A stretch of 52,952 nucleotides of DNA. Origin: Spirogloea muscicola. Lineage: Eukaryota; Streptophyta; Zygnematophyceae; Spirogloeales; Spirogloeaceae. Where the stretch lies: contig WELB01000187.1 in NCBI GenBank assembly GCA_009602725.1, forward strand, positions 135,407-188,358. Direction: 5' to 3'. Numbering within the stretch: position 1 is the stretch's first letter; each line of letters opens with the position of its first letter. This document shows, piece by piece, positions 1-52,952 of this stretch. The notes beneath the pieces are model-generated. The model worked only from the letters and a program-made list of their open reading frames with translations, was not told the DNA's origin and searched no databases. The translations under genes and the position numbers were made by a program.

Positions 1-252
1 CGTCGAGTTTCGGCCTGTTTGCAGCGAGCTCAGGCTAATGCCTTGCATCAGAAAGCTGGGCGAGCTCTAGTTGGTGACAGAAGGGCTTCTTACCTGACAG
101 CTAGTATTCATGCATCGGTTAGCGACCTTTATGTTTTGACCCGTGGATTTTGAGCGGGTCAACCTGCTGTAGGTTATGTAGATATTTAGATGTGCTTGCT
201 TGCCTTTGTACTTGGCCATTGGCCTATGTTTGTTTCAAAGACACGAAATTTT
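1..252 (+). mobile_element. LINE-B 3' end (5'-truncated, cut by window edge)
   Basis: The plus strand reads in frame as the end of a LINE ORF: a basic helix (RRVSACLQRAQ), ALHQKAGRAL, then SDLYVLTRGF and a TGA at about 150-153. A tail of roughly 100 bases follows, containing the palindrome GGCCATTGGCC and ending near GACACGAAATTTTC. A tail-only relative of this family lies at 46024-46138. The C-terminal pattern is like the end of ORF2 in non-LTR retrotransposons; the assignment rests on recurrence and pattern, not on a visible RT domain. A terminal scrap of a LINE-C tail (GTGGGCGAGC) follows directly. Confidence 0.6.
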
Positions 253-318
253 CTTCTCTGTGGGCGAGCACTTTCTTTCTTGGCCCGGCTTGCGCGACGC
301 GCTCTGTCCCGCTGGCGA

Positions 319-745
319 AATGCGTGTGTATTAAGAGATGGGGAGGCCATGTGTGGCCAAGTACCAAGGCAAGCACATTGACCACTGTACGTTACCTGCT
401 GCTAAGCTGACCACGAGGCAGCACATAGAGGTCGCTAACTGATGCTCGAACACCGGACGGCAATCGACAAGCTCTCGTACTACCAGCCAAGGCTCGACCA
501 GCTTTCTGATGCAACGCATGAGCCTGAGCTCGCTGCAGACAAGCTGACACTCTACGTCGCAAATTTGACAGATAGGCTGCCGGCATACCCAGCTGGGCTG
601 GAACATAGCGAATCTGGGCATATCCCAGACTCGCTATGTTCTCAAGTAGGGTATGGAAACGAGGACCCAAGCAGCCGAAAGTGTTGATTGCGGCCGGGAG
701 GAGGTGGTCGCTGCGGGGGTAGTCAGAGTAGTGTCGGAGCTTTCT
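319..745 (-). mobile_element. LINE-A 3' end inserted into LINE-C, with 7-bp TSD
   Basis: On the minus strand this encodes a piece resembling GPRFHTLLENIASLGY, then LRRRVSACLQRAQ, ALHQKAGRALA and SDLYVLPRG, followed by the LINE-A tail, whose 3' end is AATACACACGCATT at about 319-332. A homologous copy lies at 31768-32380 in the same orientation. The insert is bounded by CTGGCGA at 312-318 and again at 746-752. The flanking LINE-C reading (LARLARRALSRW before, RGEQ after) resumes across it. The usual LTRGY stop is replaced by LPRG, so this copy is degenerate. Confidence 0.65.
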
Positions 746-1030
746 CTGGCGAGGTGAGCAAGGCTGGCTTCACCGCCGCTGGCTTGCTAGCTCAGGTCTG
801 CCGTATGCGCCTCTCTATCTCCCTCCAGCGGTCCATGGCCCACGCCATGCACCTGCGTGCCGGCCGTGCTCTAGCCGCAGCCTCTGGCTTTCGTCAGGGG
901 GATTGCTTTCCGGCTGCTAATCTTTCGGATTTGCGGCTCCTCACTCGTGGTTACTAAGTGATCCATCCTACCCAAGCTCTGAGACAGCGCTGGGAAAGGC
1001 CAGCCCAGAAAGAATGAACAAAGAGCCTAA
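746..1030 (+). mobile_element. LINE-C 3' end (second half of interrupted copy)
   Basis: The first half is a short stretch at 276-318 (LARLARRALSRW). After the LINE-A insert the plus strand continues with VCRMRLSISLQRS, AMHLRAGRALAAASGFRQGD and LSDLRLLTRGY, with a TAA at 955-957. A 1-base deletion after the junction puts the two halves out of frame. The tail begins after the stop and includes a GGCCAGCCC stem near 1000. It is one of at least five LINE-C coding ends in the window. Confidence 0.6.
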
Positions 1031-1372
1031 CGGCACCAAAACCACACAGCTATGTAAGCAATTATATATCAAATGAAGAAGCGGTCAAATTGCAAGCGTC
1101 ACGACTGACCTTGGAAGTTAGGTGTGCTGTGTGCTTCATGGACACTCTCATTGGACTATCTTAGGCCGATATTTCGGAGGCACTTGCTTGCTGCTTCACA
1201 GTTGCGAAGTTCTGGGTTATGGTAGTGCAGTAGGCTTTGGACCATGACCACCAGCAATGTGCTGACAGTGACCAAGACGAGCGAAGTCTGCAGCGGGCTT
1301 CTCTAAATTTGTCAGAGAGAAGAAGAAGGGAACACAAATGCAAAGGCATATCAGAGTGATCCTCCACACATA

Positions 1373-3018
1373 TCAGGAAAAAAATTTGACCCCCTCATCA
1401 TCAGCGGTTGTGCCTTTGAAGAGGGCAGCTTTTCCTCGGCTTTCCAACAACTTAACAGCACGTAAGAGGATGGTCATGTCCACGCCCTCCAACTCTGGAT
1501 AGAAAGCCAACCCGCCATGAGAGCGTGACCACTTCACAATGTCCATGTGCATCTCATCTTGTTTGATTATATGGACCAATTGGATGACATTTACTCAGAT
1601 GCATTCTGATGTACTGCAGTCTCTCTCAACATAGATTGTGGACCAGACTTCATTCTAAATTCAACCGCAGAGGCTTTCAAAGGGCTTGCAGGTCGATAGT
1701 CACCGTATGATGCGGATAAGAGCTACTTTACAGGAAATTATATGTAGAAACAAACCAGTTCCATGGACGTCATCGCCCTGGCGTAGCTCTTCCATTGTCA
1801 TCACATTATTCTCCATGGCATTGTCTCTCACCTGTAAAGAGCACCATGGTCAAAAGGTCCCCTAAATCTTGAGCTCCTAAATTACATTCCTTATCAACAA
1901 GCTCACAGCCTCGTCTATCTCATTTACTACAGAATATTTGCATCAAGCCAGCATGCTGACATGACTCATTCAGCAACCATTCAGCAGTTCAGCAACCACT
2001 TCATGTGCGATGTCCGAAAGTACCTGTGCTACATACTAAGTTAGTGATTGTGTTACTATTGCAATCACAACCTCTACTCTACCCTGGTCATATGGTGCAA
2101 TGTGCAAGGGGCATTGAAAGTCTGCCCAAAGGGTAGAGAGCATACAAATTGGAGGAGAATGTCTGCCCAGTCCTCAACTCGCCTCCACAAAATGAGGCAC
2201 TTTTGATGACCTTTGTCCAGCCACTCTGCCCTGCCTGCAACACATGACCAAGTGAATGAGCGGGCATATTGTTGTTGTATATGGTGTCTCATTGTGAAAC
2301 ACTTCTGAGAAGCCAATAGATGATAGCACCGCCCTTCAAGCATCCTGCCATGTGAAATACTCTGCATGTGTGATAGAAAACACAGAGCATGCCTCAGATA
2401 TGGTGCGCACCTTCCGCTACAAGTGCCGCAAGGAAGCACACTTTAGCATCATTGCTGAGCTTACCTAAAAGCGGCAGGCCCATGAGACACAGCAATGAGT
2501 TAATTAGGGGCTAGTGTGTCAAGTAGTAATGGCACACTCTCGTTCCTGATGAAGCCAACAGCAGACTCTTGTTACAAACTCAGGGTCTGTGGTTCAGCTA
2601 CTTCAGCAGCCTGATACTGATCAGGCAGGCTACTAGTATTCGTTGCATTGCCAGTCTTTACGACAACGCAAGTGCTTCAAATCGGCTCAGTGTCGTGGTG
2701 CATACGGTCAATTGCCTGATTCACGAACAGTGGAAACTCCTCGTCCAAATTCACACGAAAGATCTTCTGCTGCTTGCAGTACTGCAAGATGAGCTCCTTC
2801 CAGAGCTGAACTTGCTTCTCCCTCGTATCCTTGACAGGCTGAAGCCTGGTGAGTGCAAGGTAGATATCACAATCGTGATAGAGCCCTTGTTGCATCACTA
2901 AACCTTGCACTGCATTTTCTGAAGTGCTAGGCGAGCAGCAAGTGTTGTGGACTGGAGCGTACGTGAAGTAGGGAGGGTAATTGTAGAACTGAGGCAGCCC
3001 AGGCACGCCAGCGGTCAT
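1373..3018 (-). CDS. VPS25: VPS25, ESCRT-II subunit
   Basis: ESCRT-II component for endosomal sorting of ubiquitinated cargo into multivesicular bodies, acting on the cytosolic face of endosomes. Six exons join cleanly in phase: 3018-2963, 2845-2706, 2464-2411, 2234-2146, 1831-1756 and 1494-1373, giving 178 residues with a TGA stop (human and plant VPS25 are about 176-180). The N-terminus has the family's YPPYFTLQPVKDTREKQ, the middle has EGRAEWLDKGHQKCLILWRR (first winged helix), and the C-terminus ends GTTADDEGVKFFS, matching plant VPS25. The ATG at 3018 gives the expected short N-terminus before YPPYFT. All introns are GT-AG. A LINE-D 3' end stops about 280 bases upstream in the sense direction. 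Confidence 0.95.
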
Positions 3019-3260
3019 CGGTCCGCTTCAGGCGACCGCGCTGGCGGAGCGGGGAGTGGAGTTGCTGCTGGCCGCGCCGTCACGCCGCGAGGCTGCCCGG
3101 CCAGAAGCCTCTCGGTGCGGCGCAGCGCCGGCGCATGCCGGCGACCTGGCGGCGCCGCGCACGACGGCGGCGGCGGGAGGCGGCGAGGGGGCTTGCGCTC
3201 GGCGGGGGACTGGCGGTGTGCTGCTGGGCTATATGCGACGAGGAAACAAGAAACAGCTCT

Positions 3261-3275
3261 TCAAATATATAAGGC
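3261..3275 (-). promoter_or_regulatory. TATA-like element upstream of VPS25
   Basis: On the minus strand this reads CCTTATATATTTG, a good TATA-type motif about 245 bases before the VPS25 ATG, followed by GC-rich leader DNA. It lies between the LINE-D 3' end (3300) and the gene. Function is inferred from position only. Confidence 0.35.
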
Positions 3276-3299
3276 AGTGGCAAGAAGTGGCACTCTCAA

Positions 3300-3540
3300 A
3301 GAGAGAAGGCGCGCGGGGCGCATGAATTGAAAGGGAGGCCAATTCAAGCCAATACATTGTTCAGGCAGAGTCGAGTGCAGACTAAACAATGCTACATAAT
3401 ACGGAGACCTAATCTAAGGTACCTAAGATGACATTAGTACCCACGGGTGAGCACAAACAAATCTGACAAGCTAACTTGGGGAGCTGGAGCGCCGCCACGA
3501 AAGCCGGAGGCCTGACTTAGAGCGCGCGCCTCAAAGAGAA
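3300..3540 (-). mobile_element. LINE-D 3' end
   Basis: The minus strand reads ARALSQASGFRGGAPAPQ, then LSDLFVLTRGY and a stop near 3434, followed by a tail of about 130 bases ending GCGCGCCTTCTCTCT at 3300. The tail block 3300-3447 matches 12384-12531 on the opposite strand with one substitution in 148 bases. The 5' end abuts the 3' tail of a LINE-A copy. Confidence 0.6.
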
Positions 3541-3808
3541 GATGCGTGTATATTAAGAGATGGGGAGGCCATGTGTGGCCAAGTACAAAGGCAAGCACAT
3601 TGGACAAATATACGTCACCTGCTGCTAAGCTGACCCGCTCAGTAACCACGAGTCAGCACATAGAGGTCGCTAGCTGACGCTCGAATACCGGACGGCAATT
3701 GACTAGCTCTTGTGCCAGCAGCTAAGGCTCGACCAGCTTTCTGATGCAGAGCATACGTCTGAGCTCGTTGCAGACAGGTTGACACTCGACGTCGCAGAAA
3801 TGACAGAT
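3541..3808 (-). mobile_element. LINE-A 3' end
   Basis: On the minus strand it encodes LSFLRRRVSTCLQRAQ, ALHQKAGRALAAGTRASQLP and SDLYVLTRGY with a stop near 3639, then the LINE-A tail ending ATACACGCAT at about 3541. The coding part is nearly identical to the copy at 31874-32050. It is truncated at its 5' side next to LINE-C-type tails at 3808-3965. Confidence 0.65.
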
Positions 3809-4320
3809 AAAAGGGGGGAAAGGGCTGTGAAAAGCCAGCCCGAAAAGAATTGACAAGGCTGTGAGAGGCCAGCCAAAGGAGTGTACAAGGTCTGAAAATG
3901 AATGCGGCTGCTGATATATAGAAGAGCGGCTGTAGAAGGCCAGCCAGATGAAAGGGCCGCATGGCGTAAAAAGCAGGATCTGTACAAGTGAGCAGCGGAG
4001 CTCGACTTGGCTCACTTGCGCGCAGGCCGAGCTTTGGCGGCGGCCTCCGGCTTCCGTCAGGGCGACGTCTTTCCGCCGGCTAGCTACTCACACTTGAATC
4101 TCCTGACTAGAGGTTACTGAGCGTCCCCTGGCTGATGTCTTAGTCCTCGTCCTTCGCACTCCGGCTCCTTCAGACCTTGTCCACTCCTCTGGGCTGGCCT
4201 TTCCCAGCCACCAGTCAATCTGGCCGCGCTTTCATTGCTCACGTTGTCAGACCTTGTCCATTCCTTTGGGCTGGCCTCTCCCAGCCACCAGTTCATCTGG
4301 CCGCGCTTGCTCTCTACCCC
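3808..4320. repeat. LINE-C-type tails and a LINE-C-like coding end
   Basis: At 3808-3965 the minus strand carries three tail units with GGGCTGGC or GGCTGGCC stems (ggctggctttt, ggctggcctctcacagcc and similar). At 4018-4120 the plus strand reads RAGRALAAASGFRQGD, then LNLLTRGY and a TGA at 4118-4120. Two more plus-strand tails follow at 4180-4320, each with a GGGCTGGCCT...CCAGCC stem and a short TTGTCCA lead-in. The rest of the gap up to the CUE/SMR stop (4780) shows nothing I recognise. Confidence 0.5.
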
Positions 4321-4779
4321 ACCTTCAGTGAGCGGCTGGACGACTTCGGCTATATTGGGAGCAAGAGCCGCAGGCAGAAAGCTGTCCTCCGGCTTGGACA
4401 GATCAGTGCAGTCCCCATCCTGGCTAGACGCCCCACCATCTTGGTACGCTGTTCCTTCCCTACACAATTGCCTGATTGCAAGTCGCAGACTGGACAGCCC
4501 CCCGACCTTCGTTAATGCGGTGCACCTCAAATGTCTCTCTGTTTTTAAAGGAGACGCAACTTCGAGACTACAGTTGCAGACGAGTTGCAGTTGTAGACTT
4601 GCATGCTTGCTTGCGAATGGTCTTTGCGCGTGCAAGCATTTTGAAGAATGCAGGGTTGCATCAAAGAAGTGCCAGATTTACAACAAGCAGGAGGCAGGCT
4701 GCAGCCAAGCAAGTCGCATGCCTGAAGTGGATAATGCGTGAAGTACATAACATGTGTATGCCTGCCGAGTGACGGAGCT

Positions 4780-7700
4780 TCAATACGAGGGAGCCCTCAA
4801 GAAGTCTGCAAGGCTGGAGCGACCTGCAGTTACAGGAGCCTCAGCTCGCTCGATGTCTCTTCTATGGATCAGGTATGCACCCAGGTTCTCCTCTGTATAG
4901 CCAATGCCAGTCTCCTTCAGATACCTGAGGACCTGCATCATGCAGGAGACTGACACCTGGTTCAAGGGGACCAGAATTTGCAGCACCAGTGGAGTGTCCA
5001 GATGGGTCATGAAATTCAGCAATTGCATACAATATGGAGGCACTACCAGTCCATTAAATAGCATGCAGGCACTCACAGCTGGTTTGACTTTCGCTTGACC
5101 CCCTGCGCTGTGTCGACCCCAGCCTGTGATGACCTTCAAAAATGTAAAAGCTGCATACAAGCGCTTCTACCACTTGAGCTGACCTTGTAACCACCATAGA
5201 CTGCCTGAGTAATGTCTAAAGTGAAATCTTGACTGGTACCTAGAGTGGTGCCATTTCCCTACAGATAGTATGCTTCTAACTGCTGTGTACCATGTACCAG
5301 TGAGAGTCCACATAAACAATGTGGTAGAAGGGTGAGTCCTTACAGAGTTTGAGCATGCACTTGAGGTGCATCTCTAGAAGGTTTATGGCTTCTTCCACAC
5401 AATGCTCATGAAGATCAAGATTGAGGACCTGCTTGGACGTGCTGTTCCTGCTACTAGATAAACCATATGTCAGCACTAGCTGGCCCCAAACAGGGACAAC
5501 TACGCCCTAGTTTATGTCCAATCAGATAAATACTACGTACAAGGAAGGTGACACTTGCTATACTTAATAAGCTGTGCACATACCTCTCAAGAGAGCAATT
5601 CATGGCTTGACTTCCAGTTACATTACACATCTTCTCTTTGTACATGTGCCCCTGAATACAGCACACAGCAAGTAGAACTCACTCATCGCCCTAGTATGTC
5701 TGAGCTTATCTCACAAGGCAAGCCTGCATTGTCTTCCAGTGGCCGTGCGAATGTGCTCTTAAGGTACGAAACAACTCACCATCTCCATCAAACTTTGGGC
5801 TTGGAGCTTTTTCCCCCGGCTCCAAGCTCTTCGAGCCTGCAAAAACAGCTGATAAGGTGTCATACATCTTCCACCCTCCACTCGAAGCAAGTCACAACAT
5901 GCAGATATTGATTGAGGCTATTGCATAAGTGTTTTTGCTTATCTGCCAGGCATGTGATAATAAAAAGCACAAGCTGCAGCCATCCTTTACCTCCTGGTAG
6001 CAGTAATTTCTCAATTGACCAGCTTCTTCTACAGGCCTCCACTCCTGATTATCGCCTGCATTTCGCTGAGATGCAAGGGGTCAAAATATAATCTGGTTGA
6101 TGAGAAGCCATGGTAAGGTAGAAGCAGTGGCAAGAGCTGTCATCCGCCAACCTCAGTAGCGAAGGAGATAAGTATATGTCCCACCTACTTCTGTTCTATC
6201 TTAGGTACAGCAATCCTTGGGTAAAGCAATGCATCTCATGAGGCAGTCACTGCTTAACATGTCCTTAAGACTTACTGCTTAAAAATGATTGATGATGATG
6301 ATCATGCTTCACTGACGACTTCTGAAGGTCATAGGTCAATGGCCTCAGATACCTATCTCCCTGTCTCTTCTCGTCATTGCTGTGCTCTTTGGACTCAGCT
6401 TGTGTGCTGATATCATTATACCCCCTTGCAGCTTCTGAGAGTGTTGGAAAGGCTGCAGTAAGCTTTGAATCAGATGTCCACGCTAAGGCTGGCTCCAATC
6501 CAAATGAACAAAGGGTTCTGTAAGCAATTCTGCATGTTTGACAGTCCTCACTCTTAAGCAGCTTCTTCACATCACAGGTAACGTACTCCACAAATGAATG
6601 ATGAAGTTTGTCAAGGATTTGTCATGAAGTCCGTGCCAACAAGCTAGGTCAAAATTGTTGAAATGTGAAAGCCTGTACCTCAAACTACAAAAGCAGCAGC
6701 ACATGCCACCACATTGACGTTACCTGTACGAGCCCCAAGAGGTTGTCAAAACCTCGTCAAGCAGCTTTGGCGGATTGCTTGGAAAAGCACGTTGGAGCTC
6801 TTGCAAGGTAGCCTGTAGAGTCATATGTAAGATCTTCTAAGGGTAGTTCTGAAGCTACAGATTTAGCACTCGCTGCTTGAGGTCAAAGCATGTATTAGCT
6901 CTTGCCGGCAGTCCAAGGCCAGGCTGTACATGATGAATATATATGACATCCTCAGTGTGTCATTGAGGGTGCATCTGAGCACCTCACCTGATTATGACTG
7001 CCAAGTGCATTCACAACCTGTGGCTGCTCTGGACTGGAATACGACGTTGCATGGTCCAGAGGCGTGGCTGGAGATGAAGACAGGTTCAGGAGGACCTCCC
7101 AGCTCTGCAAAGCCGCCATTGTCAGCTGCATCAATATATTAACTAAGATTGACAAACAAGTTGCTCTAATTGACCAACACTCTGGTGTGCACTTGGGCTA
7201 GTCTTCGCAAGCTGAACAGAGCCAGGAACAAATAATAGCTCCAGCAAGGGGATAAAAGTAAAGCAATAATCTTCATGGTCAAGCTCGAAATAGTACCTTC
7301 AGTGCATCTCCTTCAAAGTGGTCTACAGATTTCATGGTTGCACATCAGAAAGAGATATCAGAGCGAGTCTGCATGCATGGGCAGCTTGTAGCCTATGCAT
7401 GCATCCTTCAAGAGGCATCATCTTGACTTGTTGGCCAGTACACATTGACATCACCATGAATCCTACATGCTGAAACCTATAAACTGGAATGCGGACACTG
7501 TGCCACACACAGTGCAGCTGCTTACCAAGAACGTCCATTATGATGTCGTCCTTGATCGCAGCATCCGGCCCAAGCATGGAGCGCAGGAATGCTAGTGTCG
7601 CTCCCTTAGCAGGAACGGTAGAAGGAGCCTCATCTCCCAAGTGCAAAGTGACGGCAGGCACTTCTCCCGCTATTTGGCTGCCACTCGGCGTCCCGTTCTC

Positions 7701-8391
7701 TTCTCGTAAGTGCCTTCTGCTTTGCTCGTCTGCCAACCGTGGGTCATCGACATGACCGCCTGATTGTGATCCTTCCAGAGAGACTTCCAGTGGCCTAGCA
7801 TCTTGCCAGGATGCGAGGATCGTGGCTGCATTGTCAGCATCCTTCCCAGCGTCTTCGTATACGTTTGCTATAAAGTGGATGGAGAGGTTGGGAAAAGCTT
7901 CGAGAAGTCGGTGCACAGCCCTCTCCCGTTTCCAGTCCCTTTGTCTTATCTTGCCGCCTCCTGTGTCGTCGTTGCTTGACTTCCTGCACGAGATTAAGTC
8001 CATGACACTTGATGATGTTATGCATTTGCTCCTTGTAGACTGTACTGTTGCCATGCTATCTCACTGCAACGTGTGTGTGTGTCGAATATCGACAGGCAGC
8101 ACCATGGGGCCCATGGGGCCCCCGCATTGCTCTTCCTTAGCCCGGCGTGCGCGTCACGAGACTGAGGAAATCCAGAGACCTGCACCTGTAGAATCGGCCA
8201 AGCGGAAATGCCGGCTGGGACGGGCCGGCGGTGTCGGCGAGGAGGGCGAGCTGGCGGGCAGCCTCTGCGGCGACGTCCTCGCCACCGACGCAGGAGTCGA
8301 GGACGAGATGCACGACGTCCGCGTCGACGTCCGGGAAGGCCAGGCGGAGCAGCTCCAGGTCGCGCTGCCGGCTCGGCGGCGGCGGGCGCAT
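4780..8391 (-). CDS. CUE-DUF1771-SMR domain protein (CID7-like)
   Basis: A split gene whose exons encode, in order, CUE (LLRLAFPDVDADVVHLVLD, exon about 8391-8189), a second CUE (LLEAFPNLSIHFIANVYED, exon about 8036-7526), a third CUE-like piece (LQRAFPSNPPKLLDEVL, about 6832-6724), a Ser/Pro-rich linker with FPTLSEAA (about 6500), a DUF1771 piece (HWKTMQACL about 5700; GHMYKEKM about 5650), and an SMR domain with NLDLHEHCVEEAI (about 5420), VITGWGRHSAGGQAKVKPA (about 5130) and YTEENLGAYLI (about 4890). CUE domains bind ubiquitin; SMR domains bind or cut nucleic acid; plant CID5-7 proteins combine these. Substrate here is unknown. The ATG at 8391-8389 opens the first CUE exon; stop TGA at 4782-4780. 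Exact junctions in the middle are not all settled. Confidence 0.8.
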
Positions 8392-8534
8392 GGCCAGCCA
8401 GCGACGGCTGGCGCGCCGCCTCGAACACCGCGTCTCCAGATTGGTAGTGGAGTGTACTACCGAGTGATAGAGCTCATACCTCGCTTTCCGTCGTCCCAAG
8501 GGCAGAGCTCCGGCGCTGCGCCCGCCGCGCATCC
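8392..8534. promoter_or_regulatory. Shared divergent promoter region, CUE/SMR and VTE1
   Basis: The proposed ATG codons of the minus-strand CUE/SMR gene and the plus-strand tocopherol cyclase are only 143 bases apart, so both must be driven from this GC-rich interval or from within the neighbouring first exons. No TATA box or repeat copy is visible. The claim depends on both start codons being right. Confidence 0.4.
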
Positions 8535-11459
8535 ATGGCGCGCGCGCTGGCGCCCGCGCCGCCGCCCGCCCTCGACGNGCCGCCGGGGGCGCCACCCGGC
8601 CGGCCGTCTCGCAGGGCGCCGCTGCCAGGACGCCTCACAGCGGGCACGTCCCACCTTCACCGCCAGGCTAGTCGATGAAATGGTTGCTTACCACCCACGC
8701 TAAAATGGCAGCCTCGACGGGTCCAGCCTCAGAGAATTGGTCATTCCCAGTCTAGCACCGCTCTTACTGACTCGCTCGGCACCATCTTGTCCACGTAGGG
8801 GCTCCTCAGGATTGCACCGGTGCCCTGCGCAGGTATCACTTTGACGGCAGCAGCCGCAGGTTCTTCGAGGGCTGGTACCTGAAGGTGTCCATCCCAGAGG
8901 ACAAGCAGAGCTTCGCTTGGATGTACTCTGCTGAGGATCAGGGGATCGTTGGCTCCGAGGCGTCCGACGGCGTTGCTCGATTCCCTGGAGTCGGGGCCCA
9001 GGTCCTGGGCCCTAACGACCAGTATTTATTCCAGTACAGCAACGATGTGAAGCGATTCTGGGGAGGTGAGCAACATGGACCGAACATCCCAATGATTACT
9101 GGTTATAAGTCCTGTCAATTGGTTACGAAGTAGTGTCGCTGCTTTGATATAGGCGACTTCCTGTCTCATCACCTGTATGATCTTCTAGACATGCCCACTT
9201 ATTTCCGGTGGTTGCTGCAGATAAGCAGGACTTTAGTCTCAGCTACATTTTCTCCCCTTCATCTGCACCTAGACTGAATGGAGCTCCTCTATCCCCTGAA
9301 GTAAGGGCTTTATTGAAGCTGCAGCAAGTGTTTTGTAGCTTGTACCTAGGAGATTGGTCATGCAACAGCTGCATGCTAGCAAAATGAGTTGCATATAAGG
9401 GGTCATTTCTGCTTGCTAGCACCATGAGTGGGGGTTAGGGTCCTCCATGTGCTCAGCGCTTGCTTACTGCAACAGTTGCTCTGACTGTACTGGCAATCCA
9501 ACCTAGCCTTTGACTGAATTTATTGCAGAACTTCAAAGCAACAGCAAAGGAGGGATTTCAGGTCTTGCCTACTCTGCACCAGGGTTATCTCAGGGACAAC
9601 GGCAAGTGAGCATATGCTGCCTTGATCTTGCTTCGAGTTCTTAAATACAACTTATTATTGCTAGCCCATACTTTACTGCTGTTTGTTCACTATCAGCTCT
9701 TGCTTCGAATCAAACAACTCGTCAAGCATCTGCAGGTCCCCCAATAACAGGACCGTGGAGTCTGTGAGGTGGGAGTATGTCACAAGGCCATTGTATGGCT
9801 GGGGAGATGTTGATGGCGAGCAGCTTGCCACAGCTGGCTGGTTGGCTGCTTTCCGAGTTTTTGAGCCTCATTGGCAGGTCTGCATGGCTGGAGGACTTTC
9901 TTCGGGCTTCATAGAGTGGGGCAACAAGAGATACGACTTTGTGGATGCCCCATCTTATACGGAAAAGAACTGGGGAGGTTCATTCCCCAAGAAGTGGTTC
10001 TGGGTGAGCTTGCGTGTCTTCAGCTTTTTTACCACTATGCAGCAGTCAAGTACAACAGATTTTAGAAGGGGTGCCTGTCTTCAGTAATTTGACCACCATG
10101 CAGCAGTCACAACGACAGAGTCACTGTGAGAGTTGAGATACGGTGCTCTATCATGTGATTGCTGAACTATCTAAAATTGTACACAACATTGTTACAAGAC
10201 AAATTCAAGAGAACTGATGTATTGTGATTGCCCGACTATATCAGATCCAGTGCAATGTATTTGATGGAGCTGATGGTCCCATAGCACTCACGGCTGGAGG
10301 TGGACGAAGGGATTTTGCCGTTCTTGGGAGCAGCACTACCGAGGAAGTTGCCATGGTAGCTCATAAGCCCTTTTGGCCTCTCCCTCCTGGTGTCTGTCTG
10401 GTTATCTGCTAGCATGCGGATTGCAATTGTGAAGGTCTTGGACCCTCATGTCCTACTCATGACCGTTGACATAGATGGGCGTCCACTACAAGAGGAAGTT
10501 CTACTCTTTCACGCCTTGGCAAGGCAATGTGCGCTGGTCAATATCCCCTTGGGGAAGTTGGCAGATGTCAGCAACCTCCCCAGACTATGAGGTGGCCGCT
10601 ACAGACTTGAAGCTTATTCCAGCTGCACGCAGATAGTCTGCTTGTACAGCTCTGCCCGTTGTGTTGGTTAGCCTTGTTTGCTGATGTACGTTGTCATGTC
10701 ATCTAGCGGGTAACATTACTTACCAGACCTGAGACCTTGCCTAGTCTACTTAGGAGCTGTGATGAAGTCACAGGTAGGTCATATTCCTGGTCATCATCAA
10801 AATGTACCCTCTAGTGAGTGTCACTAAGTCATCAACCACTTGTCAGAATGTCTTGACGTTATCATAGGTCAGGGACTCAATGGGCTGGCTTTTGACGTCA
10901 CGGTCTAATTCTGTTCACCCCTTTTTGAGCTGCAATAGTCTTGCTCTGCTCTGCTGCAGGCTGAGTTACAAGCAACCACCGATGAAGAGGGCACAGTCTT
11001 AAGAGCCCCCACTGCAGATGCTGGACTGGCGCTCATGTGTAAAGATACATTTTTTGGCACCCTGCACCTTACGATTTGGGAAAGAAGTTCCAGTGGGGCT
11101 CGTGGACGGGTTTGTGCCTTCTCCAGCTGTTTTTCTGTAGATTGAACCTCGGCTGATCTTATCTTTGCAAAATATCCTTTGCATGGTCGTGAATGTTGAG
11201 GCTGTTGCTTGTAATGTGCCTGTGAGCTCAGTTGAAGCATGTGATGTTGAAGCTGTCTACTGTTTTGTGAGCTTCTTAGACCGTGTTGGACGTCACCAGC
11301 GACATGGCAGCACTTGAGGTTGGGGGAGGGCCGTGGTGGGGATCCTGGGACAACTCATCACAAACACCTGAACCCCTTCGGTCACTTGTGGGGCTTCCAA
11401 TCAATGTCAATGGGATCTTAGACAAAGTACCATCCTTGCTGAGGCCACCCGGCATTTGA
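8535..11459 (+). CDS. VTE1: Tocopherol cyclase (VTE1)
   Basis: Plastid enzyme closing the chromanol ring of tocopherols. Exons in phase: 8799-9065, 9221-9300, 9529-9605, 9736-10003, 10245-10355, 10475-10591, 10960-11109 and 11280-11459, about 416 residues after the first exon. They contain the family's YHFDGSSRRFFEGWY, GVGAQVLGPNDQYL, RWEYVTRPLYGWGDV, FEPHWQVCMAGGLSSG, PSYTEKNWGGSFP, LTAGGG, FTPWQGNVRW, TIWER and VGGGPWWGSW, ending RPPGI-stop (TGA 11457-11459), the same order as Arabidopsis VTE1. The first exon (ATG 8535) is an Arg/Pro/Ala-rich stretch fitting a transit peptide but contains an N at 8578, and its donor site is unclear, so the start is tentative. Confidence 0.93.
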
Positions 11460-12383
11460 GAAATCAAGGGAATCTTAGGAGCCAGGCTACTTCCAGCACG
11501 AAGTAGCCTGACTCCTAAGCCAGGCTACTTTTTCTCTGAGCATATTGTCTGCCTGGCTGACATGCAATTTTGGCAGATAGAGGGTTGTACTGATAACTCT
11601 GAACATGCTGTACCAGTGACCCTCTAATTTGATTTGTACTGTATTCCCTCTCATAGCTTACTCTCCTCCCAAACACTGACAATACCTCATTCTTTGCAGC
11701 CCTGGCTTGCGGAGCAAGCTCAGCACCTCAAGCCTTGGCCTCTGCATTCTTTCATGGAGCCGTGTGAGCAGCAGCCTGCTCGTGGCCCTGCTTCTCCTAT
11801 CTCTTCTGCCTCTCAACACAGAATAATGAGTACACAACAGTTCCCCAGGGTGCTTAACGGCAGACCTTCCACTGACATGGCGGGGTGGCTCGAAGTAGCA
11901 AGGTCCAGCGATGGGGATAAGGGCTCTTGCAGCAGTCAACCACTGATCAAAACTGGCTTAAGTCAATGTTCCTGCCAATAGCTGTATGTTCCTGGGAGCC
12001 ACTTGCTAGTTCAATGCTACTGGACCTTTTGGAGCTCGTCAATATTTCTGGGCTGGCTTTTCACAGCCCTTGGAAGAGCCCCACTCTCTTTCTACAGCCC
12101 TCGCTCTCACACCCATTGCTGTCCATTTCGGGCGAGCTTAATCCTTCGAATTTGCTCCATCCACTTGCTCCTTTCCGGCGCTTCCTGACCTTGTCGAACT
12201 TCCACAGCCGTCGTTAGAAAGAGCTCGCCAATAGAAAAAGGGGGCCAGCAAAGCCAGCCCAGAAAGAAGGGACAATATCGAAATGCCGTCGTTAGGAAGA
12301 GCCACTTTCTTGTTCATACCACTGGGCTGGCTTGTCCATTCGTTTTGGGCTGGCTTTGCCAGCCACTCTTCTCTATGGGCGAG
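11460..12383. other. Intergenic region; LINE-C-type tails at its right end
   Basis: Up to about 12030 there is only VTE1 3' flank, with an inverted pair around GTAGCCTG at 11480-11530. From 12035 the plus strand carries repeated tail units (GGGCTGGCTTTTCACAGCCC at about 12049; GGGCTGGCTTTGCCAGCC at about 12346), with one unit inverted at about 12240-12270. The last unit ends in CTATGGGCGAGC, the site of the LINE-D insertion that follows. Confidence 0.5.
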
Positions 12384-12531
12384 CCCGTGGGTACTAACGT
12401 CATCTTAGGTACCTTAGATTAGGTCTCCGTATTATGTAGCATTGTTTAGTCTGCACTCGACTCTGCCTGAACAATGTATTGGCTTGAATTGGCCTCCCTT
12501 TCAATTCATGCGCCCCGCGCGCCTTCTCTCT
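12384..12531 (+). mobile_element. LINE-D 3' tail flanked by a 14-bp TSD
   Basis: This tail matches 3300-3447 (inverted) with one substitution in 148 bases. It is flanked by CTCTATGGGCGAGC at 12371-12384 and again at 12530-12543, a 14-base direct repeat belonging to the LINE-C tail it split: the interrupted tail resumes at 12544 with ACTTTG. It lies in the sense direction about 270 bases before the kinase ATG. Confidence 0.7.
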
Positions 12532-12798
12532 CTATGGGCGAGCACTTTGTTGCTGGCCTCTCACAGCCTTTGCTTTTACAAAGAGAGAGCAATTTCTCTG
12601 CCCATAGAAGCTTTATTCAGTACACTCATTACTTGCCTTACCCCGTGCGCGCAGTCAGACTAGCTGAGCCGGGCCCCCGCCGCGGGAGCCGCCGCAGCTC
12701 GAGCCGCCTCATGCGGCAGCGGCGGCGGCCGCGAAGCTCCCTCGGCGCCGCCTCGCGCCTCCGCGGCGAGCGGGGACGTCCGCAGGCCGTCCGGCGGC

Positions 12799-15700
12799 AT
12801 GGAGAGGACGGACGCCGACCTCGCCAAGGCCGCGGCGGAGCAGCTGGGCCACCTGACGATGAGCTCGCCTCCGCAGGCGGGCCCGATCCAGACCCTGGTG
12901 CCTCAGACGCTGCCCTCCAGCTTCACCCCGACGTCGCTCTCGCTTCTTTCATCTTTCACAGGCTCTGAGCTAGGGCCTCCTCACAATCGTCTGTAATCAG
13001 CACTGCTACACTCGAAGCTACTCAGCTTGCTGTTCGCTGAAGGTAGTGCAGTCTTGAGGATGGCAGTGGCAAGCTTAATTGACCAGCATAGCACTATGCG
13101 CACTGTTGGTGCAAGTGTCAGTCCACCTGCAGACCTTTTTCATCGTGCTGTTGTCAGTTTAGTAGCATTCGCGGCACAAACTATGGCTGAACCGAGCACC
13201 TCGTCGAGGCCACCTGCTTTTGAGTGGCAGCCTGGTCCATCAGGGGGCCAGAAGGAGTTCACACCCGAAGACGGCCCTCGCCTCCACGAGGAGATTGCTC
13301 GACTTAGCAACCAGGTATTGCAACCCTCTAGAGGACTAGCAAGCTGCTACTTTGACAAAGTGGACCTCCTCCGAGCTCCTGAGCTTGCTTTCACGTGCGA
13401 ATTGCGAGTCCTTCACGGCTGGGTGCATTGCAGGGGTCATTGCTAGCACATAATAGCAGCATGAGCTTCATCATGATGCCTGTGCTACTCTTCTATGACA
13501 ATTTCACAGACATTGTAAGCATAGCTGCAGGTTATCAAACTAGTGGAGGAGAAAACGGCGCTTGAGCAACATGACAGGTGGTTGGCGAACATGCTGAAGA
13601 CTGTACGAGCTGAAGCTGCAGCTCACCATATAGATCCCAGGTCAGCGGAGGATTTTCGCCAGACATTGTCAGGAATCCTGGGCCAGTCTGCTCCCCTTAC
13701 TCCTCTCTCCAAGCGCTATTTTCTTAACAATCCAAGCATGATCTTGATGACAATTCGTGCATGAAGAACCACATCACTCAGACTTACGATGTGTACCAAC
13801 AAGGTGCTGTGATTGTGATTGGTCATGCACCAATCTTTGGTATGGCTTTGCCATCTCAGTCAACTCCACATCCATACAAATCTTAGGGCTGCTCTCCTCA
13901 CGCAAGTTTCTCTGAGTCTATCAGAGCATTGGGCGTCAACTTGGAGCGGTCCTTCAGCATCCATTCAAACGCGGCAACTGCAGTGAAGGTCGACTATAAC
14001 CTCTTATTGAAGCCAAGTGCTTGACAAGGTATTGATTGGCACTACAGAGATCCTCGTTGTGGATTGACTCCTGCCTGTGTTGGGAGGCCAATGTCAATAA
14101 CTTCACTGGAATTGGGTCTTGGCAGACTGCTTTGCAGACTGAAAAATCACAGGCAGCTATAACAGGGCAGGCTCAACTGGAAAAAGTCCGCGAGCTTGGC
14201 AAGCTGCAGGGTTGGGTCATTGAGCCAACAGAGGTGAACAACCTGCACTGGTGTGTGTCCCTGCAGTGTGAAACAAGACTTCGTGATGCTCTCTCACTTG
14301 CTGTCCACCTTGCCAGGTGAAGAGTGCAAGCAACTGACACCAGCAAACTGATCCCCAAGACAGGTACAGCTCTTCGAGTTGGTGGGCTCAGGGTCCACAG
14401 CAGAAATCTACCGCGGAGACTGGCATGGTATGGATGTAGCTGTGAAGATACTGAAGCCGGAGCACTTCGACTCTGATCCTGTAAGTCACAGCCGACATTG
14501 TAGTGGCTTCGTAAGGAGTTCGTTCTGTTGGTGCATACCTGCATCCTGTGTTCCCCCTAGAATTGTATAAGTTTCACCTTTCAGTGTAGAAGTGTCATTG
14601 ACCCTACTATTTGCTTGTACCTGATGATGTGCAGGCAGCCTTGGGCAGCTTCTGCTTGGAGGTTGAGCTGCTTTCAAAGCAGCGTCACCCTTGGGTCTTG
14701 CGCTTGCTCGGAGCTGTCCTGAATCCACCACAGCAATGCTGGCTTGTAACAGAGCTTGTCAGAACTGGCACACTGGCAGAGTGGTTGCATGGCAGCAAGC
14801 AAAGGGAGTGGAAGCGGAAAGCGCCGCTGCCGCCTCTCGACGCACGCATGCGGATCGCGTTGGAAGTCTCTCAAGCCCTTCAGGTGGTGGTTTGTTTAAT
14901 GTCTTTTGTCTAATTTGTCTAAAATCTGATTGTTCGTTTGCATGATGCACTTGGTCAGTCTTGCTGCAACTCATGTAGGGCAGACTGTCTTCTTATCCTT
15001 CGTCATGTATGTCTGTAAACAGTACTTGCACGAGGAGCGACCAGTTGTCATACACCGTGACCTCAAGCCTAGCAACGTTTTCCTTGATGAAGCCAAGCAT
15101 ATTCGCCTAGCAGATTTCGGATTTGCACGATATTACACGCCTGCCGACAGCATCATGACAGGAGAGACAGGTATGCATGATGAGTATATCATTTACTACT
15201 GCAATGTAAGGTGCTTTTTACTGCTCTCTCCTGAAACATGTAGCTTGGTCATTCTGGGAAATAGAGGAGAGGAGAGGAGAGCTGTCAAGGTGCTTTTCTG
15301 ATGTTCTGACAGTAGATCATGCAGGAACGTATATGTATATGGCACCAGAAGTTGTGAAGCATGAGTCATACACAGAGAAGTGCGATGTTTATAGGTGAAT
15401 GCATCCTTCTAGGTCAATGACTACATGGATCTGCTATTGTCTGGTATTCAAATAGCAATTTCATTGACGTATTGGCCCTCCACTCCTTTCTTCGTCAAGA
15501 AGGAGATCAACCATGCTGCTCAATTCAAGCAGAAAATCAGATCTTCAATGTGCCAGTTTTGCAACGACATCATAAGCATCTCTGAGCTGTGCCTTGGCAG
15601 TTTTGGGGTATTGCTGTGCGAATTGCTCACAGGAGACCCACCCTACATCGACACGTACTTGTCTCCTGTTCAGGTACATACAGCTTCTATGTGTACTGTA

Positions 15701-15996
15701 CATGTACGCAAAACCCACGGCAACGGCTAGAGTGTGACTCACTGCTCCCGTTCGTCCACGACATCTTGCAGATTGCTGTTGCTGTGGCGGATGGGAAATT
15801 GAGGCCAAAGCTTCCTTCTAGTCATGACCACCATATCCCACATGCATTGGTCGAGCTTCTACCGCTTGCCTGGCACCAGGATGCTTCCCAACGACCACCC
15901 TTTTCTAAGATCACTCAGACCATAAAGGCTGCTATGCAGTCATCAGCAGGCACCACCGGTCATCAAGGATTCTTCCATCAGTTGCTCAGCTCCTGA
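12799..15996 (+). CDS. TKL-type protein kinase with N-terminal helical region
   Basis: Serine/threonine (TKL-like) kinase. The catalytic exons are 14364-14480, 14635-14883, 15023-15170, 15325-15394, 15601-15673 and 15772-15996. They show a Gly-rich loop (GSGSTAEIYRG), VAVK lysine, the alpha-C glutamate (FCLEVELL), HRDLKPSN, DFG (LADFGFARYY), APE (MYMAPEVV) and CDVYSFGVLLCELLTGDPPY, so it should be active. Upstream exons (12799 onward, about 13180-13312, 13532-13640, about 14120-14233) encode a charged helical region (EEKTALEQHDRWLANMLK; AQLEKVRELGKLQGW) that joins in phase to VQLFELVG. The ATG at 12799 (MERTDADLAKAAAEQLG) is the likely start; exon joins in the N-terminal third are uncertain. 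Substrate and pathway unknown. Stop TGA 15994-15996. Confidence 0.85.
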
Positions 15997-17216
15997 ATCA
16001 CATGTCTGTGGCTTGTGGCCGTGCAGTGTATGCTACATAGCATCTCCTTGGCAGCCAACTTCATGCACTCCTGCATGTGATTGAGCTTAGTCAGAAGAGT
16101 GCAGAATAAGGCAAGAGAAAATGCACGGCTTCAGCTCTGTATTACTCTACATTCTACTTTGCTTTGTAGCTTGCTATCAGTGATGCAGTTTACAACTGCG
16201 ATCGTCCTCATCCTCACTGCAGAACGCAGTTGATATTAGTGAGTGTTGTGTACATTCTGCTAGCAGAGCAGGGAAGGCTGGGCAGGGTTCCTGTCAAGGG
16301 GCAGTTAGAAATGCTAATGTTGCCTTGTGAAATCTCAACCATGTGCTCAGAGGTCACTTGGAACGATCAACTTCATCTGATCAAGACCTGGCTATTTATT
16401 GCTCGTGAGCTTTGATGCTTGCTTCACTGTTCGTGTCAAGAGGATGCTGCTAGTAAGGTCTCAAGCTACCTGGACATTGGAGTGCAATGCAGGTCACAGT
16501 TGTCATGGCACACTGAAAAGTAGGCCTGTAGTGGAGGTGGAGAAGGCCACTGCACAACTGCAACATAGACTGCTGCTTTTGATGACCGAAAAGCATGATA
16601 TGCTCAGAGGAAGGTGCAGGCAACAGGTGCAAATTGTTGAATTTTATCTGTTAGAAGAAGAGCTGCCACTGCTTAAGCTTGGGCTCTCCAACGGAATTTC
16701 TAAGAGTCTGTGGCTCCGCTAATATACTTATGGACACCATCTGTATTCACCTGGCTAATGTGATACTCAGCAGCTACATTTTCTCTTAAAGGTCAGCTGC
16801 AATGGTCCGATCAATAGCAGAGCTGCCAATGCTGCGAGGAGGCAGCTAAGGACATACGAATGTTCTGCAGGCCTAAGTTTCATGTTGCGAATGCGGCATT
16901 TGCTAAATGTGCAGCGCACACTTAGCACCCAAGCTTCGGCCAATCATCAGCGTGCTGGGCGTGCACTGAGCCAGGCCACTGTCGTCCCTGGCGGTGCTCC
17001 GGCTCCCCAACTTAGCCAAGTGGCTTCGTATGTGCTCAGTCGTAGGAAGAAGTGGCACTCCAAATGGGGGCAAGGGCTGTGATAAGCCAGCCGGAGGAGC
17101 CGGAGGGGCCGACGTAGGAGCTGGAGTCCAGCCTTTAGCCGGCATTTGCATAGCCACTTGGACAGTCACCTCAGCCCCACTAAGACGTCGCTTCGTATAG
17201 CTCGTATCACCATCTA
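15997..17216. other. Intergenic; LINE-D-like relic and LINE-C tail near right end
   Basis: From 15997 to about 16900 I see only kinase 3' flank. At about 16920-17030 the plus strand reads HQRAGRALSQATVVPGGAPAPQ, then SYVLSR, a diverged LINE-D coding end that has lost its stop context. At 17045-17095 a minus-strand LINE-C tail follows (GAAGTGGCACTCC...GGGGGCAAGGGCTG...CAGCC). Confidence 0.5.
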
Positions 17217-20200
17217 ATGTCACCATCACGGCCGCTCTTTTCATATCAGCAGCCGCAGCCTTCCCGCCATTCCACTGGCTATCTGCTGCAGGCGCGCGGC
17301 GAGCCCGCGCCCGGGCTGCGGCGGCCGGGGCGGCCGCGGNTGTCGCACTCGGCGGCGGCGCGGACGCTGCTCGGCACCCTGCTGTGGCTCCTGCTCCTGC
17401 ATGCCGCCGCGCTCTACCTCTTCACCTCCGGCTTCCTCCTCACGCGCGTCGAGCTGCGCGACGTCAGCCTCTGCGGCGACGTCGCGGCCACCGCCGCCGC
17501 CGACGCGGAGGGCCCTCGCGGACGTGCGTCGGAGGGCGAGGCGGGGGCCTGCTGGACAGCGCCGGCCTTTAAGCGCGCCATCATTATCATCATCGACGCG
17601 ATGAGGCGAGCCTAAACCTGAATCTCTAAATCCTAAAACCGAAACCCTAAACCTGTTGCTGAGAAATTCGGATGTGCCGAGCATGGATGTCGTACTAGAT
17701 GACAGCTGAGTGTCAGAAGGAGTAAAGGCACGAATGTCGTGGGCCTGCTGCAGATTCGACTTCGCCGTCAATAGCAGCGACTATGGTGCTGGCAGCATTT
17801 CTGGTGAGTTTTCGGTAAGTCGTTGCTCACACATCACATATTCTATCTACTGTCGTTCTCTGACAGAGCTGGTCAAGAGGACAGAAACCTAACTTGACTT
17901 CTTACGGAATGGATGTTGTCATACACAAGACTGATTGAATAGGATTTCCGCTGCTGGTATTGTATAGCAGGTCATTGACACATTGATGTGGTGCATGGGC
18001 AGGAAGCCCGTGGGTGGGTAGCCTTCCCATCTTCCAGCAGCTAGTGCAACACGGGAAACACCCCGCTGCATTGTTCAAGTTTGTGGCAGACCCACCGACA
18101 ACGTCGCTGCAGAGGCTAAAAGTGAGTCGTGACTTATTGCACAATCAGTGGCTGAAGTAGGACAATCAAGTATGCAGGTAGCAATGAAGATAGTCTGACG
18201 ACACCCCACCTCAGGAGGAGGCTTTGTGTGCATCAAGCACCAAGTAGTTGGTACACTGCCTTCATACTTCGTGACGCAAGCAAACGACTGCCTCTTTACA
18301 GGGCCTCACAACAGGCGGCCTACCCACATTTGTTGACGTTGGAGATAGCTTCGGAGCACCAGCTATCACAGAGGACAATGTCATTTCTCAAGTATGTTAA
18401 ATTTGCAGTCAATCAGCTATTGTCAAGTGAGCAACATATGTTGTGCCGTGATTGAGGTACACAGTAGACACTTCGAGGGGACATGATGCCCAAAACACAT
18501 GGGGTGTTTTAATCAGGAAAATAAGCGGGCTTGTGTCTTGCAGCTGCAAAGGCGAGGCAAGAAATTGCAGCTTCTAGGAGACGACACTTGGATGAGCCTC
18601 TTCCCAGACCACTTCTACCGAGCACGGCCCTTTCCTTCCTTCAACGTCAAGGACTTCAACACGGTAAGTTGAGCCACTTGCTCTTCCCTAGCTCTTCTCG
18701 AGCTGGCCAGAGTGTATGATGCTTATACATACTAGTCATTCTCCTGTGGCAATTGCTAATAGTCACGCCACTAAGTCAGGCCCATGAGTCCTTGACAGAG
18801 TCCACAGATCAATCTTCATTCAGGTTGATGACGGCATTCTCTCTGAGATTTTTCCAGCCATGGTGCGCTCTGATTGGGACGTGATCATTGCCCACTTCCT
18901 TGGCGTGGTATTTTCCAAGAAAGCTCATGTCATTCTGTTGTTGCCTGCACTGTTGCCATTTGAATTTGGCTAGAATAACTCATGGAGTTTTGCCAAGCTG
19001 CTTGCAAGCTGTACAACTATGCAACTTCTGCTTACTTATTTATCTGATCTGCTATTTAGGACCATGTGGGGCACACGTATGCTGTGGATAGTCCGATCAT
19101 GCTACAGAAGCTTCGCCAGATGAATAAGATGGTGGAGGTGAGCAAAGAAGGGCTCTCTGTGATAGGCAATCTGTGATAGGCAGTCAAGCAGCTTGTAAGC
19201 TTCACTTACACAAATATATACTATTTAGAAACCACGTCAGAAGATCAGTGCCCTTCTTTAAGGTGTTGAGGCAGGTGTTGGCAGGACATTGTCGCCACAA
19301 TGGAAGCAAATCATCCCTTGCACCAAGACACTCTGCTCATTGTCATGGGCGACCATGCTCAAACACTTACCGGTGACCATGGTGGTGGTACACCTCAGGA
19401 GGTGTGTGCCTTCCTGTCATATTTAGAGGCAATATCTTGAAGCTCTCTTTGAGATACCACTATGGATCTAAAGCAGAATTGTCTTGCTAAGCCGTCAGTA
19501 TATGCATTATTAATAGTATCATCATATCACATGGTACATGCATAGATTGTAGTGGAAATTGAGAAATATATTGAGTTCTGTTTTCCAGATTGAGGCATTT
19601 CATCCAAGTTTGGTGACTAATTGGAATGCTTCTGCTCAGAACTCTGCCAATTTTTGTCTTAACAAGACTGAAGAAAGATATAGAGTTCTGAAGCTCTGTA
19701 AGTCCCTACCTGTTTTCTTTGAAGACGGACAGTGCCCTGTTTGCTTTACGATTGAGCTCAAACGGCAAGGCTCCTTTCGACATTGCTTTGGTGAGCAAAG
19801 ACGGAAAGCACATCACGCGAAGCATCTGGATGGGTGTGCTCTTCCCAAGGGAGTGTGTTAGTATGAGGAAGCAACTCTATGGTACATTTGCAGGCTTTGC
19901 TGAATTCTGCACATGCTGGATCCTCCATGTTGTGCTGAAGTCTTAGGTTACTATTCACTTGATGCCAATCTTACGAAATGCAGGAGCAGCTGTGTGGTGA
20001 GGCTGCTGCAGAGATTAGTCTATTTCCTCAGGTATACGAATTCTGCCGCAGTGCATTGCAGAAGGCCTCCAGGTTTGAGACTGCTAGACTGCTGTTTTGA
20101 CTGCTGGCACAGTACCTGATTCATTTGAGGTATTAGATCTGAAGAACAATCTGATCAGCAACCCCATCAAATATGCGAGGTCCTGCCAGGATCTATAGGG

Positions 20201-23200
20201 GCTATTGAGGAATTCTGGCACCTTTTTTTGGCTGCTGATGTCTTTTGGTACACTTCCTGCCTTCTCTGTTGTGCAGCTGGACTTTGCAGCCACACTGGCA
20301 ACGCTCTTGGGAGTCCCCATTCCTTTTGGCAGGTATGCAGCTGAAGATGTAATGCTTATGAACGTCGTATGCTCATATGATTTCATCACATCATAGCCAT
20401 CTACCTTCTCTGATTAGCATACTCTTTGTACAATCCTATTAGGTACATTTCTCTACACTTTATTGTAGCTCTACCGTGAGCCTTCATGTCCTACTCTTGA
20501 CTAGAAGCAGAAGGCACAAACCCGCACCTTGTGTATGTATCACAAAGTTGCCAATATCATTGAGGCTGGCTGCAGTGTTGGGAAGGTGAATGCCAAGCTT
20601 TGGGCTTTGTCAGCAGCCATATACGACCCAACTGATGGTCCACTTAGCAACTTGAGCAGCAAGAAGGATGAGATAGCAATTTACCGGCTGCGAAAGCTTG
20701 CCAAAGTGCTGCAGCTCAACAGCTGGCAGGTCAGGGCTCAGGGCCCCTTGCTTGCCTGCTCAACTCCTTGGAACATAAGAAGTGTTGAGGAACATGCAGG
20801 TTGTGCAACTCTCACCTTGACCTGCATCTCAAACCAGTCATACCCAGTCATCTGGAGGGAAGCTCTGTTCTCATAGTGGCTGATACACCACAGCAGTTTG
20901 GTGACACAGGTTCTCCGCTATTTGAGTGCATATTCAAAAGTTTCAATTACTCCATTCCCGGTCCAACAGCTCCAGCTACTATACGAGGACCTAGCAAGTT
21001 GCTGGCCACAAGATGAAGACCAAGTGGCCGAACCTGCAGACACGCGGAAGTCCTTAGAAGCTGTAATTGACCAACACGTGACGTACCTGATGGCTGCTGC
21101 AGCTCTTGCAAGGTCCAAGTGGACACAGTTTGGATTGTTAAAGATGTGGGGTGGCACCGCTTTACTGCTCCTTAGTCTTGCAGTACAGGCCAGCTGCTTG
21201 CGACATCAGCTGGTCAGTAGTGCTGCCGAACTTGGTCAGCAATCCAGAATGGGAGCACTCTTGTCAGCGGCTTGGCATGCTGGAGTTGCAAGTTACATTG
21301 TAGCTTGGGCCGCATCAATGGCTCAAAGCAAAGCAGGTCTGGGTGCAACAGTAGTCGATGCACTGTCAGCCCTTGGCAGCCCGCCCGTCGTTGGAGTCGC
21401 AGCTGCAGGCTCTTGCTTAGCATTTCTTCTTTCGCAATCGGCTTTCCAGAGGCACATTTCTCATGATCGCAAAAAGCTCGTGCAAGCAAGGGCGAGACCG
21501 CAGCTTGCTGTAGAAACGCGCACAGCCCAAGTGGAGCCAAAGGGGTTGAAGAACACGCCTTCACTGAAGATCAATACACAGCAAGCTGTGGCTGCAGATA
21601 GTGAAAGACCTCCTTGCCATCAGGGTTGGTTGACTGCAATCTTCTTCTTTGCCATCCTACATGCCTTCAGCCTTTTCTCAAACAGCTTCATTGGTAAGTC
21701 AAACAAGAGCAACAAATCTGCAACTTGGTGGTGAAATAGCTGACATTTGATGGGTCAGGCTGTTAGAACGACATTCTTTTATCTCTTGTACTTGTGAAAG
21801 ACAGCACCTCACTTCTTGACAGCCACTCACATCAGTGTAGAATCTGGTGTGACTATCTGCAGTGGCAGAGGGACAGGTGACTGCATTCTTGCTTGCATCC
21901 AGGGCCCTACTTCTTTTGCGACAAGCACTGCTAGCTAAATCTGGCACTCGGCAAGTAAGTAATGCAAGGGCTCCGTACTTGGGACAAGGTGCATCTGGCT
22001 ATGTAGATTCGTTTCCCAATGATGATGTGGATTTATGCAGATAATGCAGGAAATCTCTTGTCTATCGAGGTTGCTCAACGTGCACCATATGTCATAAAGT
22101 GGCCAGCAGCTGACGCCCTTTTCTCGATTTCTCAGGCACTTGTAATTATTGCTGTGAGTTATCTATTCAATGTGGTGGGCCTGGCACTTTCAGAAGAGGC
22201 CACGCCAAGCACACCAGCCTTGTCGAGCTTCAGAGAGCCATCTCTTCTTGGTGTAATCTGTGCTACCTTTTTGTACTGTGGTCCTTTTGCGGCTAAAGTC
22301 ATTGTCCTTCGGCTCTACATGCTGAAGAAGGGCGGTGCGTTCAGGCAGCTGAAGTGGGTTTGGACATTGGCAGTTCCCGCCCTATATGCTGCAGTCTGTG
22401 TGAGCTGGCTAGCAGAGGACGTGAAGACGATCATACCCACTTTGCCAAGGCCGCTCACGGAGTTCTGCCGACTAGGCCTTCCCCGGGCAGTGTACCTGGC
22501 ATCTGCTGTGGCCATGACGTACACAGTGGCTTCAGCAATCTTGCCTTTCCAAGGAAGTAGGCCTCTTACTCAGAAGCAGCCGCCCACACTACAAGAAGCG
22601 CTTCCAGCACACCTGTGGACCATGTGTGCAACTTTGAGTGGGCTGTTCTCGTTGTTGCTGGGTCGTCGTGGGCCTCTCCTCCTCATCCTGGGGGCTATTC
22701 AAGGTAAGAATTCCTGCGTCTCTTTGTATTTGCAGATTTCATTGCTGAGGCTACTTACCTTATCAGCTCAAATATTTTATGCCAGCACCTCAAAGGTGCT
22801 TGCTGAAATACACGGGGGAATATCAACATAATGCATCACTGTACCATCTTTGCAGCTATCAATCTGCATCAGTTGTTCAAGTTGCATGCTTTATATGAGG
22901 GCAGCGGATATTATGCTGCCATAGGAGTAGACTGGAGCCTTCAAATCGTGCAGGTCTTCTTCTGCACAGGCCACAGGTAGATATCATTCGCATGCCAATG
23001 GCACCATGTTATCGGACCACTAGAATACAAGGTTTCAAAAGTTGTCTCATGAGCAATTTCATTTCTTCCTTACGACCCACACAAAGGATGACGCATGGAT
23101 GAGACAGCAGAGCAGCATGAATGCTCAACCATATGTAGGCACTGGCTAGCTTCATGAGCCTTATGTGATATTAACATTCCACTTTTGCCAGCTCCTGATG

Positions 23201-24360
23201 GGCCAATGCTTGTCGAGAGCTTGTGTTGCATTGTCCAGAGTTGTTGCAGTCTCAAGGCTGGATTGAGTGACTGACTAGGTTGTTCTCCTCTATTTTGTGA
23301 AGATGCTCATTTGATGGTCTTCATTTCAATGCTGCTTACACGGGGTAAGTATTTCTTGATCTGCAGCTGGCAAAGTGCTTAAATCTGGGGCCTAGCCCCG
23401 ACTACGACTTTAAGCCTAGCTGTGACTATGGCTTGATTGTGCATCTGACATGTATTCACTTTCAGGAAAAGCGCAGTCTTTTGTAGAAGTATCATCGGTA
23501 GCAGTGCATACTTCTGTACCAGGCAGGAACAGCAATATTGTTGTCAGAGGAGCTTGCACACGTAGAGGTAAATTGTAATGCCAGGCTCAGTCACAGTAAT
23601 CTGTGACTGATTGTGCAGCTTTGACGAGTTCAACTACTACATAATGGGCTCCTTGTTGGCACTTGAGACGTTTGGTTCTATGCACCTTCCCACTCTGTTA
23701 CTTTCACTCGCAGTTGTACCACAAGCTTCCCACATGGCCACAATGCGATCAGCGGTGCCAGGATTTGAAACTGAGGAGTCGGCCTTGTTCATACACAATC
23801 TCTCCCAGGTTCTACCTTATTCGAATACGCTCAATGTTTACTCAGAGTGCATCTCACGCTGAGTCTAATAGGGCATAGATTTTACGGCCATGCCGCTATG
23901 TTTACAGGCACTCGTATCATCAGAAAGCAACAGAGCTCATTTTGAGTGGGTGAATGTAGGGCTTTGAAGACAAGTCTCACCATGATTGCTAAGTCAGCCT
24001 GTGCATCTGTTGCCTGTCTTTGGCAGGCTGTCCTTGCTTTCGGCTTTGCTAGGACCATGAGCACCCTTGCAACAACAATCTCTGCCTTTCTCCAACGCCG
24101 CCATCTCATGGTATTGCCGTCTAGGCACGCCCCGGAACTTAATCACGCTGACTATGGTATCAATATCGGTTCATTTGACTTAAAAGGTTGGCAAATGTAC
24201 TCTGGTATATTCATGCATACTTGATCCTGTTCTTTTGGTCATGCAGGTATGGGCACTTTTTGGTCCCAAGTATGTATTCGATGCTATCGGTTTGCTAGTG
24301 CTGGACGTGGTCCTGCTGGCCTCCACAGGCTTTGTGGTCACAGTAGCTCAGCAGCCCTGA
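17217..24360 (+). CDS. PIGO: GPI ethanolamine phosphate transferase 3 (PIG-O)
   Basis: ER membrane enzyme adding ethanolamine phosphate to the third mannose of GPI anchors. About 20 exons. The N-terminus has a membrane helix (LLGTLLWLLLLHAAALYLF), then the alkaline-phosphatase-fold catalytic domain: FKRAIIIIIDAM/RFDF, LFKFVADPPTTSLQRLKGLT (nucleophile Thr region), GDDTW, FPSFNVKDFNT, VGHTYAV, MGDHAQTLTGDHGGGT and LGVPIPFG. From 20910 a hydrophobic multi-helix region follows, including one 784-base exon (20910-21693), ending at 24247-24360 with FGPKYVFDAIGLLVLDVVLLAS and TGA 24358-24360. Intron 1 (17606-17753) needs a GC donor to keep RFDF in frame. The start at 17217 is the first in-frame ATG but the N at 17340 and a nearby repeat make it tentative. 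One small exon near 23470 is not resolved. Confidence 0.9.
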
Positions 24361-25917
24361 AACATTAAAACTTTTACTGCTCACTATGCTCACTGAATCC
24401 CTGAGCCTAGCTAGCTTAGACTCCAGGCCTCCTGGCTGCGCTGCTCGCCCCCCCCCCCCCTTATTGAGCAGTTCATTCTTTTTAGGCTGGCATTCACAGC
24501 CATCCCCCCATTCCCCTGGCTGGACGCCTACTTCTCTAATTCTATTACAATTGTCCTTGCCTGAGCTCACCCGCCGCCATTCTTTTTAGACATGAAGGCC
24601 AACATCTTGCAGGTGTTGCATGTCTGCAACCTGCTGCATGAGAGCAAGAGCTGCAGTGAATTGCCCGGTACCGCGTGAAAATTGCGCAGGCGGCCGGCTT
24701 TTCAAAAATTACACAGGCTTCTGTGGACTGCAACCTGCATATTATGCTGATCACAGCGCCTGTGTTAAGAAGAGGGTGACTGTAGTGTATATTGAGTGAT
24801 GGAGGGCCTAAGTGGCCAAGTACAAGGCACGCACATTGACAGATGTACATCACCTCCTGCTAAGCTCGTTGACTGCAGTGTTATGGTGAATCAGCGGGTC
24901 AGGTTGGATGACCATCTAGATGGTCCTATTGGGCCGTGGGAGCCTGCCTGTATAAGGGAGGCCCCGGGACATCAGGCAGACGGTTGGGGCGATTGCGCTG
25001 CTCTGTGCGCCCTAGCTATGGCTGCCACCACTGAGGGTGCGGCTCTGTGTGCGGCCAGGCAGAGCCTGTGCCAGTCCGGCCTCTGTGTGCGGCCAGGCTG
25101 AGCTCTGTGCTACTCTGGACTGTGTGCTACCAGACAAAATTATGTGTGTTACCATGAGCGGATCTGCATCTGTACTGCCGAGACGAGGGCGGTCTGCTGG
25201 TTCTCCGGACAATGGCAAACGTTCTGTGGAGGACTCTGAGTGGCGAAGAGAAGGAGCTAAGACGGTGTACCAAGACAGACAAGATCAATATCAGGAGCAG
25301 CCAGAGCAGCAAGAAGCTCAAAGCTGACCCACTCTGTCACCACGAGTCAGCACGTAGAGGTCGCTAAGTGATGCCCGAATACCAGGCGGCAAATGACAAG
25401 CCCTTGTGCCACCAGCTAAAGCTCGACCAGCTTTCTGGTGCAACGCATGAGCCTGAGCTCGTTGCAAAAGAGGCTGACACCCGACATTTTAATACCAATG
25501 CCGTGGAAACTGATCATACGAACACCTGTAAAAGGCATTGCTCTTTCTGGCACAAGGGCTTGTCAACTGTGTGATACTGCGGCCCCACCATCTTGGCCAC
25601 AAAGACAAATTGGTCATTCCGGCAAGCAGGCCTCAGGCACAGGGACAACAACTAGGTGACCGAAAGATGCGGCTGCTGATATTTAAGGAGCGGCTGTGAA
25701 AGCCAGCCAGGTGCATCGAAAGATGGACATCGTCAACTACCGACGAACAATAGACGGTGCGGAGCGCTCCGCCGACTTCCATCCCTTGGCTTGATCAAGC
25801 CTCCCTCTCATTCCATGCGCACCGCGCGCCCCCAGACTGCAGGCTGAGCTTCAGCCGCCTTCCGCGCCGGCGCATGCCGCGGCGGCGGCGGCAGCGGCGG
25901 TCACGACGGCGGTCGCC
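24361..25917. other. Intergenic; LINE-A, LINE-C and LINE-D fragments
   Basis: A C-tract lies at 24449-24461, then a plus-strand tail (about 24470-24600). A LINE-A tail alone is at about 24795-24885 on minus, and LINE-A coding DNA with the LTRGY-stop region is at about 25327-25480 on minus, with some 440 bases of low-information sequence between them. A tail unit sits at 25690-25712 (GGCTGTGAAAGCCAGCC). At about 25785-25838 the plus strand has the LINE-D tail end (ATGCGCACCGCGCGCC), some 80 bases before the ZIP4 ATG. Confidence 0.5.
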
Positions 25918-28900
25918 ATGCCGGTCATTGCCGAGGTTGGCGCGGACGGCGGGCCTGCCGAGGCCGCAATGGGCGGGGCTCTGGGGCGCCTCGAGCAGGC
26001 CGTGGCCGACGTCGAGTGCGCAGGCCCAGCCGTGAGCGATGGCACCGTGGCCCTCCTGCGTGGCCTCGTCGACGACACCGACGCGGCGAAGCTCTCGGAG
26101 GAGCACAAGCTTCAGCTCTGGAAGCTGGCGTACCGGATCTGGAATGCCTGCGTGGAGGTTGCCAACACTTGCATGGCTGAGCAGGCGGCCAAGGAGTCCC
26201 ACGCCCGCCTCCGGCATGTCGCCAGCGACATGCTGCTCCTGGCGGGTGAGGTGCCGGGTGTCACGTCCGGCCTCTTGAAGGTCGCCTTCTTCTTCTGCCG
26301 CACCGGCAAGCTGTGGCATGCGCTCCAGAAGTATGAAGTTGCAGAGGCGTGCTTTGAGAAGGCCACTGCACTTCGAGGCCAGCATACGAGCAAGTCGCCT
26401 GGTGCAGCACGGAGCGCCGAGAACAAGGCAGAGGAGGACTCCCTCAGCTTCGACCTTCACGTTGCACGGGCCAGAACAGCTTGGGAGCTTTCTCAATCGG
26501 CGCTGGCGTGCAGCTTGCTAGGGAGAGCACGAAGCTTGGTGGCATCACTATCCTTGCGTGAGAAGTACGCTGAGCTGTCTGACGCCTACTTTCAGCTTGG
26601 CAGAAAGCTTGTCGTCAAAGAGACTGACACGACTATGGCTGAATCTGTTCATTATCTCGACAACGCATACGACATCTGCTCAGACGGACTGGCCATTATG
26701 CAGAGAGCAAGCAGCCAGGATCTTACGACTGCCAGCAAGGCTGCGATGATAGAATTACAACAGAACATACTGCGCTTCCTGGCAGCAGCTCATGTGCACA
26801 ACAAGAATTTCGACGCAGCCTTGAAGTGCACTGCTGGCTTAAAGGATCCGTCTGTGCATGTTGATCATCCCAGCATACCTTGTCTTGAAGCGAAGGCCCT
26901 CCTCGGCTTGCAGCGTTACGATGAGGCAGAGACCGAACTGCAGTACCTCGTGGCGCATGAGCTAGCCAGCCCTGAGCTCTGCCTCGCCGCCTTTGAGGAC
27001 TTCCTTTGCTGTAATAAGATTGGCCGAATCAAGAGGGCGTTCCATCTCGTCCAAGCCAAAGCTCCAACATGTGCCAGCCTGCCAGGTGCTGAAGTCGACT
27101 AAGTCCGCGCCTATCACAATCCTGATGCAGTCTTTGCTTAGCCCCTCACAGCAAGCTTGTTAATCACGCATGCTCAGTTGACGATAAAGAGCAGAAGCCA
27201 AGTTAGCGAGAGTTCAATTGCAGATGTACCTTGAGAGGCATGACTCTTACTGACAAAAAATACTAACCAACTATGGATGTCCTGTTCTAGTGAAAGTTCT
27301 TGAGAAGCTCTTGACATCACGTGACCTGAATGGAGAGAATGAGGAGGAAGCCTTGAGGCTGACCCTTGCAATAGCCACCAACGAGCAGACCCTTAGTGCC
27401 GTTTGTCAACATGACACTGCCAGCTGCAGGAGCGAGATGACCTGCGTATTCACATTGCTCTGGAACAGGTATATATTGCTTAGTCCAACAGCCTTAGTTG
27501 CTGTTGGAGCAAAGCTACCAGCCCTGCGCATATTAAGTTGCAGGCTCATTGAATTCTGCAGAGCTTCTGCATACTTCCAGGCGAAAACCTTTGAGAAGAG
27601 TAAGCAGTTGATGGAACTAGCTATGCTATACTTGCCACCCTCTGATGAAGAGAAAAGAGCCAAGGCGCTGCGAGGTCTGTGCCTTTGTCACATGGGACTT
27701 CAGCAGTACGATCGCGCCAGCGAACTTGTCAATTCAGCAGAGCAGGTATCAGTGGTCAACATTGGGCAACTTAAGAGTGAGACATTCTTGTATGCTGAAG
27801 CAGTTTCTTCATGTCATGCTATCCCCGGCCACTTGATGAGAAACGCTCAAACTGCACCATGGTGCTACACATGTTGCAGCTTGAGGCCAACATAGCAACT
27901 CTCTTCTTGAAGGTGCCTTCCATCTGCAGTACACTACCTTGCAACTGTTTGAGATTCATAAACTCTTGAGTAATCAGTCCTTAGTTCTCAAGGCAGTTCC
28001 CTAGTCGTCATCGTATATTGCCACCACAGTGACATCCTGGTTCTATGTAGCTCAAGCTTTGTCTCCAGAAAAGGGTCGAGGATGAAGCTATTGAGCAGGT
28101 CGAGAAGATGCTGACTTGCCCTGATTTTGAGCCTGACTACCTTACGCTTGCTTGTCATGAGGTAACGTTTGACCCGTTCAGATTACTGAAACATGGTGCC
28201 TACTATACTTGCCATTTACAAATAGCAAGCCTGCGATTCCTTTATTGTGATTAGTAACAAATATGTAGTGTGCTCCATCATCAATTGTCTTGCGGAGAAA
28301 AATGTACAGTGGGGTATATGACCTACTCTGCAAATGGCAGGCAATCGCTTGCAAATGCAACGTGGTAGCCGTACAAGCTCTCAAGAGGCTGCTCGACCTG
28401 TTCATAGTCAGCCAACCTGTGGATGTAGTGGAGGCCGTCATTGCTAGAAACATCATCAGTCTTTGCTCCTCCCCTATGTCCGGAAAGGGAGGCGTGGAAG
28501 GCAGCAACTTGTTCTTTGAGTATCATGAATATAGTCGCACACGCTTGGCAGACATTGGCTTTGAGAGATTCTTTGGCAGTGGGAGTATAGGCCAGAAGGA
28601 AGCGAGGTGGTTTGCAAGCTCGGCGTGGCACTGTGGCCTTGACGCTGGCCGGAAGAAGGAGAACGGGCCTTGCAGCTTTTTCTTTGAGTGGTCCGCGGAA
28701 TTGTATGCAGCCTTGCCGGACTCTGTGGAGAATCTGCACCTTCAGAAGCTCGCTCTTCTTGTCGCTGCTGGCGCACACCTGTCATGCAGTGATGGAGATG
28801 AGGAGAAGCGAATTAGAGCTGCAAGCCAGCATTTGAAGAAATGTACAGCTGTAAGTAAATTGCAGGAGCTGCTGCAGCACATCCTGTGTGATCATTACCA

Positions 28901-29995
28901 TTTGGCATCACAAGTCGACTACTCCTGCAGCTAACATGCATGATCGCACCTTCCTGTGCAGTTGTCTGCAACAATCAGTGCCAGTGGAGGAGATCTACAT
29001 TCAGAGCAAGATGCCAATCTTTTCATGATGATGCTTCTGTTTGACGTACATGGGAGGAACAATGATCACAAAGCACAGCTCGCAATACTGAAGAAGTGAA
29101 AGAGTTGTACCTTCTGAGCATATTCGTGTCTTTCAGCAGAATGTATGCATCAGCACTCTCTTTCCAGGCTTTGCGTGTATAGCGTTCGCACTTTATGCAG
29201 CGTGTATGTCTTATGACAGGTGCGAAGGCCTACCCAAGATGAAAGCAGAGTTCTTGCTCCAGCTAGGAGAGCAGGCCCGCGGCAAAGACAAAGAAAAAGT
29301 TGAAGTCGCACTCACAGCCTTCAGGATGGCTTTGATTATCACACTAACTTCGGCAACACCAGACTATGGCCTAACAGCTATGTTGATCAGAAAGATGATC
29401 CAGCTTGCAGACCTCCAACAAAAAGATGGTCCCGACGTACTTGTCTTGTACGAGGAGTCAAGGAAGATTCTTGCAAGCCTGCCCGCAGGTGAATACTCCA
29501 AGGAGGAAGCGCAGTGGCTGGTAGCTACATCGTGGAATCGAGCCTCCTCCTTGCTAGTATCTGGCAGAAAGGAGGAGGCGGCAGCATGGATGCAGGTATG
29601 ACGTTGTGAGAATCTCTGACATGTGAATCGTTTCTGTCGAGGCACATCAAGTGTCTCTAACCGTTTCTGTGCCAGGGTAAATTGGTGAAACACATGCACC
29701 ATCCTTCAAGTGTTGGTCATTGGATGATCCGAGTCCTATCTTATGATCTTATAATTTTGCTCATTTTTGTTCCTTACTCTAAGCCGAGGTATCTGGCCCT
29801 CCTGAATGCGCACCGCGCGCCTTCTCTCTTCTGAGCCATCTTCAAGTGGCAATTAGAATCTTATTCTCAATTTCTTAGTCTTGGCAGGCTGCTGTGGAGT
29901 TGCTGGAGTTTGCACCTTCAATATCGTCGTGCAAGCAGGACATGCTGGAGAGCCTAGAAAGGGTCAAGATGACTAGGCAGACATCTGAGGAGTGA
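25918..29995 (+). CDS. ZIP4: ZIP4/SPO22-like meiotic TPR protein
   Basis: TPR-repeat protein of the ZMM group, acting on chromosomes in meiosis to promote class I crossovers. Exons: 25918-27085, 27291-27468, 27562-27745, 27880-27912, 28069-28161, 28341-28850, 28962-29045, about 29221-29595 and 29888-29995. Signature stretches match plant ZIP4: LWKLAYRIWNACVEVANTC, LRHVASDMLLLAGEV, GKLWHALQKYEVAEACFEKA, VFTLLWNRASAYFQAKTFE, RAKALRGLCLCHMGLQQYDR, FGSGSIGQKEARWFASSAWH, ATPDYGLTAMLIRKMIQLA and EEAQWLVATSWNRASSLL. Predicted length is about 900 residues, in the family range. Stop TGA 29993-29995. The last intron carries a short LINE-D-like scrap at about 29803-29825. Intact frames suggest an expressed protein. 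Whether this alga mates is unknown. Confidence 0.88.
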
Positions 29996-31369
29996 GCTGC
30001 TCACTTTACCATCGGGCACTACGTAACAGGAAGCTTTGCAATTTAAAATCGGCAGTGAAAGCGCTGTTCTTCTAGCCTGCGGCATTGAGACACCACTATT
30101 TCGCCCACCTGTCTATTATTCATTTCTGCATAGGTAGCAGCAGTTGGGCTTGCTACCCGCATTTCCATCCCTGGGCAGCCATACATTCCCTTCGCAGCTA
30201 TAACTTACTCAAAGCAGCGCAAGAATCCCGGAGCAGGTCAAATAAGTAGGAGAGAAGGTGGTCCACTTCACCCTGCCCTTATGAGAAGGCTGGCTATAGC
30301 AAGTCGCCCCCCATGGCACCAGGCCACCACATATTGGGCTACATGGGCGGTGGCGGGCAATCTGGCGAATGTGACCTCTAATTCCGTCCATTCTCAAGGC
30401 AAGTATGCTCTGGCACTCACTTTGGCGACGCTAAAGTGTAAGCAGTCATGCACACAGGGGCATCCGTGTAAGTACGAAGACAAACCTGCAGCACACTAGT
30501 TTGACGACCTACAGTCGAGGCGCATGCTTGTAGCTCGCGGCGCTGCTCCCAGGCAGCAGGCGCTGAGCGATGAGCAGGCAAGCTTCCACGTTGTTCGCGC
30601 AATCTACTTGTAAGTTTACTTCACAATAGCAGCGCCTTGGTAGCCTTTGTCTTGCACTTGCAGGCAAGTCGCACACAAGCTGCTTCAGCAGCCTTCCGCT
30701 TTGGCGTGAAAACTTGTCGCCCTGCACCAGTCCGCTTGTCCTGAGGCTGCCGAAGAGTAGATAGTAGTGATTAGTAGCACAGATAGTAGCAGATAAGAGC
30801 AGCAGCAGATAGTAGCAGCAGCAGATAGAAAAGCAGCAGATAGTATTCTTGTGTAGTCGTATTTTGTAGTCATTGAAGTTGCTACTTCTTTGCTGCACCT
30901 AGCCTTCTCTGCTGGCGCCAGCCTGCCTCAACAATTTCACACGTTTATCTTGGGCTGGCCACTTGCAATGACTGCCCTTCCTCGTGCTACTCTCATGCAG
31001 CTGCAGTGCCACACTAAATTGCGGCTTTGATGTGGGTGGAGCTTGGTTGGAACCTCACAGAAGGTTGACACCACGGCCGTGTAGACCGGCCATAATGACA
31101 GCATTAGAATCAGAAGGTCCGGATCAACGTCGGACAGTTAAAACTCATTTGCCTCGTGGGCTGCTGCTTGGGCTGATTATCTCTCGACTCTGTCCGGTCG
31201 TCTAGGCTGGCTTCTCTCAGCCAATGCCTTGGCCAGAACAGCCTCCTGATTTTGTAATGTCAAGCAGCACAAGGCATGGAAGGTGCCACCCTTCTATTGA
31301 TAGTTGACTGACCGCCTAGTGATAATGTAGCGGGCACACCCTGTACGAAGAAGTAAGCTTTCTTAAAGG
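29996..31369. repeat. Start of repeat island; AGATAGTAGC microsatellite
   Basis: No gene recognised. At about 30755-30845 the plus strand is a degenerate tandem of AGATAGTAGC/AGCAGCAG units; on minus it reads as a spurious Leu/Ile-rich ORF. Single tail stems occur near 30950 (GGGCTGGCCACTTGC) and 31205 (GGCTGGCTTCTCTCAGCC). Confidence 0.5.
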
Positions 31370-31767
31370 GGGCGATGACTGTGAAAAGCCAGCCCGAAAG
31401 GGAATGACAAGGTCTGAAAGGGCCAAAAAGCGCTGAAACACATATTTAAGCAAGTATCACGTAGGATAGTCACTTAGTGGCCTTTGATAAGCAGCCGCAA
31501 GTCAGAAAGACTAACGGCCGGAAAGCAGTCCCCTTGACGAAAGCCAGAGGCTGCAGCTAGAGCACGGCCGGCACGCAGGTGCAAGGCGTTGGCTATGGAC
31601 CAGTGGAGATATATAGACAGGCGCATGCAATAGACCTGCGCTAGCGAGCCAGCGGCGTTGACGTTGGCCTGCTCGCCCCGCTTGCAAGACAGAGCGGCGT
31701 GCAAGCCGAGTCAAGAGGTGTAACGAATGCTGTGGATCGCCAAGCCCGGGCTGCCGGCGGCGCAAGG
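31370..31767 (-). mobile_element. LINE-C 3' end
   Basis: The minus strand reads KRGEQANVNAAGSLAQVY, MRLSIYLHWSIANALHLRAG, RALAAASGFRQGD and LSDLRLLIKGH, with a TAA at 31476-31474. The tail with a GGGCTGGCTTTTCACAGTC stem runs down to about 31370. Upstream sequence (LTRLARRSVLQAGRAGQ in another frame) shows at least one frameshift. Its 5' end abuts the 3' end of the LINE-A copy at 31768. Confidence 0.6.
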
Positions 31768-32380
31768 AAAAGGAAAATGCGTGTATATTAAGAGATGGGG
31801 AGGCCATGTGTGGCCAAGTACAAAGGCAAGCACATTGGACAAATGTACGTCACCTGCTGCTAAGCTGACCCGCTCAGTAACCACGAGTCAGCACATAGAG
31901 GTCGCTAGCTGACGCTCGAATACCGGACGGCAATTGACTAGCTCTTGTGCCAGCAGCTAAGGCTCGACCAGCTTTCTGATGCAGAGCATACGCCTGAGCT
32001 CGTTGCAGACAGGTTGACACTCGACGTCGCAGAAATGACAGATAGGCTGCCGGCATACCCATCTGGGCTGGGAGCATATCCTCGCGTCGTGCATATCCCA
32101 GACTCGCTATGTTCTCGAGTAGGGTATGGAAGCGAGGACCCAAGCAGCCGAAAGTGTCGATTGCGGCCGGGAGGAGGTGGTCACTGCGGGGGTAGTCTGA
32201 GTAGTGTCGGAGCATTTTCTGCTCAGCACCTCCCACTGCGTGGCCAGCAATGTTTGTGGAAGCGGAACTCTTGTATGCCTCAGTCACCACCACATCAACC
32301 AAAGCTCGTGGGCCTCCGCCAGGTTGTACACCCACAATGTCCAGGGTGCGACGGTGATGGCCTGGGAAAGCGGGAGGCAT
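31768..32380 (-). mobile_element. LINE-A, longest copy in the window
   Basis: This copy keeps 168 open codons on minus. They begin near DIVGVQPGGGPRALVDVVV, continue through AEQKMLRHYSDYP, PAAIDTFGCLGPRFHTLLE, GMPAAYLSFLRRRVST, CLQRAQAYALHQKAG and SDLYVLTRGY-stop (stop about 31876-31874), then the tail with TATATTAAGAG on plus. The DVVVTE...EQK..HYSD...PAAIDTFG pattern resembles the nuclease-like C-terminal region seen in some LINE ORF2 proteins; that is pattern recognition only. No RT motif is present. Confidence 0.6.
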
Positions 32381-32489
32381 TGGGATGGGGCCGCAACGGT
32401 AAAATTGACAAACGGTTACTGCAGGGGCAAGGGTCCAGGGGTCCGAGGTTGGGTGAAGAACTCACCCCCTCTCCCATCTCGGGTGCCCC

Positions 32490-32751
32490 CCGTGCGCTGC
32501 ACCTTCGTGCCGGGAGAGCCCTCGCTGCTGCCTCTGGCTCTGTCCAGGGGACCCACTTCCAGGACCCTAGCCTCTCTGATTTGCGGCTGCTTAGCAGGGG
32601 TTACTGAGTAATTTGTAGCTGCTTTCTTTCTTTGTGTGCTTTGGTTTCTTAGCGCTTCCTCTGGCTTCCTCTGGCCCCCTTCTCGTTCTTTGTTCATTCT
32701 TTTTTGGGCTGGCTTGTCCAGCCCCTATCCTCAATGGGCGAGCCCTTTCTT
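32490..32751 (+). mobile_element. LINE-C 3' end, 155 bases identical to 38757-38911
   Basis: The plus strand reads ALHLRAGRALAAASGS, then LSDLRLLSRGY and TGA (about 32605-32607). The tail has a GGGCTGGC..GTCCAGCCCC stem and ends GGGCGAGCCCTTTCTT at 32751. Bases 32597-32751 match the minus strand of 38757-38911 without a difference, fixing the 3' end of the element. Confidence 0.65.
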
Positions 32752-33650
32752 TTATAGCCCGACGGACTGCGAGCCCGGCCATACGGGCCCGGGTGGGATG
32801 TTCGGCACCCAGTCTCTCGTTGATGACCCGTCCACGACCTGTCGACGGCTATCAACGGCTACCACCGACAATCTACCCGTCACTCGCAGCTGACGGTCAC
32901 TACCCCCCAGGCTATCGTCAGCCGTCTATCATCCCCGTCAATACTAACGGCTAACAATGCCGTCAAGGCAGTCTACAGCGCTGCCACCTCCCGTTGCCGT
33001 TCAGCGCCAGCACCATGCTGTCTCGCGTGTCACGACTCCGGGTTGCGCCGCTCTCAGCTCTATATCAAAGCCACGCTGCCCAGCCTGGTGAAATTGTCCG
33101 TCTCCAGGCATCTGTCAAGCCTTTCCTGCGGCACTGACAGTCAATTTATTTATCAGCCGGATGAGGTATCTAATCTCCAGGCATCTGTCAATACATTACA
33201 GCTGCATTGACATTCCAGCCATGTAAATTCGTTACAAGAGGTCTAGCCACTGAGTCCCGAAAGCCCTGTGCACATCAGATGGCCAGTAAAACGAACTCGT
33301 CCCCTTGTGGGTGGTCCACGTACTTGGCCTTTTTGCCACGAGCGGCGTTTGCCGCTGCATGCCTAGCATTCGAAGCAGAGATCCCCCGATTGGAGCGGTC
33401 AACCATATACGCTTCAAATGAAGCCTCCAAAATTGTCGGCTTACACTCTCTGAAACCGGAGGACCAGGACGGCAGGGCGCCTGTGGGTAATAGTGAGTGG
33501 CTAAGATGCGGACTATAGCGGCATCCGTCTAATTGGAGCTAATAAGCGGATGGGCATGGCGGTCGCGTCTGGCTGCAGCCTGTGGCTATAGAAAAAAAAA
33601 AGCAAGCGCGGCTATAGACAGGGGGGACCTGCTACCAGGAGACTTGTTCC
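32752..33650. repeat. Unassigned spacer with a degenerate LINE relic on minus
   Basis: From 32752 to about 33200 I see only short repeats of CGGCTATCAACGGCTACC type. At about 33230-33410 the minus strand reads DRSNRGISASNARHAAANAA, KKAKYVDHP and DEFVLLAI-stop, homologous to the LINE fragment at 35540-35700 but with a stop and a frameshift. An A-tract lies at 33591-33601. Confidence 0.45.
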
Positions 33651-34470
33651 TCGAACGCCTTTCGGCTTCGGACTTTGGACCTTGTCCATTCTCTTCCGGC
33701 TGGCCTTTCCTACTGTTTCTGTTACTTAGCGCTTCCCCTGGCCCCCTTCTCGTACTCTGTTCATTCTTTTTCGGGCTGGTTATTCCAGCCCCTATTCTCA
33801 ATGGGCGAGCACTTTCTTCTTTCCTAGCCAGCTTCTTTTTGGGCTGGCTTTTCACAGCCCTTGCCCCCATTGGGAGAACCACTTCTCTACTCCTCTAAAC
33901 TGCGGCTGCTCACTAGGGGATTTTGAGCACCCTGTGGCCACTTGAGTTGCCGTGTGCTCTAGCGCTTTCTGGCCCCTTCGAACTTTGTTCAGTCTTCTTC
34001 TGTCGGTTAGAGCATTGGGGGCCTTGATCATTCTTTCTGGGCTGGCTATTCCTTTCCGAGCTGCAAATCACTCCCGACTTGCGGCTGCTAACTCGGGGTA
34101 CTAAGCTTCATTTCTATAGTCTCCTGCATAGCTGTGTGATTTTGGCGCATTTAGGCCCTTCGGACCTTGTTCATTCTTTCTGGGCTGGCTTTTCACAGCC
34201 CGCATGCGGCTCTCCGCATGCGGCTCTCCGTGTCCCGCTGTCCCGCTGTCCGCTGTCCGCTGTCCGCTGTCCCGGCCCCTGCTTTCTGTGGGCGAGCAAT
34301 TTCTTTCGCCCCCGCCCTTTTTGTCCATTCCTTTGGGCTGGCCTCTCACAGCCACCAGTCAATTTGGACGGGCTTTCTCTTTTTGGATGAGCTCGCTTCT
34401 TTCCATTGGAGGCCCGATGGCTGTAAGAGGCCAGCCCGATAAAAAGAATTAACAAATTTCTCTTTTTCTG
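33651..34470 (+). repeat. Cluster of LINE-C-type tails and short tandem repeats
   Basis: At least six plus-strand tail units lie here (stems at about 33697, 33775, 33850, 34040, 34180 and 34337), mostly GGGCTGG...CAGCC preceded by TTGTTCATTCTTT or TTGTCCATTC and followed by (T)GGGCGAGC or CCCATTGGGAG. At 34201-34275 a small tandem of GCATGCGGCTCTCC (two copies) then GCTGTCC (five copies) interrupts one unit. Confidence 0.55.
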
Positions 34471-34596
34471 GCCCGAAGGCGCTTTCTTCTTGAAGGGGCC
34501 AGAGAAAACACACAGCGAATCAAGTAGCCACGAAGCACTCAGTAACCTCAAATGAGCAGCCGCCTGTTGGAAGAAAGAGAATTACTCTGCCAGTTG

Positions 34597-34674
34597 AGGG
34601 GAATGCGTGTGTATTAAGAGACGGGGAGGCCATGTGTGGCCAAGTACAAAGGCAAGCACATTGACCAATGTAGT
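34597..34674 (-). mobile_element. LINE-A tail only (about 78 bases)
   Basis: A tail fragment from AATGCGTGTGTATTAAGAG to TTGACCAATGTA, the same module as at 319 and 37370, with no coding part. Its right side passes directly into the tandem duplication at 34678. Confidence 0.6.
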
Positions 34675-34677
34675 AGA

Positions 34678-35310
34678 AGAAGTGGCACTCCCAATGGGGG
34701 CAAGGGCTGCGAAAAGCCAGCCCAAATAGAAAATGACAAAGGTTTGGAGGGGCCTACAAGCGATTAGCAGCTACAAAGAAGAAGTGGCACTCCCAATGGG
34801 GGCAAGGGCTGCAAAAAGCCAGCCCAAAAAAGAATTGACAAAGGTTCGAAGGGGCCGAAAAATCATTGAGCAGCTACAAAGGGGTCTGAAGATGCTATGG
34901 TAGAGCAGGGGGGGGATGGATCACTCAGTAGTTACGAGTGAGGAGCCTCAGATCCGACAGACTAGCTGCCGGAAAACTATCCCCAAACTACCCCCAGAAG
35001 TGGCACTCCCAATGGGGGCAAGGGCTGCGAAAAGCCAGCCCAAAAAGAATTGACAAAGGTTTGGAGGGGCCTACAAGAGATTAGCAGCTACAAAGAAGAA
35101 GTGGCACTCCCAATGGGGGCAAGGGCTGCAAAAAGCCAGCCCAAAAAAGAATTGACAAAGGTTCGAAGAAGCCGAAAAAGCATTGAGCAGCTACAAAGGG
35201 CCGGAAGATGCTATGTCAGAGCAGGTGGGAGGATGAATCACTCAGTAGGTACGAGTGAGTAGCCTCAGATCCGACAGACTAGCTGCCGGGGAACTATCCC
35301 CCTGACGAAA
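34678..35310 (-). repeat. 318-bp tandem duplication of a LINE-C 3' region
   Basis: Two head-to-tail copies with a period of about 318 bases: AGTGGCACTCC occurs at 34681 and 34999, and the internal second unit at 34783 and 35100. Each copy (minus) holds the coding end (LSDLRLLTR.Y-stop), about 65 bases, then two tail units, each with CTTTGTCAATTCTTTTTGGG lead-in, GGGCTGGCTTTT.GCAGCCC stem and GGGAGTGCCACTTCTTC end. The LINE-C 3' UTR is thus itself dimeric. Confidence 0.65.
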
Positions 35311-35700
35311 GCAAGAGGCCGCAGCGAGAGCACGGCCAGCACGCAGATGCAGAGCGTGGGCCATGGACCGCTGGAGGGATACTGACAACCTCATACGATA
35401 TACCTGAGCCCACGAGCCAGCTACAGCCCCTATCCTCCATGGGCGAGCCCTTCTTCATTGAAGTCAGCCCGCTCGCCGCGCCTACGGGACACAGCGCGCC
35501 GCGCAAGCCTGGCCAGCAGGTCGAGCCACTGGGACCCAAGAGCCCCGTGCACGTTAATAGCCAGGGGGACGAATTCATCTGTAGCTGGGTGATCGGCGTA
35601 TTTGGCCGCCTTGCTGCGAGCGGCCTTCGCCGCAGCGTGGCCAGCCCGGGAGGCTGAGAGCCCCGGGTTGGAGCGGTCGACCACTTCAGTGAAGTAGAGG
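35286..35700 (-). mobile_element. LINE-C coding fragment split by a tail scrap
   Basis: Minus strand, reading right to left: SNPGLSASRAGHAAAKAA, SKAAKYADHP, DEFVPLAINVHGALGSQWLD and LLARLARRAVSRRRGE (35700-35470), then about 34 bases of LINE-C tail (GAAGGGCTCGCCCAT...), then MRLSVSLQRSMAHALHLRAG and LSDLRLLTRTY (35420-35286). The E/K..KY......FVPLA....G..G block is typical of the C-terminal part of LINE ORF2 and is the best evidence for the LINE assignment. Confidence 0.65.
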
Positions 35701-35940
35701 GCGATGGCTGTGGTTGGCCAGCCAGAAACAATGAACAAACTTTCGAAGGGGCCAGAGAAGCGCACAAGCCGACCCAAGTGGCCACTGGGTGCTGAAAACT
35801 CCCCTGTTGAGCAGCCACATGTCATTATAGGGCTCATTACTTTGGTCGGCAGATTGGGCAACGCAAGTGTCGCCGCCGCGGGCGGCAGCGCTGCAGCGGC
35901 AACCGACCCAACGGCGGACGCGGCGGCGTACGCGGCGGGC

Positions 35941-36171
35941 GGGTAGCGGCGGCGGCGACGTTTACAGCGGCGGGCGGCGGCGGCGTTGGCGGTCTTTTCG
36001 CGGCCCGATGGCTGCGCTTGGCTGCGCTGCCGCCCGCCGCGCGAGTGGGAAAGGCTGGCCATCCGTCTTGCCGCCCAACACCCGGAGGTCATCATTCCCT
36101 GGTGGGATGACATGGAGCAAGTGCCGGCCCACAAGTGGAAGACGAATGATTGGGAGCAAGGTGGGCGCTAA
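35941..36171 (+). CDS. Unknown coding end followed directly by a tail stem-loop
   Basis: An open frame ends PPREWERLAIRLAAQHPE, VIIPWWDDMEQVPAHKWKTN and DWEQGGR-stop (36171). It is richer in Trp, Glu and Asp than surrounding repeats and looks like real protein. The stop is followed within 10 bases by GGGCTGGCCATATCACAGCC, a LINE-C-like tail stem. It could be an ORF of another mobile element using the same tail, or captured host sequence. The upstream side is low-complexity GCGGCGGC. I do not recognise the family. Confidence 0.35.
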
Positions 36172-36179
36172 GGAAAAGG

Positions 36180-36780
36180 GCTGGCCATATCACAGCCAAA
36201 TCGCCCTCTACTGGAAGAGTCTTTCTCTCTTGGCCCCTTTGGACCATGTTCATTCGTGGAACTAAAGCCCTCCAACGCCGGGCTTTCGACCAGTATCCTC
36301 GGCCCTCTTTCTCTAAGTTTGCGGTGACTGTAGTCCCATTCTGCAGTTTCACATGAGCAGTGTATTGGCTCTGCTTGGCATCCTTTCACTTCATGCAAAC
36401 CGTGCGCCTCCTCTTCCAATCCCTTGTCAATTCTTGTTTGCCCCCATTTGGAGTGCCACTTCTTCTGGGGGTCCCCTCTGTCCATCCCTGGGCTGGCCTT
36501 TCTTCTTTCGCAGCCACCCGCCTCCTTCTACGTGGACAGAGTATTGGCTGCATTGGTCTTCTGCTTTTTGTGCCGTCCGGCCCTTCCAGACCTTCTCCAC
36601 TCCTTTGGGCTGGCCTCTCACAGCCACTGCTGTCAATTTGGAAGAGCTGTTTTCTTCAGTGGGCCTCCCTTTCACATCACGCACATCCACTCGTCTGGTA
36701 GGAGCCTTCCTTCGGGGCTGGCTGCTTACTTCGCACTGCTTGGTACCCGCTTGTTGAACTCCTTCAGGCCGTGTATAACC
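36180..36780 (+). repeat. LINE-C-type tails and a LINE-D scrap
   Basis: Tail stems on plus occur at about 36180, 36491 and 36606, with one inverted lead-in near 36440 (CCCCCATTTGGAGTGCCAC). At 36358-36425 a diverged LINE-D tail (GTATTGGCTCTGCTTGG... CGTGCGCCTCCTCTTCC) is present. From 36790 to 37110 there is GC-rich DNA in which I recognise nothing. Confidence 0.45.
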
Positions 36781-37119
36781 AGACCCCTGTACACAGGCAA
36801 TTAAGGTCGACTCCTGAATGGGTTCGGACGGCGGGGTTTAGGAGCAAACCCCTACACCGTGAAGCACTCGCGCATCTGCGCATCGGAAGTCTGCCCTGTG
36901 GCGCCGCCGTCAGGCGGCGTCTCCACCTCCCGGGCACCAGCCCGCAGCTAGCCCCAGTAAAGGCCGGCAACGGACGCCTCGCAGCGAGTCGGCAGCTCCT
37001 GCCGGCGACGGGCTGCTACAGCAGGCAGCAGCAGCAGGGATGCGCCTCTCTCTGGGCTTCACTGATCCGAAATGTCTCCGGTCTCTGCCCCTAGACTCCC
37101 TACTACTGCTCCTCCGTGC

Positions 37120-37590
37120 CGCCCCCCCTCCGTGGGGCCAGCACGGGCCCGCCCTGGGGCCCGCCCCGAGGCCCACCTCGAGAGACGCCCCGCTCCAGGG
37201 GCCCGCACGAGGCCGCCCTGGGGCCCGCCCCGAGGCCCACCTCAAGGGGCGGGCCCGCACGAGGCCCACGCCGAGGGGCAGACCTGTCGGGTGGAAGGCC
37301 CACCCCGAAGGACGGGCCGCACGAGGCCCACGCCGAGGGGCGGACTGGTCGGAAGGCCCACCTCCAGGGAGAAATGCGTGTGTAATAAGAAATGGAGGGC
37401 CATATGTGGCCAAGTACAAAAGGCAAGCACATTGACAAATGTACGTCACCTCCAGGGGCCGACCGATCGGAAGGCCCACGCCGAGGGGCCGACCTGTCGG
37501 AAGGCCCACGCCGAGGGGCCGACCGATCGGAAGGCCCCACGCCGAGGGGCCGCCCGGTACGGCGGCGCCAGAGTAGACACCGAGCCAAGT
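37120..37590 (+). repeat. GC-rich tandem repeat (GGCCCACGCCGAGGGG units)
   Basis: Degenerate tandem units of about 26-30 bases, roughly GAAGGCCCACGCCGAGGGG followed by CCGACC.GTCG, open in several frames on both strands for that reason only. A LINE-A tail splits the array at 37370-37446. Confidence 0.65.
37370..37446 (-). mobile_element. LINE-A tail only, 77 bases, with 11-bp flanking repeat
   Basis: The insert runs from AGAAATGCGTGTGTAATAAG to ACAAATGTACGT. CACCTCCAGGG flanks it at 37359-37369 and 37447-37457, inside the GC tandem. In longer copies GTACGT is followed by CACCTGCTGC, so part of the right-hand repeat could be element sequence. Confidence 0.6.
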
Positions 37591-37964
37591 AAACACCGAG
37601 CCACCGAGGGCCCACCATGCGGGACCACCTGGCCAGGCCAGGTCGATCACGTGCCAGTTAGGTTAGCGTAACCACCGGGTTAACGCTCACAGTAAGTGGG
37701 AACGTTACACCCGTATTCCAGACATGCACACAAAGCCCGACTGAAAGCATGTTAGTCTCTGTCAACCCAGTACTGCAGGGCGACTTGTTCGTGCTGCTAG
37801 TTACGTGGATCAGACATACTTATTGCAGGGCTTGAGCACTGCCACAGAAATTGGTGACCTGGCTTATGGCGCTTAAGGGCGCTTCAATTCACCACGCTTG
37901 TAAGACAACAGAATTGGGCGAGGGCTGTGGACAGGCAGGCCACAAGTGGAAGAAAGGAAGGAGG

Positions 37965-38215
37965 CGCGCGGTGCGCATGCAATGAACGGGAGGCTAAAGC
38001 AAGCCATTACACTGTTTAAGGAGAGAATAAGCAAATAATCAGACGGGCTAAGGTTACAGAACGAAACTATTTTGGACGGGGGCTCTAGTACCAACGAGTG
38101 AGGACATCCTTAATGACAGACTAGTCTGGGGAGCCGAAGCAGCCACCACGCAAGCCAGTGGCCAGTTGCAGTGCATGCCTAGCACGCTGATGTGTGGCTA
38201 GAGCCTGAGAATGCT
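37965..38215 (-). mobile_element. LINE-D 3' end, old copy
   Basis: A minus-strand coding relic (ALQLATGLRGG, then CLTRWY-like LTRWY and TAG near 38090) is followed by a tail similar to 3300-3447 but clearly diverged, ending ATGCGCACCGCGCGCCTCC near 37965. It shows that LINE-D was active earlier as well as recently. Confidence 0.5.
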
Positions 38216-38469
38216 GCAGAGTAAGCGCGAGCTGAATCTTCCAATAGTAACCAATGCTTACGGGGACGCTAGAATCCCCCAAGCTACCAACCCAAGCACG
38301 ACGGCGCCTGTCTACTAGCTGGGCCAGGCGAGGGAGGATAGCTACATGCTGTAGCCGCCATAGATGTCCATAACGCAGGGATACATTGATCTACCTCCGT
38401 GAGGCTGTGGACCTTGTATATCCGCTCCTTCCGTTCCACTCAGAAGTCACGGAAAGTAGCTTCGAGTTT

Positions 38470-38911
38470 TGGGCGACCTTCCAGCCCTTTCAGACCCTCT
38501 TCATCTCTTCGGGCTGGCCTCTCACAGCCACTGCCTTACATCGTATGAGCTGTTTCTACTTCCACATGAATGTAGGCTCAGTCGGCGTGGGTGCCCCCGA
38601 TTGGAAAGAAGAAACGGTTCGTCCAGTGTAAGGCAGTGGCTGTGAGTGGCCAGCCCTAAGAGAGTTGTTTCAACGTAAGGCAGTGGCTGTGAGAGGGCAG
38701 CCAAAAGAAACAGCTCTCCCAATGTGAGGCAATGGCTATCAGAGGCCCGCCCAAAGAAGAAAGGGCTCGCCCATTGAGGATAGGGGCTGGACAAGCCAGC
38801 CCAAAAAAGAATGAACAAAGAACGAGAAGGGGGCCAGAGGAAGCCAGAGGAAGCGCTAAGAAACCAAAGCACACAAAGAAAGAAAGCAGCTACAAATTAC
38901 TCAGTAACCCC
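38470..38911. mobile_element. Tail cluster and LINE-C tail identical to 32597-32751
   Basis: One plus-strand tail lies at 38500-38550 (GGGCTGGCCTCTCACAGCCA). Three minus-strand units run end to end at 38630-38760, each with GGCAGTGGCTGTGAG...CAGCC. The minus-strand LINE-C tail at 38757-38911 follows, identical over 155 bases to the plus-strand copy 6 kb to the left. Its 5' end is cut just before the stop codon. Confidence 0.6.
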
Positions 38912-39194
38912 AAAGGACTGCACGTCTGATGGCCCCACCAATTGCCACTGACGTCGAGGGAGGAGGACAGCAGCGCCCCGTGGCAGGGTGGCGCGTGAGC
39001 CACCGAGCTGTGGCTGTGCACTTGGCGGGCCGCAACTCGCCAGCCGCCACCGGGGAAGGCGACAGGCCAGGCTTGAGGGGGGAAGGTCGGTAGCCCGGGG
39101 GGGGGCCAGGCCCAGCCCACGGCCGCCGGTTCCGCCTCCACGCCGGGCCCCGATTCTGCGCCACTGTCAGATACTTTCTCCGCCAGCCAACCCA

Positions 39195-39275
39195 CTAGCT
39201 CCCCCGCCTCCGCCGCCGCCGCCGTCGTCGCCGCCGCCGCCGCCTCCGCCGTCGCCGCCGCNGGCGGCCGCTTCC
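39195..39275 (+). repeat. CCG/CGC microsatellite with one N
   Basis: A run of CCGCCGCCG/GTCGCC triplets, open in all plus frames (poly-Pro in one), with an unresolved base at 39262. It sits about 220 bases before the epimerase ATG and is probably 5' UTR or promoter DNA. Confidence 0.6.
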
Positions 39276-39485
39276 GCCGCACACGGCCAGGACGCGGCAC
39301 CGCGCCGGACGCCTCTCCCGGGCCTGCTAGCGCCGCTGCCGCCAGGCTTGGTGAGCGGCGGGGGGCGGCCGCCTTCACCATCGCCCCCCGTGTGCGCAGC
39401 TGAGCTTCAATGGGGAGCTGACGTCCTGCCGCTCCTAATCTTGCCTGCGATGACCGCAATGCAGGGGAAGCAGTAGCAGGCAGCC

Positions 39486-42115
39486 ATGGACGCGCGGAGC
39501 CGCACGCGGGCGCAGGTCGCCAAGGTGGCGGCGGCCGCCATCGTCACCGCCGTCTGCATGTTCCTGCTGCGCCGGAGCTCCTCCCTCGACCGCACTCCGC
39601 CCATGGTGAGCCTCGCCGGCCCCCTGCCGCCTGGCGAGCGTCGATCGCAGCGTCGCCTGCCGAAGACCACATTCGCAAAATCTCAGCATATAAACATTGA
39701 TCTAAGCTTGAAGTCTTTCTTGTCCTTTTAATAGCTGCTTCACGAGCACGGCCGTCGAGTGTGCCGCCATCTGATGTAGCAGCAAGGGGTTTACTTTGTG
39801 GTGTCCCGTTGCAGTTCCGCGTGCGCGAGGATGGCATCCAGCACGTGCTCGTGACTGGCGGCGCAGGCTTCGTGGGCTCGCACGCCGTCCTCCGCCTCCT
39901 CGAGGACGGCAATCGCGTCACGATCATTGTGAGTCAAGCTTCCTCATCGCCATTGCATTGAGTGCAGCATGAGCCCCGCCTGCAAAGCCCGTCGCGGCGG
40001 GCCACTTTGCTGCTGCCTCTGATAGCACCGCTGCCCTGCCCCCCGCTGTTGCTGCTACTGCCGCTTCCAACATTGTGGGTCCAGGGCTCTCGGCCTGCTA
40101 TCTCAAGCTCGCCAACTCACAGCATGTCAACTGCCTCGATGATCTCCTTTCTCCTCCAGGACAACTTGTCGCGAGGCAACATGGGCGCGATTGACGTCCT
40201 GCAGAGTCTTGCTGTGCCAGGCATGCTGCAGTTCATCATTGCCGACCTCGGCGACCCTGCCATTGTAGGTCACCCTTTCCCTTGCTGTCGTGGCAGCGGT
40301 CGAGATCGCCAGCAATTGTGAGAGGTCCTAAATTACCTGTGCCGCCGCTCCTGGTATTGCAGGTGGACCATATCCTGAAGGTGAATGCGATCGACGTGGT
40401 GATACACTTTGCTGCCGTCGCGTACGTCGGCGAGAGCATGGCCGAGCCCCTCAGGTCCGCACTTGCCCAGCGCGGTCGCCAGAGGGCCGGCAGCACCCTA
40501 GCTTGGCCAGCCCTAGGCCGGCTTTGCCTTTGCCTTTGCCTTTACCAGGTTGCAGCTCTAAATGTTGCCAATTTGACGACGCGGGTGCAGGTACTACCAC
40601 AACATAACGGCAAACACGCTGACCTTGCTGCAAACGATGGCTCGGCATGGCGTGAACCGCCTCATCTACTCGTCCACATGTGCTACTTACGGCGAACCCC
40701 CCACCATGCCCATCACCGAGGACTCGCCGCAGGTGCAAGACTGCTGTTGCTGCCACCTTGGGCTCCCCCCACAGTGACTGCCTGGGTAGCTTGTTACCAT
40801 ACTGTCAGAAGACACTAGGGATGGTCCTGGCTAGAGATATTGGAACGATGGTTGGCGATGGGCAAAGCACTAGTGTCTTTGAGCAGTATTCTGACTAACA
40901 GAGCGAGACATACTTCAGTTGAAGTACATTGGTATTTGTGCAGAATTGCAGAGACTTTGTATGACTTTTGTGTACGTATCATTCTGACCTATGTGCATTG
41001 CCCTAACTGCAGGTGCCAATCAACCCCTATGGCAAGGCGAAGAAGTTTGCAGAGGATGTTATCAGGGACTATGCGCGGACTAACAAGGATTTCAGTGTTA
41101 CTATCCTCCGGTGAGTTAGTTGCTGTCTTGCAATACACCAGCTTGGCAAGTAGGCACTCAGGCAGATACTGCTATCACAGACTTTGCCACGAGGATGTCA
41201 TGAAGGATCACCAGAGAGACTTGGAGATGGTGGCGTCCTGACAACAGTGCCATTGGTCCAATTGATGGTGGTGGTCGAGGCAGGTACTTCAATGTGATTG
41301 GGTCGGACCCCAAAGGACGGCTTGGTGAGGCGCCGCGCCCCGAGCTCCGCCACCATGGCCGCATTTCCGGCGCCTGCTTCGATGCCGCCGCCGGCAAGAT
41401 CGATGGTCTGAAGGTGAGCCGCCAAGTGACGTGCCAGGTATCAGCTGCTGTCCTGCTCGTTGCTAGAGCAACTGCATCCACCACTTCTGACCACGTGGAA
41501 GGGCGTGCGCAGATCATGGGAACGAATTATAACACGCACGACGGGACCTGCATCCGGGACTACATCCACGTCACCGATCTCGTGGATGCACACGTTGTCG
41601 CCATGAAGGCACAGATTGTAGCCGCTAATGCGCCGCCCAGCTACAGCCCAGGACAGGCTGCCATTGGAGGCCGCGTGGCTATCTACAATGTTGGCACTGG
41701 CAAAGGTGCAAAGATTATGATGCCTGCTAGTGTACATGACTTGCTTCTTGCAGCAAAATATGGTGCCCTGGTTTTGACGTATGCGTCTGCTCAATGGTAT
41801 GCTCTATGGAGGCCCAGCCACTTTACTTCACCGTTGGGCCTAATTTAACGGCCGTCTGCGAGTGCAGGCAAATCGGTGCGGGAGTTTGTGAATGCGTGCT
41901 TGAACGTGACGGGCAAGGATATCAAAGTTGTGGAGCAGCATGAGCGACGTCCTGGTGATTATGCGGAGGTGTTCTCTGATCCGTCAAAGATCTTGAAGGA
42001 GCTGCAGTGGCAAGCCCGCTACACTGACCTCCAGGAGTCGCTGCGTATGGCGTGGGACTGGCAGAAGGAGCACCCCAATGGCTACGGCTCTGCTGTGTTT
42101 GCCAGCAGCAACTAG
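39486..42115 (+). CDS. UDP-arabinose 4-epimerase (MUR4/UXE type)
   Basis: Golgi-type II membrane SDR enzyme interconverting UDP-xylose and UDP-arabinose for cell-wall and glycoprotein glycans. Exons in phase: 39486-39605, 39815-39928, 40160-40264, 40363-40454, 40591-40732, 41013-41110, 41284-41413, 41513-41705 and 41868-42115. A short cytoplasmic N-terminus precedes one membrane helix ([18 protein letters not shown], residues about 11-28). Then NAD-binding [39 protein letters not shown], catalytic Y and K in [60 protein letters not shown] and [15 protein letters not shown]. The [10 protein letters not shown] stretch and membrane anchor favour the MUR4 group over cytosolic UDP-glucose epimerases. 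An insert of about 20 residues ([15 protein letters not shown]) lies before VAIYNVG. Stop TAG. Confidence 0.92.
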
Positions 42116-43513
42116 CCAGCAGATGTGCTGCTCCTGTGTCGCCTGTGAAGTGATGGAGGGCTGGGTGCGGGAAGCCAGTACTTGTTGGTGGCAAGTAACA
42201 TCCCTGTCGGAGTGGCCAAGTGACCAGAATTGCCGACTGCAGAGCAGCATGCCTCCATAGGACCATGCTGCTCCAGACACAGAGGTGCTGCAACCATCTT
42301 GGTTGTGATCTCCAAGCTTTGCTAAAATAAACAGCGGCAGCTTGACATGCCCATGCGCATATCGCGAAGGCCTTTCATGTTGAGAGGATGTCCACATCAT
42401 TGGCGATCCGCCTGCGCCCTTATGCTCCCTTGAGAGAAACGTGACTCTTAGCATGTTATCCTGCTTTACGGGCAGGTATAGAAGAGGCTGGCACTTAGGA
42501 GTGCCACAGGGCACTTGCACAAGCGCAGAAGTTCGAGTCGTGTTGCAGTGGATAGAGATTCTTCATGATGCACACGTATATTAAAGGATTGATCTGGAGA
42601 TTGGGGTGTCTCGCTACTGCCCAGCATTCGTCTGGGCATCACGTTGAGGCAATGGCCAATGAGCAACAGCCACAGTCTGGCACTGTTTTAAAAAGTGCTC
42701 TAATACAACTCATCAGTGCGAAGGACTGAGGCAGTGGATTCGCGGTCTACTCAGTTCTGCCTCCTACTAACTCTTGACCAGCAAGTGAGGCACTACGAGC
42801 AGTACCACACCATAGTACGTGCCATTTGTAGAGAGGCCTTTTGCAGGCCGTGCTGCTGGAAGCGCACAGAGGGCGACGCCAGGCCAGATTGGCCACTGGT
42901 TTCAGGCTGAGTAGGTCTCTACGCGCCTCCAGAGATGTGTTGAGTGTGATGCAGGGGAGGACGGCGTACTAAAATGGGTGCAAGACCCGGCCTATTTGTG
43001 ATCATTCATGGTCATTAACACCATTAAATCATGACAGCACCAATATTGATGCGGCTAGTTCTTTGTCCAACTTAGCCTGTCCATATCGTCACCACCATGT
43101 GGCAGGACCCCTCTGGCTTGCGCCTATACTCATGAGCCCTTTGCAAATAGGCCTCGAAGTGCAGCTGTAGGTTTCCAACAGTTGGTCGTCCTGCTAATGC
43201 TGCAAGCTGAGACATCATAAGGACTATGATGGTAATTAGTGGTCACTGCCACTGCATGCTTGGGCTTACTCATTGCACCAAATGACAATACTTCTCCAGC
43301 TGCACTGCCACTGAATATGACAGCCTGTGAAAAGGTGAAACTCCTGATAACCTTCAGACAATGTCTATGCTGCCAATCCTCAAGCGTCAACAAACCTGAA
43401 CAATTGCACAGCAGACAGCATCTCCTTACAGGACTGCCGCCCAGAAAGCCTCAAGAGAGCAGTGCTAGCGCATCATGGCTGGCCCGCAACACCAGCTGCT
43501 TCCATTGCCGTGG
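42116..43513. other. Convergent 3' intergenic region
   Basis: The space between the stops of the plus-strand epimerase and the minus-strand RING ligase. It holds only short open frames with no recognisable domain, and none of the LINE tails found elsewhere. It most likely consists of the two 3' UTRs. Confidence 0.4.
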
Positions 43514-45636
43514 CTACATGTACATGAACTCGGCCTCCTGGAGGGCATTCTCCACACCCCGGCGCTCTGCTCGGTCCTCGCGCTCGCGCTCCTTCTGCCG
43601 CTCATAGGCATGGTCGTCTGTTCGCATCTCGAATCGGCACACTGGGCACGAATTATGTGCACTCTGCGCAGGCATTGCCAACAAGTAGTGGGCAGGCGAG
43701 ACCATCAGCAACGCCCTTCTTGACTGGCAGCTGCGACACGCTGCAACCATCAGCGCAATGGGGCACGGGCAAACAGGGAGGACAGATGGGGGAAGGGCGG
43801 TGGAGCTCACGAGCCACGGTCCGAGGCAATCGGGATGGAAGGCGTGGCGGCACGGCATCTCCTGCAGCACGCCGCCGGTCTCGAAGGCCTCCTTGCACAC
43901 AGAGCACTCGGCGCCCTCACCGAGGCGCGCCAGCAGCTCCGTAGTCACAGCCATGCACGGCAGCTTTGCCACCTCGTCCTTGGCCGCCGGAGGCGGGCCG
44001 TGTGGCATGCTCCCAGCGTCCTGGCACCATGCAGAGGCGGCGGCTCGGAGCCAGATCAGGCCTATCTGTGGGCTACTCGTTGGCTGTCAAGTAACGTCAG
44101 CCGCTCACAGCACCAAACTGCGAGCAACACGCAGCATCCACATGGCCGTGTGACAATGTCAACGGCCACCAAATGCAGCCCAGGTGGGGCAGGTGGCACT
44201 CACCTGGAGAGTGGCCTGGATGGCTTCGTCAAGGCCGGCGAAGTGGCCGCCCCCGAGGAGCTCGGCGAGCTCAGTACCGGCAGCACGCAGCAGCTCGTTC
44301 AACTCAACCGTGCTACCGCCGCTGAAGGCCTCGACTACGGCGCGTGCACGCCGCTGCTGCTCCTCCTCCTCGACGAGCCCGCGAGCGGCATCGCCCGTCC
44401 GGCCTTGATGCTCGTCCAGGCGGTGGACTGCCTGCTCGCTGCCACGGCCTGCGCCGCCATCCTGGTCCTGCCGCCGCCTGCCCTCCTGGCCTTCATTGGC
44501 ACTAGGCTCCTGACGATTCAGCGCATCCTCGTTCTCCAGCAGTGGCGCCAGCATGGCAGTCAGTGCTGCCTGCGCCTCCATCAGGCGTGGCTGCGGCGCC
44601 GGCGGCTCATGCAGCGAAAGCTGACCCTCAAACAGCGATGACACTGGGCGACCTCCTCCTGCAGCAGACCGCAGGCAGCACTGATCAGCGCGAGCGCACA
44701 TCTTGGCGACGAGAGGACGGCAACGAGCTGCCGCCACCATTCGCCAACCGACGGCGGCACGGCGGCGATGACCATGAAGCACTGCCTCTCCAACTGCGAC
44801 GACTGCTCACCCCTGGCGTCCCGAGCACCCAGCCATGCGCCATCGCCGGGGGCTGTGGCGGCGGCGGCGTCGTGGGCGTCCTCTGCCGATACCCCATCCT
44901 CCAAGACCCGCCGCGCCTGCTCGACCCACGCTGCGGCCTGCCGGCGACGGTCCGGCTGCGGCGCGACGGCTGCGGCGGCGGCGTCGAACAGCCGCAGGCC
45001 CGCCGCCCAGAAGCCGCGGCCGGTGTGCCGCGTCTGGAGCAGCGTCGCCGCGCGCTTCACCGCCGCCCACATCTGTGGTATGGACAAAAGTATCATATCA
45101 TTAACGAATTCATAGTATCATCATCAGCAGCAGCATCACCTTCATATATATCATCAGATACAAACAGATTCTTGTGTATCCCTCACGGGATTTGAACCCG
45201 TGTTTGCGCTATGGAAAGCGACGTCCTAACTCCTAGACCGCGGAGCCGCTGCCTGCCCATCAGCGCCACGAGCGCAACGAGCAAGCTGCGGCGACCGCCA
45301 GCCTTCAGTCCAATTCCAGAGGCCGCTGGCCCAAGTCAAGGCTTAGAAGCATCTCAGCGAGGCTGCTTAAATGCTTCTGGGGTCCCAATTAGGAAATCCC
45401 TAAAACCCTGATCCTCTGATTCTATATTTTCCTAAGTGTTGGCTCAAGACCTCGTCCTGCTCGGCTGGCGGTGCGGTGGCGTAGCGGCGCTCCACGGCGG
45501 CCGCCAGCGCCGCCGCCGCGCCCTCGAACGACGCCTTGCGGTCGAGTTGCCTCCGCAGCGCGGCCAGGTCGTCGCCGCCACCGCCGCCGCCGCCGCGGCG
45601 AGAGCATGCGGCGGCGCCGCCGCCGTCGTCCAGCAT
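43514..45636 (-). CDS. AIP2-like RING-H2 E3 ubiquitin ligase
   Basis: Ubiquitin ligase resembling Arabidopsis AIP2, which marks the ABI3 transcription factor for degradation; the algal substrate is unknown. Exon 1 (45636-45451) encodes DDLAALRRQLDRKASFEGAA; exon 2 from 45072 continues AVKRAATLLQTRHTGRGFWAAGLRLFDAA, in phase, as in AIP2. Further exons give SSLFEGQLSLHEPPAPQP, an acidic/Gln-rich linker, then ATLQ/DAGSMPHGPPPAAKDEV and the RING: CSVC, then MPCRHAFHPDCLGPWL, NSCPVCRFEMRTDD (C-x2-C, H-x2-H type, complete), ending VENALQEAEFMYM-stop, like the AIP2 end. The exon 2/3 join is not settled. Intron 1 (45450-45073) contains a tRNA-like sequence. ATG 45636 gives a Gly-rich N-terminus. Confidence 0.87.
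45181..45250 (-). tRNA. tRNA-like sequence (Gly-UCC-like), probably degenerate or SINE head
   Basis: On the minus strand a T-arm is clear (ACGGG TTCAAAT CCCGT, B-box GGTTCAAATCC), and a D-arm fits GTCT..AGGAGTTA..GGAC (A-box-like). The anticodon arm CGCT-TTCCAT-AGCG has a 6-base loop, one short, with TCC in the anticodon place. The acceptor strands do not pair properly. It is therefore more likely a pseudo-tRNA or the 5' part of a tRNA-derived SINE; a (GAT)n-like stretch follows it in that orientation (45110-45160). It lies inside intron 1 of the AIP2-like gene, same strand. Confidence 0.45.
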
Positions 45637-45929
45637 CCCGCCGGCCTCTTTCAGAGCCGCGGCGACGACGCCGACCGCGGACCCATCAGCCGCAAAACCC
45701 ACCGACCCAAGACAGGCCGGGAAGCGCCGCGCCTGGCGGCTGCGGCCGCGAGAGCCACAGCGCGCAGATCGCGGCGCAATTCGCTGCGGCGGCGGCGGCG
45801 GCGGCGGCGGCCGGGGCACGGAGTGGGGCCCGCCAACCGCTCTAGGAAGTAGCAAGCAAGCTTTGGAAGGGGGCAGGAATGTGGTTGCCGAACTCTATCA
45901 CATGTAATTTCATCGTCAGAAAATACATG

Positions 45930-46480
45930 TTCACAAGAGGCGGCTCTGGAGAGAAATGGCTCTCCCAAGAGCGGCTCTGAAGGCCAGCTAGGTGCATTCA
46001 GACGGTGTTCGCATGGCGGAATTTTCGTGTATTTGAAACAAACGAAGGCCAAATGGCCAAGCACATCTAAGACCTACATAACCTACAGCAGAATGACCCG
46101 CTCAGTAACCGCGGGTCAAAACATAAAGGTCGCTAATCGAGCCCTTTCTTCTAGTATGTTGTCGTGATTGGTAGAGTAGAGGAGTCCTTCCTCGGCATCT
46201 CATTCTTCGGCTTTGGACATTGTCCATTCTTTTTGGGCTGGCTTTGCCAGCCCCTCTTTCTCTATGGGCGAGCCTTCTTCTTTCTTCTAATTCGATGCCT
46301 GAAAACTAGATGTCAGATAAGAAGCCCTTCTGCCACCAACTAGAGCACGCCCAGCTTTCTGTGGGCGAGCCTTCTTCTGGTGCAAGGCATTAGCCTGGGA
46401 AAGATGTGTTCGCATGGCGGAAGACGCTTCCAGTAGATGGGCGATGGCTGTGATTGGCCAACCCAGAGGAAACGAGCATG
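45930..46480. mobile_element. LINE-B tail and LINE-C-type tails
   Basis: A tail stem lies at 45940-45990 (GGCTCTGAAGGCCAGC). At 46024-46138 a minus-strand LINE-B 3' end holds the stop region (ACCGCGGGTCAAAACATA) and the tail with GGCCAAATGGCC, ending at AATTTTCGTG. At 46215-46275 a plus-strand LINE-C tail has GGGCTGGCTTTGCCAGCCCC and TATGGGCGAGCC. Another GTGGGCGAGCC scrap is at 46360. Confidence 0.55.
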
Positions 46481-46747
46481 AGAATGCTGTTCATAAGTAT
46501 ATTAAGCGGAGCCACTGGCTAGGCCAGACAGGGCGCCAAACGGCTCGGGCTAACGGCGGGCGGGCTAACGGCGGCCGTCGGCGGGAAGCCGCCGTTGCCG
46601 GGCCTTCTCCGGGACGCCGTCAGCCCGCGGCCCTCGGCCAACAAATCTCCTGATGCATGTATTCAAGTAGGGGGGGGTGGTGGGCTGGGTAGGTACTGAG
46701 TATCGGCAGATTCTCGGAGGAGCGGGCCTGGCTTCCCCGCCCCCCGT

Positions 46748-46757
46748 TGCGGCGGCT

Positions 46758-46794
<37 letters not shown>

Positions 46795-46795
46795 G
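46748..46795 (+). repeat. GCG triplet microsatellite
   Basis: About sixteen GCG/GCT triplets in the 5' region of the RF3 gene, some 125 bases before its ATG. It lies outside the coding part chosen here. Confidence 0.75.
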
Positions 46796-46918
46796 GGAAG
46801 CCCGCGCCGCGAGCGTCCCAAACCTCCAACCCTACAAAAGATGAAGCCCTAGATCCTAAGAGAACGCACGTCAAGGCCAGACGGCCGCGGCTAGCGAGGC
46901 CGAGCTCCGGCGGCGGCC

Positions 46919-49900
46919 ATGGCGGCGGCGCTGTCGTGCGAGGTCCCCGGCGTCGGCGCGGCCATTGGACGCCGCCGGCTGGCGGCGATCGCAGCCCCTG
47001 GCGCGCCGCCGGCCGTAGCTCTGGCGGCCAGAGCCCCGGGGATGCCCGACGGGCTGGCCTGCCAGAGCCAATGGCGGCTCCTCCGTGGCACTGAGCGCCC
47101 GGCTCGAAAGCTCGCCGGCGTCTCAAACGCCACGACCGCCGCGCCGTCCCCAGCCGCCGCGGACGTGGCCGAGGAGGAGGAGGCAGTCGGAGTCGACGAC
47201 AGAGGGCTGCGGCTCGGCGGCCTGAATGGTGCCGACTCGGCCATGGACTCGAGCCATGCCAATGGCGCGTGTAATGGCGCTTTCAGCAGCGCCGCTCTGA
47301 GCGGCGATCTGGCTGTGCTCGAGAGGCTACCGGATGGCGGCCTCGCGGACTCTGTGGATGAGGCCAGCGGCAGCCATGACGCCGGGGACAGTGTGACTCA
47401 GAGCGACTCGGGCAGCGAGGGCGTCTCGGCGGCCGACATCCGACTAGAGGTCCAGCGGCGGCGGAACTTTGCCATCATCTCGCACCCCGATGCTGGCAAG
47501 ACGACGCTGGTGAGCAGCGTGGCCTAGCTCCGCGGCTGCAGCTCGCTTTCGGGGGACTTCGCTAACTTGCACTGCTTACACGGTGTGCTTACTGTTGTTA
47601 GCACTCTCGGTGACTCTATGGCCTTCAATTGCTGACTAGAGCACATCAAGCAACTTGATGCTCCGCTAATGGCCGTTCTCAGTAACATCCAGAATCAAGT
47701 TCCGTGCTGGTTCATCAATTCTTCCAGTGCTTGCAATTCTGTACCGCATTTTGTAGCCAGTAGAGGTCCTGAGGCCAGTAGAAGAGGGCTGATTTAAGTT
47801 GCATCTGCAGCTACAGCGGGGACCAGTGGCTGTTGTTCGGGCCCTCCACAATCACAGGCCGCCATTCTCATTGTGTCCCTCTGTTACAGATTTCCATTTG
47901 CATTGCATCTGTCTCTGCAGACTGAGAAGCTGCTCCTGTACGGAGGAGCTATTCACGAGGCGGGCACGGTCAAGGCACGCCGAGCAGCTCGCCATGCTAC
48001 GTCCGACTGGATGGAGCTGGAAAAGCAGAGAGGTGCGCCTTGCTGTTTCAACAGGATTTTACTGTTAAGTGTTTTCCTGCTCATGGGCGTGTGGCCAACA
48101 GCACCATATGTGGTAACTTTGTCGTCATGGTTTAGGCATCTCCATCACGTCCACTGCTATGGTCTTTGAGACGAAAGGCAAGCAGATTACGCTGCTTGAT
48201 ACGCCAGGCCATCAGGTACGGACATCCTATTCCCTTTGCTAGTACCCTCTGCTGAAAAGATTCGATCTAGGACATGGTGAGGACAATCGTGTGACAATCT
48301 GATGACCTGCAAATCAGAGGCTAGGCCTAAGCCCTTATCGTGTCAAGAAGCTCACGCGATGACGAGTCGGCTAAATACTGTTCCGAAATGGTCCTGCCTG
48401 GCTCATTGCGCAGGACTTTGGCGAAGACACATACAGGTGTGTCCTAATATTCAGGACGTTGTTCCTCTGGGGCATTGTCGGTACACGTATCAAGTGACAT
48501 TTCCTTTCCACTCTGCAATCATGGTGCTTGCAGTGGATTGTCACCAACCTCCTGACAGACTTGTTATGGTTGATTGCAGGACATTAGCTGCTGCAGACAA
48601 TGCTGTCATGCTGGTGGATGCTGGAAAGGGGCTGGAGCCCCAGACAAGGAAGCTCTTCGAGGTAGGGGTTGCTCTGTCCTAGTCATAAGCCACTTTACCT
48701 TCAAGTGGTTGTTTGATGAACTGCTCACAAACTGGATCGTTATCTTGCTTGAGCACACGCACTGCTGCCTTTGCGAGATTGCTGCCTCAGTTGAGCACAG
48801 TGTGGCCACACTTGGCAGGTGTGCAGGATGAGACAACTGCCCATCTTCACGTTCATGAACAAGATGGACAGGCCTGCATTGGAGCCGCTTGAGCTGGTGG
48901 ACCAGATAGAGAAAGAGTTTGGGCTTGCCACTTACGCCGTCAACTGGCCCATCGGGTCTGGTGACAGGTACTAAAGTCATCAACCTGCACAAAGGCACGC
49001 TTTGTGTCCCTGCTTCGAGTCACGAGATGGTTACAGACAAGTTTATGCAATTCAAGTTGGTCTGGCTCTGCTATGAGCATATGGCATGCGTATCACTGAT
49101 AGCGGTCCCGTGTTTGTTGTACCATCTGAAAAGAGCAGGAAGACCTGATCACCTTTTGTATCTCCCAGATTTATGGGTTTGTATCATCGCCCAACGCGAG
49201 ATGTACACCTGTATGCGCGAAATGCAAGACATGGGTCACGCGAAGCCACAGCCCAGGTCATCTCCTGGGGAGATCCCTCGCTCCAGGAGTTGATTCCGGA
49301 AGACTTGTTCTCTCAGCTTAAGGTCAGTGAAACACGTGCCCCTAGTACACCAACTTGATTTGCCATCAGTGGTTGTGCACATGCAACAGTCAGAGAGGTT
49401 GCAATCCATCGAGCAGAGTGCGGTCATCAGTTGGGGCTGACCGTTCTGTACTGCACTGACGAGCAGGAGGAGGTAGAGATGCTGGAGGAGCTAACGCCCC
49501 CTCTGGATCTGGAGAGCGTTTACTCTGGGCACACCTCACTGATTTTCTTCGGAAGTGCCTTCAACAACTTTGGGGTGAGGACTGTCCCTGGCCTTGTGAT
49601 GAGCTTACAGCTCATACATGTCGCATCTGGCCTTGATCATTCACATGCGTACTTTGGCTGTTATTAACGTTGCGAGTCCTGAAGCATGAACAAAATGCCA
49701 CAAGCGCGGTGCTCCAGAGACGTCAAGATGCACTGAGCTTATATTGCCTTCAGCTGAAGACTGCTTGCTGCTCTGCAAGTGAGTGATTGGGCAGTGACTG
49801 CTGTGTTCTAGGTAGAGCTGTTCTTGGAGAGCTTCTTAGAATACTCGATTGCACCTGGTGCCCACATTAGCGACCTTGGAGAAGTGGATCCAACTTACCC

Positions 49901-51948
49901 GCATTTCACAGGCTTTGTCTTTAAGGTCTGCAATCCCTGAGCTCCCTCTTTGCATTCTACTAGAGAGTGCTTGCCTGCTCTTCAGCTGCCCCTCATTGTA
50001 TTTACTCTGTCATGTGGTCGTGGTGCACTATGAAGAAGTTCTCAGACTGCTGCTTCACTTTTTGAGCAATATTGGAGGAAAGCAGATGGGTCAGAGTGGT
50101 TGGCAAGCCAGCACATTGACCTTCTAGCAAGCTCACAATTCGACCTTGAGATGGTTGCTGTGCCAGCTACAAGCAAACATGGACCCGAAGCACCGGGACA
50201 AGGTGGCCTTTGTCAGAGTCTGCTCTGGTAGGACAAGCTTTCCTCAGTACCTGCCCTGTTTCTGAATGATGCCGAACTGCTGATATCTTTGCGTATCGTG
50301 CACAGAACCTTCACTTATCGCTGGGAGGGATGCTTCATTTACCATCACTGACAGTGGCACAACTCCCACTTCCACTCCCCTTTGCAGGCCAATTTGAGAA
50401 GGGTATGAAGATTCAGCTGGCAAGAAATGGGAAATCATTGGCCCTCACACGGCCGCAGAAGTTGTTTGCCCAGGACCGCTCTGTGTTGGAGACTGGATAT
50501 GCTGGTGATGGTGAGGGCTTGTTACAGTCAGCCTCTGGTTTCCTTCGTGCCTACCCTAGGAAGCTTACATGATTCAGTGAAGAGCTTGTCACTTACACTG
50601 TAGCCTGGACCTACTAAATTGTCTCCAGTCTTTTCCAGCCTTTGACACATTGCTGCCTGACTTAACTTTTGTACCATCCATGCTGCAGTAATTGGACTTA
50701 ACAATCCCAATGCCTTCTGCATTGGGGATACACTGTATGTTGGCCCCAAGAGGACCTTCCCTGGCATCCCATCGTTTTCCCCGGAGCTCTTCTGCTACCT
50801 GAGGAACCCCAACCCCTCCAAGTACAAGCAGTTCCAGAAGGGGATCAGCGAGCTCCTTGGAGAAGGAGCTGTGCAGGTTGCGCCTTGATTCTTTGAGTAG
50901 AAATAGTTGCGGTGTCACCCACATCACTGAGTGGTATCATGGTGACGACACAGGAGTTGCCAGGATGCTCTCAGTCGTAAAAATCATCATCAAGGTCCAA
51001 CATTGCTAACTGGTCCTGTTAGTGCAGGTCTTATACTCCTGCGATCCTGGAAGGCAGGACCCAATCCTGGCTGCTGTTGGCCAACTGCAATTTGAGGTCC
51101 AGCCATTTTCTTCTCTCTTGGACCTGTTGTTGTCAGACTACTCGACAAGATCCTCAGCAAGGGCCTACTTTCATGATTGTTGGCAAGTGAAGCATGATTT
51201 GAGAGCACTAGATCTGGTGCAGATAAGGGCGGCCTGCTTAGGAGAGCTGGAAATTTTCCACAGTTTCTGTGATTTATCGTTTCAGTCTTCTGCTCTCAGC
51301 AAGCCGACTGTGCAAGTCTTCATTTGTGCTTGACATGGACATGGAGTTGTTGAAGCGTGCAGGTTGTGCAGTACAGGCTTCAGGCAGAGTACGGTGTGGA
51401 GTCGACGCTGGAGCCATTGGGCTACAGTGTGGCCCGGTGGGTAGCTGGTGGCTGGCCGGCACTGGAGAAAGCCGGCAGACTGTTCAATTGCGCCTCCGTC
51501 AAGGATCAGGTGCCGCATGCAACTTACTTGCATCAGGTTGACTTGGAGCTTATGACAGATTCTTAACAATGATGGGCTGGTCAAGGTCTCATGCCAGGCC
51601 CAGCTTCTCTTTCATCATAGCAGTATCTTAGTGTTAGTATAGATAGTGAACACCGCAATTGGACGTGTGGCGCAGTGGGATCGACCCGTCCTGCTCTTCA
51701 GGAACGACTGGAATGTCGGCCAGCTTCAGGTGGGCACTGCTACCCCCTTGGCCCTCCGCTGTCAACCAGGGCGAGCTCTGTACCAACTAACATCATGCCA
51801 GGCAGCTTTGCTGAGATACACCAAAGTTGCAAAGATTTAGCTCCGCTTGACTGGGCTCTCCACTTTCCACCTGCAGAGCGACCACCCTGAGATTGGGGAG
51901 CTACTTCCATATGCCCTTCCGCCAACAGTCACCGCAAACAAGAGATGA
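46919..51948 (+). CDS. prfC: Peptide chain release factor 3 (PrfC type), probably plastid
   Basis: Translational GTPase that recycles release factors 1/2 from the ribosome. Sixteen exons join in phase, from 46919-47509 to 51877-51948 (TGA). About 180 N-terminal residues precede the G domain: Ala/Arg-rich at first, then acidic, fitting a transit peptide plus linker. G1 is [17 protein letters not shown], switch [13 protein letters not shown]3 [17 protein letters not shown]4 FMNKMDRP. Then RF3-specific [39 protein letters not shown]-like [69 protein letters not shown] and YGVE, as in bacterial PrfC. One exon (48414-48436) is only 23 bases and carries DFGEDTYR. Plastid rather than mitochondrial placement is inferred. 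Confidence 0.92.
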
Positions 51949-52360
51949 TGACATGGTCCTTGTCAATTCCTCAGCAAGGAGACGCTAATGTCCCACCTCA
52001 GGATCTCTTGAGTGCTGCAGATACTGCTGGTATCGACATCACACAAGCTCTCAATTTATAATCACAATAGATCACTCTTTGGTGTACCGTGTAGTCATGC
52101 CGTGGCTGCTCTGCCCACAATGCTGGGCGGGCACCTAAAAATGAGCTCCGAGCTCAGATAGGGTCATCTAGAGTCTACAACTTGACGCAGGCAATGGATA
52201 GAACACGCTAACACTCTTGGGCTGAGCTTTCATGTGCAAGTTATGGAGAAAATGGTGTGGCAGGATCACTATATGTGTAGTCACCTGACCTCTGAGTGCA
52301 GGAAGTTGCCCCATCCTATGCCCTTTCTTGGCGCCATTGCCGACGCTGGTTGCCAGGCAT
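51949..52360. other. Convergent 3' intergenic region
   Basis: Short spacer between the RF3 stop and the carrier stop. No repeat, RNA gene or further coding sequence recognised. Confidence 0.4.
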
Positions 52361-52874
52361 CTAGAACCCGGGCCGTTGTGGCGGTGGCGACGGAGTGATT
52401 GAGAGCGCGCGCAGCGTCATCTCGTAGGCCGTGAAGATGGCGCCGTTGACAAGGTAGGCGCGCACCATGGTTGTACCGAGGCCTCGGAAGAGGACCGCAA
52501 CGCCCTCCTCGGCGACGCTGGTCCGCAGGCAGTGCCAGATGCCCTTGAAGCGGCGGCCGCCGTTCGCGCCCTGCGCCTGGAGCCGCGACTTGGCGACGTC
52601 GAGCGGGTAGCAGGCCACCCAGGAGAGCGCGCCGGCGAGGCCGCCGGCGGTGAGCATGGTGAGCATGCCCTCGTTGCCGGCGGCGCGGCAGCCCGGGTGC
52701 AGCACCTCACGCGCCGCCTCGTACGTCGCAAAGTACACGGCGTGGCTGGGCGCGTCGCGCAGCACCGTCACGGGGAGGCCGCGGTACAGGCCGCGCAGGC
52801 CCTCGCGCCGCAGGATGTCGGCGGCGACGCTGAGCGGCCCCAGGCTCCGCGCGGCCTGCGCCGCCGCCGCTGCT

Positions 52875-52876
<2 letters not shown>
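52361..52876 (-). CDS. BAC2-like mitochondrial basic amino acid carrier, 3' part
   Basis: C-terminal half of a mitochondrial carrier (SLC25) of the inner membrane. Readable protein on minus: DILRREGLRGLYRGLPVTVL, RDAPSHAVYFATYEAAREVL, HPGCR, then GGLAGALSWVACYPLDVAKS with the carrier signature P-x-D-x-x-[KR], FKGIWHCLRTSVAEEGVAVL and FRGLGTTMVRAYLVNGAIF, ending RPGF-stop (52363-52361). RDAPSHAVYF, LHPGCR, SWVACYPLDV and VNGAIF match plant BAC2 (arginine/ornithine transport) better than other carriers I know. The frame is open up to 52876, where it meets a poly-T run, so the N-terminal half is missing from the window. Confidence 0.85.

Positions 52877-52952
<76 letters not shown>
52877..52952. 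repeat. 76-base poly-T at window end, inside a coding frame
   Basis: Uninterrupted T from 52877 to the last base. It abuts the open BAC2-like frame, where homologues continue with normal carrier sequence, so an assembly or sequencing artefact at a contig end is the simplest reading. Confidence 0.8.

Follow-up and report, generated by a model that had tools for sequence, protein, structure and literature searches.

The recurrence of one open reading frame (ORF) ending in front of several different 3' tails, along a 52,952-nt stretch of Spirogloea muscicola DNA (contig WELB01000187.1, positions 135,407 to 188,358; hereafter the window), raised the question of what kind of element these copies derive from and whether its families arose by exchanging tails. 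The window was scanned for the motif [LV]SDLxxLTRGY-stop, and 13 element-related ORF ends were found, at 118, 404, 922, 3434, 3639, 4085, 25333, 31474, 31874, 32572, 34925, 35242 and 46102, bearing out the original prediction of at least thirteen variants of one ending. The in-frame stop is missing in two of the 13 (404 and 25333), and weaker relatives of the motif lie at 33891 and 34070; a match at 10801 is unrelated to the elements. With up to one, two or three substitutions the motif was matched 9, 12 and 15 times (the 10801 match being included in the last two counts), as against means of 0, 0 and 0.15 in 20 dinucleotide shuffles. Tail ends, allowing up to four substitutions, were present five times for family A, twice for B, six times for C and four times for D, as against means of 0.7, 0.1, 0.0 and 0.0 in 10 shuffles. 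LINE families were matched by 5,336 of the 52,952 nt, about 150 nt of which are GC-rich and may reflect chance, and an Rfam scan of the window gave no match at the gathering threshold, and so no rRNA. The copies, with target-site duplications (TSDs) where counted, were placed as follows.

1 to 252, plus strand: family B copy running off the window edge, with its ORF end (stop codon at 153) and tail B
319 to 748, minus strand: family A copy, 87% identity; tail A ends at 319
753 to 973, plus strand: family C ORF end with its stop codon at 957
3302 to 3527, minus strand: 5'-truncated copy of family D, its insertion point about 14 nt past a family A 3' end; TSD TCTCTTTGAG, looser count
3542 to 3809, minus strand: family A 5'-truncated copy, 99% identity
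4022 to 4120, plus strand: C-like ORF end (AGRALAAAS...LTRGY-stop), then a GGGCTGGC-type tail
12332 to 12384, plus strand: family C'' tail piece, target of the adjoining D copy
12384 to 12529, plus strand: family D copy, truncated within the last ORF codons
12370 to 12384 and 12529 to 12543: TCTCTATGGGCGAGC flanking that D copy; 13 nt excluding letters common to the element end
17046 to 17092, minus strand: family C tail fragment
24785 to 24866, minus strand: family A tail-only copy
25321 to 25485, minus strand: family A ORF-end fragment, 85%
31365 to 31719, minus strand: remnants of an old family C copy (75-81%), from its ORF end and tail
31776 to 32363, minus strand: family A copy with a 162-aa open frame and tail A
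32489 to 32752, plus strand: family C' copy, 97%
33235 to 33408, minus strand: family C endonuclease-region fragment, 71%
33731 to 33818, plus strand: family C' tail-only copy
33837 to 33886, plus strand: family C tail fragment
34602 to 34672, minus strand: family A tail-only copy
34675 to 35095, minus strand: three tandem family C tails (34675-34778, 34777-34984, 34996-35095)
35094 to 35691, minus strand: family C copy, its frame broken, that includes the FVPLA...G..G block and the ORF end
About 35422 to 35456: small C' tail piece within that C copy
37373 to 37451, minus strand: family A tail copy with TSD CCCTGGAGGT (looser count), inserted within a GC-rich tandem repeat
37957 to 37979, minus strand: family D tail end, an old copy
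38757 to 38911, minus strand: family C' copy, 100% identity to 32597-32751
46023 to 46361, minus strand: family B copy in two pieces (46023-46140 and 46293-46361) with a C'' copy between
46176 to 46281, plus strand: family C'' copy within the family B copy, on the opposite strand

As had been predicted, tails recurred with a fixed 3' end and varying 5' starts, here on both strands; in the window and the fetched loci together, 39 usable D copies had 32 distinct start points and 41 C copies had 35. The four tail types first proposed ('at least four' families) proved to be an undercount, as at least seven (A, B, C, C', C'', D and E) were distinguished, the A and B tails being alignable homologues (80% over 97 columns). 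The three tandem C tails at 34675 to 35095 are the product of copies inserting, nested, into C tail ends, perhaps with a later local duplication as well (162-nt repeat, spacing 317 nt). In the 153-Mb genome searched, copies were scattered over many contigs; rough first-look candidate numbers were 15,031 to 21,146 for ORF-end queries and 1,097 to 2,008 for tails, while the matches listed are the best-scoring ones only, and a small fraction of the copies falls within the loci examined.

The nature of the element was deduced from family A, the only family read at full length; the loci of C (L027, L028) and E (L077) contain long N runs, as does the stretch to the left of the window (L029). Two family A copies with different flanks and both ends in common were 99.9% identical over 3,984 nt, and this 3.98-kb element, matched at 100% (rounded) over 588 nt by the copy at 31776 to 32363, has a single long open frame (1267 codons), a length found in nine of 150 scored matches among the best matches listed. 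A genome search with RVT_1 ranked Ty3/gypsy-type copies first (L001), and the LINE ORFs were found via C-terminal peptides. The reverse transcriptase (RT) and endonuclease domains that the original prediction had proposed looking for fared differently: RT was present in family A (RVT_1, E = 1e-18), with a YADD motif in the A, C and D frames, whereas the endonuclease was a restriction-like (RLE-like) region and not an APE, no APE family being listed at E up to 1 in a Pfam-type domain search of the family A protein. The order in family A is RT, CCHC knuckle and RLE, and the motifs C.CG...H..RC and R-x-D...DV and a lysine are common to A, C, C', C'' and D; in the alignment, B starts past the first two cysteines. 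For the N-terminal zinc finger of RLE-group LINEs, the candidate was a zf-C2HC_2 match at family A residues 244-267 (E = 0.0004, 20.5 bits), which fell under the 27-bit cut-off.

Support for the endonuclease assignment came from structure prediction. An earlier AF2 model of 978 residues, built from seven rows, was unusable (pLDDT 37), and a model of the last 231 residues from 25 rows reached pLDDT 71 and pTM 0.65. With the latter, the top three Foldseek matches were all R2 (E = 8.8e-7 to 2.2e-5), and VIA gave a Z of 13.1 with 9nl2 (R2; rmsd 3.1 over 163), the best non-R2 row being 7.8. As the RLE profile gave no match by sequence to PDB chains at E up to 10, and just two single-member matches to Pfam (E 0.14 and 0.22), the RLE call depends on this middling-confidence model. 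The shared ORF ending is, on this modelled fold, the end of an R2-type single-ORF protein with a putative RLE of the PD-(D/E)xK type. The block at 35540 to 35700, previously taken to fit an ORF2 C-terminus, is real and belongs to the element ORF, being the minus-strand stretch that directly precedes the ending and lying in another frame since that copy is broken, but it is not an APE-type ORF2 end.

Insertion junctions were then considered, 197 ends giving 172 usable and 165 distinct junctions. Under the strict count, with element letters excluded, TSDs of at least 8 nt were found at 20 of the 165 distinct junctions (12%), as against 1.5% of permuted pairs; looser counts gave 21/107 (control 2.8%) and 31/172 (control 1.9%, obtained with a search window 4 nt shorter, a flaw that the other two counts do not have). 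Together, 5' truncation and TSDs above chance fit target-primed reverse transcription. The first three TSD letters were all pyrimidines in 13 of the 20 cases, against a background of 26%. Insertions favoured pyrimidine runs, and five of the seven tails themselves end in such runs; no poly(A) was seen at tail ends. In C and C' the preference was less marked, at about 0.75 for position +1 and near 0.5 by +4 to +5, and in A, B and D some of the 3'-flank pyrimidines may be the element's own end. Copies lay in many unrelated contexts and not at a fixed 28S rDNA site. Insertion points near the tail ends of other copies were about four times commoner than random positions in the same loci (27/172 junctions, or 25/165 distinct, versus 766/18,993), a count that overlooks insertions removing a tail's end, such as that at 12384-12529; family C contributed 10 of the 25, and its tandem tails may include local duplications.

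The original prediction had the families radiating by tail exchange. One ORF lineage would then take on different 3' tails, through template switching or recombination. Such an origin could account for the A, C and D tails being barely alignable despite 43-50% identity between the endonuclease regions of these families, but it was not supported by the linkage between ORF and tail. From 156 ORF ends, 38 of weak or ambiguous class, 29 with no contiguous tail and 37 duplicates were removed, and ORF and tail classes agreed in 52 of the remaining 52 strict cases, up to seven of which also supplied class references. A loose count gave nine off-diagonal cases among 122 with a tail, four of them nested insertions or interrupted tails and the other five of weak ORF class (28-44 bits). 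Starting from tails instead, 25 of 34 loci were concordant, nine uninformative and none discordant. Within this set, the A reference scored higher in bits at three of seven B loci (L033, L035, L036), being longer, although by identity all seven were closer to B; two of five D cases were based on 11-13 residues (L039, L044) and one of three C cases was non-contiguous (L067, 41.6 bits). Weak matches of 17-31 bits, at four C loci and one C' locus and including a 20-bit C' match at a C tail (L061), were counted as uninformative. Across the seven families, tail similarity tracked ORF similarity (rho 0.72 in a Mantel test, a value reached in 22 of 5040 permutations), a relationship that was weak with only 45 residues (288/5040) and emerged with the longer region. 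The sole hint of discordance was that, within the C/C'/C'' trio, the pair C' and C'' is the closest in its tails (score 96) and the most distant in its ORFs (63%); as the ORF tree does not resolve the C/C'/C'' split, this was not regarded as a conflict. Tail exchange was therefore judged improbable, and it is replaced, for the copies examined, by tails inherited with the ORF and merely evolving faster.

It was slightly less probable still that most of the recurring tails belong to SINEs, or to non-autonomous parasites of another kind, with borrowed LINE tails. The nine tail-first loci without confident ORF remains immediately upstream would suit such parasites, but the truncation points are scattered, as the D start points illustrate, and no common non-LINE 5' segment was noticed by inspection. 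Least credible of all was an APE-type, L1- or Zepp-like origin, with the FVPLA block as an ORF2 end and the nested clusters as Zepp-like centromeric arrays, since, for all that Zepp of Coccomyxa is also self-nesting and frequently 5'-truncated (PMC8226300, PMC3446292), the family A protein has an R2-like RLE fold and no APE domain detected, and the copies are dispersed over many contigs with no poly(A) seen at their tail ends.

The copies are thus very probably explained by at least seven related RLE-type LINE families that spread by target-primed reverse transcription, with tails inherited from one ancestor and no exchange needed. Family A encodes one long protein with RT, CCHC knuckle and an endonuclease region of predicted restriction-like fold, and the other families have the same endonuclease region. 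Under this reading, the protein would nick the strand opposite a pyrimidine run and would recognise the 3' tail of its own family, the RNA 3' end may anneal to the nicked strand, and reverse transcription of the element's own RNA would be primed at the nick, from that 3' end. An early stop would be usual, leaving 5'-truncated copies, some with short TSDs. From one ancestor, the families would have diverged with their tails carried along and evolving faster than the ORF. Abundant and partly young RLE-type LINEs are documented in a photosynthetic eukaryote, with a common preference for pyrimidine runs that most of their own ends resemble, and the natural tail variants across families make RLE-LINE tail recognition testable in vitro. 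A literature search, with limited coverage of subscription papers, found no description of these families, and absence from print is not claimed.

A double role for the 3' tail, as the signal copied first and as a pyrimidine-rich end that recreates a landing site, was considered possible but doubtful, and its estimate was lowered a little in view of the C-family share of nesting and the possibly element-derived junction pyrimidines. If it holds, each insertion would create a new target where its 3' end lies, and families would pile into each other's tails genome-wide. Hairpins were predicted in all eight tails tested (that of E in shortened form), and were better than shuffles only in C' (z -2.7) and C'' (z -4.8), the other six lying between -0.3 and -1.7.

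Compared with known systems, the single long ORF with RT followed by a CCHC knuckle, the predicted R2-fold endonuclease region and the signature of target-primed reverse transcription are shared with R2 and other RLE LINEs (CRE, R2, R4, NeSL, HERO), a likeness at the level of the group that does not fix the clade. R2 uses one fixed site such as 28S rDNA, whereas the present families have only a preference for pyrimidine runs. The fixed 3' tail of each family, with its predicted hairpin, recalls the 'stringent' LINE tails with stem-loops described for UnaL2 and a plant L1 lineage (PMC3747384), although the hairpin has statistical support here in just two of eight tails and a tail requirement is, by this analogy, putative. 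Dualen (RandI), present in Chlamydomonas, is also a green-algal LINE with an RLE; it has an APE as well (PMC4640811), unlike family A, the sole full-length family read, in which none was found. Zepp and ZeppL, L1-clade LINEs of green algae, share with these families the type of host, 5' truncation and nesting into existing copies. Zepp ends in poly(A), whereas the families described here are RLE-like and dispersed, with no poly(A) seen. Zepp is also an L1-clade element that clusters at centromeres, as stated in PMC8226300 and PMC3446292, and, should the double role of the tail prove correct, the Spirogloea families would represent a dispersed, RLE-driven counterpart of its self-targeted nesting.

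A motif scan of the window located variants of the ORF ending LSDLxxLTRGY-stop at 13 places, in line with the at least 13 variants of one C-terminus originally noted, together with two weaker matches and one unrelated match, and essentially none were obtained from shuffled windows. The recurring tails, each with a fixed end, lie 3' of the ORF stop, and sequence matching the LINE families amounts to approximately 5.3 kb of the window. When the genome (153.1 Mb in 471 contigs, with 68 chlorophyll a/b-binding-protein matches) was searched with two of these ORF ends, at least 150 matches were returned for each. The chlorophyll-binding matches mark the host as a photosynthetic eukaryote, most probably a green alga. 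The common ORF end proposed for at least four families was upheld, and at least seven families (A, B, C, C', C'', D and E) were distinguished.

Radiation by exchange of tails between these families, as originally inferred, was not supported in three tests. Among 156 ORF ends from the window and from loci elsewhere in the genome, 113 carried the tail expected for their class, no tail was recognisable in 34, and nine carried another tail, these nine comprising four nested insertions or interrupted tails and five ORFs whose class was weak. With stricter criteria (ORF class clear, tail contiguous with the stop, duplicates dropped), ORF class and tail class agreed in 52/52. Tail-first loci had a matching ORF end in 5/7 (A), 7/7 (B), 3/7 (C), 5/6 (C') and 5/7 (D) cases, weak ones included; the nine remaining loci were without confident ORF remains and none was discordant. 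Across the seven families, tail similarity tracked similarity of the endonuclease region (Spearman 0.72), a value as high being reached in 22 of 5040 label permutations. The tree supports the groupings (A,B) and (C,C',C''), within which the tails are also alignable. C' and C'' have the closest tails of their trio and the least alike ORFs (63%), which is not a conflict because the tree leaves the trio unresolved.

Two copies of family A from separate genomic contexts had both ends in common and aligned over 3,984 nt at 99.9% identity, each with a single long open frame of 1267 codons. As this frame length was seen in 9 of the best 150 genome matches, family A looks young. Searching the ORF for a reverse transcriptase (RT) domain, as had been proposed, identified one in the family A protein (E = 1e-18), with weak sequence matches to group II, retron-type, R2 and L1 RTs; a C2HC finger scored below threshold, and no APE endonuclease was found in this protein by domain search (E up to 1). 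Downstream of the RT, a knuckle C.CG...H..RC, followed by R-x-D and then DV with a lysine, is common to A, C, C', C'' and D, while the family B row begins inside the knuckle and has the rest of the pattern. A 231-residue region downstream of the RT was modelled (pLDDT 71), for which the best three Foldseek rows were R2 and VIA gave a Z of 13.1 to 9nl2 and of 10.6 to 12.7 to six other R2 entries, non-R2 proteins coming next at 7.8. As modelled, the region matches the endonuclease end of the R2 protein. This R2-like region contains the basic helix as well as the FVPLA...G..G block, neither of which would therefore represent the end of an APE-type ORF2; the block had been taken to fit ORF2 C-termini.

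Over the window and the other loci, the 5' starts of copies were scattered and their 3' ends fixed, again as originally noted. Flank-to-flank matches of at least 8 nt, counted with element letters kept out of both flanks, were present at 20 of the 165 distinct junctions, compared with 1.5% of permuted pairs; looser counts of target-site duplications (TSDs) gave 21/107 versus 2.8% and 31/172 versus 1.9%. One clear case is:

12384-12529: family D copy cut in its last codons, with TCTCTATGGGCGAGC on both sides

The first three TSD letters were all pyrimidine in 13 of the 20 duplications (background 26%). At +1 to +5 of the 3' flank, pyrimidines made up 90-95% in family A and 69-100% in family B, dropping from 92% to 72% in family D, and the bias was lower in C and C'. 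All 165 flanks together gave 81% at +1, 83% at +2 and about 50% by +7, part of which may be the element's own end. These features fit target-primed reverse transcription with a preference for pyrimidine runs, in which the RNA end would anneal to the nicked strand.

Pyrimidine runs end the tails of 5/7 families:

Family C: CTTCTTCT
Family C': CCTTTCTTT
Family C'': CCTTCT
Family D: CCTTCTCT
Family E: CTTTCTTCT (read from two loci)
Families A and B (the remaining two, with other ends): CATT and AAATT, then T and C in most copies

A hairpin was present in the lowest-energy fold of 8/8 tails, and was clearly better than shuffles in C' and C'' only. A diverged A-like tail with its own end, A2, was seen at two loci elsewhere (on the reverse strand of L026 around 6537, and around 714 in L016) and is perhaps an eighth, older family.

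Of 165 distinct insertion points, 25 lay close to the tail end of another copy (27/172 in a wider count), compared with 4.0% of positions drawn at random from the same loci; family C supplied 10 of the 25. A newly inserted copy may thus bring a further target with it, as the ends of most tails look like the sequence preferred for insertion. Examples in the window are:

3302-3527: family D copy just past a family A end
34675-35095: three C tails in tandem, perhaps in part a local duplication
46023-46361: family B copy split by a C'' copy

A broken family C copy contains, at 35422-35456 and on the opposite strand, some 30 nt of a C' tail end, which is a very short nested insertion. A tail copy of family A interrupts GC-rich tandem repeats at 36900-37600, whose units measure about 30 nt and 62-64 nt. 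On the + strand at about 13180-15990, reading by eye showed a gene rich in introns that carries protein-kinase motifs (HRDLKPSN).

Elsewhere in the genome, four loci (L001-L004) had equal top RT scores and open frames of 1172-1237 aa. Of these, L001 was read and resembles Ty3/gypsy, which suggests recent LTR activity as well. Long N runs lie within or beside element copies at loci L027, L028, L029, L069-L072 and L077, where the assembly is broken or withheld, and copy numbers may therefore be underestimated.

The tested features fit LINEs encoding a restriction-like endonuclease, which have been sorted into CRE, R2, R4, NeSL and HERO, besides Dualen (PMC4640811). Unlike R2, which has a fixed insertion site, these families presented no such site. 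Their nesting into existing copies resembles that of the green-algal LINE Zepp, for which such insertion is known (PMC8226300, PMC3446292).
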